Of a stretch of DNA of 57,496 bases, positions 1 through 57,496 are shown in pieces. Where the stretch lies: the NCBI GenBank assembly GCA_902768105.1, contig CACXJZ010000011.1, positions 15,776 through 73,271 of the forward strand. Reading direction: 5' to 3'. The position numbers and the translations under genes are program-made. Numbering within the stretch: position 1 is the stretch's first letter; every line of letters starts with the position of its first letter. The notes under the pieces are model-generated. The model was not told the DNA's origin and searched no databases. It saw only the letters and a program-made list of their open reading frames with translations. The DNA comes from an uncultured Prevotellaceae bacterium. GTDB taxonomy: Bacteria > Bacteroidota > Bacteroidia > Bacteroidales > Bacteroidaceae.

Positions 1-519
1 CTTGCCGAAGAGCTCGCCGGGGAAGAACTCAAGGTTGAAGCCTGCCTTCCCCTGCAGGAAGTCGGGCACGGGGTTGTCAAGATCGACCGTGACAAGGATG
101 CCCCTACCCTGCGGTTCCACGGTGACGGTGTAGTTGACGCGCCAGTCGGGATAGACCATCGGGTTGAAGCCCGTCATGTGGCGCGAGGAGTCGGGATAGC
201 AGAGCGTGGTGACAATCTTCCCTCCCTCGACGCGGCGGCTCAACTGCTTAGGCACGGGCTGCCACTGGCCGGGTGTCGCCTCCAGTCGGATGTCGCCATT
301 GGTGGCTATGCGGTGGCCGTTCATGATGACGCAGACTCCACCCTGATGTCCCTCGGGGTAGAAGTCGCTGAATGCCATCACGTCCGAACCGCCGGCACTG
401 AAGTAGCCGTCGCTGTTCAGCTGGAATGTCTGTGCCGAGGCCGTGAGACTGGTCATGGAAACGACCACCGCACCTGCAGCCGCCATCATTGCTTTCTTGA
501 TATATTTTCCTCTGTCCAT
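1..519 (-). CDS. Glycoside hydrolase family 9 enzyme, N-terminal part (runs off the left edge)
   Basis: The 173 visible residues start with a signal peptide (about 1-30, ending TASA before QTF). An Ig-like module follows with phrases such as GYFSAGGSDVMAF, YPEGHQGGV and FNLEFFPGELFGK. I recognise these from the N-terminal domain of Bacteroidetes GH9 endoglucanase-type proteins. The catalytic barrel lies beyond position 1, so activity cannot be judged. The ATG at 519-517 is the first in frame and leads straight into the signal peptide. It is 42 bp downstream of the zinc-knuckle gene and probably shares its transcript. Family assignment rests on remembered similarity, not a search. Confidence 0.72.
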   Translation of the reverse strand, partial: MDRGKYIKKAMMAAAGAVVVSMTSLTASAQTFQLNSDGYFSAGGSDVMAFSDFYPEGHQGGVCVIMNGHRIATNGDIRLEATPGQWQPVPKQLSRRVEGGKIVTTLCYPDSSRHMTGFNPMVYPDWRVNYTVTVEPQGRGILVTVDLDNPVPDFLQGKAGFNLEFFPGELFGK

Positions 520-561
520 AGGTTTAGTTATTGCATATTCACTTAACATAAACTATTATTC

Positions 562-1428
562 TTACATAAACACGTGGCCCGTGCCGTTACAACCCATACA
601 TGTTTTATGACAGCTACACCGTGTACAATGTCTATAATTACAACGACTGCAATATTCATAGAGCGATCCAGACTCGCTATAATGATGATGGCAAGACCAC
701 ACGTCAAAATCAAGTCCGCTTCCATTGCAAGAGGTGCATGTCCTGCCGTCGTTCTGGCCACGGCCCATACATATCAAGCATTGCTTATGATTGGTACAAA
801 GCTTACAATGAGACGTCTTACAGGCAGGACAGAAAATGGGCTCTGTAGTGTTTTCAATATGGCCACAGTATTCATAAAGGACACCAGACCCCTTACAGAC
901 CATACAAACCGTCTGAGTTCCACCACCCTGTGGGCGACTCGGTTGAACGGGCCGTGTCGGTTGCGTCGGCTGCGTGTGAGTGTTCGGGGTATTACCGCTA
1001 CGACCGCGCATCTTGAACTCGATGAAGGGATAATTGGCTATCCACTTGTCCGTGGTCAGGTCCTTCACATAGACCTTCATGTAGTAAGTGCGCGCACCCG
1101 GGAGGGGGTTCATCTCGTCGTTGTAGAACCCTACCCAGCCCTTCCAGCCTGAGGCATTGTTGTTGCAGACCAGCACGTCAGACGTCTTGAACATTTGCTT
1201 GCCGTTGGCAAACGTGTGGATGTCGCTGTTCGTGCTGTAGATGTAGGCGTACAACCGGCATCGATGCCCCTTGGCACCGTTGATTGTGATGTTATAGTGC
1301 ACCTGGGTCTGGCGACGACCGTTATACACCTGGTTCTTTCTCATCACCACGCGGTTGAACTTCACGCCCTGTGCACAGCACATGAGGGGGAACAACACGG
1401 ATAATAAGATAACGATAAACTTATTCAT
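562..1428 (-). CDS. Secreted protein with DnaJ-like CxxCxGxG zinc knuckles
   Basis: 288 residues. The N-terminus is a signal peptide (MNKFIVILLSVLFPLMCCAQ), possibly lipoprotein-type because of the CC. Residues about 20-142 look like a beta-rich extracellular domain with conserved aromatics. A Thr/Pro/Gln linker spans about 144-170. The C-terminal third is Cys/His-rich and holds four CxxCxGxG knuckles, CMVCKGSG (175), CLICMGRG (217), CTSCNGSG (231) and CMGCNGTG (277), with further CxxC pairs between them. This is the zinc-finger pattern of DnaJ, but there is no J domain and the protein is exported. Function unknown; metal binding or protection of exported unfolded protein is inference. A strong promoter lies just upstream. 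Confidence 0.8.
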   Translation of the reverse strand: MNKFIVILLSVLFPLMCCAQGVKFNRVVMRKNQVYNGRRQTQVHYNITINGAKGHRCRLYAYIYSTNSDIHTFANGKQMFKTSDVLVCNNNASGWKGWVGFYNDEMNPLPGARTYYMKVYVKDLTTDKWIANYPFIEFKMRGRSGNTPNTHTQPTQPTRPVQPSRPQGGGTQTVCMVCKGSGVLYEYCGHIENTTEPIFCPACKTSHCKLCTNHKQCLICMGRGQNDGRTCTSCNGSGLDFDVWSCHHHYSESGSLYEYCSRCNYRHCTRCSCHKTCMGCNGTGHVFM

Positions 1429-1455
1429 AATAGTAGTTTTTTATAGTTCTGTTGG

Positions 1456-1486
1456 CAAAGGTAGTGCAAATCGAGCGAAATACAAA
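1456..1486 (-). promoter_or_regulatory. Bacteroidetes -33/-7 promoter for the zinc-knuckle gene
   Basis: On the minus strand TTTG (1486-1483) is followed after 19 bp by TACCTTTG (1463-1456), about 28 bp before the ATG at 1428. The surrounding 37 bp recur with one mismatch at 18928-18964. Confidence 0.8.
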
Positions 1487-1492
1487 ATAAAT

Positions 1493-1866
1493 AATAATTT
1501 ATTTTCATCACGGAACAAAAAAGCCTCCCCTTCGGCTCCCATCTCCTTTATCTGCTCGAGCGACCCTGCGCCACTCGCCTGCCGGAGAAACTGACCGAGT
1601 TTTTGCCCGAAACTTGGCGAGTTACGACTTGAAACCGGGCCACTTTCGCGTCGTAAACAGCACGCTTGCTGCAGCACTTTTCATGGCATGAAACCACACT
1701 TTTCATGCCATGAAACTATGCGATTCATTACGGGAAAGCCGGGGCGACTGACAGAAATCACCGCAAATGGCTTCAACCGAGTTCCTCAATTGAGCCTTGT
1801 TGTTGCCCGAATTGGCTACGAGATATGTCGTTTCTGCAAAAAATGCCTTCCAATTGTACTCAGATA
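1493..1866. other. Gene-free stretch, mostly unexplained
   Basis: I see no supportable gene here. Reading frames exist but have no start context or recognisable product. It contains a short C-rich piece around 1522-1540 (GCCTCCCCTTCGGCTCCC) that resembles the palindromic elements found inside genes elsewhere in this window, and the TTCATGGCATGAA repeat described separately. It may be eroded mobile-element DNA, because a truncated DUF3987 gene follows. Confidence 0.4.
1675..1750. repeat. TTCATGGCATGAA repeat element, copy A
   Basis: Two palindromic cores, TTCATGGCATGAA and TTCATGCCATGAA, lie about 22 bp apart with a degenerate third unit (TTCATTACGGGAAA), then a GGGGCGACTG end. A copy with roughly 90 percent identity is at 30065-30140. 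Both copies lie upstream of minus-strand promoters. Confidence 0.75.
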
Positions 1867-2034
1867 CTAAAATTTTACGATGCTGATGTATGCACCAAGG
1901 ATGGGGAAAAACATCGGAACCAGGGGTTCATACATGTCTTTTGATGCCTGTGAGAGCAGGATTTTGATACATTCCGTACCTTTTCCGAGCTTAGGCATCT
2001 CGGGAGCCTTCTGTTTGCTAATATCGTATTTCAT
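1867..2034 (-). pseudogene. 5' fragment of a DUF3987-type mobile-element gene
   Basis: A 55-codon frame opens at ATG 2034-2032 and ends at a TAG. The start MKYDISKQKAPEMPKLGKGT and the later LLSQASKDMYEPLVPM strongly resemble the N-terminus of DUF3987 (primase/helicase-like) proteins carried by Bacteroidales integrated elements, which are several hundred residues long. After VKF the similarity stops at the TAG, so only the 5' end survives. It sits just downstream of a large inverted repeat. I infer a relic of an excised or deleted element. Confidence 0.6.
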
Positions 2035-2070
2035 TGATATACTGCTTTTTAGATGAATTTGACATTAACC

Positions 2071-2236
2071 AAGCGTTTCAGTTTCAGTTGTTTCAGTTAT
2101 TATTTTGAAGGTATGTATTTTCTCTCCTTGTCATATAACTATCTATATATTAATTAATTATATATATAAATATAGGCATTCTGATACATTACATACCCTT
2201 AAAAACCTAACTGAAACTGAAACAACTGAAACGCTT
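2071..2236. repeat. 47-bp imperfect inverted repeat around an AT-rich core
   Basis: The left arm (2071-2117) and right arm (2190-2236) begin with AAGCGTTTCAGTT and end with GGTATGTA when read inwards. Between these, the hexamer GTTTCA blocks appear in swapped order. The 72-bp centre is nearly all A/T with TATA runs. The structure lies directly upstream of the DUF3987 fragment, so it probably belonged to that mobile element as a regulatory or replication site. No function can be shown from sequence. Confidence 0.7.
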
Positions 2237-2251
2237 CAGCCGCTTCTTCAC

Positions 2252-2329
2252 TCACACTTCCCCTACAAGGCCATTAAGTGCCTCACGGAGTTCGTTGCAC
2301 ACAGCGATGGCATAGCCGTCATATCTCAA
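2252..2329 (-). pseudogene. Possible 3' remnant of an unidentified gene
   Basis: A minus-strand frame ending at TGA (2254-2252) reads LRYDGYAIAVCNELREALNG then LVGEV before the stop. It has no start and is closed upstream by TAA. The amino-acid mix looks protein-like, and it would precede the DUF3987 fragment on the same strand, as a truncated neighbour from the same element would. I do not recognise the family. Confidence 0.3.
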
Positions 2330-2424
2330 TTAAGTTTGATTTACGCCGCAAAGACACGCATTTCCCGAGAATCTCCAAAACATTTCGTCTTCTTTTTTTT
2401 CTTGGTGGTTTCAGAAATAATCGT

Positions 2425-2432
2425 TATCTTTG
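2425..2432 (+). promoter_or_regulatory. -7 box (TATCTTTG) for the GH10 gene
   Basis: TATCTTTG lies 46 bp before the ATG at 2478, with a weak TTGG about 20 bp further upstream at the -33 position. Confidence 0.6.
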
Positions 2433-2477
2433 CAGCCGCAAAGAGAAAATCACAAGAGAAAAATAAATAACATTTAT

Positions 2478-4979
2478 ATGAAGAAATATCTGATTACTCA
2501 TTTACTGTTGCTGATGGCGCTGACGCAAGTCAATGCGACAGACCGAAAGATAGACATCAGCGGAAACAACACATCTGACAGTTACAGATCGTACAGCACA
2601 GCCATTACCCTGCCAGAGGGCGATGTCTTGAACGTGATGATGGCACGTTACTGTTACTTCAGTTCGAAAATCACGGGTAGCGGTGTGCTGAACCTCTATG
2701 CTGGCGGTGAGCGCTGCTACCTGGGAGACTCTAAGAAGGCATGGAACGACTGGAGCGGCTATACGGGCAATATTCACATCTGGCCATACGAAGAGAATGC
2801 GTCGGCAGGCTTCTATGGCGTGGTACTGGCTCACGGCGGCAAGAACTTCTCACCAGAGGACATTGACCTGAGCAAGGTGAACAGGAGCATGGAGAACAAC
2901 CGCGTGACGTTGCATGAGCGTGCCACGATATGTGCTGAAGCAAACACGGCTTCAGGGTTCCGTATCGGTGAGCTGCAGACCGAGGAGGGTTCCACGCTGC
3001 TGGGATATATGAAGAAGTCGCGTGGTGCCTACTATCTGCTGGGGTGCATGAATACCAATGCGACGTTGGCTGGTAAGATTGCCCCTACGGAATATCGTGA
3101 TGACACGCCATTGGGTATCATCAAGGAGGGTACCGGTACCTATACGATTACTGGCAACGACAACTATCTGAGCGGCTCTCTGCGTATCCTGGAAGGTCGC
3201 GTATTGGTCATGAACGACCGTCTTGCCACGGAGAGCGGCAAATTGCGTGGTGCCCTGGGTGCAAAGGCCAGCGAGACGGATGCTGTGGCGTATGTCTTTA
3301 GCAAGGGCGTCCTCGGTGGAACAGGAAGCATCGGCGGCATGGTGGACAACTATGGCATTATCGAACCGGGTGCTGATGGCATCGGACTGCTGACGCTGAA
3401 GAACTACAAAGATGCAAAGAATGCTCATCTCAAGGTGCATCCTGCTTCTGTGCTGCGCTTCAAGGTTGGTTCTACGGCAAGCTTTGACCAGCTGGCTGTT
3501 GACGGTCAGGTAAGCTACAGCACACAGACAGAGAATTTCTCGACGAGTGATGCCATGCCCATCATAGAGGTTGTGGTGACGGAGGGTGCCAACGTGAAGG
3601 TGGGTGACGAGTTCCGTGTGATGACCGCCCAAGACAAGTCGGCTGGCGACTGGCACTTTAACGTAAAGGCATCGAAATACACATGGGAGGTGATTGAGCG
3701 TGAGGAGGACGGCCAGCTGGTCTTCGTGCTTCGCCTGCTATCACTTGAAAAAATGGGTGGCAATGACGACCCCGACGATCCCGACGAGCAGGATGACACG
3801 ATGGGTGCTTTCTATGATGACGGCATTGACGACAATACTGACACGCATACACTCAAGTATTATTCCAGTCAGAATGGCAAGTGGATTGGCACGGCTATCT
3901 CTACATGGAACCACAACCTGAGCAGTCCGGGTACTGTGGAGGCGGAAATGGCCAATCAGTTTAACATGATGGTGTGCGAGAATGAGATGAAGCCTGAAAA
4001 CCTGCAGCCGTCAAGGGGGAGCTTCAGCTTCGGCTCTGCCGACGCCATCGTCAACTTCGCCAGAAACAATAACATGGTCCTTCGCGGCCATTGCCTGGTA
4101 TGGCACTCACAGCTGCCCACGTGGATATCCTCAGACGGAAAGAAAAACGACAAGGGATGGACGCGTGATGAAGCGCTGGCTATCATGAAGACGCACATCA
4201 CGACCGTGATGACGCACTATAAGGGTAAGGTCAGAGAGTGGGACGTGGTGAACGAATGTCTGGACGATGACCAGACTACCGTGCGCACCAATCCTGACAG
4301 CTATGACATGCGCAAACAGAGTGTCTGGCAACTGGCCATCGGCGATGACTATATTGACTCAGCCTTTGTCTATGCCCACCGTGCAGATCCCGATGCCTTG
4401 CTCTATCTGAACGACTACGGCGTGGAGCTACAGGGTAACGCCAAGTCGGCTGCATTCTACAACCTCGCCATGCGCCTGAAAAATGCCGGTATTCCCATCG
4501 ACGGCGTGGGGTTGCAATGCCACTTCTCCGTCGGCGACGTTGACAGCTTGATGCTCGACAAGACCATCAGCCGCTTTGAAGAGGCCGGTCTGCTATGTAT
4601 CATCACCGAGCTCGACATGGGCATCAGCAATACCTCCGACGAAAATCTGCTGGAGCAGGCACGCAACTATCGCGTCATTACCGATATCATGCTGAATCAC
4701 AACAACTGTCCGAGTATGGTGATTTGGGGACTGAAGGACAACAACAGCTGGCGTGAGAGCTCCAGTCCGCTGCTCTTCACGGCTCAGATGGCCAAGAAGC
4801 CCGCTTTCTATGCTGTCCGCTCTGCCCTGCGCCATCGCACGCTGGTTGAGAGTGGAATATATCCCCTACTCCGTAAGGAGAATACTGACGGAAACATCTA
4901 TAACCTGTCCGGGCAGAAGGTCGGTGCAGACTATAAGGGCATCGTCATTATTAACGGAAAGAAGGTTGTGAGGAAGTAA
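2478..4979 (+). CDS. Secreted GH10 endo-beta-1,4-xylanase with a beta-repeat N-terminal region
   Basis: 833 residues from the ATG at 2478; an upstream in-frame ATG at 2430 would bury the signal peptide, so I reject it. Order: signal peptide 1-20; long beta-rich region about 21-400 with GGTGSIGG and GIIEPGADG phrases like autotransporter-associated strand repeats; acidic linker around 430-440; GH10 catalytic domain about 443-785; Prevotella-type tail 806-833 (YNLSGQKVG..NGKKVV). The acid/base Glu is E593 in WDVVNE and the nucleophile Glu is E711 in ITELDM, with the family WHSQLP motif at 542-547. It should cut xylan outside the cell. The tail suggests export by a dedicated sorting route. The big N-terminal region is unusual for GH10. 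Confidence 0.93.
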   Translation: MKKYLITHLLLLMALTQVNATDRKIDISGNNTSDSYRSYSTAITLPEGDVLNVMMARYCYFSSKITGSGVLNLYAGGERCYLGDSKKAWNDWSGYTGNIHIWPYEENASAGFYGVVLAHGGKNFSPEDIDLSKVNRSMENNRVTLHERATICAEANTASGFRIGELQTEEGSTLLGYMKKSRGAYYLLGCMNTNATLAGKIAPTEYRDDTPLGIIKEGTGTYTITGNDNYLSGSLRILEGRVLVMNDRLATESGKLRGALGAKASETDAVAYVFSKGVLGGTGSIGGMVDNYGIIEPGADGIGLLTLKNYKDAKNAHLKVHPASVLRFKVGSTASFDQLAVDGQVSYSTQTENFSTSDAMPIIEVVVTEGANVKVGDEFRVMTAQDKSAGDWHFNVKASKYTWEVIEREEDGQLVFVLRLLSLEKMGGNDDPDDPDEQDDTMGAFYDDGIDDNTDTHTLKYYSSQNGKWIGTAISTWNHNLSSPGTVEAEMANQFNMMVCENEMKPENLQPSRGSFSFGSADAIVNFARNNNMVLRGHCLVWHSQLPTWISSDGKKNDKGWTRDEALAIMKTHITTVMTHYKGKVREWDVVNECLDDDQTTVRTNPDSYDMRKQSVWQLAIGDDYIDSAFVYAHRADPDALLYLNDYGVELQGNAKSAAFYNLAMRLKNAGIPIDGVGLQCHFSVGDVDSLMLDKTISRFEEAGLLCIITELDMGISNTSDENLLEQARNYRVITDIMLNHNNCPSMVIWGLKDNNSWRESSSPLLFTAQMAKKPAFYAVRSALRHRTLVESGIYPLLRKENTDGNIYNLSGQKVGADYKGIVIINGKKVVRK

Positions 4980-5038
4980 TAGTTCTGACGAAAGCACAAA
5001 TTTTTCCGATAAGATGGGGCTGTTTGTAAAAAAAATAT

Positions 5039-5046
5039 TACCTTTG
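5039..5046 (+). promoter_or_regulatory. -7 box (TACCTTTG) upstream of purU
   Basis: TACCTTTG ends 32 bp before the purU ATG. No convincing -33 TTTG is at the usual spacing. It is the only good promoter seen for the purU-his-ftsE run. Confidence 0.55.
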
Positions 5047-5078
5047 TACCCTAAAAGGAATAAGTAGTAAAAGAAAAA

Positions 5079-5942
<864 letters not shown>

Positions 5943-5970
5943 AGGTTACAGGTTAGAGGTTAAAGGTTAG
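5943..5970 (+). repeat. Heptamer array (AGGTTAN x4) between purU and hisH
   Basis: AGGTTAC, AGGTTAG, AGGTTAA, AGGTTAG follow the purU stop without a gap and end four bases before the hisH ATG. They form the whole intercistronic spacer. The AAAGG/AGAGG parts could act as weak ribosome-binding sequence. Confidence 0.9.
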
Positions 5971-5974
5971 AGAA

Positions 5975-6601
5975 ATGGATGTTGCAATCGTAAAATATAA
6001 CGCGGGGAATGTGTATTCGGTAGTGAATGCATTGAAGCGGCTGGGCGTGGAGCCGAGGCTGACCGACGATGCAGAGCTGCTGATGAAGGCCGACCGCGTG
6101 CTCTTTCCCGGACAGGGAGAGGCTCGCGGAGCCATGGACTACCTGCGCGAACGACGGCTGGACGAGGTGATACGCTCGCTGAAGCAGCCCGTGCTGGGCA
6201 TCTGCATCGGCCAACAGCTCCTGTGCCGCCACTCTGAGGAGGGTGACACCGACTGTATCGGCATCTTCGACGTCGATGTGAAGCGCTTCCAGCCTCAGCG
6301 CCATGAGGACAAGGTGCCGTGCATGGGATGGGGCCCCCTCCAGCTCCCCCAAAAAGGGGAGAGCGTTTGTCCCATCTTCGACGGTCTGCTGTCTCCGCAA
6401 CAGGGACAAGACGAGCTGCCTTACGTCTATTTCGTCCACTCATATTACGTGCCCCTGTGCCCCTGGACGGCGGCCAAAGCGGACTACATCCTGCCCTACT
6501 CTGCAGCCCTGCATAAGGACAACTTCTACACTTGCCAGTTCCACCCTGAAAAGAGCGGAGCGGTTGGTGAACAAATCATCAAGAATTTCTTAGCATTATG
6601 A
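5975..6601 (+). CDS. hisH: Imidazole glycerol phosphate synthase, glutaminase subunit
   Basis: 208 residues, class I glutamine amidotransferase that supplies ammonia to HisF. The catalytic triad is C77 (GICIGQQLL), H190 and E192 (FHPEKS). The loop after GWG (about residues 121-131) is encoded by a G/C-rich palindromic element that also occurs inside other genes here, so this loop differs from the usual GWN loop. The stop overlaps the hisA start by four bases (ATGA), implying translational coupling. Confidence 0.95.
   Translation: MDVAIVKYNAGNVYSVVNALKRLGVEPRLTDDAELLMKADRVLFPGQGEARGAMDYLRERRLDEVIRSLKQPVLGICIGQQLLCRHSEEGDTDCIGIFDVDVKRFQPQRHEDKVPCMGWGPLQLPQKGESVCPIFDGLLSPQQGQDELPYVYFVHSYYVPLCPWTAAKADYILPYSAALHKDNFYTCQFHPEKSGAVGEQIIKNFLAL
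6334..6365. repeat. G/C-rich palindromic element inside hisH
   Basis: CTCCCC and GGGGAG arms around an A-rich loop, flanked by CCCCCTCCAG. It is read in frame as PLQLPQKGES. It is of the same kind as elements in kdsB, mnmE and the DUF5715 gene. Confidence 0.65.
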
Positions 6602-7353
6602 TACAACTCATTCCTGCCATCGACATCATCAACGGACAGTGCGTCCGCCTGACCAAGGGTGACTACGACCAGAAGACGGTCTATTCCGACTCGCCTGCCG
6701 AAGTGGCGAAAGGCTTCGAGCAGTTAGGCTTCAAGCGACTGCACGTGGTCGATCTAGACGGAGCGAAGTCGAAGCATATCGTCAACGATGCCGTATTGCG
6801 CAGCATTACGGAGACGACCAGCCTCACCGTTGACTTCGGCGGGGGCATCAAGACCGACGACGATATTCGCAAGGCCTTCGACGCCGGAGCAAAGATGGTG
6901 ACCGTGGGCAGCATTGCCGTTCAGCAACCGGAGCTCTGCTTCGAGTGGCTGGAGAAGTACGGTCCGGAGCGCATCATCCTGGGTGCCGATGTGCGCCACG
7001 GGAAAATCAGCATCAACGGTTGGAAGGAGGACTCCGACGAGGACCTGCTGCCCTTCCTGAAGAAATACATTGACGCAGGCATCAGGAATGTGCTCTGTAC
7101 GGAGATATCGAAGGACGGCACGCTGGCCGGTCCTGCCATCGCGCTCTACCAGAGCATCATGCAGGAGTATCCGCAGCTGCACCTCATCGCCAGCGGTGGC
7201 GTGAGCAGCATAGCCGACATTGAGGCCCTGGACGCTGCCGGCATTCCCGCCGTGGTGTTCGGAAAGGCCATCTACGAAGGGCGGATAGATTTAAAGGAGT
7301 TAGTGGTTAAAGGTTCTTTGCAAGCAAAGCGGCAAAGCCGAGCGAAAGGTTAA
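6598..7353 (+). CDS. hisA: Phosphoribosylformimino-5-aminoimidazole carboxamide ribotide isomerase
   Basis: 251 residues; a (beta/alpha)8 barrel isomerase for the fourth step of histidine synthesis. Catalytic Asp residues are D9 (IPAIDI) and D131 (GADVRHG), with phosphate-binding GGGI and GGV loops. The family usually ends near residue 240. Here the tail VVKGSLQAKRQSRAKG is encoded by repeat DNA, and the TAA stop lies in a heptamer of the array before hisF. The enzyme core looks intact. Confidence 0.95.
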   Translation: MIQLIPAIDIINGQCVRLTKGDYDQKTVYSDSPAEVAKGFEQLGFKRLHVVDLDGAKSKHIVNDAVLRSITETTSLTVDFGGGIKTDDDIRKAFDAGAKMVTVGSIAVQQPELCFEWLEKYGPERIILGADVRHGKISINGWKEDSDEDLLPFLKKYIDAGIRNVLCTEISKDGTLAGPAIALYQSIMQEYPQLHLIASGGVSSIADIEALDAAGIPAVVFGKAIYEGRIDLKELVVKGSLQAKRQSRAKG

Positions 7354-7367
7354 AGGTTAGAGGTTAG
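7304..7367 (+). repeat. Interrupted heptamer array at the hisA/hisF junction
   Basis: Units GTGGTTA and AAGGTTC are followed by about 30 bp containing two tight hairpins (CTTTGC-AA-GCAAAG and CGGC-AAA-GCCG), then AGGTTAA, AGGTTAG, AGGTTAG. It looks like an insertion into an existing array. The hisA stop is inside the 7347-7353 unit and hisF begins at 7372. Confidence 0.8.
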
Positions 7368-7371
7368 AGAT

Positions 7372-8130
7372 ATGGGATTGGCAAAACGAATCATACCTTG
7401 TCTTGACGTGAAGGACGGAGAGACGGTGAAGGGAACGAACTTCGTGAATCTGCGGAGTGCGGGCGACCCGGTAGCCCTGGGAAAAGCCTACTCGGAGCAG
7501 GGAGCCGACGAGCTCTGCTTCCTGGACATCACCGCATCGTTCGAGGAGCGCAAGACCTTCACGGACATGGTGACACGCGTGGCTGAGACCATCAACATCC
7601 CGTTCACCGTGGGCGGAGGCATCAACGAGCTCTGCGACGTGGAGCGACTGCTCTATGCCGGTGCCGACAAGGTGAGCATCAACAGCGCGGCCATCCGCCG
7701 TCCGGAGCTGATTGAGGAGATTACCACCCGCTTCGGCTCACAGGTTTGCGTGGTGGCCATTGACGCCCGACTCGACGAGGACGGTTGGCACTGCTACCTG
7801 AAGGGCGGTCGTGAGCGCACGGAGCGCGGACTCTTTGAGTGGGCCCGTGAGGCTCAGGAGCGTGGTGCAGGCGAGATACTCTTCACGTCGATGAACCACG
7901 ACGGCACGAAGAACGGCTACGCCAACGAGGCCCTGCGCCAACTGAGCGATGACCTCTCGATCCCCATCATCGCCAGCGGCGGTGCGGGCTGCAGGGAGCA
8001 CTTCCGCGACGTCTTTGTCGAGGGTCATGCCGACGCGGCCCTGGCTGCCTCGGTGTTCCACTTCGGTGAGATTCCCGTGCCGGAGCTGAAGCAGTATCTA
8101 CGAAATGAAGGAATAAATGTAAGAATATGA
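7372..8130 (+). CDS. hisF: Imidazole glycerol phosphate synthase, cyclase subunit
   Basis: 252 residues, standard length. Uses ammonia from HisH to form imidazole glycerol phosphate and AICAR. Catalytic D12 (PCLDVKDG) and D131 (AIDARLD), with GGGIN and ASGGAG phosphate loops. It overlaps hisIE by four bases (ATGA). The three-unit heptamer array lies directly before the start. Confidence 0.97.
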
Positions 8131-8780
8131 AAATTGATTTCGAGAAAATGGGCGGCCTCGTGCCTGCCATCATACAAGACGCAACGACCAGACAAGTGCT
8201 CATGCTGGGCTTCATGAACGAAGAGGCCTACCAGAAGACTGTTGACACGAAGAAAGTGACCTTCTGGAGCCGCAGCCGCAACTGTCTATGGACGAAGGGC
8301 GAGACCAGCGGGAACTTCCTGAACCTGATAGAGATGAAGGTGGACTGCGACAACGACACCCTGCTGGTGAAGGCCATCCCCGACGGTCCCACGTGCCACA
8401 CAGGAACCGATACCTGCTGGGGCGAGGAGAACAAAGCGGAAGACAATCCCCTACTCTTCCTCACGGAGCTGCAGGACTTCATCAACAAGCGCAAGGAGCA
8501 GATGCCCGAAGGCTCGTACACTACGAAGCTCTTCAAGGACGGCATCAACAAGATAGCCCAGAAGGTGGGCGAAGAGGCGCTGGAGACCGTTATCGAGGCC
8601 ACCAACGGCAGCAAGGAGCACTTGGTCTATGAGGCCAGCGACCTGCTCTACCACCTCGTGGTGCTGCTGGCGGAGAAAGGCCTGCGCATTGAGGATGTGG
8701 CCGAGGAGCTGCACCGTCGCCACGACCCTGAGTGGGACAAACAGCGTCGCGAGGCCAAGGCCGCAGGAAAGATGAAATAA
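8127..8780 (+). CDS. hisI: Bifunctional phosphoribosyl-AMP cyclohydrolase / phosphoribosyl-ATP pyrophosphatase
   Basis: 217 residues with two domains: HisI about 1-105 ([19 protein letters not shown] and zinc-binding CHTGTDTCW) and HisE about 115-205 ([21 protein letters not shown]). Performs steps two and three of histidine synthesis. The fused HisIE form is normal for Bacteroidetes. Last histidine gene here; hisG, D, C and B are not in the window. Confidence 0.96.
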
Positions 8781-8809
8781 GGGTTTAGAGGTTAAAGGTT
8801 AGAGGTTAG
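8781..8809 (+). repeat. Heptamer array between hisIE and ftsE
   Basis: GGGTTTAG, AGGTTAA, AGGTTAG, AGGTTAG starting right after the hisIE stop and ending four bases before the ftsE ATG. Confidence 0.9.
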
Positions 8810-8813
8810 AGAT

Positions 8814-9575
8814 ATGTTGATAGATTATAAGAAAGCGAATATCTACCAGAAGGACGGCATCCTCGTGTTGGAGGGTGTTGACTTTCATGTGAACGAAGGC
8901 GAGTTCATCTACATCATCGGACGCGTTGGTGCCGGTAAGAGTACACTGCTCAAGACGCTGTACTTCGAGCTGCCCATTGACGAGGCCGAGACTGCCATCG
9001 TGCTCAATCACGACCTGAAGGAGCTGAAGAGCAAGTATGTGCCCGCCCTGCGCAGGCAGATGGGCATCATCTTCCAGGACTTCCAGCTGCTCAGCGACCG
9101 TACGGTACACGACAACCTGGAGTTTGTGCTGAGGGCTACGGGATGGAAGAAGAAAGACGAACGCGAGACGCGCATCAAGGAGGTGCTTGAGGACGTGGAG
9201 ATGGCCGACTTCGCTGACCGTTTCCCACACGAGCTGTCTGGTGGTGAGCAACAGCGCATTGCCATTGCCCGTGCGGTACTGAACCGTCCGAAGATTATCA
9301 TTGCCGACGAGCCGACAGGCAACCTCGACCCAGAGACTGCCGTCCACATCATTCAGCTGCTCAAGCAGATTGCTCAGACGGGCACGGCCATCGTCATGAC
9401 AACGCACAACATCCCCCTACTCGACCAGTTCCCCGGCATCGTCTATCGCTGCAAGGACAAGAAGCTGGAGGACATCACGAACAACTACAACCAGCTGGCT
9501 GCCGACATTGACGCCAACGAGCCTGACGAGCCCATCAGCATGAAGTACGCTGCGAGAGCAGACCTGTCGGTGTAA
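8814..9575 (+). CDS. ftsE: Cell-division ABC transporter ATPase FtsE
   Basis: 253 residues. Walker [10 protein letters not shown] (36-44), signature LSGGEQQR (141-148), Walker B IIIADEP (161-167) and switch His in TTHN. The FtsE-type phrases [11 protein letters not shown] and ADEPTGNLD make it the cytoplasmic ATPase that pairs with FtsX and controls cell-wall hydrolases at the septum. ftsX is not adjacent. A C-terminal extension of about 25 residues after the ATPase fold is present. A related ABC ATPase role cannot be fully excluded. Confidence 0.88.
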
Positions 9576-9603
9576 AGGTTAAAGTGTAAAGGTTAAAGGT
9601 TAG
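9576..9603 (+). repeat. Heptamer array between ftsE and lysC
   Basis: AGGTTAA, AGTGTAA, AGGTTAA, AGGTTAG begin immediately after the ftsE TAA. A further 27 bp separate the array from the lysC ATG. Confidence 0.9.
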
Positions 9604-9630
9604 AGAATTAAGAAACAAAACAACATAGCT

Positions 9631-10950
9631 ATGAAAGTAATGAAATTCGGCGGAACCTCAGTAGGCACTCCGCAACGCATGAAAGAAGTTACGAACCTCG
9701 TAACAAAGTCTGGAGAACCCGTCTTTGTGGTACTCTCGGCCATGTCAGGAACCACCAACTCGCTGGTGGAGATTTCCGATTACCTCTACAAGAAGAATGC
9801 CGACGGCGCCAACGAAGTCATCAACAAACTGGAGCAGAAATACCTGCGACACATTGAAGAGCTTTATACTGCCGACGAATGGAAGCAGACCACGCGCGAG
9901 TTCCTGCAGGGAGAGTTCAACTACCTGCGCTCGTTCACCAAGGAACTGTTTACCAGCTTCGAGGAGAAGAGCATCGTGGCACAGGGAGAGATGCTGTCAA
10001 CCAACATGGTGGTGAACTACATGAAGGAGCAGGGCATCAACGCATGTCTGCTGAATGCGCTCGACTTCATGCGTACTGACAAGAACTCCGAGCCAGACCC
10101 CGTCTATATCAAGGAGAAGCTGAACGCACTCCTCGAACAGAACGAGGGTGCACAGGTCTATATCACACAGGGATTCATCTGCCGTAATGCCTACGGCGAG
10201 GTGGACAACCTGCAGCGCGGTGGCTCTGACTACACGGCCTCGCTCATCGGAGCAGCCATCAATGCCGAGGAGATTCAGATTTGGACCGACATCGACGGCA
10301 TGCACAACAACGACCCGCGCGTGGTTGACAAGACACAGCCCGTACACCAGCTGCACTTCGAGGAGGCTGCCGAGCTGGCTTACTTCGGAGCAAAGATTCT
10401 GCACCCCACCTGCGTGCAGCCCGCCAAGTATGCAGGCATCCCCGTCCGACTGCTCAACACGATGGACCCCGACGCAGAGGGAACCACCATCAGCAATGCC
10501 ACGGAGTACGGCAAGATCAAGGCCGTAGCTGCCAAGGACAACATCATCGCCGTCAAGGTGAAGTCGTCACGCATGCTGCTGGCTACGGGATTCCTGCGCA
10601 AGGTCTTCGAAATCTTCGAGAGCTACCAGACTCCCATCGACATGGTGTGCACATCAGAGGTCGGCGTCAGCATGTCTATTGACAACTCTGCCCACCTCGG
10701 CGAGATTGTCGATGAGCTGAAGAAGTACGGCACGGTGACCGTCGATACAGGAATGTGTGTGGTTTGCGTCGTGGGCGACCTCGACTGGTCGAACATCGGC
10801 TTCGAGACCCGCGTGCTGGATGCCATGAAAGACATCCCCGTTCGCATGGTGTCGTATGGCGGCTCTAACTACAACATCTCCTTCCTCATCCGCGAGGAGG
10901 ACAAGAAGCGCGCCCTGCAGAGCCTGAGCGACACGCTTTTTAATAAATAA
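9631..10950 (+). CDS. lysC: Aspartate kinase (monofunctional)
   Basis: 439 residues. Phosphorylates aspartate, the first step towards lysine, threonine and methionine. The kinase domain (about 1-280) starts MKVMKFGGTSVG and holds the RGGSDYTA substrate loop. Two ACT domains (about 300-435) probably give feedback control by an end product. No homoserine dehydrogenase domain is attached. It is followed by lysA, which suggests supply of lysine and diaminopimelate. The gap to lysA holds a hairpin. Confidence 0.93.
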   Translation: MKVMKFGGTSVGTPQRMKEVTNLVTKSGEPVFVVLSAMSGTTNSLVEISDYLYKKNADGANEVINKLEQKYLRHIEELYTADEWKQTTREFLQGEFNYLRSFTKELFTSFEEKSIVAQGEMLSTNMVVNYMKEQGINACLLNALDFMRTDKNSEPDPVYIKEKLNALLEQNEGAQVYITQGFICRNAYGEVDNLQRGGSDYTASLIGAAINAEEIQIWTDIDGMHNNDPRVVDKTQPVHQLHFEEAAELAYFGAKILHPTCVQPAKYAGIPVRLLNTMDPDAEGTTISNATEYGKIKAVAAKDNIIAVKVKSSRMLLATGFLRKVFEIFESYQTPIDMVCTSEVGVSMSIDNSAHLGEIVDELKKYGTVTVDTGMCVVCVVGDLDWSNIGFETRVLDAMKDIPVRMVSYGGSNYNISFLIREEDKKRALQSLSDTLFNK

Positions 10951-10956
10951 AACAAT

Positions 10957-10997
10957 AAGGAACTCACAAGCGGTTGTAAAACCGCGATAACTTCCTT
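10957..10997 (+). promoter_or_regulatory. Hairpin in the lysC-lysA gap
   Basis: An inner stem GCGGTT-GTAA-AACCGC is enclosed by AAGGAA and TTCCTT. It ends 19 bases before the lysA ATG. It could be a processing or attenuation site; there is no U-tract, so it is not a classical terminator. Confidence 0.45.
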
Positions 10998-11016
10998 TTA
11001 ACTTCAAGACAAGACA

Positions 11017-12180
11017 ATGGCTAAAGGAGTTTTTCCTATTGATAAGCTGGAACGGATAGAGACGCCGTTCTACTACTACGACACGGAGCTGTTGCGCGAG
11101 ACGCTGCGCACCATCAACGAGGAGGCTGGGCGTCACGAGGGCTTCGTGGTACACTATGCGATAAAAGCCAATGCCAACCCCAAGCTGCTGAAGATTATCC
11201 GCGAGGCAGGACTGGGAGCCGACTGCGTGAGCGGAGGCGAGATACAGGCTTGTATCGATGCCGGTTTCCCCTCCAAGAAGATTGTCTTTGCCGGCGTGGG
11301 CAAGAGCGACTGGGAGATTAACCTCGGACTCGACGACGACATCTTCTGCTTCAACGTGGAGAGCATCCCTGAGCTGGAGGTCATCAACGAACTGGCAGCC
11401 AAGAAGGGCAAGACGGCTCGGGTGGCCTTCCGACTGAACCCGAACGTGGGAGCTCACACGCACGCCAACATCACGACAGGACTGGCAGAAAACAAGTTCG
11501 GCATCGCCATGCGCGACATGATTCCCGTCATTGAGCATGCACAGCAGTTGCAGAACGTCAAGGTGGTGGGACTGCACTTCCACATCGGCAGCCAGATTCT
11601 CGACATGAGCGACTTCGAAGCGCTCTGCAACCGCGTCAACGACCTGCAGCTGGAGCTGGAGCGCCATCGCATCACCGTGGAGCACATCAACGTGGGCGGT
11701 GGACTGGGCGTGGAATACACTCACCCCAACCGTGTTTCCGTACCCGACTTCAGGGCTTACTTCGACACCTACGCCAAGAAGCTGAAACTGCGCCCGGGAC
11801 AAACGCTGCACTTCGAGCTGGGACGTGCCGTCGTGGCACAATGCGGCAGCCTCATTACGCGCACCTTATACGTAAAGGAAGGAGCCGTCAAGCGCTTCGC
11901 CATCGTCGATGCCGGATTCACCGACCTCATTCGTCCAGCGCTCTACCAGGCTTACCATAAGATTGAGAACATCAGCAGCAACGAGCCCATGGAGACCTAC
12001 GACGTGGTGGGCCCCATCTGCGAGAGCACCGACGTGTTTGCCAAGCAGATTGACCTGAACCGCACGCAACGTGGTGACTTGCTGGCCATTCGCTCTGCAG
12101 GTGCCTATGGTGAGATCATGGCCTCGCAGTACAACTGCCGCCGACTGCCACAGGGCTACACCAGCGACGAAATAAGATAA
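11017..12180 (+). CDS. lysA: Diaminopimelate decarboxylase
   Basis: 387 residues, PLP-dependent group IV decarboxylase converting meso-diaminopimelate to lysine. PLP lysine K50 (YAIKANANP), PLP-phosphate loop INVGGGLG, and the catalytic Cys motif GPICESTD in the C-terminal beta domain. Somewhat short but complete. A glycosyltransferase gene starts three bases after its stop. Confidence 0.95.
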   Translation: MAKGVFPIDKLERIETPFYYYDTELLRETLRTINEEAGRHEGFVVHYAIKANANPKLLKIIREAGLGADCVSGGEIQACIDAGFPSKKIVFAGVGKSDWEINLGLDDDIFCFNVESIPELEVINELAAKKGKTARVAFRLNPNVGAHTHANITTGLAENKFGIAMRDMIPVIEHAQQLQNVKVVGLHFHIGSQILDMSDFEALCNRVNDLQLELERHRITVEHINVGGGLGVEYTHPNRVSVPDFRAYFDTYAKKLKLRPGQTLHFELGRAVVAQCGSLITRTLYVKEGAVKRFAIVDAGFTDLIRPALYQAYHKIENISSNEPMETYDVVGPICESTDVFAKQIDLNRTQRGDLLAIRSAGAYGEIMASQYNCRRLPQGYTSDEIR

Positions 12181-12183
12181 GGA

Positions 12184-12837
12184 ATGACAACGGACAACAG
12201 ACTTTCAATCGTCATAGCAGTACACGACCAGGCAAACGAGATTGAGCAGAACCTGGAACGCTTCCTCACGCAACCGTGCGAGGAGGGCTGCGAGGTTGAG
12301 GTTATTGTGGTTGACGACTCGTCCACAGACAACACGCCCGACGTGCTGACGCAGATGAAAAATCGCTACCCACAGCTCTACACCACGTTCCTGCCGAAGT
12401 CGGTCGTCTTCAACCCCAGCCGGCTGCAGCTGGCGTTGTCCGTAGGCGTGAAAGCCGCGAAAAGCCAGTGGGTGGTGCTGGCCGATATCAGCCGCCCTCC
12501 CCTCACGGAAGACTGGCTCAAAGGTCTGCAGCAACAGGCCGCCAGAGGTGGCGAGGTGATGATGTCCTATAGCGACAAGAAACACAACAGCGTGTACTAC
12601 CAAACGTGGCAGACACTCGATGATGCTGCTCCCCTGATACGCAAGGCCGAGCGCCGTCCGGGCAACGGTCATCAGGGCAAATGGAAGAAATTCCGTCGCG
12701 GGCTCTACGATGCCGTAGCCGTCAGAAAAGACTGTGTCCACGATGCCGTCAGACTCTTCGACAAGGATTTTAGCAGCTACGCTCTGTGGAAGCTGCGCTG
12801 GCAGGTCTGGTGGCGTAACACGGATAACTGCGCATAA
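12184..12837 (+). CDS. Family 2 glycosyltransferase-like protein
   Basis: 217 residues. The N-terminal GT-A fold is clear: LSIVIAVHDQANEIEQNL, then VEVIVVDDSSTDNTPDVL, where the DD pair is the nucleotide-sugar binding site. The usual DxD region appears as VVLADISRPP, a divergent form, so catalytic competence is uncertain. No membrane segment. It starts three bases after lysA and is 14 bp before a second glycosyltransferase-like gene. Substrate unknown. Confidence 0.75.
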   Translation: MTTDNRLSIVIAVHDQANEIEQNLERFLTQPCEEGCEVEVIVVDDSSTDNTPDVLTQMKNRYPQLYTTFLPKSVVFNPSRLQLALSVGVKAAKSQWVVLADISRPPLTEDWLKGLQQQAARGGEVMMSYSDKKHNSVYYQTWQTLDDAAPLIRKAERRPGNGHQGKWKKFRRGLYDAVAVRKDCVHDAVRLFDKDFSSYALWKLRWQVWWRNTDNCA

Positions 12838-12851
12838 ATACCCTATAGCCT

Positions 12852-13949
12852 ATGAGAACACTACACTTCTACCATCAGGAGAACGATATGCAGGCACGCT
12901 ACGTCAGCTTGCTCAGGGAGACGATGGCCGGAAGTGTGGAGGCAACAGCTACCACCAGCCTCGCTGACGTCAAGAAGGCTCTCGCCTCTCTGCACTACGA
13001 CATCCTGCACATTCACGGCTGCTGGTCGGTGCAGTTTGCGAAGGCAGCAACATTGGCACAGGAGAAGGGATGCAGGGTTGTCATCTCTCCGCACGGTGAG
13101 CTGGAGCCCTGGATTCTGCGCGAGCGCCAGTGGCAGGAGAAGATGCCCAAGACGCTGCTCTACCAGCGCAAGACCATCCAGGATGCCCATGCCATCATCG
13201 CTATGGGCAGCATGGAACAGAAAAGCCTGGAACGACTGGGCTGGAACCCCCGCATAGAAACCATTCGCAACGCGCTCATCACCTACTCCGTGACTCCTGA
13301 GGAGATGTGCCAACAACTGCTGGTCGTCTATCACAAGGTCATGGACAGCGACGTGCTGAACATCATGGACGAGACAACGCGCCAGGCACTCTTCCTGCTG
13401 CTGAAGGCCGCTGCTTGCGGACACAAGGAGTGGATTGACGCTCAATCATTATCCATCTTCGATTCGCCATTAAACTGGCGACTGCTGTTCATCTATGCAC
13501 GCCACGAGCAACTGGACAATTGGCTCCGACGGGGCATCCGCGTGCTGGGCGTCAGGGAACCCCTGATTGACGTCAGCCAGGTGCAGAGCTACTTCCCCAC
13601 TTCCTACCAGCCGGCAAAGACCATCAGCGAGTCTATCGGCAACAAGTTCGCCAGCGAGAACGACCGTCTGCTGGCAACGTTCAAGTTCCTGCACCATCAG
13701 GCAACAGCCCGACAGCTGACCATGAGTCACATGATAGAACTGGAACACGAGATACGTGAACACGACATCGACGAGGAGCTGCTCACGGAGACGCTCAAGG
13801 AGAACCGCCTGCTGCTTTTCGCCCAAAGACTGATGGGTGTGCTGGACTCGTTCACACAGTTTGAGGAAGGCATGATGCCCATTCCTGCCGTCAGCGACAA
13901 ACAAACAGAAAAACTTGAATCTATTATAACTAATCGACTGAAAATATGA
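12852..13949 (+). CDS. GT4-like protein lacking the usual C-terminal sugar-nucleotide domain
   Basis: 365 residues. Residues about 1-145 match the N-terminal Rossmann half of GT4 glycosyltransferases (DILHIHGCWSVQFA, VVISPHGELEPWIL, RIETIRNALIT). After this the expected C-terminal half with an E(x7)E motif is not visible. Instead residues about 150-365 look helical and acidic, with no motif I know. It overlaps fbp by four bases, so the two are co-translated. Role unknown; a regulatory or scaffold role is possible but speculative. Confidence 0.7.
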   Translation: MRTLHFYHQENDMQARYVSLLRETMAGSVEATATTSLADVKKALASLHYDILHIHGCWSVQFAKAATLAQEKGCRVVISPHGELEPWILRERQWQEKMPKTLLYQRKTIQDAHAIIAMGSMEQKSLERLGWNPRIETIRNALITYSVTPEEMCQQLLVVYHKVMDSDVLNIMDETTRQALFLLLKAAACGHKEWIDAQSLSIFDSPLNWRLLFIYARHEQLDNWLRRGIRVLGVREPLIDVSQVQSYFPTSYQPAKTISESIGNKFASENDRLLATFKFLHHQATARQLTMSHMIELEHEIREHDIDEELLTETLKENRLLLFAQRLMGVLDSFTQFEEGMMPIPAVSDKQTEKLESIITNRLKI

Positions 13950-15931
13950 AAAATACACACCATCGTGAGCTGAAGGCTGACCTGCACTATCTGCACCTGC
14001 TCAGTCAGTCGTTCCCTACCGTTGCTGATGCCTCGACAGAGATCATCAACCTTGAGGCCATCATGAACCTGCCCAAGGGTACCGAGCACTTTCTTGCCGA
14101 CCTGCACGGAGAGAGCGAAGCCTTCCAGCACATTCTGAAGAACGCCTCGGGAAACATCAAGCGAAAGGTGAACGAGCTCTTCGGAAACGCCATCCGCGAG
14201 TCAGAGAAGAAGGAGCTCTGCACGCTCATCTACTACCCTGAGCAGAAGCTGGAGCTCATCAAGGCTGCCGACGAGGACATCGACGACTGGTACCACATCA
14301 CCATCCACCAGTTGGTCAAGGTGTGTCGCGACGTCTCCAGCAAATATACCCGCTCGAAGGTGCGCAAGTCGCTGCCGCAGGACTTCTCCTACATCATCGA
14401 GGAGCTGCTCCACGAGCGCACCGAGGACAACAACAAGACCGCCTACGTCAACGTCATTGTCGATACCATCATCACCACAGGACGCGCCGACGACTTCATC
14501 ATAGCACTCTGCAACGTCATACAGCGGCTGGCCATCGACCAGCTCCACATCCTGGGCGACATCTTCGACCGCGGACCGGGCGCCCACATCATCATGGACA
14601 CGTTGCGCCAGTACCACTCGTGGGACATACAATGGGGCAACCACGACATCCTCTGGATGGGAGCCTGTGCGGGCAACAAGGCCTGCATCTGCAACGTGCT
14701 GCGACTGTCGCTGCGCTACGCCAACCTCTCCACGCTCGAGGAGGGCTACGGCATCAATCTCGTGCCGCTGGCCACGTTCGCTATGGAGACCTACGGCGAC
14801 GACCCTTGCGAGGAGTTCGTGCCCAAGCTGCTGAAAGGTCAGCAGATAGACGAGAAGACGATGCGCCTGACCACCTGCATGCACAAGGCCGTCAGCGTGC
14901 TTCAGTTCAAGGAGGAGTCCAAGATCTTCAGGCGCCATCCTGAGTGGCAGATGGACGACCGCTGCCTGCTCAGCCACGTTGACTACCAGCGAGGCGTCTG
15001 CACCATCGACGGCAAGGAGTACGAGATGAAGAGCTGCAACTTCCCCACCATCGACCCTGCACAACCAGAGGCCCTCACCCCAGAGGAGGAGCAGCTCATG
15101 GAGAAGCTGCGCCACTCGTTTGCCGTCAGCGAGAAGCTGCAGAAGCACATCCGCACGCTGCTCAGCCACGGTTGCATGTACGCCATCTACAACTCGAACC
15201 TGCTCTTCCACGCCAGCATCCCCCTTAATGCCGACGGCACACTCAAGGAGGTGGAGCTCTTCGGCGAACGACACAGCGGACGCGAGCTGCTCGAGAAGAC
15301 TGGCCAGATTATCCGCACAGCCTTCACAGCCGACAGCGACCCCGACGAGCGCCACAATGCCCGCGACTACTTCCTCTATCTCTGGTGCGGCCCCGACTCC
15401 CCACTGTTCGACAAGTCGAAGATGGCCACCTTCGAGCGCTATTTCCTCTGCGACAAGGATACCTACAAGGAAGAGAAAGGCTACTACTTCAAGCTGCGTA
15501 ACGAGCCTGACGTCTGCGACCGCATCCTCGATGCCTTCGGCGTGCAAGGGCCTCAGCGCCACATCATCAACGGCCACGTGCCCGTACACGTTGCCAAGGG
15601 CGAGACCCCCATCAAGGCGGGCGGACGACTCATGGTTATCGACGGTGGCTTCTCAGAGGCCTACCACCAGGAGACGGGCATCGCCGGCTACACGCTGGTC
15701 TATCACTCCCGCGGCTTCCAGCTCGTGCAGCACGAGCCGTTCACCTCAGCCACCGAAGCCGTGCTTCGCGGTACCGACATCAAATCGACCACACAGCTTG
15801 TCGAGATGTCAGCCCACCGCATGCTCGTCGCCGATACCGACAAGGGCCGTGAGCTCCGTGAGCAGGTCTCTGACCTCAAGGAACTGCTCTATGCCTATCG
15901 TCACGGCATCCTGAAAGAGAAACGCAACTAA
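13946..15931 (+). CDS. fbp: Fructose-1,6-bisphosphatase class 3
   Basis: 661 residues, the typical length of the class III enzyme found in Firmicutes and Bacteroidetes. It removes the C1 phosphate of fructose-1,6-bisphosphate in gluconeogenesis. The metallophosphatase-like metal motifs are visible: FLADLHGE, LGDIFDRGPGAH and WGNHDILWMG, with INGHVPVH towards the end. Starts inside the stop of the GT4-like gene. Confidence 0.95.
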   Translation: MKNTHHRELKADLHYLHLLSQSFPTVADASTEIINLEAIMNLPKGTEHFLADLHGESEAFQHILKNASGNIKRKVNELFGNAIRESEKKELCTLIYYPEQKLELIKAADEDIDDWYHITIHQLVKVCRDVSSKYTRSKVRKSLPQDFSYIIEELLHERTEDNNKTAYVNVIVDTIITTGRADDFIIALCNVIQRLAIDQLHILGDIFDRGPGAHIIMDTLRQYHSWDIQWGNHDILWMGACAGNKACICNVLRLSLRYANLSTLEEGYGINLVPLATFAMETYGDDPCEEFVPKLLKGQQIDEKTMRLTTCMHKAVSVLQFKEESKIFRRHPEWQMDDRCLLSHVDYQRGVCTIDGKEYEMKSCNFPTIDPAQPEALTPEEEQLMEKLRHSFAVSEKLQKHIRTLLSHGCMYAIYNSNLLFHASIPLNADGTLKEVELFGERHSGRELLEKTGQIIRTAFTADSDPDERHNARDYFLYLWCGPDSPLFDKSKMATFERYFLCDKDTYKEEKGYYFKLRNEPDVCDRILDAFGVQGPQRHIINGHVPVHVAKGETPIKAGGRLMVIDGGFSEAYHQETGIAGYTLVYHSRGFQLVQHEPFTSATEAVLRGTDIKSTTQLVEMSAHRMLVADTDKGRELREQVSDLKELLYAYRHGILKEKRN

Positions 15932-15941
15932 TATAATACGT

Positions 15942-16445
15942 ATGAAAAAGACCATCATTCTTCTGCTGCTCGTTTCAGCCGCAGTCACGGCCACAGGCCA
16001 GAGCGTCCGCAAGCTGAGGAGCTTCTTCACCGAGCAATACGTACAAAACCTCTTCTACTATGCCCACCCGAATGCCAGCGAGTTCAACGGCGTAGAGATC
16101 AAGCGCATCACGAGCGACCAGGTCGTCCTCAAGGCATCGTTTGAGCCGGGAAGCTTGCTCGGCTCCCTGTTCGGCGGCACCTACGTCTGCACCATCTATA
16201 TCGACGTCGATGGTGACGACCATTTCACCAGAGTCAGCAGCGATTGCGACTCAAGCGGCAGCAGCACATGGCCCTGTTTCGAGTGGGCAACCGACGAGCT
16301 GAAGAAGAAGTGTCGTGATGCCAGCCACAACCGCCGTTCCATCGACTTCATGGAACGCCATCTTGACAAGAGCTTCAGATCCTTCTCCGGTCCCGAAGCC
16401 ATGTGTACCCTGCTGAACATCGCGCTCTACAACTACGATTACTGA
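15942..16445 (+). CDS. Small secreted protein of unknown function
   Basis: 167 residues with a signal peptide (MKKTIILLLLVSAAVTATG). The mature part has four Cys (CTIYIDVDGDD, SDCDSSGSSTWPC, KKKC), which could form disulphides. No family recognised. It lies 10 bp after fbp, so it may be the last gene of that transcript, and converges on map. Confidence 0.75.
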   Translation: MKKTIILLLLVSAAVTATGQSVRKLRSFFTEQYVQNLFYYAHPNASEFNGVEIKRITSDQVVLKASFEPGSLLGSLFGGTYVCTIYIDVDGDDHFTRVSSDCDSSGSSTWPCFEWATDELKKKCRDASHNRRSIDFMERHLDKSFRSFSGPEAMCTLLNIALYNYDY

Positions 16446-16483
16446 TGCCGCCAAACACCTAAGAAAAACAAAAACATCAAGTA

Positions 16484-17365
16484 TCAGTACGTCAGGATCT
16501 CTACGCCGTGCTCAGTCATGAGGAGGGTGTGCTCCCACTGGGCGCTAGGGAGCTCGTCTTCGGAGATGACTTCCCAGCCGTAGGGGTCGCCCTCGTCGAT
16601 GAAGACGCGCCAGGTACCCATGTTGATCATGGGCTCAATGGTGAAGACCATGCCGGGGACGAGCAGCATGCCATCGCCACGCTGTGAGAAATGAGCCACC
16701 TCTGGGTCTTCGTGGAACTTCAGTCCTACGCCGTGGCCGCAGAGGTCGCGCACGACGCCGTAGTGGTACTTGTTGGCGTGCTTCTGTATGGCACGTCCTA
16801 TCTCGTTGACGCCGTGCCAGGGCTTGGCAGCCTCCATGCCAATCTCGAGGCACTCCTTGGTGACACGCACCAGCTGCTCCTTCTCGGGCATAGTCTTGCC
16901 GCCCACGATGAACATGCGCGAAGCGTCGCTGTAGTAGCCGTCGAGGATGGTGGTGAAATCGACGTTGATGATGTCACCCTCCTCAAGCACGTCCTCCTCC
17001 TTGGGTATGCCGTGACAGACCACCTCGTTGATGCTGGTGCAGACGCTCTTGGGGAAGGGCGGCGTGTCCTTGTCACCACCATAGCCGAGACAGGCTGGCG
17101 TGGCCCCATGCTCACGACAGTAGGCCATGCAGATGTCGTCAATCTCCTGTGTGTTCATGCCGGGACGGATGGCTGCCGCTACTGCGTCGAGCACGCCCGT
17201 ATTGACTACTCCTGAGCGGCGTATTCCGGCTATCTGTTCGTCGTTCAATATAAGTTCGCGTGTGGGGACAAGGGCTCCCTTGTTCTCCAGATACATCATT
17301 TTCTTATCAAGCTCTGTAGGCTGTTCGCCCGGCTTGCAACGCCATCTCTTTTTCACTTTTGTCAA
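16484..17365 (-). CDS. map: Type I methionine aminopeptidase with N-terminal extension
   Basis: 293 residues; removes the initiator Met from new proteins. The M24 fold spans about 45-293, with metal ligands in INVDFTTILDGYYSDASR (two Asp), GHGVG (His), TIEPM (Glu) and the late HTLLMTEHG region. The first 45 residues (KKRWRCKPGEQPTELDKKMMY) are a basic linker not present in short bacterial forms. Downstream of the phosphatase gene on the same strand with a 21-bp gap. Confidence 0.94.
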   Translation of the reverse strand: MTKVKKRWRCKPGEQPTELDKKMMYLENKGALVPTRELILNDEQIAGIRRSGVVNTGVLDAVAAAIRPGMNTQEIDDICMAYCREHGATPACLGYGGDKDTPPFPKSVCTSINEVVCHGIPKEEDVLEEGDIINVDFTTILDGYYSDASRMFIVGGKTMPEKEQLVRVTKECLEIGMEAAKPWHGVNEIGRAIQKHANKYHYGVVRDLCGHGVGLKFHEDPEVAHFSQRGDGMLLVPGMVFTIEPMINMGTWRVFIDEGDPYGWEVISEDELPSAQWEHTLLMTEHGVEILTY

Positions 17366-17386
17366 TTTACTTTTATTTCATTTTTA

Positions 17387-18901
17387 TTACTCAAACCTCA
17401 GCGCCTCGCCGATGCAGGCATTGGGCTGCTGGATGTGGAGCATGGCACAAACGGTTGCCGCAAAGTCGGTGATGTGGGTCTCGCGGGGATTCTCGCCGTG
17501 GGGCACCTTCCAGCCGAAGAACACCATGGGGATGTGTGCATCGTGGGGATTCCAGAGGCCATGAGTGGTACCTATAGGCGACGACCACGAGCCGTACTCG
17601 TAAAAGTTGGGTTTGGGAATGTAGATGATGTCGCCTGAGCGCCCAGGATAGTACCCCAGGAGTGCACGCTCGCGCAGGATGGGCGGCATGGCCGTAGTGG
17701 CCAGGTCCTCGTAGGCAGCTGCAAAGATGACGTCCTGATGCTTACGAACCAGATTGAGCACGTGGTGGGTCATGTCGGCTGTTATGAGCCCATGCTCGCG
17801 GATATGCTTCCAGTCGAGGAAGATGCGGCAATCCATGATGTCGCCAATGAAGTCTCCCTCGTCGCCAATATCGTTACGGCTCTCTTCGTAAATCTGCTCC
17901 TTCAGGTGGTCACTCCAGAAGGGTGCTGCCGAGAGCTTATGGTCCTGCATGAACTTCCAGTTGTGGGCTCCACCGTGGTCGGCCGTGAGGAACAGGAGAT
18001 ACTGTCCGCGTCCTACCTGCTCGTCGAGTGCCGAGAGCAGACGGGCAATGTCCTTGTCGAGCTCCAGATAGGCCTCGTTGGTATGCTCGCCGCGCGTGCT
18101 ATACTTATGGCCGATGACGTCCGTCTGGGAGTAGCTCACGCAGAGCATGTCAGTCACGTCGCCCTTGCCCAGCTGCTCACCCTTGAGGGCAGCAATGGCC
18201 ATATCGGTGGTGATGTGGCCGCAGAGGGGATAGAGTCCGACGTCCTTGCCCACGCGCTTGAACTCCTCGTTCTTGATGAGCTCGCAGTTATAGGCCTTCG
18301 CCCACTCAGGCAGCTCCTGCATGTAGTAGGTGGAGGTGATAAACTGGCGGTTCTTCCTGTCGAGCCAGTAGGCAGCGTTGGCAGCATGGCCGGCAGGCAA
18401 GATGGCGGCGCGGTCCTTGTAGCTGACGCCGATGACCTTCGAACGGAAGTCAGTATGCAGGCGCAGCTGGTCGCCGATGGTGGTGGCAACGAGGTTGACG
18501 GGCGACATGCAGCCGTCCTTCCTGTTGTCGGAGCCTACGGGCTCAACCGTCGGGTCGCTGACGCAATAGACCTTCTCCTCGTCGATGTAGAAGTTGTTGC
18601 CGCAGATGCCATGAAAGGCGGGCGTGGTGCCGGTATAGATGCTGGCGTGACCGATGGCCGTCACCGTAGGCACGTAGTTGATGAGACAGTTGTTGTAGCT
18701 GTAGCCCTCGCCCAACAGGCGGCGGAATCCTCCGTCAGTAAACTGCTCATAGTAGCGCGAGAGGTAGTCCCAGCGCATCTGATCAACAACGATGCCGACC
18801 ACGAGCTTCGGACGCTCGCCAAAGCTGGTCTGCGCAGAGAGCGGACAGCAGACCACCGTCAGCAGACAGCAGACAATAAACACAAACGACTTCTTCTTCA
18901 T
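17387..18901 (-). CDS. Secreted alkaline phosphatase-type enzyme (PafA-like)
   Basis: 504 residues from the ATG at 18901. A longer in-frame start would place the promoter inside the gene, so I reject it. Signal peptide MKKKSFVFIVCCLLTVVCCPLSA. The metal-binding sequence VGIVVDQMRWDYL, the nucleophile Thr in VPTVTAIGHASIYTG, and the late TADHGGAHN and GTTHG motifs fit Bacteroidetes phosphate-irrepressible alkaline phosphatases. It should release phosphate from organic esters in the periplasm. Its promoter is one of the recurring modules. Confidence 0.9.
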   Translation of the reverse strand: MKKKSFVFIVCCLLTVVCCPLSAQTSFGERPKLVVGIVVDQMRWDYLSRYYEQFTDGGFRRLLGEGYSYNNCLINYVPTVTAIGHASIYTGTTPAFHGICGNNFYIDEEKVYCVSDPTVEPVGSDNRKDGCMSPVNLVATTIGDQLRLHTDFRSKVIGVSYKDRAAILPAGHAANAAYWLDRKNRQFITSTYYMQELPEWAKAYNCELIKNEEFKRVGKDVGLYPLCGHITTDMAIAALKGEQLGKGDVTDMLCVSYSQTDVIGHKYSTRGEHTNEAYLELDKDIARLLSALDEQVGRGQYLLFLTADHGGAHNWKFMQDHKLSAAPFWSDHLKEQIYEESRNDIGDEGDFIGDIMDCRIFLDWKHIREHGLITADMTHHVLNLVRKHQDVIFAAAYEDLATTAMPPILRERALLGYYPGRSGDIIYIPKPNFYEYGSWSSPIGTTHGLWNPHDAHIPMVFFGWKVPHGENPRETHITDFAATVCAMLHIQQPNACIGEALRFE

Positions 18902-18927
18902 AATATTCCTTTTTTTGTTTCTGAGGG

Positions 18928-18958
18928 CAAAGGTAGTGCAAACCGAGCGAAATACAAA
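18928..18958 (-). promoter_or_regulatory. -33/-7 promoter of the phosphatase gene (recurring module)
   Basis: TTTG (18958-18955), 19 bp, TACCTTTG (18935-18928) on the minus strand, 27 bp before the ATG. Over 37 bp it differs by one base from the module at 1456-1492. Confidence 0.85.
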
Positions 18959-18971
18959 ATAAATTGCAATA

Positions 18972-19003
18972 AAAAAGGTAAAAAGGTAAAAAAGTAAAAA
19001 GGT
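18972..19003. repeat. Octamer array (AAAAAGGT x4) between divergent genes
   Basis: AAAAAGGT, AAAAAGGT, AAAAAAGT, AAAAAGGT in exact register between the phosphatase promoter and the AsmA-like promoter. Confidence 0.9.
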
Positions 19004-19039
19004 AAGAATGTACTCTCGCTCGAGAAAATCCAACCTTTT

Positions 19040-19071
19040 TTTGGTTTTCTTCTCGCTTATTCGTACCTTTG
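19040..19071 (+). promoter_or_regulatory. -33/-7 promoter of the AsmA-like gene
   Basis: TTTG (19040-19043), 20 bp, TACCTTTG (19064-19071). The first ATG is at 19078, about where transcription should start, so the mRNA may be leaderless or nearly so. Confidence 0.7.
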
Positions 19072-19077
19072 CAACCA

Positions 19078-21054
19078 ATGATGAAAAAGAAGACACTTAT
19101 ACTGAAAATCCTGGGAGGCATCATTCTTTCGGTAGTGATGCTGATGGTGCTTGCTACACTACTGTTTCACATTCCCGCCATACAGCAGGAGATTGCAACC
19201 TTTGCGACAGAACTGCTGAGCGAGAAACTGCAGACGCGCGTCAAGATAGAACGTGCCGACATCAGTCTCTTCGGAGGCTCCGTCAACCTCTACGGTTTGG
19301 AAATAGAAGACCAGCAACAACGGAAGATGCTGCAGATGGAGAAGCTGTCGGCCAGCATGGGGCTGATGGCGCTGCTCAGGGACAGCATCGTAATCAATGA
19401 TGTGGAGATAAGTGGCCTGAACGCCCTGCTGACGAAGAAGACCGACTCCGTGCCAGCCAACTACCAGTTTGTGATTGACGCCTTCAGCAAGAAAAAACCG
19501 ACAGCCGACAGCCTGCCGCCAACACCCGAGAAAAAGCACAAGATGACGCTCGACATGAGTCATGTAGAGCTGAACCGCATACACGTCAATTACGACAAAT
19601 ACGACTTCCGGCTGCACTCGGCCACGTACAACGGCAAGCATATCAAGGCAGACAGCATTCAGGCAACGTGGACGGCAGAGAAGAAGAATGGTCCCGTGGA
19701 CAACTGGGCTTGCATCAAGCAGCTGAAGGCCGAACAGCAAGGAAAAGTATTCAAGGCCGAGTTGGAAGGCCTGCGTTTCCGGACTGACAACCGTTTGCCG
19801 CGTAAGAACACAGGCAAGCCGAAGCGCGGATTCTTCGACGTGGGACACCTGGACATTACCGCCCATGCGAACATGACCATCGACGCCACCATCAAGGACT
19901 CGCTGAAGATGGAGCTGACAGAGTGCGTGGCACAGGACAGCATTACAGGAATGGACTTCCGCAACCTGACGGCACGCGCAGTACTGGTAAAGGGCCGGCT
20001 GCTGCTGAACGACATCAACGTGCAACAGGGCGACACGAAGCTGCACATTGCCAACGCCGAGATGCAGCTTCCCAGCAAGAAGAAGGGCATCAAGCTGGCG
20101 TTCCAAACAGGCACCATTACCGGACGCACGCTGCTGAAAGACATTGCACGCCCCTTCGCACCCGTGCTGGGCAAGTTTACCCTACCCCTGAACCTGACAC
20201 TCACCATGAGCGGTACGGACAGCACCCTGAGCTTCCGCAACATCCGCGTGAACACCGACAACAAGCGACTGACCATTGCTGCTGCAGGCGACATTACCCA
20301 CCTGAAGGAGAAGGAGTTGCTGGACGTGCACTTCAACGTCAACCGCATGAACACCAGCGGTTCTGAGGCAGAACTGATTATCGCCCAGTTCCCCGTCAAG
20401 AGGATGATGATGAAGCAGCTGCGCAGGCTTGGCAACATCACCTATACAGGCAGCTTCGACGTGCTCTACAAGAAGGAGGCATTCCGCGGCCTGCTGCACA
20501 CGAGCATGGGCAGTATAAACTTCAACTTCTACCTGGACGAGAACAACAAATACGTCGTGGGACAGGCCAGCACAAAGAACCTGGCGCTGGGACGCGTGAT
20601 GGACATCAAGAAGCTGGGGAACGTCGAGGCAAGTGCCAAGTTCTCTGTCGATATCTCGAAGCCCCGTACGGCTATCATGCGCCGTCAGAAGGGCGGCAAG
20701 CTACCCATAGGAACGGTGAATGCAACGGTTGACGACTGCTCGTACATGGGCATCCACGTGCGCCGCCTGACTGCTGACATCACGAGTGACGGAGCCGTAG
20801 CCACAGGTAACGTCAATCAGAACGGCAAGCACCGCGACATCTACTTCCAGTTCTCGTTTACCAATACCGAGGACATGAGCAAGATGAAGATTACGCATCC
20901 TGGCATCAAGTTCCACGGCCTTTCTGACGAGGACAAAAAAGCCAAGGAAGAGAAGAAACGTCAGAAAAAGCTGCAAAAGGAAGAGAAAAAGCGTCAGCAG
21001 GAAGAGGAAGAGCGCCGCACGGGCAAGAAGAAAAAGAAATTCCTTTTCTTCTAA
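19078..21054 (+). CDS. AsmA/TamB-like inner-membrane-anchored protein
   Basis: About 658 residues. One N-terminal transmembrane helix (ILGGIILSVVMLMVLATLLF) and then a long beta-rich periplasmic stretch with the AsmA-type opening LSEKLQTRVKIERADISLFGG and repeated beta phrases. The last 45 residues are extremely basic and coiled-coil-like (KAKEEKKRQKK...GKKKKKFLFF). AsmA-like proteins are linked with lipid traffic to the outer membrane; that role is inferred from family. Its stop overlaps the convergent epimerase stop by four bases. Start is ATG 19078 or 19081. Confidence 0.8.
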   Translation: MMKKKTLILKILGGIILSVVMLMVLATLLFHIPAIQQEIATFATELLSEKLQTRVKIERADISLFGGSVNLYGLEIEDQQQRKMLQMEKLSASMGLMALLRDSIVINDVEISGLNALLTKKTDSVPANYQFVIDAFSKKKPTADSLPPTPEKKHKMTLDMSHVELNRIHVNYDKYDFRLHSATYNGKHIKADSIQATWTAEKKNGPVDNWACIKQLKAEQQGKVFKAELEGLRFRTDNRLPRKNTGKPKRGFFDVGHLDITAHANMTIDATIKDSLKMELTECVAQDSITGMDFRNLTARAVLVKGRLLLNDINVQQGDTKLHIANAEMQLPSKKKGIKLAFQTGTITGRTLLKDIARPFAPVLGKFTLPLNLTLTMSGTDSTLSFRNIRVNTDNKRLTIAAAGDITHLKEKELLDVHFNVNRMNTSGSEAELIIAQFPVKRMMMKQLRRLGNITYTGSFDVLYKKEAFRGLLHTSMGSINFNFYLDENNKYVVGQASTKNLALGRVMDIKKLGNVEASAKFSVDISKPRTAIMRRQKGGKLPIGTVNATVDDCSYMGIHVRRLTADITSDGAVATGNVNQNGKHRDIYFQFSFTNTEDMSKMKITHPGIKFHGLSDEDKKAKEEKKRQKKLQKEEKKRQQEEEERRTGKKKKKFLFF

Positions 21055-22328
21055 CCCATACGTTCAATGATTTCCAGGCACATGCGGCTGTTGTGGTAGG
21101 GACACTTCCAGAAGCCCGCATGGTCGTCGTCGAGGTTGAGCGTGCCGTCAGGACGGCGGCTCCAGTACCACTCGCCATGCTCGTAGTCGATGAGGTTCTG
21201 CTTGATGTAATCCCAGCAACGCTGAGCCTTCTGTAACGCGTCGTCATCGCCGAAGTGCTGCCAGATATTGAACCACCCTACTACATTCTCCGCCTGTACC
21301 CACCAGTGGAGGTCGTCGTCCACATACTCCGTGTCGAGGTTGGCCTCATGAATCATCGAGCCGTCAGCATTCAGGCCCTTCTCGCTGGCCTTTGCCACCA
21401 TGCGAACGATAGGCTCCACCTTTGCCAGAACGTTCTTGTCGCCCAACACAAGGGCAGCCTCGTGCATAAGCCACGAGCACTCGATGTCGTGGCCGTAGCT
21501 CTCCAGACGGCCGGCACCACGCGTCCAGTCCATCGAGAAGAAGAGGTCGAGGTGGTGGGTCTCAGGATTGAGAATCTTGTCAGTAAAGATGTCGATGAGG
21601 TTTTTGACTGAAGACTGAAGGGCGATGAGCGTAGCATCATCAACGACGATACCCGTAGGCAGTACGGAACCGAGTACAGGCACATAGTCGCACGACTCCT
21701 GAGCCTGCAACTCGCGGACGGCACGCAGCAGATTGGTGTATGGCTCAATGATGTGCAGGTGGGTATTCTGCGACTTGGGGAAGTTGGCGTCCAGCTCCGA
21801 GAGTCGCATGTCAGCCATCTCGCCCCACTCCTGCGTGCACGCCTCGATGTAGCCGTTGTGCTCGTGGTCGAAGGCATGCTCCTCGATACAGTCGAAGAGC
21901 TGCAGCGCATACTCCAGCGCCTCGCGGTCGGCTGTGGCACGAGCATACTCCGAGAGGCCGTAGATAGCGAATCCTATGGCATAGAACTGCTTTTTCGTGT
22001 CGAGCGGATTGCCCTTGTAATCGACGCTCCAATAGACGCCTCCGTACTCCTTATCAATGAAGTGGTCGATGATATAGTCCTTGGCGCGGGTGGCAGCATC
22101 CAGGTATTCCGGTTTTCCCAGTACCCTGTAGGCGGCAGAGAACGACCACAGTATCCTTGCATTCAGGATGGCACCCTTCTCGGCCTCAGGATGCAGCACG
22201 CCCCGTCCGTCCATGCGACCATAGAAGCCGCCGTTCTCGCGGTCCTGCATCTGCTCAAGCCAGAAACGCAGGATGTTGTTCTGTAACACATCCTGCATTT
22301 CCTGTCTCATCGATTTGAGATTTTCCAT
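21051..22328 (-). CDS. Cellobiose 2-epimerase (AGE family)
   Basis: 425 residues, (alpha/alpha)6 barrel. Epimerises the reducing-end glucose or mannose of beta-1,4 disaccharides, here most likely mannobiose to mannosylglucose. The catalytic histidines fit the family: H190 (NTHLHIIEPYTNL), H280 (SYGHDIE) and H412 (PYHNSR). AGE sugar-amine epimerases are the alternative, but the neighbours (GPH transporter, GH130, GH26, GH5) argue for the disaccharide enzyme. Last gene of the mannan cluster; 9 bp after the transporter. Confidence 0.88.
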   Translation of the reverse strand: MENLKSMRQEMQDVLQNNILRFWLEQMQDRENGGFYGRMDGRGVLHPEAEKGAILNARILWSFSAAYRVLGKPEYLDAATRAKDYIIDHFIDKEYGGVYWSVDYKGNPLDTKKQFYAIGFAIYGLSEYARATADREALEYALQLFDCIEEHAFDHEHNGYIEACTQEWGEMADMRLSELDANFPKSQNTHLHIIEPYTNLLRAVRELQAQESCDYVPVLGSVLPTGIVVDDATLIALQSSVKNLIDIFTDKILNPETHHLDLFFSMDWTRGAGRLESYGHDIECSWLMHEAALVLGDKNVLAKVEPIVRMVAKASEKGLNADGSMIHEANLDTEYVDDDLHWWVQAENVVGWFNIWQHFGDDDALQKAQRCWDYIKQNLIDYEHGEWYWSRRPDGTLNLDDDHAGFWKCPYHNSRMCLEIIERMG

Positions 22329-22337
22329 AAATTCTTA

Positions 22338-23711
22338 TTACTTCTTAATGGGATACACATAGAGCAAGCCCATCATAATCACCACAATGACTGCGGGGAA
22401 CAGCGAGAAGAGCATCCACACCATGCTGCGTACCGACTCCATATCGGTAATGGTGATGATGGTCTCACCCGTCACCTCGTTGGTACCCGACATGAAGCCG
22501 GCAATACCCAGCAGCAATACAACGAGCGAACCAGAGATGGCCGTACCGAACTTCATGGCCATCGTACCACTGGAGAAGATGAGTCCCGTTGACGAGGTAC
22601 CGTTCTTCTCAGTAGCATAGTCAGCCACGTCAGCATACATCGACCACAACAGCGGCGAGTAGATGCCGATGCCGATAGATGTCAGGATGACAACGGCAAT
22701 CATCACCCAAATATAGGCGGGATCCATGGGGATGAAGAAAAAGAGGATGGACGTGACAAAGCAGATGACGCCAGCCCAGAGGAAGGCCATACGTTTGGAG
22801 CCCACCTTCTTGGTGAAGACGGGCGACACGCCACCGAAGACCATACAGGTAGCCTCGCCGAAGGTCATGAAGGCAGTATAGTTAATAATCATGCCACTGA
22901 CGGTCACGTCGCCATGCATGCAGTACTCGAACATATAGCCGGCCACAGCATAGCGGAAGCCGTTAAAGAAGTTCATGCAAACGCCGATAAGCGTGAGGAT
23001 GATCCAAGGCTTGTTCCTGAACAGGTCGGCAAAGGGCTTGAACGAGAACTTCTCCGCACGAACGGGCTTCATGCGCTCCTTGGTGAGCAGTCCACAGGCC
23101 AGCGTACCGGCAGCCGCCAGAACGCCAAATATCAAACCAATGAGGGCATACTGGTGCTGCTTGGCCGCAGCGGTATATTCGCCGCCAATCTTCTCGCCAC
23201 CAATCATCTCGATGATGAGGGGAAACGAGAGCAGCGTGATGAAGCCCATCGCATAGGCACCTACCATACGGAATGCCGAGAACTGGTTTTTCTCGTTGTC
23301 GTCATCCGTCATCACACCCAGGAGCGAGCCGTAGGGCACGTTCACAGCCGTATAGACAGCCATCATGAGCAGATAGAGCGAATAGGCCCAGATGCGCTTA
23401 CCCGTCATACCGAAGTCGGGGGTATAAAGCAGCAAGGCGAAGATGAGTCCGAAGGGGATGGCGCCATAGATGAGCCACGGCCTGTAGGTACCCCAGCGGC
23501 TTTGCGTACGGTCTGACAAAGAACCCATGAGCGGGTCGGTCACCACGTCAAACATACGCGCTATGAGCATCAGCGTCGCCGTGTCTGCAACGGTCAGTCC
23601 GAAGATGTTAGTAAAGAACAGCGGGAACGCTATAGACATCACTTTCCAGGTAATACCACCCGCTGCGGCATCACCAAGCGCATAACCTATTTTTTCTTTT
23701 AAAGTAGCCAT
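22338..23711 (-). CDS. GPH-family glycoside:cation symporter
   Basis: 457 residues with about 12 hydrophobic helices. The N-terminus KIGYALGDAAAGGITWKV and the motif FDVVTDPLMGSLSDRTQSRWGTYRPWLIYG are characteristic of the MelB/GPH family. It sits in the inner membrane and probably carries beta-mannobiose or related mannosides into the cytoplasm for the epimerase and GH130. Substrate is inferred from context. The gap to GH130 is filled by an octamer array. Confidence 0.92.
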   Translation of the reverse strand: MATLKEKIGYALGDAAAGGITWKVMSIAFPLFFTNIFGLTVADTATLMLIARMFDVVTDPLMGSLSDRTQSRWGTYRPWLIYGAIPFGLIFALLLYTPDFGMTGKRIWAYSLYLLMMAVYTAVNVPYGSLLGVMTDDDNEKNQFSAFRMVGAYAMGFITLLSFPLIIEMIGGEKIGGEYTAAAKQHQYALIGLIFGVLAAAGTLACGLLTKERMKPVRAEKFSFKPFADLFRNKPWIILTLIGVCMNFFNGFRYAVAGYMFEYCMHGDVTVSGMIINYTAFMTFGEATCMVFGGVSPVFTKKVGSKRMAFLWAGVICFVTSILFFFIPMDPAYIWVMIAVVILTSIGIGIYSPLLWSMYADVADYATEKNGTSSTGLIFSSGTMAMKFGTAISGSLVVLLLGIAGFMSGTNEVTGETIITITDMESVRSMVWMLFSLFPAVIVVIMMGLLYVYPIKK

Positions 23712-23719
23712 GTTTTTTT

Positions 23720-23751
23720 CATTATTTCGTTATTACATTATTACGATTATT
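23720..23751 (-). repeat. Octamer array between GH130 and the transporter
   Basis: Plus-strand units CATTATTT, CGTTATTA, CATTATTA, CGATTATT. The GH130 stop codon (23749-23747) falls inside the last unit and the transporter ATG is eight bases beyond the first. Confidence 0.85.
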
Positions 23752-24910
23752 TGTTGGCACGGTTCTTCGCCACCAGCTTCTTGATGGTCTCCACGCTGGC
23801 AGCTGTGTAGTAGCCGTCCTCGGGCGTGTTCATGCAATAGTCAACAAGCCTGTCAATGGTCGATGTAGCCACGTGCATGCGGGTATCGGCCGAAGCATAG
23901 TAGATGAATACCTTACCATCCTCATCGGCAATCCAGCCGTTGGCGAAGGCAACGTTCATCACGTCGCCCAGATACTCGTCACCCTCGGGCACGAGGAAGA
24001 ATCCACCCGGACGGGCAATCACTCGCGTGGGGTCGTCGAGTGCCGTCATGTACATATAGAGCACATAGCGCAGACCGTCGGCCGTAGCACGCACGCCGTG
24101 AGCCAGGTGTAGCCAGCCCTTCGGAGTCTTGATGGGGTGCGGACCCTCGCCGTTCTTCACCTCCGTAATGGTATGGTACTTGCGCTCGTAGATGATGGTC
24201 TCGTCCTTCACCTCGGCATTGGTGATGTCATCGACAAGTGTCCAGCCAATGCCGCCGCCAGAGCCTGTATCGATGAAGCCATCTTGCGGACGGGTATAGA
24301 AAGCATATTTCCCATTGACGAACTCAGGATGCAGCACGACGTTGCGCTGCTGACTCTTCGTCTTCAGGTCGGGCAGGCGCTCCCACGTCTTCAGGTCCTT
24401 CGTGCGGGCGATGCCAGCCGTAGCCGTAGCTGCCGAAAGGTTGCCCGGCTGCGAGTCGTCGTGACGCTCAGCACAGAACACGCCGTAAATCCAGCCGTCC
24501 TCGTGCTGGGTGATGCGCATGTCGTAGATGTTGGTAGCCGGAATCACGTCATCGGGCATGGTGATGGGCTCGTCCCAGAAGCGGAAGTTATCCACGCCGT
24601 TGGGACTCTCTGCCACAGCGAAGAAGCTCTTACGGTCAGCCCCTTCCACACGAACCACGAGCAGATACTTCCCCTGCCACTTCAGGGCACCTGAGTTCAG
24701 CGTGGCATTCATCATGATGCGCTGCATCAGGTAGGGGTTGTCCTCCTCTGAGAAGTCATACTTCCACTCCAGCGGCGTGTGTTCGGCCGTCAATATAGGG
24801 AACTTCCACTTCTCGTAGATGCCGTTCCCCCACTCCACGGGTTCGTTCTTACGGCTCAGCAGCTCCTCGTGGTGAGCACGCAGGGCCTTTACTTTTTCTT
24901 CGAAATTCAT
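23747..24910 (-). CDS. GH130 4-O-beta-D-mannosyl-D-glucose phosphorylase
   Basis: 387 residues, five-bladed beta-propeller family. Splits mannosylglucose with phosphate into mannose-1-phosphate and glucose in the cytoplasm. The catalytic Asp is D130 in NIYDMRIT, and phosphate-binding Arg/His are expected in QRNVVLHPEF and YTRPQDGF. The length and the MNATLNSGALKWQGKYLLVVR region fit the mannosylglucose phosphorylase subgroup. The epimerase next door makes its substrate. No signal peptide. Confidence 0.92.
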   Translation of the reverse strand: MNFEEKVKALRAHHEELLSRKNEPVEWGNGIYEKWKFPILTAEHTPLEWKYDFSEEDNPYLMQRIMMNATLNSGALKWQGKYLLVVRVEGADRKSFFAVAESPNGVDNFRFWDEPITMPDDVIPATNIYDMRITQHEDGWIYGVFCAERHDDSQPGNLSAATATAGIARTKDLKTWERLPDLKTKSQQRNVVLHPEFVNGKYAFYTRPQDGFIDTGSGGGIGWTLVDDITNAEVKDETIIYERKYHTITEVKNGEGPHPIKTPKGWLHLAHGVRATADGLRYVLYMYMTALDDPTRVIARPGGFFLVPEGDEYLGDVMNVAFANGWIADEDGKVFIYYASADTRMHVATSTIDRLVDYCMNTPEDGYYTAASVETIKKLVAKNRANK

Positions 24911-24953
24911 CTTTATCTAATCTTTAATGTTTTATCTTCTGAAATTAAATCTT

Positions 24954-24978
24954 TTAATGTTTAATGTCCTGAATGTCC
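24954..24978 (-). repeat. Nonamer repeat forming the 3' end of the CE7-GH26 gene
   Basis: On the coding strand GGACATTCA and GGACATTAA run into ACATTAA, giving the tail KDIQDIKH and the stop. GGACATTAA is identical to a unit of the array at 37299-37343. Less regular A-rich 9-10-base units fill the rest of the gap to GH130. Confidence 0.65.
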
Positions 24979-27284
24979 TTCAGGAACAACGTGTTCTGAG
25001 CCTTCGACAGCTTCTTGTAGTCGTCGCCACAAGGTGTGCCGGGAACAGGGCCGAAATACTCCGTCTCGTAATTACGCCACAAGAGGAAGTAGCTAATGCG
25101 GTACTTGTCCATGATGGGCTTCAGCACACGCGTGAACCACGTGCCGTCAGGCAGGTTCTTGAAGCCGCACTCCGTCATCGCGAAGAGCTTGCCGTTGTCG
25201 GCAGCAAACTTCGAGAGGAAGTCGAGGTCGGCAGTCAGCTGCTTCACAAAGTCTGCTTCCGTTCCCCATTGGTAAGCATCCTCACCAATCAGCGTCACGC
25301 GGTCATTGCCGGGATAGCGAGCGAGGAAGCGCTCCTTCGTCCAGTTGCCGTCGAGGTTAGGCGAATAGCTCCACAAGAGGTTATCGAAGCCCTGCGCGTT
25401 CATATAGTCCTGCAACATGTTCCACAGTCCGCGGAACTCCTCGTCAGAGCAGAGCTTCTGTCCCCACCAGAACCACGAGCCGTTGTTCTCGTGCCAGGGA
25501 CGGAAGATGATGGGAATGGGCTGTCCGTCTTCGGTCTTGAGCGACTTCATGAAGTCGGCCACGCGTTGCATCCAGAGCTTGAACTTCTCATGCTGAGCAC
25601 CTCCGGGCAACACGCTGCGCACGACGGTCGCATCAGTCACGTCCCAGGAAGAGCCTGTAGGGAATGCCTGTCCTGAGCGTCCTCCGTGAGGAGCCGTCGT
25701 AATGGGATTGCGCGGATGCCAGCTGATAGTGATGATGCCGCCACGCTTATGGTGCTTGATGATCTCCTCACGCATGCGAGTGAATGGCACGCTGTCAAGG
25801 TTCTTCTCGTCGCCCATCTCGATGCCGCCAAGCTCGAAGCCCATGACGGCAGGATAGTCGCCAACGGTCTGGAGCACGTCGCTCCTGCCGTCTTCATAAG
25901 CCCAGCCGATACCGTAGAACGGGTCGTCCTGGTGAGCGGCCATGTAGCCCTTCTCGCGAATGGCATAGAGGCGTTTCTCCAGTTCGGTGGCAGGCGTCTT
26001 CTTCAGTTGCTTGAGCAGCCAGCCTTCCCACTCGTCCCATTGTTCCTGGAACCAGAAGTGCCACGTAGCCTGATAGGGTGAAATATCCTTCGGACCAGTC
26101 ACCACGTTATAGGTTGCCCACGCGGTTGTAGGCGGTACCACGTCGTCGTTGTATCCGAACGAGAACCATCCCGTCTGCTGGCTGGTGATGCGTCGTGCGA
26201 AGTTCACGCCGTCGTAGTAGCGCGAGGTCTCAATCTGCTTCTCCTGACCCTTGCCTTTGTTCCAATAGAAATAGTGGGGCCAGCCGCAGGCCACGCCCTT
26301 GAGCGATGCCGTGTGGTCGCACATGGCAGCATGAACGGGTGCGTAGCAGGTGACGCGCTTGTCGAGTCCGGCCGTTGCCAGACTCAGGAATCCTCCCTGA
26401 CTGCTGCCCGTCACACCGAGCTGCTTGCCGTTCCACGGGGTGTATTGCTCTATGTAGTCGATGGCGCGGATGCATCCCAGCACCACGCGCTTGTAGTACA
26501 TCTTGTCGCGGTTGTCAGCGTTGAACTCCCAGTAGCCCATCAGCGCTCCGTTGAACACGTCGTCATAGACGCCCTGCTGCATGGTGACGGGAATACCATG
26601 AATGCCTATCTCGAGCGTCACCACTCCTTGCGAAGCCGTATAGACGTCGCCGCCATAAGGACGAACGCCAGCTCCGGGCACGCGCAGCAAGGCGGGATAC
26701 TTACCCTCCTTGACGGGCACGCAGAGGATGCCGTAGGTGCGGTAGTTCCATTGCATATTCTGGAAGCTGACCTCATAGACGTTCACGTCCTTCGTGCAAC
26801 GCTCGGGCAGCAGTCGCTTCGTGGGGTTCAGGTCGGTGTTGCGGGCCTCGCTGATGGCGTTCTGCCAGAAGCTGTCGAAGTCGGCAGGCATGACCGTTGT
26901 GGGCTGCAGTCGCTCAGGCGAGAAGGCTGCTCCACAGGCACCCTTGTAGTCCTTGCCGCCCACGTGGGCTGTTACATCGACGCGGTAGAATCCCGGCACG
27001 TCCATCTTGCCCTTCAGCGTCAGCGTGCCGTCCTTGAGCACCACGCCCGTTTTCTTGACGGTCTGGTACATCTCCGGACCAGCAGCATAGTCAATGGTGA
27101 CGTTGCTGAGAGGCGTATTCGAGCGGGTGACGCTAATGGTAAACGTCGCCGTCTCGCCCGTCTTGTAGGTCCAGTCCTGGTGGTTGGGCACCACCTTCAC
27201 CTCGATGTCGTTGCCACGTATCTGCGCACTCAGCTGCAGCATGGCGAAAAGAGCCATCAACAGGCTCATCGTTTTTTTTATCAT
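24954..27284 (-). CDS. Secreted CE7 acetyl esterase fused to GH26 beta-mannanase
   Basis: 776 residues from the ATG at 27284, which opens a signal peptide (MIKKTMSLLMALFAMLQLSA). An upstream in-frame ATG would add 12 residues before it. Ig-like region about 22-120; CE7 acetyl xylan esterase domain about 125-420, with nucleophile S295 (GSSQGG), Asp in NDD (380-381) and likely His H409; GH26 domain about 445-770, with acid/base E599 (WHENNG) and nucleophile E705 (MTECGF). One chain would deacetylate and cut acetylated mannan. It has its own promoter. The order esterase then GH26 is unusual in my experience. Tail encoded by repeat DNA. Confidence 0.92.
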   Translation of the reverse strand: MIKKTMSLLMALFAMLQLSAQIRGNDIEVKVVPNHQDWTYKTGETATFTISVTRSNTPLSNVTIDYAAGPEMYQTVKKTGVVLKDGTLTLKGKMDVPGFYRVDVTAHVGGKDYKGACGAAFSPERLQPTTVMPADFDSFWQNAISEARNTDLNPTKRLLPERCTKDVNVYEVSFQNMQWNYRTYGILCVPVKEGKYPALLRVPGAGVRPYGGDVYTASQGVVTLEIGIHGIPVTMQQGVYDDVFNGALMGYWEFNADNRDKMYYKRVVLGCIRAIDYIEQYTPWNGKQLGVTGSSQGGFLSLATAGLDKRVTCYAPVHAAMCDHTASLKGVACGWPHYFYWNKGKGQEKQIETSRYYDGVNFARRITSQQTGWFSFGYNDDVVPPTTAWATYNVVTGPKDISPYQATWHFWFQEQWDEWEGWLLKQLKKTPATELEKRLYAIREKGYMAAHQDDPFYGIGWAYEDGRSDVLQTVGDYPAVMGFELGGIEMGDEKNLDSVPFTRMREEIIKHHKRGGIITISWHPRNPITTAPHGGRSGQAFPTGSSWDVTDATVVRSVLPGGAQHEKFKLWMQRVADFMKSLKTEDGQPIPIIFRPWHENNGSWFWWGQKLCSDEEFRGLWNMLQDYMNAQGFDNLLWSYSPNLDGNWTKERFLARYPGNDRVTLIGEDAYQWGTEADFVKQLTADLDFLSKFAADNGKLFAMTECGFKNLPDGTWFTRVLKPIMDKYRISYFLLWRNYETEYFGPVPGTPCGDDYKKLSKAQNTLFLKDIQDIKH

Positions 27285-27317
27285 GTCGTTAATAGTTTTA
27301 GGATTAAAATGACGGTG

Positions 27318-27325
27318 CAAAGATA
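27318..27325 (-). promoter_or_regulatory. -7 box (TATCTTTG) of the CE7-GH26 gene
   Basis: TATCTTTG on the minus strand 34 bases before the ATG. The region where a -33 box would lie is taken by the terminator stem of the GH5 gene. Confidence 0.65.
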
Positions 27326-27329
27326 AGCA

Positions 27330-27369
27330 AAATATCCGACAAAGTATGATACTCTTTTGTCGGATATTT
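27330..27369 (-). terminator. Hairpin between GH5 and the CE7-GH26 gene
   Basis: Perfect 14-bp arms (AAATATCCGACAAA and its complement) around a 12-base loop, starting four bases after the GH5 stop. Probable transcription terminator for GH5; it overlaps the upstream part of the next promoter. A regulator-binding palindrome is the alternative. Confidence 0.75.
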
Positions 27370-27372
27370 ATA

Positions 27373-28668
27373 CTATTTCACTTTTTTCATCCTTCCGGCC
27401 TGTTCTCGCACCACAAAGAGCGTCGATGAGTCGCTTGCGAAGACCGAATTCAGACCTTGAGCCTCCTGCGCGGGGTCATTGGTGTAGGGGTCGCCCACCT
27501 GCCATTGTTCATGTACAGGCTTGGCAAAACCGCCCCATCCCCAGAAGTTGCAGCCGGCAAACTTTCCGCCCTGCTCGGCATTGTCGGCCACAAGCGAGAA
27601 GACGTACTCGTAGTAGCCGTCGCGCCCCTTCGTCGGGGTGTCAAGCGTGAACTTGAAGCCGTCGCGCGGATAGCCGAACTCCTCCATCACGAGGGGCTTG
27701 CCCAGCTTCTCGCAGATGGCGAGGTGCTTGTCAATATACTCCTTCGTATTCTCCTTGGCACGCGGCAGGTTCTCGATGAGCGAGTCGGCCTTTGCCCAGC
27801 CCCAGTTGTAGGGCCAGAGGTGAACGTTGCAGTAGTCCACGTTCTTGTCGGCACAGATGCGCTCCCAGCTGTCGTAGCTCATCTCGCAGCCCCAGGCGCC
27901 CTCGGAGCCAATGCTGATGAGGTGGTTCTTGTCGAGCGAGCGAATGAGCGCTGCGGCCTCGGCAATCCACTTCTCGAAGGCGGGCAGCTTGTCTTCAGCA
28001 AAGGCACGCGGCTCGTTGCCTATCTGCCACGACATGATGGCGGGGTCGTCCGTATATTTCACGTTCGTGTAGCGGTTCGTGCGGCCGATGATGAAGCGCA
28101 CATAGTCGTAGAACAGCTGGTGAGCCTTCTCGTTGGTGGCATACTGGCTCATGGCCTGCATGAAGGCGGGATAGCCCACATCGTCAGGCCGTGGCTGCTT
28201 GCCCAGTCCGGCATGCTCGAGGTAGAAGCTGTAGCCGCCGCTCCACTCCCACGAGTTGTTCAAGTAGAGCACGGCGACCATCTGCCGCTTGCCCATCTCC
28301 ATGAGCAGGTAGTCGAGTCCTGCCAGGATGGTGTCGTTATACTCTCCCGGGCGTATCTGCAGCGTGGGCTCCACCTTGGTCTTCACGCCCCGCTCACCGT
28401 CCGAGCCAACGAGTATGCGGAGGTTGTCAATGCCGAGACTCTTCATCTTGTCAAGCTCCTCTGACAGTCGGTCGCGGTCGCCGCCCTGTCCTTCCGAAGC
28501 GAGTATGGCTCCGTACCAGAAGTTCGTGCCAACGTAATAATATGGTTCACCCGCGCGCATGAAGTGGCCATCCTCAACGGTCACAAACTGCGGCTCGTCC
28601 TGTCGGACGTCCTGACATGCCGCCAACGCAACGGCTGCCAACAACAGTATCGTTATTTTTTTCATCAT
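27373..28668 (-). CDS. GH5 (subfamily 7-like) beta-mannanase lipoprotein
   Basis: 431 residues from ATG 28668. The lipobox is LAAC (C18), so it should sit on the cell envelope. Catalytic domain about 26-420, with acid/base E219 (WQIGNEPR) and nucleophile Glu in VMEEFG (329-330). YVGTNFWYGA, NLRILVGSDGE and FWGWGGF fit the mannanase branch of GH5. A longer frame reaches 28713, but its extra 15 residues (MMVYDLQFTVYSLQV) are encoded by a heptamer array and would spoil the signal peptide, so I reject it. First mannan gene after the kinase pair; followed by a terminator. Confidence 0.9.
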   Translation of the reverse strand: MMKKITILLLAAVALAACQDVRQDEPQFVTVEDGHFMRAGEPYYYVGTNFWYGAILASEGQGGDRDRLSEELDKMKSLGIDNLRILVGSDGERGVKTKVEPTLQIRPGEYNDTILAGLDYLLMEMGKRQMVAVLYLNNSWEWSGGYSFYLEHAGLGKQPRPDDVGYPAFMQAMSQYATNEKAHQLFYDYVRFIIGRTNRYTNVKYTDDPAIMSWQIGNEPRAFAEDKLPAFEKWIAEAAALIRSLDKNHLISIGSEGAWGCEMSYDSWERICADKNVDYCNVHLWPYNWGWAKADSLIENLPRAKENTKEYIDKHLAICEKLGKPLVMEEFGYPRDGFKFTLDTPTKGRDGYYEYVFSLVADNAEQGGKFAGCNFWGWGGFAKPVHEQWQVGDPYTNDPAQEAQGLNSVFASDSSTLFVVREQAGRMKKVK

Positions 28669-28671
28669 CAC

Positions 28672-28706
28672 CTGTAAACTGTAAACCGTAAACTGTAAAT
28701 CGTAAA
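28672..28706 (-). repeat. Heptamer array (CTGTAAA x5) between the kinase and GH5 genes
   Basis: Plus-strand units CTGTAAA, CTGTAAA, CCGTAAA, CTGTAAA, TCGTAAA. It starts three bases after the kinase stop and ends three bases before the GH5 ATG. Confidence 0.92.
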
Positions 28707-28709
28707 CCA

Positions 28710-29330
28710 TCACTCCATCGGGAACAGTCCGTAAAGCTTCGCGTCAATCATGTCAGTCACCTGCTTGAAGGCCTCATGATCCTCGCCAAACTTACAAGTG
28801 TCGCCATCGACGATAATTAGGTTGCCCTTGTAGCCGCTGATCCACTCCTCGTAGCGTGTATTCAGACCCTGCAGGTAGTCCAGCTGGATGGTCTGCTCGT
28901 AGTCGCGTCCGCGCTTCTGTATCTGCGCCACAAGATTAGGGATAGTCGAGCGGATATAAATCATGAGGTCGGGCAACTTCACCAGCGACATCATCAAATC
29001 GAAAAGGTCGGTGTAGTTCTGGAAGTCGCGGTCGCTCATCATGCCCTGGCCGTGCAGGTTGGGTGCAAAGATGCGTGCATCCTCGAAGATGGTACGGTCC
29101 TGGATGATGGTGTCCTTCGACTGCGCAATCTCAACCACTTCCTTGAAGCGCTTGTTCAGGAAGTATATCTGAAGGTTAAACGACCACCGTTTCATGTCGG
29201 CATAGAAGTCGGCGAGATACGGGTTGTTGTCAACGGGCTCGAAGCGTGGCGTCCATCCATATCGCTTGGCGAGCATCTTGGTCAGCGTGGTCTTGCCGCT
29301 GCCGATGTTTCCTGCTATTGCTATGTGCAT
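28710..29330 (-). CDS. Deoxynucleoside kinase (copy 1)
   Basis: 206 residues. Phosphorylates deoxynucleosides for dNTP salvage. P-loop GNIGSGKTT (7-15), the DRTIFED motif (DRS-like) and the lid RGRDYEQ match the dAdo/dGuo/dCyd kinase family. Similar along its length to the next gene, so the pair arose by duplication; in some bacteria such pairs form a heterodimer with different base preference. A heptamer array separates it from its paralogue. Confidence 0.9.
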   Translation of the reverse strand: MHIAIAGNIGSGKTTLTKMLAKRYGWTPRFEPVDNNPYLADFYADMKRWSFNLQIYFLNKRFKEVVEIAQSKDTIIQDRTIFEDARIFAPNLHGQGMMSDRDFQNYTDLFDLMMSLVKLPDLMIYIRSTIPNLVAQIQKRGRDYEQTIQLDYLQGLNTRYEEWISGYKGNLIIVDGDTCKFGEDHEAFKQVTDMIDAKLYGLFPME

Positions 29331-29335
29331 CTTGA

Positions 29336-29363
29336 TATATTTACGAATTTCTGATTCTTAATT
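29336..29363 (-). repeat. Degenerate heptamer array between the two kinase genes
   Basis: Plus-strand units TATATTT, ACGAATT, TCTGATT, CTTAATT in seven-base register; more diverged than the other arrays. Confidence 0.6.
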
Positions 29364-29378
29364 ATTGGCGGAGAGCTG

Positions 29379-29996
29379 TTACGAAAACAGTCCGAAGAGC
29401 GTGCGGTCTATCTTATCGACGATGCTCGCAAAGTCCTTCGAGTTATGCTCAAAGTCCATGTCATCGACGTCAACCACCAGCAGCCGCCCCTTGTAGCGAT
29501 GGAAGATAAAGTCCTCGTAGCGCTCGTTCAGGTTCTGCAGGTATTCCAGCTGGATGGTCTGCTCATAGTCGCGCCCACGCTTCTGGATGTTCGCCACGAG
29601 GTGTGGCACCGAGGCGCGCAGGTATATCATGAGCTCAGGCAGCCGCACCGTGCTCATCATCTGCTCAAAGAGCTCCATGTACGTATCGAAGTCGCGGTCG
29701 CTCAGGTTGCCCATCGCCTTGTTGTTGGCGGTAAACACATAGACACCCTCGAAGATGCTGCGATCCTGGATGATGGTGTGCTGGGCCTCGTTGATGCGCA
29801 ACAGGTCGCGGAAGCGCTCCTTCAGGAAAAACACCTCGAGCGCGAACGACCACCGGCGAATGTCCTTGTAGTAATCCTCCAGGTAGGGGTTGTCGGTAAC
29901 GGCCTCAAACCGAGCCTCCCACCCGTAGTGACGGGCGAGCATATTCGTGAGCGTGGTCTTGCCGCAACCAATGTTTCCGGCTATTGCAATGTACAT
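29379..29996 (-). CDS. Deoxynucleoside kinase (copy 2)
   Basis: 205 residues from ATG 29996; an upstream start would run through the promoter. P-loop GNIGCGKTT (Cys in place of the Ser of copy 1), DRSIFEG and RGRDYEQTIQLEYLQNLNERYE lid region. Same family and likely partner of the downstream kinase. Differences near the DRS/DRT motif suggest separate substrate ranges, which is inference. Confidence 0.9.
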   Translation of the reverse strand: MYIAIAGNIGCGKTTLTNMLARHYGWEARFEAVTDNPYLEDYYKDIRRWSFALEVFFLKERFRDLLRINEAQHTIIQDRSIFEGVYVFTANNKAMGNLSDRDFDTYMELFEQMMSTVRLPELMIYLRASVPHLVANIQKRGRDYEQTIQLEYLQNLNERYEDFIFHRYKGRLLVVDVDDMDFEHNSKDFASIVDKIDRTLFGLFS

Positions 29997-30016
29997 ATTT
30001 ATAGTTTTATTGCCTG

Positions 30017-30047
30017 CAAAGATACGAATAAGTGAGGACAATACAAA
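30017..30047 (-). promoter_or_regulatory. -33/-7 promoter of the kinase pair
   Basis: TTTG (30047-30044), 19 bp, TATCTTTG (30024-30017) on the minus strand, 20 bp before the ATG. Shares the ATACAAAATAAAT upstream block with the recurring modules. Confidence 0.8.
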
Positions 30048-30064
30048 ATAAATCGCACGAAAAA

Positions 30065-30140
30065 TTTTCATGGCATGAAACCATACGATTCATGGCATGA
30101 AACTATGCGTTTCATTACGGGAAAAGTCGGGGCGGCTGTG
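30065..30140. repeat. TTCATGGCATGAA repeat element, copy B
   Basis: Two TTCATGGCATGAA palindromes, a third degenerate unit TTCATTACGGGAAA and a GGGGCGGCTG end; about 90 percent identical to 1675-1750. It lies about 18 bp upstream of the -33 box of the kinase promoter. Beyond it TTGCAAGA is repeated twice (30154-30169). Confidence 0.8.
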
Positions 30141-30190
30141 TAAGCGAAGTTTCTTGCAAGATTGCAAGATTACATAAGCACTTTGTACAC

Positions 30191-30235
30191 CAACAAAAAT
30201 GGGTAGGTCTCGTAAGTGAGGCTTGCCCATTGTTG
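30191..30235 (-). terminator. Probable terminator hairpin after glgB
   Basis: CAACA..AATGGG pairs with CCCATTGTTG through a stem with several G-U type pairs, located 16 bases past the glgB stop. On the minus strand it is followed by TTTTTG. Confidence 0.6.
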
Positions 30236-30250
30236 TCATGTGTGGTCTTA

Positions 30251-32332
30251 TCAGTTCTTCTTCAGCACGACGGCGGAACGAGCGGGGATGTAGAGCTTGA
30301 GCCACTCCTTCTTGTCCTTGACGTAAAGCGGGTCGTAGTTGGTGATGTGCGTCACGCTGTCGTCAGCGAAGCCGTTGCCGCCGAAGTCCTTCGAGTCGGT
30401 ATTGAGCACCACGTCGTAGGAGCCCGTAGGCACAAGGAAACCGTAGTCGGTATAGCTACGCGTGGGCGAGAAGTTGAACACGAAGACGAGGTCGCCGCGC
30501 ATGAAGCAGAGCACCTGGTCGCCGTCGTCGTGCCAGATCTCCACTACGGGCTTGTCCTGGAAGTTGCGAACGCTCTTGATGACCTTGAGCATCTCGCGGT
30601 CGAAGTCGCCCAGCCAATGGTAGCAGAGGTCCTTGTTATCGACGAGGTTCCACTGGCGGCGTGCGTACTTGTAGGACCAGCCGTTACCCTCGCGCGGGAA
30701 GTCAATCCACTCGGGATGACCAAACTCATTGCCCATGAAGTTGAGGTAGCCGCCGTTGATGGCTCCTGCCGTCACAAGGCGTATCATCTTGTGGAGGGCG
30801 ATGCCACGCTGTGCGAGGTCGTTGACATCCTTCTTGGCGAAGTGCCAGTACATGTCGGCATCGATGAGGCGGAAGATGATGGTTTTGTCGCCCACGAGTG
30901 CCTGGTCGTGCGACTCGCAGTAAGAGATGGTCTTCTCGTCAGGACGACGGTTCTTGACCTCCCAGAAGATGCTGCAGACATTGATGTCCTCGTCGCGTAC
31001 CTCTTTAATAGTCTTAATCCAGTAGTCGGGGATGTTCATCGCCATGCGGTAGTCGAAGCCGTAACCACCGTCCTCGAACTTGGCAGCCAGTCCGGGCATA
31101 CCGGACACCTCCTCGGCAATGGTGATGGCGTTGGGGTTCACCTCATGGATGAGGCAGTTGGCCAGCGTGAGGTAGCAGATGGCGTTGTCATCCTCGTGAC
31201 CGTTGAAGTAGTCACCATAGCCACCGAAGGCCTCGCCCAATCCGTGCGAATAATACAGCATGGAGGTAACGCCGTCGAAGCGGAAGCCGTCGAACTTGAA
31301 CTCCTCGAGCCAATACTTACAGTTAGAGAGCAGGAAGTGGAGCACGTCGTCCTTGCCGTAGTCGAAGCAGAGCGAGTCCCATGCGGGATGCTCGTGGCGG
31401 TCGCCCTGATAGAAGAACTGGTTGGGGTCGCCGGCGAGGTTGCCCAAGCCCTCAACCTCATTCTTCACGGCATGCGAGTGTACGATGTCCATGATGACGG
31501 CAATGCCCATCTTGTGGGCGGTGTCAATCATCTCCTTCAGGTCCTCAGGCGTGCCGAAGCGACTGCTGGGAGCGAAGAAGCTGCTGACGTGATAGCCAAA
31601 GGAGCCATAGTAGGGATGCTCCTGAATAGCCATGACCTGAATGGCGTTGTAGCCGTCCTTCTTGACGCGCGGCAGCACGTTCTGGGTGAACTCCTTATAC
31701 GAGCCCACCTTCTCAGCATCCTGTCCCATGCCCACGTGGCACTCGTAGATGAGCAGCGGGTCCTTGTGGGGCTTGAAGGTCTTTTTCTTCCACTCGTAGG
31801 GCTTCTCGGGGTTCCACACCTGAGCGGAGAATATCTTGGTCTGATCGTCCTGAACGACGCGACGGCACCAGGCGGGAATGCGCTCGCCTTCTCCCCCATT
31901 CCACTTCACCTTCATCTTGTAGAGCTGGCCGTGCTTGAGGGCTTTCTCAGAGAGCTTCAGCTCCCAGTTGCCTGTACCGGCGACGCGCTTGCAGCGGTAC
32001 TTCTCGTTCTCCTGCCAGTTGTTGAAGTCGCCAATGAGGTAGATGTCGGTAGCGTTGGGTGCCCACTCGCGGAACACCCAGCCCTTGGCGAGCTTGTGGA
32101 GTCCGAAGTAGAGATGTCCGGAAGCGAAGTCCGAGAGCTTCTTCTTGCCGTTACGTGTCAGCTGATTGATTTTCCAGACGGCGTGGTCGTGACGGCCGCT
32201 GATGGCACCCTCGAAGGGTTCGAGCCACGGGTCATTACGAACGAGTCCGATGTGCTGGGGAGCCTGTGGCTCCACCACTTTCTTTGCGGCGGCCTTCTTG
32301 GGCTTCGCCGTAGTCTTCTTTGTTGTTGCCAT
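30251..32332 (-). CDS. glgB: 1,4-alpha-glucan branching enzyme
   Basis: 693 residues from ATG 32332 (MATTKKTTAKPKKAAAKK), four bases after the yhcH stop. The first 25 residues are a Lys/Ala-rich extension. CBM48 domain about 60-190 and GH13 barrel about 200-590, with nucleophile Asp in GFRFDGVTSM, acid/base Glu in AEEVSG and late SHDQA Asp. The form is closer to eukaryote-type branching enzymes, as often in Bacteroidetes. Makes alpha-1,6 branches in storage glycogen. Confidence 0.95.
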   Translation of the reverse strand: MATTKKTTAKPKKAAAKKVVEPQAPQHIGLVRNDPWLEPFEGAISGRHDHAVWKINQLTRNGKKKLSDFASGHLYFGLHKLAKGWVFREWAPNATDIYLIGDFNNWQENEKYRCKRVAGTGNWELKLSEKALKHGQLYKMKVKWNGGEGERIPAWCRRVVQDDQTKIFSAQVWNPEKPYEWKKKTFKPHKDPLLIYECHVGMGQDAEKVGSYKEFTQNVLPRVKKDGYNAIQVMAIQEHPYYGSFGYHVSSFFAPSSRFGTPEDLKEMIDTAHKMGIAVIMDIVHSHAVKNEVEGLGNLAGDPNQFFYQGDRHEHPAWDSLCFDYGKDDVLHFLLSNCKYWLEEFKFDGFRFDGVTSMLYYSHGLGEAFGGYGDYFNGHEDDNAICYLTLANCLIHEVNPNAITIAEEVSGMPGLAAKFEDGGYGFDYRMAMNIPDYWIKTIKEVRDEDINVCSIFWEVKNRRPDEKTISYCESHDQALVGDKTIIFRLIDADMYWHFAKKDVNDLAQRGIALHKMIRLVTAGAINGGYLNFMGNEFGHPEWIDFPREGNGWSYKYARRQWNLVDNKDLCYHWLGDFDREMLKVIKSVRNFQDKPVVEIWHDDGDQVLCFMRGDLVFVFNFSPTRSYTDYGFLVPTGSYDVVLNTDSKDFGGNGFADDSVTHITNYDPLYVKDKKEWLKLYIPARSAVVLKKN

Positions 32333-32336
32333 AGTA

Positions 32337-32783
32337 TTATGCTTTAATCTTAAAAATCGCTTTTTTGATTTCCGGCTCGAAGGAGATGCAGGGAGCATGT
32401 CCGTCCTGCGGGAAGAAGATGGCGAACATGCCAGGATGACAGGTCACGAAACACTCGGCCATGAGGTCGCCATACTTCGTGATGTCCTTCTCGGCATTGT
32501 ACGGAGCATCGGGCAGACTGGCTGCGGGCGTGTAGCCGTAGGTCTCGTCGCCAGAGAGCGGTATCTGGATGTCAATCATCTTCTGGTGGGTCTCCAGCAC
32601 AGCCTCGTCGGGCGACTTGCCCTTGGCGGTGGTGATGTTGACGAAGAGGTCCTTGCCTGCAATCTCGTGCTTACCGGCCTCCAGTTTGTTCAGGTTGTTT
32701 GCCTTCATGAACTCCACGACTTTGGCAAACAGCGGGTTGAGCGATGCATAGCTGCTCAGGTTGTCTAATGTGTCGATAATCAT
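32337..32783 (-). CDS. YhcH/YjgK/YiaL family beta-barrel protein
   Basis: 148 residues. HEIAGKDLFVNI, ETHQKMIDIQIPLSGDETYGY, PGMFAIFFPQDGHAP and a KKAIFKIK tail are the conserved blocks of the YhcH family (DUF386), a cupin-like fold associated with sugar acid and sialic acid metabolism. Metal binding by the conserved His/Glu is likely. Translationally linked to glgB by a four-base gap. The exact reaction is unknown. Confidence 0.9.
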   Translation of the reverse strand: MIIDTLDNLSSYASLNPLFAKVVEFMKANNLNKLEAGKHEIAGKDLFVNITTAKGKSPDEAVLETHQKMIDIQIPLSGDETYGYTPAASLPDAPYNAEKDITKYGDLMAECFVTCHPGMFAIFFPQDGHAPCISFEPEIKKAIFKIKA

Positions 32784-32795
32784 AATATTGTTGTT

Positions 32796-33905
32796 TTAAT
32801 GCTTGCGTCCTCGCACGTAAGTGCCTTGCGACGTGATGTTGCCGTTGCGGTCGCGCTCGACGTAGGGACCGTCGCGGCGGTCGTCAACATAAGAGCCCTC
32901 GAAGCGGTTGCCCTCCTTGTCCTCCTCGATGGCGGGACCGTTGCGCTTGCCGTTCTTGAACGTGCCCTTGAACTTCGAGCCGTCAGCATAGCGGGCGATG
33001 CCCTCGCCGTCGATGTTACCGTCCTTGAACTCACCCTCGAACACGTCGCCACTCTTCGTGGTCAGCTTGCCGTGGCCATTGGGCAGGTCATGCAGCCATT
33101 GGCCTGTATAGGTGTTACCGTTCTTCCAGACGAGCGTGCCCTGACCCGACTTATCTCCCTTCAGGAACTGACCGGTATATTTGTCGCCGTTGGCATAGGT
33201 GAAGATGCCCTGGCCTGTACGCTCGCCCTCGACGTAGTCACCCTCGTAGGTGTCGCCGTTCTGGAAGCGGTAGATGCCGCGACCGTGCTGCAAGTCGTCT
33301 TTCCACTGGCCCACATAGACGTCGCCGTCGGAATAGCGGAACGTGCCGCGACCGTTACGCTGGTTCTCACGCCAGTCACCCTCGTAGGTGGAGCCGTCGC
33401 CCCAGTCGTACTTGCCCTTGCCGCTCTTCTTGTCGTTCACCCATTGGCCGTCGTAGTAAGCGCCGTTTGCAAAGGTGTATTTTCCCGTTCCGTGGCGGCG
33501 GTCGTTCTCCCAGTTGCCCTCATACTTGTCACCATTGTAATAGTACATGGTACCCTCGCCCTGCTGCACGTCGATGTACCACAGGCCAACATACTTGTTG
33601 TTATTCAGGAAATAATAGGTGCCAAGGCCGTGCTGGTGGTCCTTGTACCAGTCGCCCTCGTAGCGCTCGCCGTCGAAGAAGGTAAAGATGCCGTAACCAT
33701 GTCGGAGACCCCGGAAATAGTCGCCCTCATAGACATTACCGTCAGCGAAGACGGTCTTTCCCTTTCCGTTGGGCTTTCCGCCTTGCATTTCTCCGTTATA
33801 TTCGCCTCCGTCGTGTGTCGTACACGTTCCAAGTGTGATACTCTGTGCTCCCGCAGCAAGCGGTAAAGCAATCATTATAGATGATAAAATATGTCGTAGT
33901 TTCAT
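32796..33905 (-). CDS. Secreted MORN-repeat protein
   Basis: 369 residues, signal peptide about 1-20 (IALPLAAGAQ), followed by about 13-14 MORN repeats of 23 residues, each like GxTYEGDWxxxxxxGxGxxxxxxG. The repeats make an elongated beta sheet. In bacteria such proteins are mostly uncharacterised; envelope interaction or scaffolding is a guess. Divergent from kdsB. Confidence 0.9.
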   Translation of the reverse strand: MKLRHILSSIMIALPLAAGAQSITLGTCTTHDGGEYNGEMQGGKPNGKGKTVFADGNVYEGDYFRGLRHGYGIFTFFDGERYEGDWYKDHQHGLGTYYFLNNNKYVGLWYIDVQQGEGTMYYYNGDKYEGNWENDRRHGTGKYTFANGAYYDGQWVNDKKSGKGKYDWGDGSTYEGDWRENQRNGRGTFRYSDGDVYVGQWKDDLQHGRGIYRFQNGDTYEGDYVEGERTGQGIFTYANGDKYTGQFLKGDKSGQGTLVWKNGNTYTGQWLHDLPNGHGKLTTKSGDVFEGEFKDGNIDGEGIARYADGSKFKGTFKNGKRNGPAIEEDKEGNRFEGSYVDDRRDGPYVERDRNGNITSQGTYVRGRKH

Positions 33906-33929
33906 TTTCTTGATTCGTTTAAACTATAC

Positions 33930-33937
33930 AAAGGTAG
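33930..33937 (-). promoter_or_regulatory. -7 box (TACCTTTG) of the MORN gene
   Basis: CAAAGGTA on plus, that is TACCTTTG on minus, 24 bp before the MORN-protein ATG. No clear -33 box. Confidence 0.6.
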
Positions 33938-33979
33938 AAAAAAGTTAGGAGTTTGGGGGTAGAAGTTAGGAATTTTTTG

Positions 33980-33987
33980 TACCTTTG
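33980..33987 (+). promoter_or_regulatory. -7 box (TACCTTTG) of kdsB
   Basis: TACCTTTG 20 bp before the kdsB ATG; a TTTG at 33953-33956 is 23 bp upstream, slightly wide spacing. Confidence 0.65.
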
Positions 33988-34007
33988 CAGAAAATTTAGT
34001 ATTTATT

Positions 34008-34796
34008 ATGAAGTTTGTTGCGATTATTCCTGCGCGCTACGCATCAACGCGCTTTCCCGGCAAACCGCTGGCACTACTCGGCGGCAAGCCTGTCATTCAG
34101 CGAGTATATGAACAAGCCAAGAGCGTGCTGGCTGACGTCTTCGTGGCTACCGACGACGACCGCATCTTCCAGACCGTCTGCGACTTCGACGGACAAGCCA
34201 TCATGACGCGCGCCGACCACAAGAGTGGTACCGACCGCATAGAGGAGGCGATGGAAAAAATCGAGGTACGAGGTACGGAGTACGAGGTGCGAGGAGAAGA
34301 CCTTGTGGTCATCAACATCCAGGGTGACGAGCCGTTTGTACAGGCCTCGCAGATTGAGACGCTCTGCCAGCTCTTCGACGCCCCTGAAACGCAGATTGGC
34401 ACCTTAGGAAAGCCCTTCGAGACGATGGAGGCGGTCATGAACCCCAACTCGCCGAAGATTGTGTGCGACCGCAAGGGATTCGCACTCTACTTCAGCCGGA
34501 GCGTCATCCCCTTTGTGCGAAACCAATCCCCCCTCTCTTCGGAGGGGGACAGGGGGAGGCTTCCTTTCCCCTACCTCAAGCATTTGGGACTCTACGCCTA
34601 CCGTCGTGAGGTGCTCAGGGAGATAACACAACTGCCCCAGTCTCCCCTGGAACTGGCGGAGAGCCTGGAGCAGTTGCGCTGGCTGGAAAACGGCTACCGC
34701 ATCAGGGTAGGCACGACCAACGTGGAAACAGTAGGCATAGACACGCCCGACGACCTTCAGCGTGCTGAGGAATTCCTGCAGCAGCTGTCACGATAA
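34008..34796 (+). CDS. kdsB: 3-deoxy-manno-octulosonate cytidylyltransferase with two repeat-derived insertions
   Basis: 262 residues, about 12-15 longer than usual. Activates Kdo with CTP for lipopolysaccharide. [21 protein letters not shown] (CTP loop), [19 protein letters not shown] and GIDTPDDL are all intact. Two insertions explain the extra length: [11 protein letters not shown] (86-96), encoded by a CGAGGTA heptamer array, and [15 protein letters not shown] (173-187), encoded by a G/C palindrome. Both fall between conserved blocks and keep the frame. Its end overlaps the convergent DnaJ-like gene by nine bases. Confidence 0.94.
34262..34296 (+). repeat. Heptamer array (CGAGGTA x5) inside kdsB
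   Basis: CGAGGTA, CGAGGTA, CGGAGTA, CGAGGTG, CGAGGAG, in the reading frame of kdsB without stops. The only heptamer array of this window that lies wholly inside a gene. Confidence 0.85.
34525..34563. repeat. G/C-rich palindromic element inside kdsB
   Basis: C-rich arm, TTCG loop (CTCTTCGGAG), G-rich arm, then a second G-rich block. Translated as [11 protein letters not shown], in the same frame as the related element in mnmE (SPPSEGRGE). Confidence 0.75.
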
Positions 34797-35450
34797 CGCC
34801 TCGCGCAACAACGCCGTCTGACGGTCTGTCAGCTGTTCGGGCAGTTGTACGTTGTAGGTCAGGATCAGGTCGCGACCGCCCTGGCCCTTCCCACGCAGAC
34901 GAACCTTTGAGCCGGGCTGCGTGCCCGCCTTGACCTTCAGCTTGAGCTTATCGCCCGAAGGAGTCTGCACAATCACCTCACCACCCGTTAAAGCCGTCAG
35001 CAAGGGAATGGTGGCTGACGCCTGTGTATCGGCAGCAGCACGCGGTCGACTGCTTGTACGTTGTCTGCCGCCCCCGCCGAAGAGGTTCTCAAAGAACGAA
35101 GAGAAACCTCCTCCACCCGACGTAAACGACGAGAAATCAAAGCCTTCGAACGGATTGCCTCCAGCATTGCCGAAGCCGCCAAAGCCGCCCGTTCCGCCTG
35201 CATGTCCGCCTCCGAAGACGTCGGCATTTTTCCATTGCTCACCATACTGGTCATACTTCTTACGCTTCTCGGGGTCGCCAATCACGTCGTATGCCTCGTT
35301 GAGCGCCTGGAACTTTGCCTTGGCCTTGGGGTCGTCAGGATGCAGGTCGGGATGAAACTGCTTTGCCCGCTTGAGGTAAGCCTTCTTCACGTCCTTCTGC
35401 GGTATCGTCTTGTCAACGCCCAGAATCTTGTAGTAATCTATGAATGCCAT
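34788..35450 (-). CDS. DnaJ/CbpA-like co-chaperone, short form
   Basis: 220 residues. J domain about 1-70 with the HPD motif (FHPDLHPDD), Gly/Phe-rich region about 80-130, then one C-terminal substrate-binding type domain ([34 protein letters not shown]). No zinc fingers. CbpA proteins are normally about 300 residues with two beta domains, and here only about one is present, a short form. Should stimulate DnaK. Heptamers lie directly before its start. Confidence 0.88.
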
Positions 35451-35451
35451 A

Positions 35452-35486
35452 TTAATTTACAATTGACAATTTATTATTTACAAATT
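35452..35486 (-). repeat. Heptamer array (AAATTGT-type x5) before the DnaJ-like gene
   Basis: Plus-strand units TTAATTT, ACAATTG, ACAATTT, ATTATTT, ACAAATT; the array begins two bases from the ATG at 35450. Confidence 0.8.
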
Positions 35487-35510
35487 TTACAGCAAAAAAC
35501 GTGCCGAGAG

Positions 35511-35542
35511 TTTGGTAATGTCAGCAAAAATACATATCTTTG
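35511..35542 (+). promoter_or_regulatory. -33/-7 promoter of the 5'-nucleotidase gene
   Basis: TTTG (35511-35514), 20 bp, TATCTTTG (35535-35542), 22 bp before the ATG. Confidence 0.8.
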
Positions 35543-35564
35543 CCGTAAAAATTAAATTTCGCCT

Positions 35565-37298
35565 ATGAGAAAACGTATTTTCATGATAGGACTGGGACTG
35601 ATATGCCTCGCCCTGACAACTGCTGCCCAAGAAAGTAAAAAGACGCTGACACTACACTTCGTCGAGACAACCGACGTGCATGGAAGCTTCTTTCCCGTTG
35701 ACTTTTACAACAACCGACCGCTCAGCGGCTCTATGGCACGCGTCAGCACCTACCTCTCACAACTCAGACAGCAATACGGCGACGACGCCGTCATCACGCT
35801 CGAGAACGGTGACATCCTGCAAGGACAGCCCATCTGCTATTATTATAACTATGTTCGGACGGATACGACGAACATAGCGGCTGACATCGTGAACTACCTG
35901 CGCTACGACGCACAATGCTTTGGCAACCACGACGTGGAAACCGGACATGCCGTCTATGACAAGTGGATCAAGGAGATAAAATGTCCTGTCATAGGCGCCA
36001 ACATCATCGACAACAGCACAGGGAAGCCCTACGTCAAGCCTTACGTCATTCTGGAGCGAAAAGGCGTGCGCGTAGCCGTCATCGGCATGCTGACACCTGC
36101 CATCCCACTCTGGCTAAACGAGAGCATCTGGTCGGGACTGCACTTCGAGGAGATTATCGCGTCTATGCGCTACTGGGTGAAATATGTACGCGAGCACGAA
36201 CGGCCCGACATCGTCTGCGGACTGATGCACAGCGGCTGGACGGGAGGCATCAAGACCGACGACTACGATGAGGACGCCAGTCAGAAGGTGGCAGAACAGG
36301 TGGAGGGCATCGACCTGTTGTTCTTCGGCCACGACCATAACGAGCACAACAGCCTGACAGACAACGGCACACTCAGCCTCGACCCGTCGTGCAACGCCAA
36401 GAAAGTGGCACACGCCACGATTACGCTGGAACGGACCGCCAACGGCTTCCGCATTATTGACAAACGAGGCGAACTGGTTGACGTTTGCCCTCTGGAGATT
36501 GACCTGGACTTTGTCAGCCATTTCCAAGAGGCCATCGACGACACACACACCTACGTGAACCGTTGTATCGGCATGCTGTCAAGCCCCTTGCGGTCACGCG
36601 ACTGCTACTTCGGCTCGTCTGCCTTTACGGACTTTGTCCAGAACCTGCAGCTGCAGATTACGGGTGCCGACATCTCCCTGGCGGCTCCGCTGGCTTTCGA
36701 CAATACCATCAACGCTGGCGAGATTTATATGCGTGACATGTTCAAACTCTACCGGTTTGAAAACCGGCTCTACACTATGCGCATGAAAGGCAGCGAGATC
36801 AAGGGACATCTGGAGATGAGCTACAACCTGTGGGTGAATACCATGACGTCGCCCGACGACCATATCCTGCTCATCAACAACACCATTGCCAACGATATGC
36901 AACGCTTCGGATTCGTCAACTTCACGTTCAACTTCGACTCGGCGGCAGGCATCGACTACGAGGTAGACGTCACCAAGCCCAAGGGACAGAAGGTGCACAT
37001 CCTGCGCATGTCAAACGGAGAGCCTTTCGACGAGAACAAATGGTACGTGGTAGCCATGAACAGCTATCGTGCCAATGGCGGAGGCGAACTGCTCACACAA
37101 GGAGCCGGCATCCCAAGAGACTCGCTGGCAGGCCGCACGCTGACGATGACACCTTTGGACCTGCGCCACTACCTGACGCAGGAGATTGAACGCATGGAAA
37201 CCGTGGACCCTAAGCCCAACAACAACTGGCGTTTCGTGCCGGAAGCCTGGGCTGAGCCGGCTTTGAAGCGTGACCGAAAGATTCTGTTTAAGGAGTAA
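35565..37298 (+). CDS. Secreted 5'-nucleotidase / metallophosphoesterase (UshA-like)
   Basis: 577 residues, signal peptide about 1-21 (ALTTAAQ). Metallophosphatase domain with HFVETTDVHG, ENGDILQG, FGNHDVETG and FFGHDHNEHN motifs for two metals, then a 5'-nucleotidase C-terminal domain about 335-550 with YRANGGGELL. It should dephosphorylate nucleotides or related esters in the periplasm. Probably co-transcribed with nudC 54 bp downstream, separated by a nonamer array. Confidence 0.92.
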   Translation: MRKRIFMIGLGLICLALTTAAQESKKTLTLHFVETTDVHGSFFPVDFYNNRPLSGSMARVSTYLSQLRQQYGDDAVITLENGDILQGQPICYYYNYVRTDTTNIAADIVNYLRYDAQCFGNHDVETGHAVYDKWIKEIKCPVIGANIIDNSTGKPYVKPYVILERKGVRVAVIGMLTPAIPLWLNESIWSGLHFEEIIASMRYWVKYVREHERPDIVCGLMHSGWTGGIKTDDYDEDASQKVAEQVEGIDLLFFGHDHNEHNSLTDNGTLSLDPSCNAKKVAHATITLERTANGFRIIDKRGELVDVCPLEIDLDFVSHFQEAIDDTHTYVNRCIGMLSSPLRSRDCYFGSSAFTDFVQNLQLQITGADISLAAPLAFDNTINAGEIYMRDMFKLYRFENRLYTMRMKGSEIKGHLEMSYNLWVNTMTSPDDHILLINNTIANDMQRFGFVNFTFNFDSAAGIDYEVDVTKPKGQKVHILRMSNGEPFDENKWYVVAMNSYRANGGGELLTQGAGIPRDSLAGRTLTMTPLDLRHYLTQEIERMETVDPKPNNNWRFVPEAWAEPALKRDRKILFKE

Positions 37299-37343
37299 GG
37301 ACCTGAAAGACCTTAAGTACCCTAAGGACATTAAAGACTTTAA
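37299..37343 (+). repeat. Nonamer array (RGACCTTAA x5) between the nucleotidase gene and nudC
   Basis: GGACCTGAA, AGACCTTAA, GTACCCTAA, GGACATTAA, AGACTTTAA begin directly after the TAA stop; GGAAGAAAC follows and then the nudC ATG. Confidence 0.9.
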
Positions 37344-37352
37344 GGAAGAAAC

Positions 37353-38102
37353 ATGAAATACTTTATATTCTGTCAGGACGAGCTACTGCTCAGAAAGACC
37401 GGCGAAAACTACAGCATACCCGAGGGCGAGGAACCGCCCGTAGAACTGAAGCCGTGGACGCACGTCATGGACGTGGAGGGAGACAAAGCCCTACGCATAG
37501 AACAGCCCATGACCGACATGCCCGACCACGAGATGGTGGGCCTGCGCAAGAGCTATTACAAACTGTCGCAAGAAGACTACCTGAAGGCAGGCAAGTGCCA
37601 CGAACTGCTCTACTGGGACCAAAACACCCGCTTCTGTGGCGTCTGCGGAGCACCCATGCGCATGGATACCGACATCTCGAAGAAATGTACCCATTGCGGC
37701 AAGGAGGTGTGGCCACAGTTGGCCACGGCAGTCATCGTGCTGGTTCATAAGGGCGACGAAGTGCTGCTGGTGCGTGCCCGCAACTTCCGCACGGAGTTCT
37801 TCGGACTTGTGGCAGGATTCGTGGAAACAGGCGAGACGCTGGAGGAAGCCGTCCATCGCGAGGTGATGGAAGAAACGGGTATTGAGATAACCAACCTGCG
37901 GTATTTCGGCAGTCAGCCCTGGCCCTACCCTTGCGGCCTCATGGTGGGCTTCAACGCCGATTATGTGAGCGGAGAGATACACCTGCAACGCTCGGAATTG
38001 GCGAAAGGGGCTTGGTTCCGCAAGGACAACCTGCCCACCATTCCCGAGAAGCTGTCTATTGCCCGCAAGCTGATTGATGCTTGGCTGGATGTTAAAGGTT
38101 AG
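37353..38102 (+). CDS. nudC: NADH pyrophosphatase / NAD-cap hydrolase
   Basis: 249 residues. Zinc ribbon CGVCGAPM...CTHCGKE, Nudix box GFVETGETLEEAVHREVMEETGIEI, and the SQPWPYPCGLMVGF motif (SQPWPFPxS-like) typical of NudC. It cleaves NAD(H) to NMN and AMP and removes NAD caps from RNA. The TAG stop lies in a GGTTAGA heptamer that also gives the stop of the convergent nitrilase gene. Confidence 0.94.
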   Translation: MKYFIFCQDELLLRKTGENYSIPEGEEPPVELKPWTHVMDVEGDKALRIEQPMTDMPDHEMVGLRKSYYKLSQEDYLKAGKCHELLYWDQNTRFCGVCGAPMRMDTDISKKCTHCGKEVWPQLATAVIVLVHKGDEVLLVRARNFRTEFFGLVAGFVETGETLEEAVHREVMEETGIEITNLRYFGSQPWPYPCGLMVGFNADYVSGEIHLQRSELAKGAWFRKDNLPTIPEKLSIARKLIDAWLDVKG

Positions 38103-38109
38103 AGGTTAA
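38089..38109. repeat. Heptamer array providing both stops at a convergent junction
   Basis: ATGTTAA, AGGTTAG, AGGTTAA. The nudC TAG is 38100-38102 on plus and the nitrilase TAA is 38101-38099 on minus. Confidence 0.9.
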
Positions 38110-38866
38110 AGATATCCGCATCGTCTAAAACACGGAAGCGCTGACGGGCCGACTGAAGTGCAGCAAGGTCAAAATCGATGGTAAGCGCCTGCTCAACATC
38201 GTCAGCACAACGCCCCACGATATCGCCACGGGCATCGACCACACGACTGGCACCCTGGTAATGGGAGTACGCATCGTCACCCACACGGTTGACGCCTATC
38301 AGATAAGCCTGGTTCTCGATGGCACGTGCACGCGTGAGCACCTCCCAGGCAGTCTGGCGCGACTGAGGCCAGTTGGCAACGGCGATGATAGCATCGTAAG
38401 GCTCTGCCTCGGTATAGCGGCTCCACACGGGAAAACGCAGGTCGTAGCAGGTCATCAACAAGAAACGGCACCCCCGCCACTCCACGACGCAACGCTGCTG
38501 TCCTGCCGTATAGAAGCGGTCTTCATGACCATAGGAGAAGAGATGATGCTTGTCGTAGAAAGACACCCCGTCGGGGGTACAGAAATAATGACGGTTACGA
38601 TAGGTGCCGTCAGCACAACGGACAGCCAGCGACCCGCAAACGGCAACCTGCTGTTCGCTTGTAACACGACGCATCCACCGCAAGGCGGCACTCGTATCCT
38701 CTGCCTCGGCAACGCCCTCTGGCTCAGTAGCAAAACCCGTCGCCCACATCTCGGGTAACACATAGACATCGCTGCCGCCGTTAGCCCGCAACAACGCTTC
38801 GGCACGACGGATATTCACCTCCGGCTGCGCCCATTCGATATCAGTCTGTAATAACGTAACCTTCAT
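38099..38866 (-). CDS. Carbon-nitrogen hydrolase, omega-amidase-like (YafV type)
   Basis: 255 residues. Catalytic triad of the nitrilase superfamily: E39 (LPEMWATGF), K106 (YDKHHLF), C140 (MTCYDLRFPVW). These contexts fit omega-amidase, which hydrolyses alpha-ketoglutaramate or ketosuccinamate. Cytoplasmic. The last residues IFNL are encoded by the heptamer array shared with nudC. Transcribed from a recurring promoter module. Confidence 0.88.
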   Translation of the reverse strand: MKVTLLQTDIEWAQPEVNIRRAEALLRANGGSDVYVLPEMWATGFATEPEGVAEAEDTSAALRWMRRVTSEQQVAVCGSLAVRCADGTYRNRHYFCTPDGVSFYDKHHLFSYGHEDRFYTAGQQRCVVEWRGCRFLLMTCYDLRFPVWSRYTEAEPYDAIIAVANWPQSRQTAWEVLTRARAIENQAYLIGVNRVGDDAYSHYQGASRVVDARGDIVGRCADDVEQALTIDFDLAALQSARQRFRVLDDADIFNL

Positions 38867-38876
38867 AACTGGGAAG

Positions 38877-38907
38877 CAAAGGTAGTGTAAACCGAGCGAA
38901 ATGCAAA
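38877..38907 (-). promoter_or_regulatory. -33/-7 promoter of the nitrilase gene (recurring module)
   Basis: TTTG (38907-38904), 19 bp, TACCTTTG (38884-38877) on minus, 10 bp from the ATG. Over the first 36 bp it differs at two positions from the copy at 18928. Confidence 0.82.
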
Positions 38908-38933
38908 ATAAAAATCGATTTATTTACAAAATC

Positions 38934-40271
38934 ATGCAAAAAAACATCAAGGACATCATCATATACCTCGCCGTAGCTTTTACGGCACTATTTGCCGCCT
39001 ACGTTCACTTCGAGAAGCGTCCTACCCTACACGCACGCCATACGAAGATGGTGAACTTCCAGACGCTCTTGAACTTCCGCCAGCAGCAAAAAGACTCCTT
39101 GCTGGAGATTCACGAGAGCATCAGCTCCGAACTCAGATACTACCTACGCGCACATCGTATCGACGACGAGGGGTACGGCATGATTGCCGACTATAATGCG
39201 CAGAACGACAACATCATACTACGGCTCAAACTGATGAATCGCATCAGCCTCATAAATCGTACAAACCTCAACATCAACATCCCCAACATCATCACTCATC
39301 GAGGCTATTGGGACAAGCGGGGATGGCATCCAGGCATACCGCCCCTTCATCAAGGCATGATTATCAGCAAGTCGGGCGTATATAGAGGAATGATTGACAA
39401 CCACTTGCAGCCTGCTGGTCATGGCATCTTCAAATCGCCAGGCAGAGGCTACTGCGAAGGAGAATGGGAAGACGGCCTGCAGCATGGATTCGGATTCCAT
39501 GTGCGTCCATACAAGGACATACAGGTAGGCACGTGGGTGAAGGGCCGGTACAAGGGAGAACGCCTGCACTTTACTTCCGAACGCATCTACGGCATCGACA
39601 TCTCACGCTATCAGCACGAGATACACGGCAGGAACTTCAGCATCAATTGGAAAGCCTTGCGCATTACGAACCTCGGGAGACACAACCAACAGAATGTGAC
39701 GGGCGAAGCAAACTACCCCGTATCGTTCATCTACATCAAGGCGACACAAGGCACCACCGTCACCAACCAGTACTTTGCTGCCGACTACAAAGCGGCACGT
39801 CAGCATGGCTATCACGTGGGGGCTTACCACTTCTATTCCACAACAAGCGACGCACAGGAACAGGCGAAACATTTCCTGGAGACGGCAAGCTTCCATCGGG
39901 ACGACTTCCCGCCAGTCTTTGACGTGGAGCCCAGCGATGCGCAAATAGAAGCGATGGGAGGAGCGGAGAAGCTGCTCAGCGAGATGCGCATCTGGCTCCG
40001 TATCGTAGAGCGCGAGCTTGGCATCAGACCGATTATCTATGTCAACCAGAGCTTCGTCAACAAGTATCTGCAAGATGCTCCCGACCTGAAGCGAGGCTAC
40101 CTCATCTGGATAGCCCGCTACAGCGAGTATAAGCCCGACATCCGCCTCTGCTGGTGGCAGTTGTCAGCCACAGGACGTGTCAGCGGCATCACGGGCGACG
40201 TTGACATCAACGTGTTCAACGGATACAGCGACCAATGGGAGGAATTCATGAATACAGGACTGATACCTTAG
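38934..40271 (+). CDS. Membrane-anchored GH25 lysozyme with MORN-like segment
   Basis: 445 residues from ATG 38934. Transmembrane helix about 7-24, helical region, MORN-like repeats about 147-210 (GVYRGMIDN, CEGEWEDGLQHGFGFHV), then a GH25 muramidase domain about 218-440. Catalytic residues D222 (GIDISRYQ) and D330/E332 (FDVEPSD). It probably cuts peptidoglycan from the periplasmic side. Start chosen so the helix is near the N-terminus. I found no clear promoter in the 67-bp divergent gap. Confidence 0.88.
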   Translation: MQKNIKDIIIYLAVAFTALFAAYVHFEKRPTLHARHTKMVNFQTLLNFRQQQKDSLLEIHESISSELRYYLRAHRIDDEGYGMIADYNAQNDNIILRLKLMNRISLINRTNLNINIPNIITHRGYWDKRGWHPGIPPLHQGMIISKSGVYRGMIDNHLQPAGHGIFKSPGRGYCEGEWEDGLQHGFGFHVRPYKDIQVGTWVKGRYKGERLHFTSERIYGIDISRYQHEIHGRNFSINWKALRITNLGRHNQQNVTGEANYPVSFIYIKATQGTTVTNQYFAADYKAARQHGYHVGAYHFYSTTSDAQEQAKHFLETASFHRDDFPPVFDVEPSDAQIEAMGGAEKLLSEMRIWLRIVERELGIRPIIYVNQSFVNKYLQDAPDLKRGYLIWIARYSEYKPDIRLCWWQLSATGRVSGITGDVDINVFNGYSDQWEEFMNTGLIP

Positions 40272-40281
40272 ACCAAGGAAA

Positions 40282-40932
40282 CTACATCCTTTTTCCGAGG
40301 TACAGCAGGATAAGCTCTACGATCTCGTCTTCGCTTTTGCCGTCGGCAGAGATGACAAGGTCGTAGTTGCGGGTATAATAACGCGAAGATTTCGTATATC
40401 TCTTGACGTAGTTCTCACGCATCTTATCAACCTTCTCTATCAGGTTGCGAGCCTCCTCGGGAGACATGTCCTGTTTGTGGCAGACACGATCGATACGATG
40501 ACCGAGCGACGCTTGAATCAGGATGCTCAGACGATTAGGATGATGGCGGAAGACAAAGAATCCGCTACGACCGGCCACGATGCACGACTCATCCTCGGCC
40601 ACGCCCTTGAGTATCTCTTTCTCGGCCTTGAACATCTCATCGGTCGTCAGCAGGTCGGGCTCAGCAGACATATCCAGCTGATAATTAAAACTTTCGTTCA
40701 TTCGAGCACCCAAATTCAACGCACGCTTAAAGTCGGCCCACCAACTATGATTGCGACCCTTCATCGACTCAATCTCAGAAACGGTAAGATGATACTTCTC
40801 CTGCAAGGCCTTGATGAGCGCCTTGTCATAGAACGGAACACCTAACTGCTCGGCCAGCTTACGGCCAACCGTACGACCGCCACTACCGAGTTCTCGGTTG
40901 ATGGTGATGACAAATTTCTCGTTTAAATTCAT
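40282..40932 (-). CDS. Cytidylate kinase-like protein
   Basis: 216 residues. ITINRELGSGGRTVGRKLAEQLGVPFYDK is the P-loop region of the cytidylate-kinase-like family (GSGG in place of GxGKS), and EDESCIVAGRSGFFVFR the following strand. The later RIDRVCHKQDMSPEEARNLIEKVDKMRENYVKRY fits its lid. These proteins are common in Bacteroidales and distinct from housekeeping Cmk; substrate unknown. Confidence 0.85.
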   Translation of the reverse strand: MNLNEKFVITINRELGSGGRTVGRKLAEQLGVPFYDKALIKALQEKYHLTVSEIESMKGRNHSWWADFKRALNLGARMNESFNYQLDMSAEPDLLTTDEMFKAEKEILKGVAEDESCIVAGRSGFFVFRHHPNRLSILIQASLGHRIDRVCHKQDMSPEEARNLIEKVDKMRENYVKRYTKSSRYYTRNYDLVISADGKSEDEIVELILLYLGKRM

Positions 40933-40960
40933 TTCTATCCAGATTTTTATTTGTGATGAC

Positions 40961-41734
40961 TTAGCGAACTGTCAGGTGAAAACACCCTTGTTTGACTTCG
41001 TGCTTGATGTAGCAGCGACCATCGCGGCGCATGTCGCGGAGAACCTCGGAGAGTACCCACTTCAAGGTGTCGTTACGAACCTCACGCGTGATGGGCTGAT
41101 AGCGGTTGTAGCAAATGTCAACGGTTGTGCCATACAGGTGACAGGAGTTCTCCGTGGCATTACCATTACCACGACGCAGACGCGCCACGTCTTCCTCAGT
41201 ACGCAGGACGCTGGTCACGATGATGCGATGCAGGGGCACACCCTTGGCATAAAGGCTGTCCTGGAAGGCACGACCGATGTCCTGAAGCAGAACACTGGCA
41301 CGAGGCACCAGATACGGGATAGAGGCCCGCAACGGATCTACATGATAAAAGGGATTGGCACCTACATACACCAGTTCCTTCATGCGCTGCTCAGCATCCT
41401 GACGGTTCTTGACCGGTGTCACGCCCCATTGGTGAGCGGCTGTCAGCTGGGTATCGTTGCTGTCAGGAAACTCTGCGTGGTAGCTGGTGACACCATTGAT
41501 GCGGTGGGGGCGCCCCCCTCTCATCCCCCCCATTGGGGGGAAGTCATGCATCCCCTCGCCCTCATTCGATTGGAGAGGGAGCTCCAAGGTGTCTGAAGCC
41601 TCCCCTAATGGGGGGAGGTTGGAGGGGGCTTCCGCCGTCCAGCTCTTCTCTCCTTCAAAGGTCAGACGGACCAAAGCCAACAGCGCCACAACGATGACGA
41701 ATATCAATAAATATCTCTTTTTATCTATCTTCAT
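40961..41734 (-). CDS. DUF5715-like membrane-anchored protein with repeat-derived linker
   Basis: 257 residues from ATG 41734. Transmembrane helix about 8-23; residues about 35-77 (APSNLPPLGEA..., QSNEGEG, FPPMGGMRGGRP) are encoded by three consecutive G/C-rich palindromic elements; conserved domain about 85-257 with IVTSVLRTEEDVARLRR and ENSCHLYGTTVDICYNRY. This resembles the peptidase-like M15/VanY-type fold of DUF5715, which suggests a role at peptidoglycan, but I cannot confirm catalytic residues. Confidence 0.75.
   Translation of the reverse strand: MKIDKKRYLLIFVIVVALLALVRLTFEGEKSWTAEAPSNLPPLGEASDTLELPLQSNEGEGMHDFPPMGGMRGGRPHRINGVTSYHAEFPDSNDTQLTAAHQWGVTPVKNRQDAEQRMKELVYVGANPFYHVDPLRASIPYLVPRASVLLQDIGRAFQDSLYAKGVPLHRIIVTSVLRTEEDVARLRRGNGNATENSCHLYGTTVDICYNRYQPITREVRNDTLKWVLSEVLRDMRRDGRCYIKHEVKQGCFHLTVR
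41507..41632. repeat. Three G/C-rich palindromic elements in tandem inside the DUF5715 gene
   Basis: 41595-41632 begins GAAGCC and ends GGCTTC with internal CCTCCCC/GGGGGGAGG arms. About 41550-41583 has CTCGCCCTC/GGAGAGGGAG arms. About 41507-41541 has CCCCCC-ATT-GGGGGG. All are open in the gene's reading frame. Confidence 0.8.
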
Positions 41735-41757
41735 AAAAAATATTTCGTTTCGGGGCA

Positions 41758-41786
41758 CAAAGATACAAATAATATTTGTAACTTTG
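41758..41786. promoter_or_regulatory. Divergent promoter region for the DUF5715 gene and phoH
   Basis: Minus-strand TATCTTTG (41765-41758) and plus-strand TAACTTTG (41779-41786) lie 13 bp apart, so the two polymerase sites overlap. The -33 boxes are not obvious. Confidence 0.65.
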
Positions 41787-41812
41787 CAAGCAAATTTAAA
41801 TTTTTATATCAA

Positions 41813-42793
41813 TTGATAGAGAAACATATTGTTTTAGAGGACATTGACTGCGTGGTATTTTACGGTGCCAACAACGTCCATCTGCAGATGCTCAAGGCAT
41901 TCTTCCCGAAGCTGCGCATAGTAGCCCGCGACAACGTGCTGCGCGTCTTGGGCGACGACGAACAGATGGCTGCCTTTGAGGAAAGCGTGGAGAAACTGCG
42001 CATGCATGTGCTGAAGTTCAACTCCTTAACGGAGGAAGACATCATCGACATCGTAAGGGGACGGCGCATACGCGACGACGTGCCCAAGGACGTACTGGTG
42101 TATTCCATGTCAGGACGCCCCATCAAGGCCCGCTCGGAAAACCAGCAGCTACTCATCGATGCCTACAACGAGAACGACATGGTGTTTGCCGTCGGACCAG
42201 CAGGAACAGGTAAGACCTACTTGTCGATTGCGCTGGCAGTCAAAGCCCTGAAGGAAAAGACGGCGAAGAAGATTATCCTCTCGCGCCCTGCCGTTGAAGC
42301 TGGTGAGAAGCTAGGTTTCCTGCCTGGCGACATGAAGGACAAGATTGACCCTTACCTGCAGCCGCTCTACGACGCGCTGGAAGACATGCTGCCACAGGTG
42401 AAGCTACAGGACCTGATGGAGAAGCACGTCATACAGATTGCTCCGCTAGCCTTCATGCGTGGCCGTACGCTGAGCGATGCCGTCGTCATACTCGACGAGG
42501 CTCAGAACACCACTCCTCAGCAGATTCGCATGTTCCTTACCCGCATGGGATGGAACACGAAGATGATTATCACGGGCGACACGTCACAGATTGACCTGCC
42601 CCGTCCGCAACAGTCAGGACTGGTGGAAGCCTTGCGTATATTAAATAATGTGGAAGGCATCGGCATCGTGGAACTGACGAAGAAGGACATCGTCCGACAT
42701 AAGCTCGTAACCCGCATCGTCCATGCGTACGAACGGTTTGATAAAGAATCGAAAATAGATAATAATAAAGATGAAAGCATTAACAAAGACTGA
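41813..42793 (+). CDS. PhoH-like ATPase
   Basis: 326 residues. N-terminal PhoH-specific domain about 1-100 ([31 protein letters not shown] pattern), then a P-loop domain: Walker [26 protein letters not shown], Walker [23 protein letters not shown]-related ATPase/helicase fold, often linked with RNA processing. The start [10 protein letters not shown] is typical of the family but is a TTG here, about 27 bp after the -7 box; no ATG fits. Overlaps the purC start by 23 bases. Confidence 0.9.
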
Positions 42794-43718
42794 GTTCAAC
42801 TTCAAAGGACAGAAGAGTGTGTATCACGGCAAAGTCCGTGACGTGTATAACATCAACGACGACCTGATGGTGATGGTAGCTACCGACCGCATCTCGGCCT
42901 TCGACGTCATCCTGCCGAAGGGCATCCCCTACAAGGGACAGGTGCTCAACCAGATTGCCGCCAAGTTCCTGGATGCTACGAGCGACATCTGCCCCAACTG
43001 GAAACTGGCAACGCCCGACCCGATGGTAACCGTAGGACTGAAGTGTGAGGGCTTCCGCGTGGAGATGATTATCCGCGGTATCCTGACTGGCTCTGCCTGG
43101 CGCGACTACAAGAACGGCGTACGCGAGATCTGCGGTGTGAAGTTGCCTGAGGGCATGAAGGAGAACCAGCGTTTCCCCGAGCCCATCATCACGCCGACCA
43201 CAAAGGCTGACGAGGGTCATGACCTGAACATCTCGAAGGAGGAAATCATCGCCCAGGGTATCGTCAGCGCTGAAGACTACGCCGTGATGGAGGACTACAC
43301 CCGCCGCCTGTTTGCACGCGGTCAGGAGATTGCCGCCCGTCAAGGCCTCATCCTCGTGGACACGAAGTACGAGTTCGGCAAGCGCGATGGCAAGGTGTAT
43401 CTCATTGACGAGATTCACACGCCCGACTCGAGCCGTTACTTCTATGCCGACGGCTATGAGGAGAAGTTTGCCAAGGGTGAGCCTCAGCGTCAGCTCTCGA
43501 AGGAGTTTGTGCGCCAGTGGCTCATAGAGCACAACTTCATGAACGAGCCCGGACAGGTGATGCCCGAGATTACCGACGAGTATGCCGAGAGCGTGAGCGA
43601 CCGCTACATCGAGCTCTACGAGCACATTACGGGCGAGACGTTCCAGAAGGCCGGCGCTAGCGACGACATAGCTGCACGCATCGAGAAGAACGTCAGCGAA
43701 TGGCTGAAGACCCAGTAA
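42771..43718 (+). CDS. purC: SAICAR synthetase
   Basis: 315 residues, the long bacterial form. Joins aspartate to CAIR in purine synthesis. Conserved blocks: [65 protein letters not shown]. Starts inside phoH and ends 13 bp before menG, so this is an operon. Confidence 0.97.
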
Positions 43719-43731
43719 GGCCCATCCGACC

Positions 43732-44463
43732 ATGTACCAGCAGGAGAAGATAAAGCCCTACAACGAAGGCGAGAAAGGTCAGCAGGTGGAGCAGATGTTC
43801 GACAACATCGCCCCCAGCTACGACAAGCTGAATCATCGGCTGTCGTGGAACATCGACCGTGGCTGGAGGCGTAAGGCCATTGAACAGCTCCTGCCCTACA
43901 AGCCGCAGCGCATGCTCGACATCGCGACAGGCACAGGCGACTTTGCCATTCTTGCCGCACAGATGCTACGTCCCCAGCAGCTGCTGGGCACAGACATCAG
44001 CGAAGGCATGATGGACATCGGACGCCAGAAGGTTAAGCAGCTGGGACTCGACGGCATCATCTCGTTTGCACGCGAGGACTGTATGGCGCTGACGTATGGC
44101 GACGGGGAGTTCGACGCCGTGACAGCCGCCTTCGGCATCCGCAACTTCCCTGACCTGGACAAGGGGCTCTCGGAGATGTGCCGTGTGCTGAAGCCGGGCG
44201 GACACCTGAGCATCGTGGAACTGACGACACCTGTCTCGTTCCCCATGAAGCAGCTCTTCGCCATCTACTCACACACCATTCTGCCTGCCTACGGCCGACT
44301 GATATCGAAGGATACCAGTGCCTACAGCTATCTGACACGTACCATCGAGGCCTTTCCGCAAGGCGAGCGCATGATGGACATTCTGAAGAAAGCCGGATTC
44401 CGTGAGACACGCTTCAAGCGACTCACCTTCGGCATCTGCACCATGTATTTCGCAACGAAATAA
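43732..44463 (+). CDS. menG: Demethylmenaquinone methyltransferase
   Basis: 243 residues. Class I SAM methyltransferase of the UbiE/MenG family: [41 protein letters not shown] (SAM loop), [25 protein letters not shown]. In Bacteroidales, which use menaquinone, it does the last methylation. The gap to aroE is AAATTGT-type repeat sequence. Confidence 0.94.
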
Positions 44464-44490
44464 ATTTTAAATCGTCAAATTGTAAATTAA
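44462..44490 (+). repeat. Degenerate heptamer array between menG and aroE
   Basis: AAATTTT, AAATCGTC, AAATTGT, AAATTAA; the first unit shares two bases with the menG stop and the array ends four bases before the aroE ATG. One unit has eight bases. Confidence 0.65.
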
Positions 44491-44494
44491 TTAG

Positions 44495-45241
44495 ATGGAC
44501 AAGTACGGACTTATCGGCTACCCTTTGGGACACTCGTTCTCCATCAGCTACTTCAACCAGAAGTTCAAGGACGAGGACATCGACGCCGTGTATGAAAACT
44601 TCGAGATTCCCAGCATCGACCTGCTGCCGGAAGTGTTGGACTCCAACCCGGAGCTCAGGGGACTCAACGTCACCATACCCTACAAGCAGAAGGTGATGGA
44701 GTTCCTCGACAACATCAGCCCAGAGGCACGTGCCATTGGGGCGGTCAACGTCATCAAGGTCATCCATGAGGGTAAGAAAATCAGGCTCAAGGGTTACAAC
44801 TCCGACGTCATCGGTTTCACGCAGAGCATAGAGCCCATGCTGGAGAAGCGCTACCACAAGAAAGCGCTCATCCTCGGCACAGGAGGCGCGTCGAAGGCCA
44901 TCGACTACGGATTGAAGTCGCTAGGTCTGGAAACGGTCTTCGTCAGCCGCTATGAGCGTCCTGAGACCATCCAGTACGACAAGATTACGCCCGAGGTGGT
45001 CAAGGAGTACAACGTCATCGTCAACTGCACCCCCGTCGGCATGTACCCGCATACTGAGGAGTGTCCGCTGCTGCCTTACGAGGCAATGGACAATCACACC
45101 ATTCTCTACGACCTTATTTACAATCCCGACGAGACCATGTTCATGAAGCGTGGCGCCCAGTATGGTGCCAACGTCAAGAACGGACTGGAGATGCTCCTGC
45201 TGCAGGCTTTTGCCTCCTGGGAGTTCTGGCATGAAAAGTAA
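44495..45241 (+). CDS. aroE: Shikimate dehydrogenase
   Basis: 248 residues. Reduces 3-dehydroshikimate with NADPH in aromatic amino-acid synthesis. GLIGYPLGHSFS and GLNVTIPYKQKV hold the substrate site with the catalytic Lys, KGYNSDVIGF the Asp, and ALILGTGGASKAIDYGL the NADPH loop. Slightly short but complete. Confidence 0.95.
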   Translation: MDKYGLIGYPLGHSFSISYFNQKFKDEDIDAVYENFEIPSIDLLPEVLDSNPELRGLNVTIPYKQKVMEFLDNISPEARAIGAVNVIKVIHEGKKIRLKGYNSDVIGFTQSIEPMLEKRYHKKALILGTGGASKAIDYGLKSLGLETVFVSRYERPETIQYDKITPEVVKEYNVIVNCTPVGMYPHTEECPLLPYEAMDNHTILYDLIYNPDETMFMKRGAQYGANVKNGLEMLLLQAFASWEFWHEK

Positions 45242-45269
45242 AGGTTAGAGGTTAAAGGTTAGAGGTTAA
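45242..45269 (+). repeat. Heptamer array between aroE and purM
   Basis: AGGTTAG, AGGTTAA, AGGTTAG, AGGTTAA directly after the aroE stop, nine bases before the purM ATG. Confidence 0.92.
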
Positions 45270-45278
45270 AGAATAATT

Positions 45279-46448
45279 ATGAACGACAACAGATATATGC
45301 AGCGCGGTGTGAGTGCCGCCAAGGAAGATGTGCACAACGCCATCAAGAACATCGACAAGGGAATCTTCCCGCAGGCTTTCTGCAAGATTATCCCTGACAT
45401 ATTGGGCGGCGACCCTGAGTATTGTAACATCATGCATGCTGACGGAGCAGGCACCAAGTCAAGCCTCGCCTACATGTACTGGAAGGAGACGGGCGACCTC
45501 TCCGTGTGGAAAGGCATTGCGCAGGATGCCATCGTCATGAATACCGACGACCTGCTCTGCGTGGGTGCCGTCGATAACATCCTCGTCAGCTCCACCATCG
45601 GACGCAACAAGATGCTCATTCCCGGCGAGGTCATCTCTGCCGTCATCAATGGTACGGATGAGCTGCTTCAGGAGCTTCGCGAGATGGGCATCGGCATCTG
45701 GCCGACAGGCGGTGAGACAGCCGATGTGGGCGACCTCGTGCGTACCATCATCGTTGACAGTACCGTCACCTGCCGCATGAAGCGTTCCGACGTCATCGAC
45801 AATGCCAACATCCGACCAGGCGACGTCATCGTGGGGCTTTCCTCTACAGGACAGGCCACCTACGAGCATCGCTACAACGGTGGCATGGGGTCCAACGGAC
45901 TGACCTCTGCCCGTCACGACGTCTTCAGCAAGTATCTGGCAGAGCGCTATCCTGAGAGCTACGACCACGCCGTGCCCGACGAGCTGGTGTATAGCGGCAA
46001 ATATGCCTTTACTGACGTGGTCGATGGTTTACCCATCGACATGGGTCAGCTGGTCCTCTCTCCCACCCGCACCTATGCGCCCGTCATCAAGCGTCTGCTC
46101 GACGAGCTGCGTCCTGAGATTCATGGTATGGTACATTGCACGGGCGGTGCGCAGGCCAAGGTGCTGCATTTCGTCAACGACAACTGCAAGGTGGTGAAGG
46201 ACAATATGTTCCCCGTTCCGCCGCTGTTCCAGGCCATTCACGACTGTTCCGGCACCGATTGGCGCGAGATGTACCAGGTGTTCAACATGGGTCATCGCAT
46301 GGAGATCTACGTACGTCCGGAAGTGGCAGTACAGGTTATTGCCGTCGCAAAGAGCTTCAACATCGATGCACAGGTAGTCGGACGCATTGAGGAAGGCAAG
46401 AAGAGCCTGACCATCAAGAGCGAGTACGGCACTTTCCATTACGAATAA
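45279..46448 (+). CDS. purM: Phosphoribosylformylglycinamidine cyclo-ligase (AIR synthetase)
   Basis: 389 residues. ATP-dependent ring closure of FGAM to AIR in purine synthesis. HADGAGTKSSLAYMYW, MNTDDLLCVGA, GGETADVGDLVRT and GLSSTGQATYEHRYNGGMGSNGLT are family blocks of the Bacteroidetes form, which is longer than the E. coli enzyme. Follows purC by three genes, consistent with a purine/aromatic operon. Confidence 0.9.
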   Translation: MNDNRYMQRGVSAAKEDVHNAIKNIDKGIFPQAFCKIIPDILGGDPEYCNIMHADGAGTKSSLAYMYWKETGDLSVWKGIAQDAIVMNTDDLLCVGAVDNILVSSTIGRNKMLIPGEVISAVINGTDELLQELREMGIGIWPTGGETADVGDLVRTIIVDSTVTCRMKRSDVIDNANIRPGDVIVGLSSTGQATYEHRYNGGMGSNGLTSARHDVFSKYLAERYPESYDHAVPDELVYSGKYAFTDVVDGLPIDMGQLVLSPTRTYAPVIKRLLDELRPEIHGMVHCTGGAQAKVLHFVNDNCKVVKDNMFPVPPLFQAIHDCSGTDWREMYQVFNMGHRMEIYVRPEVAVQVIAVAKSFNIDAQVVGRIEEGKKSLTIKSEYGTFHYE

Positions 46449-46461
46449 ACGTGCAATCATT

Positions 46462-46830
46462 ATGAATGGACTTTATACAATCATCCTGCTCATACTGAGC
46501 AACGTCTTCATGACGCTTGCCTGGTATGGGCATCTTCGTTTGCAGCAGTCGGGGGTGTCCAACAACTGGCCGCTACTCGGCGTCATCGCCTTCTCGTGGG
46601 GCATCGCTTTCCTTGAATACTGCTGTCAGGTACCTGCCAACAGACTGGGCTTTGTCGAGAACGGAGGTCCCTTTAACCTCATCCAGCTCAAGGTCATTCA
46701 GGAGTGCATCTCACTGGCAGTCTTCTGCATCATCGCCAACATCATGTTCCAGGGCACACACCTGCACTGGAACCACATCCTGGCATTCCTGCTGATTATC
46801 TGTGCCGTCTATCTGGTTTTCATGAAGTAG
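46462..46830 (+). CDS. DMT-family small membrane protein (DUF486)
   Basis: 122 residues, four predicted helices. NVFMTLAWYGHL and FSWGIAFLEYCCQVPANRLG are DUF486 signatures, a family related to small multidrug-resistance type transporters. Substrate unknown. ttcA starts one base after its stop. Confidence 0.88.
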   Translation: MNGLYTIILLILSNVFMTLAWYGHLRLQQSGVSNNWPLLGVIAFSWGIAFLEYCCQVPANRLGFVENGGPFNLIQLKVIQECISLAVFCIIANIMFQGTHLHWNHILAFLLIICAVYLVFMK

Positions 46831-46831
46831 C

Positions 46832-47563
46832 ATGACCATCAGCGAGCGCATACAGCGACGCTTCGGGCGCGCCATAGGACAATACCGTCTGATTGACGAC
46901 GGCGACCACATCCTTGTGGGGCTCTCTGGCGGAAAAGACTCGTTATGCCTCCTGGAGTTGCTGGCACGTCGTTCACGCATACAGCGTCCGCAGTTCACCG
47001 TCGAAGCCCTCCACGTGCGCATGGAGAACGTCAGCTACGAGACGGACACCAGCTACCTGCAGCATTTCTGCGACGAGCTGGGCGTGCCGCTCCACATTAT
47101 CACCACCAGTTTTGATTCCCAACTGTCAGCCAACAACCCTCAGTTCAAGCAGAAGCCGCCCTGCTTCCTCTGCTCCTGGCAGCGCCGCAAGCAGCTGTTC
47201 AACCTTGCCCAGCAGTTGGGCTGCAACAAGATTGCCTTAGGACACCATCAGGACGACATCATCAAGACGGCACTCATGAACCTCACGTTCCAGGGACAGT
47301 TCTCCACGATGCCTGCCCTGCTCCGCATGAGGAAGATGCCGCTCACCATCATACGTCCGCTCTGTCTGGTGGAAGAGGCCGACATCCGCACCTATGCCGA
47401 GCAGCAAGGCTACCAGAAGCAAGTCAAGCAATGCCCCTACGAACACGCCACCAATCGTACGGACATCGAGGATTTGTTCGACCGTATGCAACAGTTGAAT
47501 CCTGAGGCACGCTACTCCGTCTGGAACGCTCTGGAGGCAGCCGGAAAGCTCACAGAGTATTAA
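46832..47563 (+). CDS. ttcA: tRNA 2-thiocytidine synthetase TtcA-like
   Basis: 243 residues. PP-loop LVGLSGGKDSLCLLELL; CxxC pair PPCFLCSWQRRK; third Cys in VKQCPYEHATNR; GHHQDDIIKTALMNL. These three Cys would hold the Fe-S cluster of TtcA, which thiolates C32 of some tRNAs. Shorter than the E. coli enzyme. Another TtcA/TtuA-like target is possible. Confidence 0.88.
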   Translation: MTISERIQRRFGRAIGQYRLIDDGDHILVGLSGGKDSLCLLELLARRSRIQRPQFTVEALHVRMENVSYETDTSYLQHFCDELGVPLHIITTSFDSQLSANNPQFKQKPPCFLCSWQRRKQLFNLAQQLGCNKIALGHHQDDIIKTALMNLTFQGQFSTMPALLRMRKMPLTIIRPLCLVEEADIRTYAEQQGYQKQVKQCPYEHATNRTDIEDLFDRMQQLNPEARYSVWNALEAAGKLTEY

Positions 47564-47575
47564 ATATCTTTAATT

Positions 47576-47603
47576 CTCCACCCTTCAGCCTCCACCCTCC
47601 GCA
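47576..47603 (+). repeat. Heptamer array (CTCCACC-type x4) after ttcA
   Basis: CTCCACC, CTTCAGC, CTCCACC, CTCCGCA in register, 12 bases after the ttcA stop and just before the next promoter. Confidence 0.75.
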
Positions 47604-47612
47604 TTTTTTTCG

Positions 47613-47620
47613 TATCTTTG
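47613..47620 (+). promoter_or_regulatory. -7 box (TATCTTTG) of the PD40 gene
   Basis: TATCTTTG 12 bp before ATG 47633. It contains a TTG that would otherwise be a possible start, so the start is the ATG. Confidence 0.7.
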
Positions 47621-47632
47621 CTTTCTAAACCT

Positions 47633-48760
47633 ATGAACAAGATGAATCATTGTCATCGTTACATCGTCTTATGCTGCTGCCTCTGCATGGCACTCACGCT
47701 CTCGGCTCAGGGCAAGAAGAAGCGCCCCGCCAAGAAACCCGTCGTTGTGGAAGCGCCCGTTGACCCGCGTCTGGAACGCATGACGCAGAACACCCAGCGC
47801 ATCGTCTTCATCGACAGTATGGTGGTACCACGCAACGAGATACTGGGCAGGCTTCAGCTGACACCTCGGACAGGCCTCCTCAGGCAGGACGGTGAGACCT
47901 TCAGCTATCAGAACGAGATAGGCACACGCAGGATTACCGTCAAGGACAACCGGCTCTACGCCAGTGACCTCGTGGCAGGCACCTTTGCCGAAGAACAGGA
48001 GCTGAAGGGAGTCTTCAATGCCGGCGTCATCGACACGCTCAACTGTCCCTTCCTCATGAACGACGGGCAGACGCTCTACTTTGCCGCCAAGGGCAGCGAG
48101 AGCATCGGTGGCTACGACATTTTCGTCACACGCTACAACTCCAAGACACAGAGTTTCCTGAAGCCCGAGAACATCGGCATGCCCTTCAACTCTACGGACG
48201 ACGACCTGCTCTACATCATCGACGAGGAGCGCAACATCGGCTTCTTTGCCACCACACGCAGACAGCCCGAGGGCTATGCCTGCATCTATATTTTCATTCC
48301 GTCAGAGGTACGCAAGACCTATGACGAGATGGCACCCGCCGAACTGAAACGCATGGCCGAGCTCCAGAGCATTGCCGACACCTGGGGCGACGGCAGCGAG
48401 CGCAAGCAGGCGCTCCAGCGTCTCAACACCCAGCAGTCGGCCGTTCCCATGCAGGCTCCGACAGAGACGACATCCTTCGTCATCAACGACCGTACGACAT
48501 ACACCAGCGCAGCCGACTTCCGCTCGCCCAATGGTGCCAGGATGTATCAGGAGCTGCTTAGCCTGCAGTCGCAGCTGGAAGCCCTTGAGCGCAGCCTCCA
48601 CGTGTCGCGCACGGTCTATGCCCATGCCTCTGCCGACAAGCGGAGCCAGCTGCGTGAGGAGATGCTGTGCGACGAGTCCCAGCTCGACCAGCTGCGCCTT
48701 GACATCCACCAGTTAGAGAAAGACTTACGCAATACGGAAAATCAATTTATTAACAACTAA
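47633..48760 (+). CDS. Secreted PD40 (WD40-like) beta-propeller protein
   Basis: 375 residues from ATG 47633 (47642 also possible). Signal peptide ends LTLSAQG; basic patch KKKRPAKK. The stretch FLMNDGQTLYFAAKGSESIGGYDIFVTRYN is the PD40 blade seen in Bacteroidetes envelope proteins with OmpA domains, but no OmpA domain is here. The last 70 residues form a coiled coil (LLSLQSQLEALERSL...LEKDLRNTE). Envelope function unknown. Confidence 0.8.
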   Translation: MNKMNHCHRYIVLCCCLCMALTLSAQGKKKRPAKKPVVVEAPVDPRLERMTQNTQRIVFIDSMVVPRNEILGRLQLTPRTGLLRQDGETFSYQNEIGTRRITVKDNRLYASDLVAGTFAEEQELKGVFNAGVIDTLNCPFLMNDGQTLYFAAKGSESIGGYDIFVTRYNSKTQSFLKPENIGMPFNSTDDDLLYIIDEERNIGFFATTRRQPEGYACIYIFIPSEVRKTYDEMAPAELKRMAELQSIADTWGDGSERKQALQRLNTQQSAVPMQAPTETTSFVINDRTTYTSAADFRSPNGARMYQELLSLQSQLEALERSLHVSRTVYAHASADKRSQLREEMLCDESQLDQLRLDIHQLEKDLRNTENQFINN

Positions 48761-48772
48761 AAATAATAGCCT

Positions 48773-49645
48773 ATGAAAAAGTTATTTCCTGAGTCCGAGT
48801 TGATCATCAACAACGACGGTTCATGTTTCCACCTTCACCTGAAGCCCGAATTCCTGGCTGATAAAGTTGTGCTCGTCGGCGACCCCGCCAGAGTCAATAC
48901 CGTAGCAGCCCACTTCGACAGCATCGAGCACGAAGTCAGCAGCCGCGAGTTCCACACCATCACAGGTACCTATAAAGGCAAGCGTATCACCTGCCAGAGC
49001 CACGGAATCGGCTGCGACAACATCGACATCGTGGCCAACGAGCTCGACACGCTGGCAAACATCGACTACAACACCCGTGAGGAGAAGCCTGAACACCGCA
49101 CACTCACCATGGTGCGCATCGGCACCTGCGGCGGTCTGCAGCCATTCACCCCTACAGGCTGCTTCATCGCTTCCGTCAAGAGCATCGGCTTCGACGGCCT
49201 GCTCAACTACTATGCCGGACGTAATCAGGTGTGCGACCTCAAGATGGAGGAGGCATTCAAGGAGCACATGCAATGGGACCCCATCAAGGGCGCGCCCTAT
49301 GTTGCCGTTGCTGACCAGGACCTCATCAATCAGATTGCCGGCGACGATATGGTAAAGGGTTATACCGTTGCCTGTGGAGGCTTCTACGGTCCTCAGGGAC
49401 GCGAGCTCCGCGCTGCCGTTGCCGACCCCAAGCAGAACGAGAAGATTGAGTCGTTCGAGTATGACGGCCTGAAGATTTGTAACTTCGAGATGGAGTCCTC
49501 CGCCCTTGCCGGCCTGGCTTCACTTCTCGGCCATCGCGCCATGACCTGCTGCATGGTCATCGCCAACCGCTATGCCCAGAAGATGAACACCGAGTACAAG
49601 AACTCTATCGACTCCCTGATCACCAAAGTTCTCGACCGCATCTAA
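48773..49645 (+). CDS. Nucleoside phosphorylase (uridine phosphorylase-like)
   Basis: 290 residues. VVLVGDPARVNTVAAHFD, GIGCDNIDIVANEL, VRIGTCGGLQ and NFEMESSALAGLASLLGHRA are NP-I family blocks; the FEMES Glu contacts ribose. It splits nucleosides with phosphate for salvage. Base specificity is not certain from sequence. Its stop abuts the mnmE ATG with no gap. Confidence 0.88.
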   Translation: MKKLFPESELIINNDGSCFHLHLKPEFLADKVVLVGDPARVNTVAAHFDSIEHEVSSREFHTITGTYKGKRITCQSHGIGCDNIDIVANELDTLANIDYNTREEKPEHRTLTMVRIGTCGGLQPFTPTGCFIASVKSIGFDGLLNYYAGRNQVCDLKMEEAFKEHMQWDPIKGAPYVAVADQDLINQIAGDDMVKGYTVACGGFYGPQGRELRAAVADPKQNEKIESFEYDGLKICNFEMESSALAGLASLLGHRAMTCCMVIANRYAQKMNTEYKNSIDSLITKVLDRI

Positions 49646-50974
49646 ATGAACGATACCATCTGTGCATTAGCAACTGCCCCTGGTGGTGCTCTCGGCATCA
49701 TCAGGGTCAGTGGTTCTAAGGCCATTGCCGCCGTCTCAGCCATCAGCCGCGTACGTTGCGACGCCGTTGCGCCCAACACCACGCACTTTACCCGCATCCT
49801 GACATCCCCTCCTTCGGAGGGACGGGGGGAGGTCATCGACGAGGCGATGGTCACCGTCTTCCGCGCCCCTCATTCCTATACGGGCGAGGATTCGGTGGAA
49901 ATCTCCTGTCACGGTTCGCGCTATATATTAAATAAGGTATTGGAACTCCTGCTGCAGCACGACTGCCGCATGGCACAGCCAGGCGAGTTTACCCAGCGTG
50001 CCTTCCTCAACGGCAAGATGGACCTCTCGCAGGCAGAGGCCGTTGCCGACCTCATCGCATCCACCAACAAGGCCACCCACCAGATAGCCATGAGCCAGCT
50101 GCGCGGACACTTCTCCTCCGAGCTGCACGACCTGCGCAGTCAGCTCCTGAAGCTCACCTCGCTGCTTGAGCTCGAGCTCGACTTCTCCGACCACGAAGAT
50201 CTGGAGTTTGCCGACCGTACGGAACTGCTCCATCTCGCACAGACCATCGATGCACGTTTAAGCCATTTGGCTCAGACCTTCGAAACGGGCAACGCCCTCA
50301 AGCAAGGCATTCCCGTAGCCATCATTGGTGCGCCCAACGTGGGCAAGAGCACCCTGCTCAATGCGCTGTTAGGCGAAGAGCGAGCCATCGTCAGCGACAT
50401 CCAGGGAACCACGCGCGACGCCATTGAGGACACCATCCAGCTCGACGGCATCACCTTCCGCTTCATCGACACAGCAGGCATCCGCCATACAGACGACCAG
50501 ATAGAGAACCTCGGCATCGAGCGCTCCATCGGCGCAGCCCAGCGTGCCCGCATCATCCTGTTGATGACAGAGCCAGGCGTCCCCTACCCTGACATTCCCG
50601 TCAGCGACAGCCAGACCGTCATCCGCATAGAGAATAAGACCGAAGCCTTCCAGGCCAAGTTCGGCATCGGCTTAGACCATCTGCGCCAACAACTCATTGA
50701 TGCAGCCCCCAAAACCTCCGAGAGCGACGTCATCGTCACCAATGCCCGTCACTACGATGCTCTCCTGCATGCCCGCGAAGCCATCCTCCGCGTCATTGAC
50801 GGGCTCCAGATGCAGCTCAGCGGCGACCTCCTTTCCGAAGACCTCCGCCAAGCCATAGATATCCTTGCAGAAATCACAGGTGGGCAAATCACCACACAGG
50901 AAACGCTCAACAACATCTTCCAGCATTTCTGCGTGGGAAAGTTTTCAGAGTATAAACGGATTTTGAGGCGGTAA
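49646..50974 (+). CDS. mnmE: tRNA modification GTPase MnmE with altered C-terminus
   Basis: 442 residues. Acts with MnmG on U34 of certain tRNAs. N-terminal folate-like domain, helical domain and inserted G domain with G1 GAPNVGKST (228-236), G3 DTAG (275-278) and G4 NKTE (330-333; usually NKxD). The essential C-terminal motif is CVGK (429-432), normally the last residues of the family. Here FSEYKRILRR follows, read from the antisense of the neighbouring broken gene. Residues 54-62 (SPPSEGRGE) are encoded by a G/C palindrome. Confidence 0.93.
   Translation: MNDTICALATAPGGALGIIRVSGSKAIAAVSAISRVRCDAVAPNTTHFTRILTSPPSEGRGEVIDEAMVTVFRAPHSYTGEDSVEISCHGSRYILNKVLELLLQHDCRMAQPGEFTQRAFLNGKMDLSQAEAVADLIASTNKATHQIAMSQLRGHFSSELHDLRSQLLKLTSLLELELDFSDHEDLEFADRTELLHLAQTIDARLSHLAQTFETGNALKQGIPVAIIGAPNVGKSTLLNALLGEERAIVSDIQGTTRDAIEDTIQLDGITFRFIDTAGIRHTDDQIENLGIERSIGAAQRARIILLMTEPGVPYPDIPVSDSQTVIRIENKTEAFQAKFGIGLDHLRQQLIDAAPKTSESDVIVTNARHYDALLHAREAILRVIDGLQMQLSGDLLSEDLRQAIDILAEITGGQITTQETLNNIFQHFCVGKFSEYKRILRR
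49803..49834. repeat. G/C-rich palindromic element inside mnmE
   Basis: CCCTCC-TTC-GGAGGG followed by ACGGGGGGAGG; read in frame as SPPSEGRGE. Confidence 0.72.
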
Positions 50975-51266
50975 TAAACAGGATATTACGCTCTTTCCCG
51001 CCAAAGCAGACGTTTGCAGTCCAGTCCTCGGGAATGGGGAAATGGGCTATCTGCTGGCCATCCTTGTCGAATACGGTCACACCGTCTCCTGTCAGATAGA
51101 TGTTTCCCCTGTCGTCTATTGTCATACCGTCCGAGCCCATGTGGGCAAACACTTGCCGGTTCGACAGGGAGCCGTCCGTCTGAATGTCATATCTGAGGAT
51201 TCTGTTGGCCTTAGCCTCCGCCACATACAGATACTTGCCATCGGGCGTTCCGACAAGACCGTTGGG
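50907..51266 (-). pseudogene. Severed 3' part of the esterase-gluconolactonase gene
   Basis: The reading frame of the esterase gene continues without a frameshift past its TAG: PNGLVGTPDGKYLYVAEAKA, then GSDGMTIDDRGNIYLTGDGV and NVCFGGKERNILFITASKSVYTL, the closing blades of an SMP-30/gluconolactonase propeller. After VYTLK the frame runs into mnmE antisense (TFPRRNAGRCC), so the true 3' end is gone. It would be made only if the TAG were suppressed or translation restarted at the GTG at 51224. Confidence 0.8.
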
Positions 51267-52601
51267 CTAGTTAAGCGTTGAGTCGAGCATGACCAGCTGG
51301 TTGCCTCCTGGTGCCAGGTAATACAAGCCTTCCACAGGCTGCTGGCGCTCTGGGTTACGTGTCCAGTAGTCGCGTTTGAAGTAGGGGTCTGTCAGATAAT
51401 ATCCCCCATCCTTCGCAATCCATACATCGTTGGGGCCGTTCAGCAACTTTCCGCGATAGTCGGTTATCAGTATCTCGGCTTGACCACTCTTGCGTCCCTG
51501 CGGTATCAAGCGACCAGAGGTCGAGCGCATGTCGAAACGCCATAGCTGGTTGTCCATATCTGCGCAAGTTATCAAATTGCCTTGGGCATCGAAGTACATC
51601 CCATTGGAGCGACCGCTCTGATTGGTGAACAGTGTGATCTCTCCGGATTCGCAGTCCCAACGGTAAATCTTATTGTTGGGCTGGTCTGTAAAGTAGACAT
51701 TACCCCTTTCGTCAGCCGCAGGTCCTTCGGTAAAGCTGTACGAATCAGCGACCCTTACTGGGATTTCCCCTTCTGCAACTATCCCATTTGAGTGGGATTT
51801 CTTTTCCGTCAGTCGCGTGATATGGTCCTTCAGTATCTTGTAGGCGGGGAACGGCATGGCACCGTGGTCGTAGCCCTGCATCTCATAGAGCGTCACGTCC
51901 TTGTGGCCGACGAGTTTCAGCATGCGCCAGAAGTAGGCCTGCTCCTCGTAGCGACCATAAAGCTCCAGCTCGCGGTCGCCGGAGATGATGACGATGGGCG
52001 GCGCATCGGCACGAACATAGGTCAACGGGGCGTACTGGTCGATGGTGGCCTGCAGGGGCGGTATGCCCTGCTGCTTACGTATATTATAATGTGTAACGCA
52101 CTGGCCGCTGAACGGCACGAGGGCCGCAAGCGAGTCTGCATCGACACCGTATTTGGCGAGCCAGCGCTTGTCAAGTCCGATGAGATCGAGCAGATAGCCG
52201 CCGGCAGAGTGTCCGGCCACGAATATCTTGCGACAGCTGCCATTGTACTTCGCGATGTTCTTGTAAGTCCATGCCACGGCTGCCGCAGCATCGTCGAGAA
52301 TGTCGTCAATGGGAGCCTTGGGCAGCAGACGGTAGTTGGCCGCCACGACCACGAGGCCGCTGTTCTTCAACTGCGGGTCGATGTGTTTCTCGCCGCCCTC
52401 GATGCCGCCGCCGTGAAACCACACCACCACAGGCGCGTCCTGGGCATTTGTCGGATAATACACATCCAGTTTGCAACGCTCCTGCGCATAGCCTTCCGCT
52501 GCGTCGCGATACGGAATGTCGTTCACTTGATTGTACTGCGCCCGTGCGATGGCCGTACAAAGCAGAAACGCGATGATGAAGAAATAGCTTTTATTCGTCA
52601 T
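51267..52601 (-). CDS. Esterase fused to SMP-30/gluconolactonase domain, cut by an in-frame TAG
   Basis: 444 residues from ATG 52601 (signal peptide MTNKSYFFIIAFLLCTAIARA). Alpha/beta-hydrolase domain about 25-290 with HGGG (63-66) and nucleophile S132 (GHSAGG); SMP-30-like propeller from about 300 (SFTEGPAADERGNVYFTD). The TAG at 51269-51267 interrupts the blade LN-PNGLVGTPDGK; the rest of the domain continues in the same frame. The esterase half may still work. Substrate unknown, perhaps a carbohydrate ester. Confidence 0.82.
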   Translation of the reverse strand: MTNKSYFFIIAFLLCTAIARAQYNQVNDIPYRDAAEGYAQERCKLDVYYPTNAQDAPVVVWFHGGGIEGGEKHIDPQLKNSGLVVVAANYRLLPKAPIDDILDDAAAAVAWTYKNIAKYNGSCRKIFVAGHSAGGYLLDLIGLDKRWLAKYGVDADSLAALVPFSGQCVTHYNIRKQQGIPPLQATIDQYAPLTYVRADAPPIVIISGDRELELYGRYEEQAYFWRMLKLVGHKDVTLYEMQGYDHGAMPFPAYKILKDHITRLTEKKSHSNGIVAEGEIPVRVADSYSFTEGPAADERGNVYFTDQPNNKIYRWDCESGEITLFTNQSGRSNGMYFDAQGNLITCADMDNQLWRFDMRSTSGRLIPQGRKSGQAEILITDYRGKLLNGPNDVWIAKDGGYYLTDPYFKRDYWTRNPERQQPVEGLYYLAPGGNQLVMLDSTLN

Positions 52602-52650
52602 GTCGTTTAGTTTTTTGTTGTTCCTTATTAATTTATCACAAAACTTGGGG

Positions 52651-52658
52651 CAAATATA
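52651..52658 (-). promoter_or_regulatory. -7 box (TATATTTG) of the esterase-gluconolactonase gene
   Basis: CAAATATA on plus; 49 bp before the ATG at 52601. No clear -33 box. Confidence 0.5.
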
Positions 52659-52680
52659 GCAATAATTCCGCAATTATTCG

Positions 52681-52688
52681 TATATTTG
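52681..52688 (+). promoter_or_regulatory. -7 box (TATATTTG) of the carboxylesterase gene
   Basis: 54 bp before ATG 52743; divergent to the box at 52651-52658. Confidence 0.5.
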
Positions 52689-52742
52689 CAAATAAAATTT
52701 GTGAAATCGAATATTGTTTCATTCCTAAAAACCGACACAAAG

Positions 52743-54104
52743 ATGAAAAAGAGAAGAATTAGTGGTTTTATCAAGTTTGCATTGTTGAGCGTGAGCATGG
52801 TGGCGACTTTGGCCTGGGGACAAAAACCTACAGTGAAAGTCGAAGGAGGAATGATACAAGGCGTTCCTTCCGCAGCAAGTGGTGTGACCGTTTTCCGAGG
52901 CATTCCATACGCTGCGCCACCAGTAGGCGACCTCCGATGGAAGCGTCCGCAGCCCGTCGTGAAGTGGAAGGGCGTGAAAGTGGCCGACACCTTCAGCAAC
53001 ATCTGCTGGCAGCCAGGCAATGCCGTCGGAACGTTCTACGGCAATGAGTTTTATTGGAAGGAGCAGACCGTGCAGAGCGAGGACTGCCTGTATCTGAACA
53101 TTTGGACACCTGCAAATGCAGTCGGCAATCAGAACAGCAAGCTGCCTGTGGCTTTCTGGGTACATGGTGGTGCCTATTTCAACGGCTATGGCCATGAGAT
53201 TACGATGGACGGCGATGCGTGGGCCACGAGGGGAGTGATTCTCGTCACCATCAACTACCGCCTGGGCATCTTCGGCTTCCTCGCCCACCCCGAACTATCG
53301 GCAGAGAATCCTGACGGCACATCGGGTAACTACGGCACATACGATCAGGTGGCTGCCCTGAAATGGGTACACGACAATATCGCGCAGTTCGGTGGCGATC
53401 CTGACAACATCACCGTCCTCGGACAGAGTGCGGGAGCCGCCAGCATCAAGAACCTCGTCAGTTCTCCCCTGTCGAAGGGTCTGATCAGGAATGCCATTAT
53501 CCAGAGCGGCGGCGGCATCGGTGCTTTTGGCAATTCAGAAAACGGCCAGAAACAGGCCGAGGCGACGGGCAAGTCTTTTATGGATAAGTTCGGCTATAAC
53601 GATTTGAAGGCGATGCGCGCCGTGCCTGCCGAGCGACTGCTTGAGATATTCAAGGCCGAGGGCATGAACCTCTGCCGTCCACATATCGACGGTCTGCTGC
53701 TGACCGAGAGCTTTGACGATGCAGCCCGCAATCAGCACTTGGCCGATGCCAGCTACATGATAGGCTGCACGCTCGATGATATCCGTCCGATGGGCAAGCA
53801 GATCGACGAGTTCTGTTTCCTGCGCGACTCGCTTGACCATCGCCCAGCCTATCAGTATCTCTTCGCCCGCAAGTTGCCTGGCACTCACGACGGCGCCTTC
53901 CATTCTGCCGAGCTGTGGTATATGTTCCATACGTTGGATCGCAGTTGGCGCCCCATGACGGAGGCCGACTACAGACTGGCCGACGAGGTGATGGACTGCT
54001 GGACGAACTTCGTCAAATACGGCAATCCTAATAAACCAGGCAGCGAGAGTTGGAAACCATTTACACTCGGCAATCCTTATATCAAGACATTTAACGTAAA
54101 ATAA
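52743..54104 (+). CDS. Secreted type B carboxylesterase
   Basis: 453 residues from ATG 52743; an upstream start would add 19 residues before the signal peptide. Signal peptide about 1-26. FRGIPYAAPPVGDLRWKRPQ, SEDCLYLNIWTP, HGGAYFNG (oxyanion hole), nucleophile S229 (GQSAGA), H387 (GAFHSAELWY). Carboxylesterase/lipase family often linked to plant cell-wall esters in Bacteroidales. Shorter than the usual 500-550 residues, mainly between 300 and 370, where an internal deletion is possible. Confidence 0.88.
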   Translation: MKKRRISGFIKFALLSVSMVATLAWGQKPTVKVEGGMIQGVPSAASGVTVFRGIPYAAPPVGDLRWKRPQPVVKWKGVKVADTFSNICWQPGNAVGTFYGNEFYWKEQTVQSEDCLYLNIWTPANAVGNQNSKLPVAFWVHGGAYFNGYGHEITMDGDAWATRGVILVTINYRLGIFGFLAHPELSAENPDGTSGNYGTYDQVAALKWVHDNIAQFGGDPDNITVLGQSAGAASIKNLVSSPLSKGLIRNAIIQSGGGIGAFGNSENGQKQAEATGKSFMDKFGYNDLKAMRAVPAERLLEIFKAEGMNLCRPHIDGLLLTESFDDAARNQHLADASYMIGCTLDDIRPMGKQIDEFCFLRDSLDHRPAYQYLFARKLPGTHDGAFHSAELWYMFHTLDRSWRPMTEADYRLADEVMDCWTNFVKYGNPNKPGSESWKPFTLGNPYIKTFNVK

Positions 54105-54195
54105 GGCACACCTGAAGTGGATTCATAAGGCTACGTTCCAAGGCTACCAACCAGCAATAGACTATTGCAAAGAACATGGATACAAATGGTACTAA
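54100..54195 (+). pseudogene. Possible C-terminal gene remnant
   Basis: Just after the carboxylesterase stop an open frame without a start reads HLKWIHKATFQGYQPAIDYC then KEHGYKWY and a stop. The composition looks protein-like, but I do not recognise the family. The 119-bp gap has no visible promoter for the next gene. Confidence 0.3.
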
Positions 54196-54223
54196 TTTTA
54201 TTTATTCAAAAAACTAAACTGAT

Positions 54224-55348
54224 ATGAAAAGATTTATTGTAAGCCTCATGGCAATGATGGGCGTGCTGACCATTTCGGCACAGAGCATTTATGATTTCAA
54301 GGTAAAGGATGACGTAGGACAGGAGGTCTCGCTCTCTGATTACAAGGGCAAGGTATTGCTGATAGTGAACACCGCTACCCGATGCGGATTCACGCCACAG
54401 TATAAAGACTTGGAGTCACTTTACCAGAAGTATCACGCTCAGGGCTTCGAGATTCTCGACTTCCCTTGCAACCAGTTCGGAGAGCAGGCTCCTGGCACGA
54501 TTCAGGAGATTCACTCGTTCTGTACAGCCAACTTCGACATCCAATTCCCACAATTCGACAAGATTGATGTGAATGGATCCAACGAGCATCCGCTCTACAC
54601 CTTCTTGAAGGCACAGAAGGGTTTCGGCGGATTTGACACCAACGACCAGCAAGGCAAGTTTATGGATGACATGCTCCGTAAGCGTGATGCCGATTTCGAT
54701 AAGAAGAGTGACATTAAATGGAACTTCACCAAGTTCCTCGTCAGTCGCGATGGTCGTGTATTAAAACGCTATGAGCCGACGGATAAGATGAGTGATATTG
54801 AGGCCGCTATCCAGATGGAGGTGAATCCCGTACTGAGCAGTATCATGACGCGCACCAGCATCCGACAGTACACCAATGAGCCCGTTTCAAAGGCTGATAT
54901 TGAGACGATGCTTCGTGCAGGCATGGCTGCTCCCACAGCTGCAAACAAGCAACCTTGGCATTTCGTAGCAGTCACCAACAAGGAGAAACTGGCAGAACTT
55001 GCTGGTCGCAGAGGCATGATTAAGCAGGCTGGTGTGGCCATTGTAGTCTGTGGAAATCTGGATAAGGCGATGCAGGGCAATGCGCAAGACTATTGGATTC
55101 AGGACTGCTCGGCAGCCACAGAGAACATCCTCCTTGCAGCCCATGCCCTCGGACTGGGTGCCGTATGGACTGGCTGCTACCCGACCGATGACCGCGTTGC
55201 AGAAGTTTCCAAGGTGTTAAAGTTGCCTGAGACCATCGTTCCTCTGTGCGTCATCGCCGTAGGCCATCCAGCAGAACAACCTACACCAAAGGATAAATGG
55301 AAGCCTGAGAACGTGTCATATAATGAGTTTGGTGGTAAGGCTGAATAA
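54224..55348 (+). CDS. Secreted glutathione peroxidase-nitroreductase fusion
   Basis: 374 residues with a signal peptide (about 1-19, ending TISAQ). Residues about 21-195 are a glutathione/thioredoxin peroxidase: peroxidatic C54 (ATRCGFT), FPCNQFGEQAPG (80-91) and W166-N167 (KWNFTKFLV). Residues about 205-370 are a nitroreductase (TSIRQYTNEPV, APTAANKQPWHFV, GLGAVWTGCYP), an FMN flavoprotein. Both halves look catalytically intact. The flavin domain might deliver electrons to the peroxidase or be an independent reductase; both are inference. Export of an FMN enzyme is unusual. Confidence 0.88.
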   Translation: MKRFIVSLMAMMGVLTISAQSIYDFKVKDDVGQEVSLSDYKGKVLLIVNTATRCGFTPQYKDLESLYQKYHAQGFEILDFPCNQFGEQAPGTIQEIHSFCTANFDIQFPQFDKIDVNGSNEHPLYTFLKAQKGFGGFDTNDQQGKFMDDMLRKRDADFDKKSDIKWNFTKFLVSRDGRVLKRYEPTDKMSDIEAAIQMEVNPVLSSIMTRTSIRQYTNEPVSKADIETMLRAGMAAPTAANKQPWHFVAVTNKEKLAELAGRRGMIKQAGVAIVVCGNLDKAMQGNAQDYWIQDCSAATENILLAAHALGLGAVWTGCYPTDDRVAEVSKVLKLPETIVPLCVIAVGHPAEQPTPKDKWKPENVSYNEFGGKAE

Positions 55349-55384
55349 TAACACAAAACTAAAATAAAAAAGATTATGGATTTC

Positions 55385-55516
55385 TTAGAGCTTGCCAATC
55401 ACAACGACCTCGCCGATTTCCAGAGAGTCAGCAATATTGTCTGCATACATTTGTCCTGATGGAACAGCCGTCATCATCATTGTCAGTATGGAGGCAAGAG
55501 TTTTCTTCTGTGTCAT
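55385..55516 (-). pseudogene. 5' fragment of a TonB-dependent receptor-like gene
   Basis: 43 codons: MTQKKTLASILTMMM signal-like start, then DNIADSLEIGEVVVIGK and L before a TAA. IGEVVVIG fits the first plug strand of outer-membrane TonB receptors (usually EVVVTG). The rest of the plug and barrel is missing, and the nitroreductase end follows 37 bases away. Could also be an unrelated short peptide. Confidence 0.5.
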
Positions 55517-55553
55517 TTTTGTCGTTTAGCTTGTGTTGAATTATAATTCGATG

Positions 55554-56507
55554 TCAAAGTATTATTTCAGCAATCTCCTTGCGAGCTTCCTTTCCCTCCG
55601 GGCACGGCCAAAGCGGATAGACGTGTCCCATCTTCTCCTTTACGTGCAGGCGGACGTCCACGCCGGCAGCCTTCATCTTATCATAAGTTTTAACGATATC
55701 CGTATAGAACACCTCCCACGTGCCAGTAAAGAGTTCGGTGGGCGGTAGTCCCTGCATGTTGCCATAGAACGGCGAGACTATCGGATCGTGGGTGTCGAGT
55801 TCTGCTGCCCAATCGGCTCCGACGTGTCGCAGCACCTCGTTGTTGAGGAAGGTGTCATGCTCCTGCAGGGCATCATCGCCTCCCGTCACGTCAACCCATG
55901 GCGAAATGAGTATCAGGTGGCTGGGCAGGTCGATGGAGTCAGCTCTCATTTCCTGTGTCAAAGCCAGTGCAAAGCCACCTCCTGCAGAGTCTCCCGCAAT
56001 GATGATGCGCCGGGCAGGGAAGCGTTCCAGCAACTGGCGATAAAGTTGCATCATCAGCGGATGGGCATCCTTGGCTGTATATTGGTAGAGCATCGGATAG
56101 TTGGGTGCCACAATGCCGCAGCCAGTTGTCTCTGCCCACTCGGCCATCGCCTTCCAATGCTGCATGTTGAAGTTCTGGTAATAGGCCCCACCGTGGATAT
56201 AGAGCAAGATGGGCTTCGAATCGTCCTGAGCCGGAGACTCAAACACCTGCATGTGGCCTACCCTGTATTGCGTCACTTCACGGGGAAACGTCACGCCGTC
56301 GGGAATCTCGATGGTGCTTTTGTCCGTCTTCTCAGCCTTGCGCATAGCGTAGGTTTCCATGGTTGACTTCTTCAATGAATGGGAGACGATGAAAGCCTGT
56401 GGCGAACGTCCGTCGATGAGCCAGAATCCCATGCCGACAATGATGACGGCAGCAATGAGCACAATAACTGCCAGAAGCAGCTTCCTAAGTAATTTCTTTG
56501 TTTTCAT
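55554..56507 (-). CDS. Membrane-anchored alpha/beta hydrolase (HSL-type esterase)
   Basis: 317 residues. N-terminal transmembrane helix about 10-30, then an HSL-family hydrolase: HGG (105-107) oxyanion hole, GDSAGGG with nucleophile S174, Asp region TGTWEVFYTD and His in KMGHVYPLW. Probably a periplasm-facing esterase or deacetylase. One more of the esterases grouped at this end. Confidence 0.85.
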   Translation of the reverse strand: MKTKKLLRKLLLAVIVLIAAVIIVGMGFWLIDGRSPQAFIVSHSLKKSTMETYAMRKAEKTDKSTIEIPDGVTFPREVTQYRVGHMQVFESPAQDDSKPILLYIHGGAYYQNFNMQHWKAMAEWAETTGCGIVAPNYPMLYQYTAKDAHPLMMQLYRQLLERFPARRIIIAGDSAGGGFALALTQEMRADSIDLPSHLILISPWVDVTGGDDALQEHDTFLNNEVLRHVGADWAAELDTHDPIVSPFYGNMQGLPPTELFTGTWEVFYTDIVKTYDKMKAAGVDVRLHVKEKMGHVYPLWPCPEGKEARKEIAEIIL

Positions 56508-56533
56508 ATTCGTATAGTTTTTTGTGAAGCATA

Positions 56534-56976
56534 TTACTTGCCGGCGATGTAGCCCTTCATTTTCTCGATGCCATACTTCGCCACGACCAAATCCTCTTCA
56601 GACGTTGCTCCGCTGAAGGCGAAAGCCAGTTTGCAACCTTCATACTCGTCGTAAGCACCACCGGCATAACCCAGTTCGCCCGTAATCGTCTGGTGATTCG
56701 GATCACCGCTGTCGGCATGAGTGGCAATCACTTCGCCGCACTTCGACCATGCCACGGCCACCAAATTATAGCCGTCTTTCCAGTTGCAGTACGAGCCCAC
56801 AACCTTCATTTCGCCAATCCAGTCAACCGTATCGCCACCAGATTCTCTCTTAATTCTTCGTTTGTCATATTCTTATTCTCATTTGTTAAGTCTGTTTTCT
56901 TCCCGTCCGGGTGCGGTGCATTACAGGCGAAGCACACGCCACATAGAAGTAGTATCAATAATGTCTTTGTGTTCAT
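56534..56976 (-). pseudogene. Frameshifted lipoprotein with a GlcG/HbpS-like end
   Basis: ATG 56976 opens a lipoprotein signal (LLLCGVCFAC) and reaches MTNEELRE, then frame 1 ends at TGA 56808-56806. The following 91-codon frame continues sensibly as ESGGDTVDWIGEMKVVGSYC and ends AFAFSGATSEEDLVVAKYGIEKMKG, like the C-terminus of GlcG/HbpS heme-binding proteins. The break is in a GAGAGA run near 56855, where a two-base gain or one-base loss restores one protein. The second frame also has an ATG overlapping the TGA (ATGA), so coupled translation is an alternative. Confidence 0.55.
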
Positions 56977-56997
56977 ATCTGATAGTTTTATGATAGC

Positions 56998-57496
56998 TTA
57001 AATGTCAACATCCATAGTTGCCTTTCCGCTGGAACTCTGAAATACGAACACCAATTTTTCCTTGGGCAAGTCTTTCAACGAGAGGTTAAATTTCTTCTTA
57101 CCATTGAGGGTAAAGGTCTTGACAGTCTGCCCCGAAAAGCTGACTACGTCCACCTTTTCTACCGGTTCCGAGGCTACAACACTAAGTGTCTCGCCAGACC
57201 GTTGGGTCTCGACGGTCAGTTTAGATGAGACCGTTTCACCTTTGTCCAATCCGGCTGCAGCGAGTTTCTGACGGCAGACCTCTGCCAACTGTGGATTTGT
57301 AGCCTCCAGATAGCACAGAGCATAGTGACGACCTAGCAGGCGATAGCCCTCACTGCTAAAATGGAGATTGTCGTCACTGGGCAGACAGCCCTCGGAAGAA
57401 ACGACGTATGTATTCGGATAATGATTGGCGATGTCATTGATAGTGGGATTGGCATGACCGCAGATTCCGCCATATTCCCCACGCACGACCTCGCCG
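56998..57496 (-). CDS. Carbohydrate esterase (SGNH/sialate O-acetylesterase type), C-terminal part
   Basis: The frame is open through the right edge; about 166 residues are visible. DDNLHFSSEGYRLLGRHYA carries the Asp-x-x-His of the SGNH catalytic dyad as found in CE6 and SASA acetylesterases. From about the middle a small beta domain follows (VDVVSFSGQTVKTFTLNGKKKF). The nucleophile Ser lies outside the window. Probably an exported deacetylase for plant polysaccharides. Confidence 0.72.
   Translation of the reverse strand, partial: GEVVRGEYGGICGHANPTINDIANHYPNTYVVSSEGCLPSDDNLHFSSEGYRLLGRHYALCYLEATNPQLAEVCRQKLAAAGLDKGETVSSKLTVETQRSGETLSVVASEPVEKVDVVSFSGQTVKTFTLNGKKKFNLSLKDLPKEKLVFVFQSSSGKATMDVDI

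Follow-up and report, generated by a model that had tools for sequence, protein, structure and literature searches.

The window, i.e. the whole stretch of 57,496 nucleotides analysed here, carries five copies of one directional repeat, all of them inside hisH, kdsB, a gene of the DUF5715 family and mnmE. The copies were recognised by a rule-based finder, whose rules were drawn up with these copies already seen; it gave 0 matches in each of ten Markov sequences and 0 in the reversed window. The strict pattern CCCCTCN{0,12}CCCCN{3,8}GGGG matches the window three times, against an average of 0.01 over 100 shuffles. Model R1 returned the same five copies as the finder (E <= 0.0032). Because R1 was built from 30 copies with all five window copies among them, this recovery is no independent test, and the bit scores quoted below all belong to training-set copies. 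Searching the window against Rfam gave 0 matches above gathering score. A sequence-only reading had placed C- and G-rich hairpins in these four genes, often in the form CCTCC-TTCG-GGAGG. Hairpins were confirmed at all four places, with arms rich in C and G as described, but the TTCG loop occurs in only two of the five copies.

The hisH gene (GATase, Pfam PF00117; 5975..6601, + strand) has a matching ORF in 30 of 30 fetched loci, its own included. The palindromic element (6332..6364, +; finder, R1 34.0 bits) lies in sense orientation and in frame, is read GPLQLPQKGES and occupies a loop that varies in length among orthologues; the in-frame reading noted earlier for kdsB and mnmE holds for hisH as well. 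In kdsB (CMP-KDO synthetase, PF02348; 34008..34796, +), which has relatives in the PDB (best E 2.6e-55), the element is antisense (34528..34560, -; finder, R1 32.8 bits). Here the KdsB protein of the source genome is longer by 5 aa than that of 38 out of 39 loci and by 4 aa than that of the remaining one. Its structural model has a mean pLDDT of 89.8, and the block holding the insert (residues 171-180) is the lowest, with a mean of 55. The insert is thus predicted to form a low-confidence loop in an otherwise confident model, which on structural position counts in favour of the sequence-only reading. Among 80 named kdsB loci, R1 gave one weak match (E 0.086) and the finder one match in another locus, so that no convincing example came from a named source. 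The first variable loop of kdsB harbors a 7-bp tandem repeat of unit CGAGGTA (34262..34294, detected by TRF), a second repeat class distinct from the palindrome; residues 91-100, in this loop, also have a low pLDDT, averaging 69.

The DUF5715-family gene (40961..41758, -; PF18979 at residues 99-265) contains two copies, one antisense to the gene (41512..41544, +; finder, R1 34.7 bits) and one sense (41598..41630, -; finder, R1 39.8 bits), which together make an inverted doublet. Between them a diverged hairpin, CCCCTCGCCCTC...GGAGAGGGAG, can be discerned by eye (41551..41586, +), matched by neither R1 nor the finder. The hairpin claimed for this gene is therefore real, but it consists of two copies and a diverged third and does not lie between conserved blocks: its site is the N-terminal linker, variable among 29 aligned orthologues. 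In mnmE (PF10396, PF12631; 49646..50974, +) the element is antisense within the TrmE_N domain (49802..49834, -; finder, R1 25.0 bits) and is read TSPPSEGRGEV. The loop length at this site varies across 29 other loci, some of which are longer, and the site is gapped against two PDB relatives among the matches listed. It had also been noted that the kdsB and mnmE elements share one reading frame. This they do (TCG GAG relative to the hairpin), but the frame is not fixed genome-wide, as in-gene copies use all six frames, on both strands.

The repeat unit is ~36 bp long and comprises a 5´ C-rich tail of CCCCTCC or CCTCCCCC type, a spacer of 2-4 nt and a stem of 6-8 bp, with C-rich left and G-rich right arm, closing a loop of ~3-6 nt. 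Over 106 copies, column information drops to background beyond ~37 positions, so that the edges are sharp and the flanks unconserved. The column profile of these copies shows the C-rich tail on the 5´ side as the foot of the hairpin, with no GTAG/GTGG tetranucleotide. Stem positions covary: in 64 cells both sides had changed, compared with 24.9 when shuffled, and 0 of 500 shuffles reached this value. No target-site duplication at a fixed offset was detected, the best offset being seen in 4 of 106 copies (0.6 expected). The copies fall into 89 clusters, 72 of them single; the 17 multi-copy clusters divide into 13 +- doublets and 4 of -- type. Inverted doublets span 44-165 bp, most of them 73-130 bp, and two (L201 and L241) have, as judged by eye, spacer sequence in common. 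About five of the six frames of the unit are free of stops, and together with a length near 36 nt this would make the unit suited to survival inside genes.

In the source genome as a whole, R1 yielded at least 142 matches (E<=10), a lower bound since 150 of 496 first-look candidates were scored; a profile of the element thus finds it genome-wide, as the sequence-only reading had proposed to check. A pattern search gave 43 rows, of which some overlap, and its reversed version gave 2; for CCTCCN{3,12}GGAGG the counts are 116 against 27. The 106 copies studied are 101 outside the window plus the five within, with 36 weaker or overlapping R1 matches left out; another listing of 106 matches differs in having weak extras in L244 and L233 and in lacking the two weakest studied copies. 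Classified by their flanks, 46 of the 89 clusters lie in frame inside genes. This in-gene count leaves out four clusters whose flanks agree in frame but which carry a stop (L192, L193 2501-2530, L217 2501-2630 and L240 3471-3501), 37 with coding sequence on one side (28) or neither (9), and two with differing flanks, one with same-strand flanks in different frames and one with flanks on opposite strands. Copies inside genes nearly always keep the frame, with 46 clusters in frame against one same-strand frame change. The 46 clusters are spread over 44 proteins, for example ValS, ArgS, MnmA, DapF, IspD, UvrA and RNase R; Pfam recognises 42 of the 44 at E<=1e-6, and 27 of the 46 clusters are, judging from coordinates, enclosed by a single Pfam domain match. 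The in-gene share (46/89) does not differ from that of random places in the same loci (1743/3000, p 0.24) and so gives no indication that genes are preferred. A system that targets genes, considered as a candidate, is ruled out by this agreement.

Do these copies lengthen their host proteins? Outside the window the repeat has 45 host positions, 42 of them in frame and 3 in the same frame with a stop. A relative spans both sides at 18 of the 45, and at 16 of these 18 there is one relative only. The protein of the source genome is longer by at least 6 residues (median net gain) at 16 of the 18. The gains vary between 6 and 25 residues, and at four positions the gain is exactly 12 residues, i.e. 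one unit: ArgS (a doublet site), IspD, RsgA and TrmO, each compared with one relative. No gain is seen at two positions, a TPR protein (+1) and an acyltransferase (-2), and the ClpB comparison relies on a relative that is 37% identical and may be a paralogue. In ValS, the VVA..DTWFS stretch, which contains LPSLGEAGRGFY, exceeds its counterpart in every one of the 29 compared loci by 8 to 10 residues; one ValS insert with its flank is common to the source genome and the related genome G044. DapF has an insert of 27 residues whose sequence is found in the source genome only, and which has a counterpart in the CCA-transferase gene (E 4.6e-7, 35 residues aligned at 63% identity); related inserted peptides recur in the unrelated enzymes DapF, CCA transferase and an acyltransferase. 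At hisH, kdsB, DapF and ValS residues were replaced as well as added, leaving clean insertion of one unit unsupported at those sites. Insertion would have been contradicted by orthologues encoding the same residues with unrelated codons; the relatives are instead mostly shorter at the site.

Related genomes were sampled with R1 and finder matches pooled (flank 150 nt, score above 5). Clusters inside genes make up 0 of 14 in G016, 5 of 15 in G044 and 0 of 7 in G019; the in-gene habit of the repeat is lineage-specific. Y1_Tnp genes are present in 59 of 90 genomes searched, and in the source genome (a draft, 86.5% complete) there were 0 matches at E<=0.001. Over 54 genomes Y1 and hairpins show no correlation (rho -0.008), and among the 15 genomes where hairpins are most in excess, 6 have no Y1. 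Near Y1 genes the finder gave two matches in 40 loci (142 kb) against 47 in 800 kb of three sampled genomes; R1 had no match in 20 of these loci and three in the remaining 20, with two of the three weak. A Y1 gene of G044 has R1 matches ~750 bp (E 0.0034) and ~140 bp (weak, E 0.086) away. Several Y1 genes adjoin other repeated hairpins.

Invasion of conserved proteins by in-frame repeats is best documented in the obligate intracellular genus Rickettsia. The likeness to Rickettsia palindromic elements (RPEs) pointed out at the start is supported by the 46 in-frame clusters in 44 unrelated conserved proteins: RPEs, too, are palindromes in frame in many conserved proteins and also lie between genes. 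They measure 105-146 bp, however, whereas the present unit is ~36 bp, G+C-rich and from another phylum. In Rickettsia, RPEs sit in the genes for tmRNA and RNase P RNA as well; both loci were located in the source genome, and R1 matches neither. The repeat looks like a family other than RPE. Intragenic in-frame REPs were known outside Rickettsia before: PMC3733652 describes GTAG/CGTC REPs of 20-40 bp and their dimers inside ORFs, in hosts similar in kind to ours (UvrA, tRNA synthetases, pseudouridine synthases). The present repeat differs from them in its C-rich tail, with no GTAG/CGTC foot, and in that about half of the studied clusters are intragenic, whereas REPs are mostly intergenic according to that paper. 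According to PMC6006769, Cyanobacteria and Bacteroidetes are rich in TnpA_REP subclass 2.4, whose own tnpA_REP genes carry REPs with the frame unbroken, and subclass 2.6, mostly from Bacteroidetes, is flanked by atypical hairpins lacking GT[AG]G. Ours, in contrast, have general housekeeping genes as hosts and no clear Y1 link. A C-tailed REP family in Prevotella was not found described in the top-ranked results of the open-licence literature. In-frame repeat invasion is already on record for Rickettsia and some other REP-rich bacteria.

We propose that these repeats are a family of small mobile DNA hairpins, non-autonomous and built like REPs, that have spread through a Prevotella-like lineage, a reading to which we assign a probability of about 0.8. 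Copies would insert with little regard to genes, and an insertion inside a gene would survive if it adds a net length divisible by three, the frame stays open and the site is a loop that can take up more residues, in some cases once a few of the former residues had been lost. The repeat is probably moved by a hairpin-recognising enzyme acting in trans. Judging from the open frames, the inserted peptides, rich in P, S, G, E and R, would be translated, and they are probably flexible and neutral or close to it.

The mover might be the one already known. Our repeats would then be classical REPs or REPINs mobilised by a RAYT (TnpA_REP, a Y1 enzyme) whose gene was lost, is missing from the draft or is too diverged. 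The short palindrome of 20-40 bp, the foot-plus-hairpin build, the inverted pairs, the many dispersed copies and the lineage-specific variants all agree with this, as do the wide occurrence of Y1_Tnp, the two matches near a Y1 gene in G044, which has in-gene copies, and the hairpins without GT[AG]G on record for subclass 2.6 in PMC6006769. We still consider it rather unlikely, given the GTAG/GTGG foot, the flanked cognate Y1 gene and the extragenic location that are wanting here (46/89 clusters are intragenic), together with a source genome with 0 Y1 matches, the flat correlation, hairpin-rich genomes devoid of Y1, the sparse repeats in the 40 Y1 loci and the other repeated hairpins that stand beside several Y1 genes. 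If instead the inverted doublet were the true element, with terminal repeats AGCCCCCTCC...GGAGGGGGCT and a DDE transposase, single copies would be remnants of a MITE. The 13 +- doublets and the spacer common to L201 and L241 would fit; 72 of 89 clusters are nevertheless single, no fixed-offset duplication was seen over 106 copies, and a MITE is on balance improbable.

Transposition may also be dispensed with altogether, if template switching or recombination between C/G-rich hairpins refills variable loops. This would explain the residues replaced in hisH, kdsB, DapF and ValS, the ValS insert and flank held in common with G044, the want of target duplications and the 7-bp tandem repeats that occupy the same loops in other species. 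Sharp edges between unconserved flanks and gains of exactly 12 residues at ArgS, IspD, RsgA and TrmO are harder to obtain in this way, and we regard it as possible, yet doubtful. That ordinary loops rich in Pro, Gly and Glu yield C- and G-rich DNA by chance is hardly credible: the inserts do sit in length-variable loops, but the empty controls, intergenic copies, stem covariation, use of six frames on both strands and mostly shorter relatives refute it.

Within the mobile-hairpin reading we may, tentatively, go further and suppose a new class, in which a C-rich tail replaces the REP foot, the mover is not a Y1 enzyme and genes are freely invaded in some Prevotella-like lineages, so that the hairpin acts as a mobile peptide module. 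Fixed permissive loops, such as that of hisH, may then be refilled independently across species by such hairpins or by 7-bp tandem repeats, and GGAGG-rich inserts in coding sequence may be the more easily tolerated because Bacteroidetes mRNAs lack Shine-Dalgarno signals.

One Prevotella-like genome thus holds 44 proteins with an in-frame repeat, while two of the sampled relatives have none in genes and one has a third of its clusters there. Through this contrast, a mover without Y1 gene, the neutrality of the inserts and the accepting loops of essential enzymes become testable. The repeat marks insertion-tolerant loops in conserved enzymes, and it is a source of species-specific insertions able to mislead alignments and annotation.

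The palindromes pointed out in hisH, kdsB, the DUF5715 gene and mnmE proved to be five copies of one directional repeat, recovered both by a rule-based finder and by a profile model of the element (R1). Read 5´ to 3´, the element consists of a C-rich tail (CCCCTCC or CCTCCCCC type), 2-4 nt, and a hairpin with a 6-8 bp stem, C-rich left arm, G-rich right arm and a loop of about 3-6 nt. Across 106 analysed copies (101 R1 matches outside the window and 5 inside; 63 stretches fetched), information is high over about 37 positions and at background level on either side, and 89.0% of the stem cells pair. Both sides of the stem are changed in 64 cells, compared with a shuffled mean of 24.9 (0 of 500 shuffles reach 64) and at most 19 when the partner is slid by 1-3 columns, the alignment being fitted to R1 so that these counts lean towards the structure. 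Paired changes maintain the stem of the element.

The genome is a draft of 2.70 Mb in 90 contigs, 86.5% complete, whose kdsB has its best relatives in Prevotella or Prevotellaceae (75-76% identity). The strict element pattern matches three times in the window, against a mean of 0.01 in shuffles, and gives 43 rows genome-wide, some overlapping, against 2 for the backward-read pattern. The finder, whose rules were written with the window copies already in view, returned 5 matches in the window; the reversed window and ten Markov controls yielded none. A profile, as the sequence-only reading had proposed, was built from 30 own-genome copies; because these include all 5 window copies, R1 matches in the window are no independent test. 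Run on the genome, R1 scored 150 of 496 first-look candidates and reported at least 142 matches at E<=10.

The 106 copies form 89 clusters, which were placed with a codon model that assigned the correct frame to 735 of 758 120-nt pieces of the genome's own training ORFs. In frame within genes lie 46 clusters; 4 keep the frame with a stop, 1 has flanks in different frames of the same strand, 1 has flanks on opposite strands, 28 have a coding flank on one side and 9 are noncoding. At random places in the same loci, same-frame coding sequence flanks both sides in 1743 of 3000 cases (compared with 46/89, p 0.24); the element therefore shows no preference for genes here and no clear avoidance of them. 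The claim that the proteins are kept open is borne out: of 51 clusters flanked on both sides by coding sequence of the same strand, 50 preserve the frame, which would be expected from selection against broken genes whatever the mechanism. The frame shared by kdsB and mnmE is not general: genome-wide, copies use all six frames (sense 15, 9 and 3, antisense 19, 8 and 8, for the 62 copies of in-frame and same-frame-with-stop clusters). On average 5.27 of the six frames are free of stops in in-gene copies and 4.9 in the others. A subfamily with TGTTTA-type loops lies mostly outside genes (4/23 copies in frame versus 52/83 for the rest, Fisher p 1.3e-4).

The 46 in-frame clusters fall in 44 proteins, because RsgA and a dihydrolipoamide dehydrogenase-like protein carry two each. 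All but two hosts (at loci L215 and L230) match Pfam at E<=1e-6; among the 44 are TsaD, ClpB, LytB/IspH, CCA transferase, riboflavin synthase, UvrA, ArgS, RimO-like, GcpE/IspG, delta´ subunit, Mfd, IspD, MnmA, RsgA, ValS, CydB, DapF, a LytTR regulator, RNase R and TrmO, the short names beyond those of Pfam being what we take the families to be called. By their coordinates, 27 of the 46 clusters lie inside one Pfam match; the remaining ones, the DUF5715 copies among them, are in linkers, close to the end of a domain or outside the matches.

Host orthologues could be compared for 18 of the 45 host positions that lie outside the window; at these, a sequence from the relatives' loci spans both sides. 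The own protein shows a median net gain of at least 6 residues at 16 of these 18, single relatives providing the comparison at 16 of the 18 positions and the ClpB relative (37% identity) being possibly a paralogue; the exceptions are a TPR protein (+1) and an acyltransferase (-2). ArgS, IspD, the first RsgA site and TrmO gain exactly 12 residues, that is, one 36-nt unit. Between two fixed motifs, kdsB has 33 residues compared with 28 in 38 of 39 loci and 29 in one, former turn residues being replaced at the insert site. The mnmE and hisH loops vary in length (29 other loci each), with some orthologues exceeding the own protein. Length also differs at mnmE residues ~309-335, between the G domain and the C-terminal region: the window protein and its close relatives have a short segment here, many other orthologues (L111-L140) a longer one.

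ValS carries LPSLGEAGRGFY ahead of LRQDEDALDTWFS and is longer than all 29 loci there by 8 or 10 residues (15 and 14 loci); since a few adjacent residues also differ, the gain does not amount to the clean insertion of one unit. The own genome and that of a relative, G044, have a second ValS insert in common, APSNLPQKGE, of which G019 holds a variant; transfer, or loss elsewhere, is possible. The two genomes share the flank of this insert as well (loci L234 and L264). By ValS identity, G044 is not the nearest relative. DapF has a 27-residue insert where G034, G020 and G033 hold different long inserts and most others a short turn, and a second one of ~12 residues, found in other form in G034. 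In the same genome, the longer one matches a stretch of the CCA-transferase gene (E 4.6e-7; 35 residues, 63% identity), both inserts being 81-bp inverted doublets of two opposed units, and the acyltransferase has a similar peptide. Alignments with solved structures break at the inserts of ValS and DapF and are gapped at those of kdsB, mnmE, hisH and MnmA. As to structural position, an AlphaFold2 model of kdsB (44 orthologues, mean pLDDT 89.8) places the palindrome insert in its lowest-scoring blocks, 171-180 (mean 55) and 181-190 (70); block 91-100, near a heptamer insert, is also among the lowest (69). The inserted peptide is most simply taken as a probable flexible loop.

The hisH loop that follows VPCMGW, which holds an element copy in the window, carries different C-tailed hairpins in G055 (R1 E 0.065) and G051 (E 0.026). 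In G033, G088 and G081 this loop is filled with 7-bp tandem repeats, and the mnmE loop of G081 contains an array of CTCAAAC heptamers. The window has 7-bp tandem repeats, with TAAAGGT, TTAGAGG, CTGTAAA and CGAGGTA among their units, at 5940-5972, 8785-8811, 9570-9602, 28672-28707, 45239-45271 and 34262-34294; most of them lie at gene borders, and the last is in frame inside kdsB. In other species, similar heptamers occupy the loops of hisH and mnmE. At both 1675-1728 and 30067-30115 there is a palindrome of another kind, TTTCATGGCATGAAA ... TTTCATGCCATGAAA, with a 22-bp unit.

RAYT, the Y1 transposase of the short palindromic REP sequences, is the obvious candidate for moving the element, and it is not supported. 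The own draft contains no Y1_Tnp match at E<=0.001; because the draft is incomplete, a transposase may be missing from it. Among 54 genomes of the genus, Y1 count does not correlate with hairpin excess (rho -0.008), and Y1_Tnp is lacking in 6 of the 15 genomes where the excess is largest. The finder gave 2 matches in 40 Y1 loci (142 kb); with R1, 20 of these loci had no match and the other 20 had 3, one good and two weak. The good one lies in G044 (L387, 1070-1102, E 0.0034), ~750 bp from a Y1 gene at ~1848-2186, and like another match (1677-1709, E 0.086) is upstream of it, the gene having its own hairpins CCCAGGGC...GCCCTGGG on both sides. Other repeated hairpins adjoin several Y1 genes. Among the 106 copies, no fixed offset showed target duplication.

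CCTCCN{3,12}GGAGG (5 to 321 matches per genome) reaches at least three times its reversed control in 24 of the 54 genomes, own included. Three sampled rich genomes each have their own element variants, with in-gene clusters amounting to 0/14 in 400 kb of G016, 5/15 in 320 kb of G044 and 0/7 in 80 kb of G019; random places with same-frame coding flanks number 718, 822 and 714 of 1500, respectively. In G016, part of the copies form arrays between genes, C-tailed hairpins following each other at ~44-bp spacing (L323 14759-15144, L327 11602-11990). Because in-gene shares are unequal among these genomes and that of the window, the in-gene habit is lineage-dependent.

The kind of element is already known. 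For several bacteria, GTAG and CGTC REPs are listed within ORFs, those of uvrA and tRNA synthetases among them (PMC3733652). The Rickettsia palindromic elements are summarised in PMC2229807, and REPs within tnpA_REP genes with the frame intact are reported for a subclass that has many members in Cyanobacteria and Bacteroidetes (PMC6006769). As far as the open-licence literature searched goes, what appears new is the repeat family, its group of hosts and the scale reached within a single genome. Shine-Dalgarno sequences are absent from Bacteroidetes, according to PMC6847099, and we infer that this lack may be linked to tolerance of GGAGG-rich inserts.
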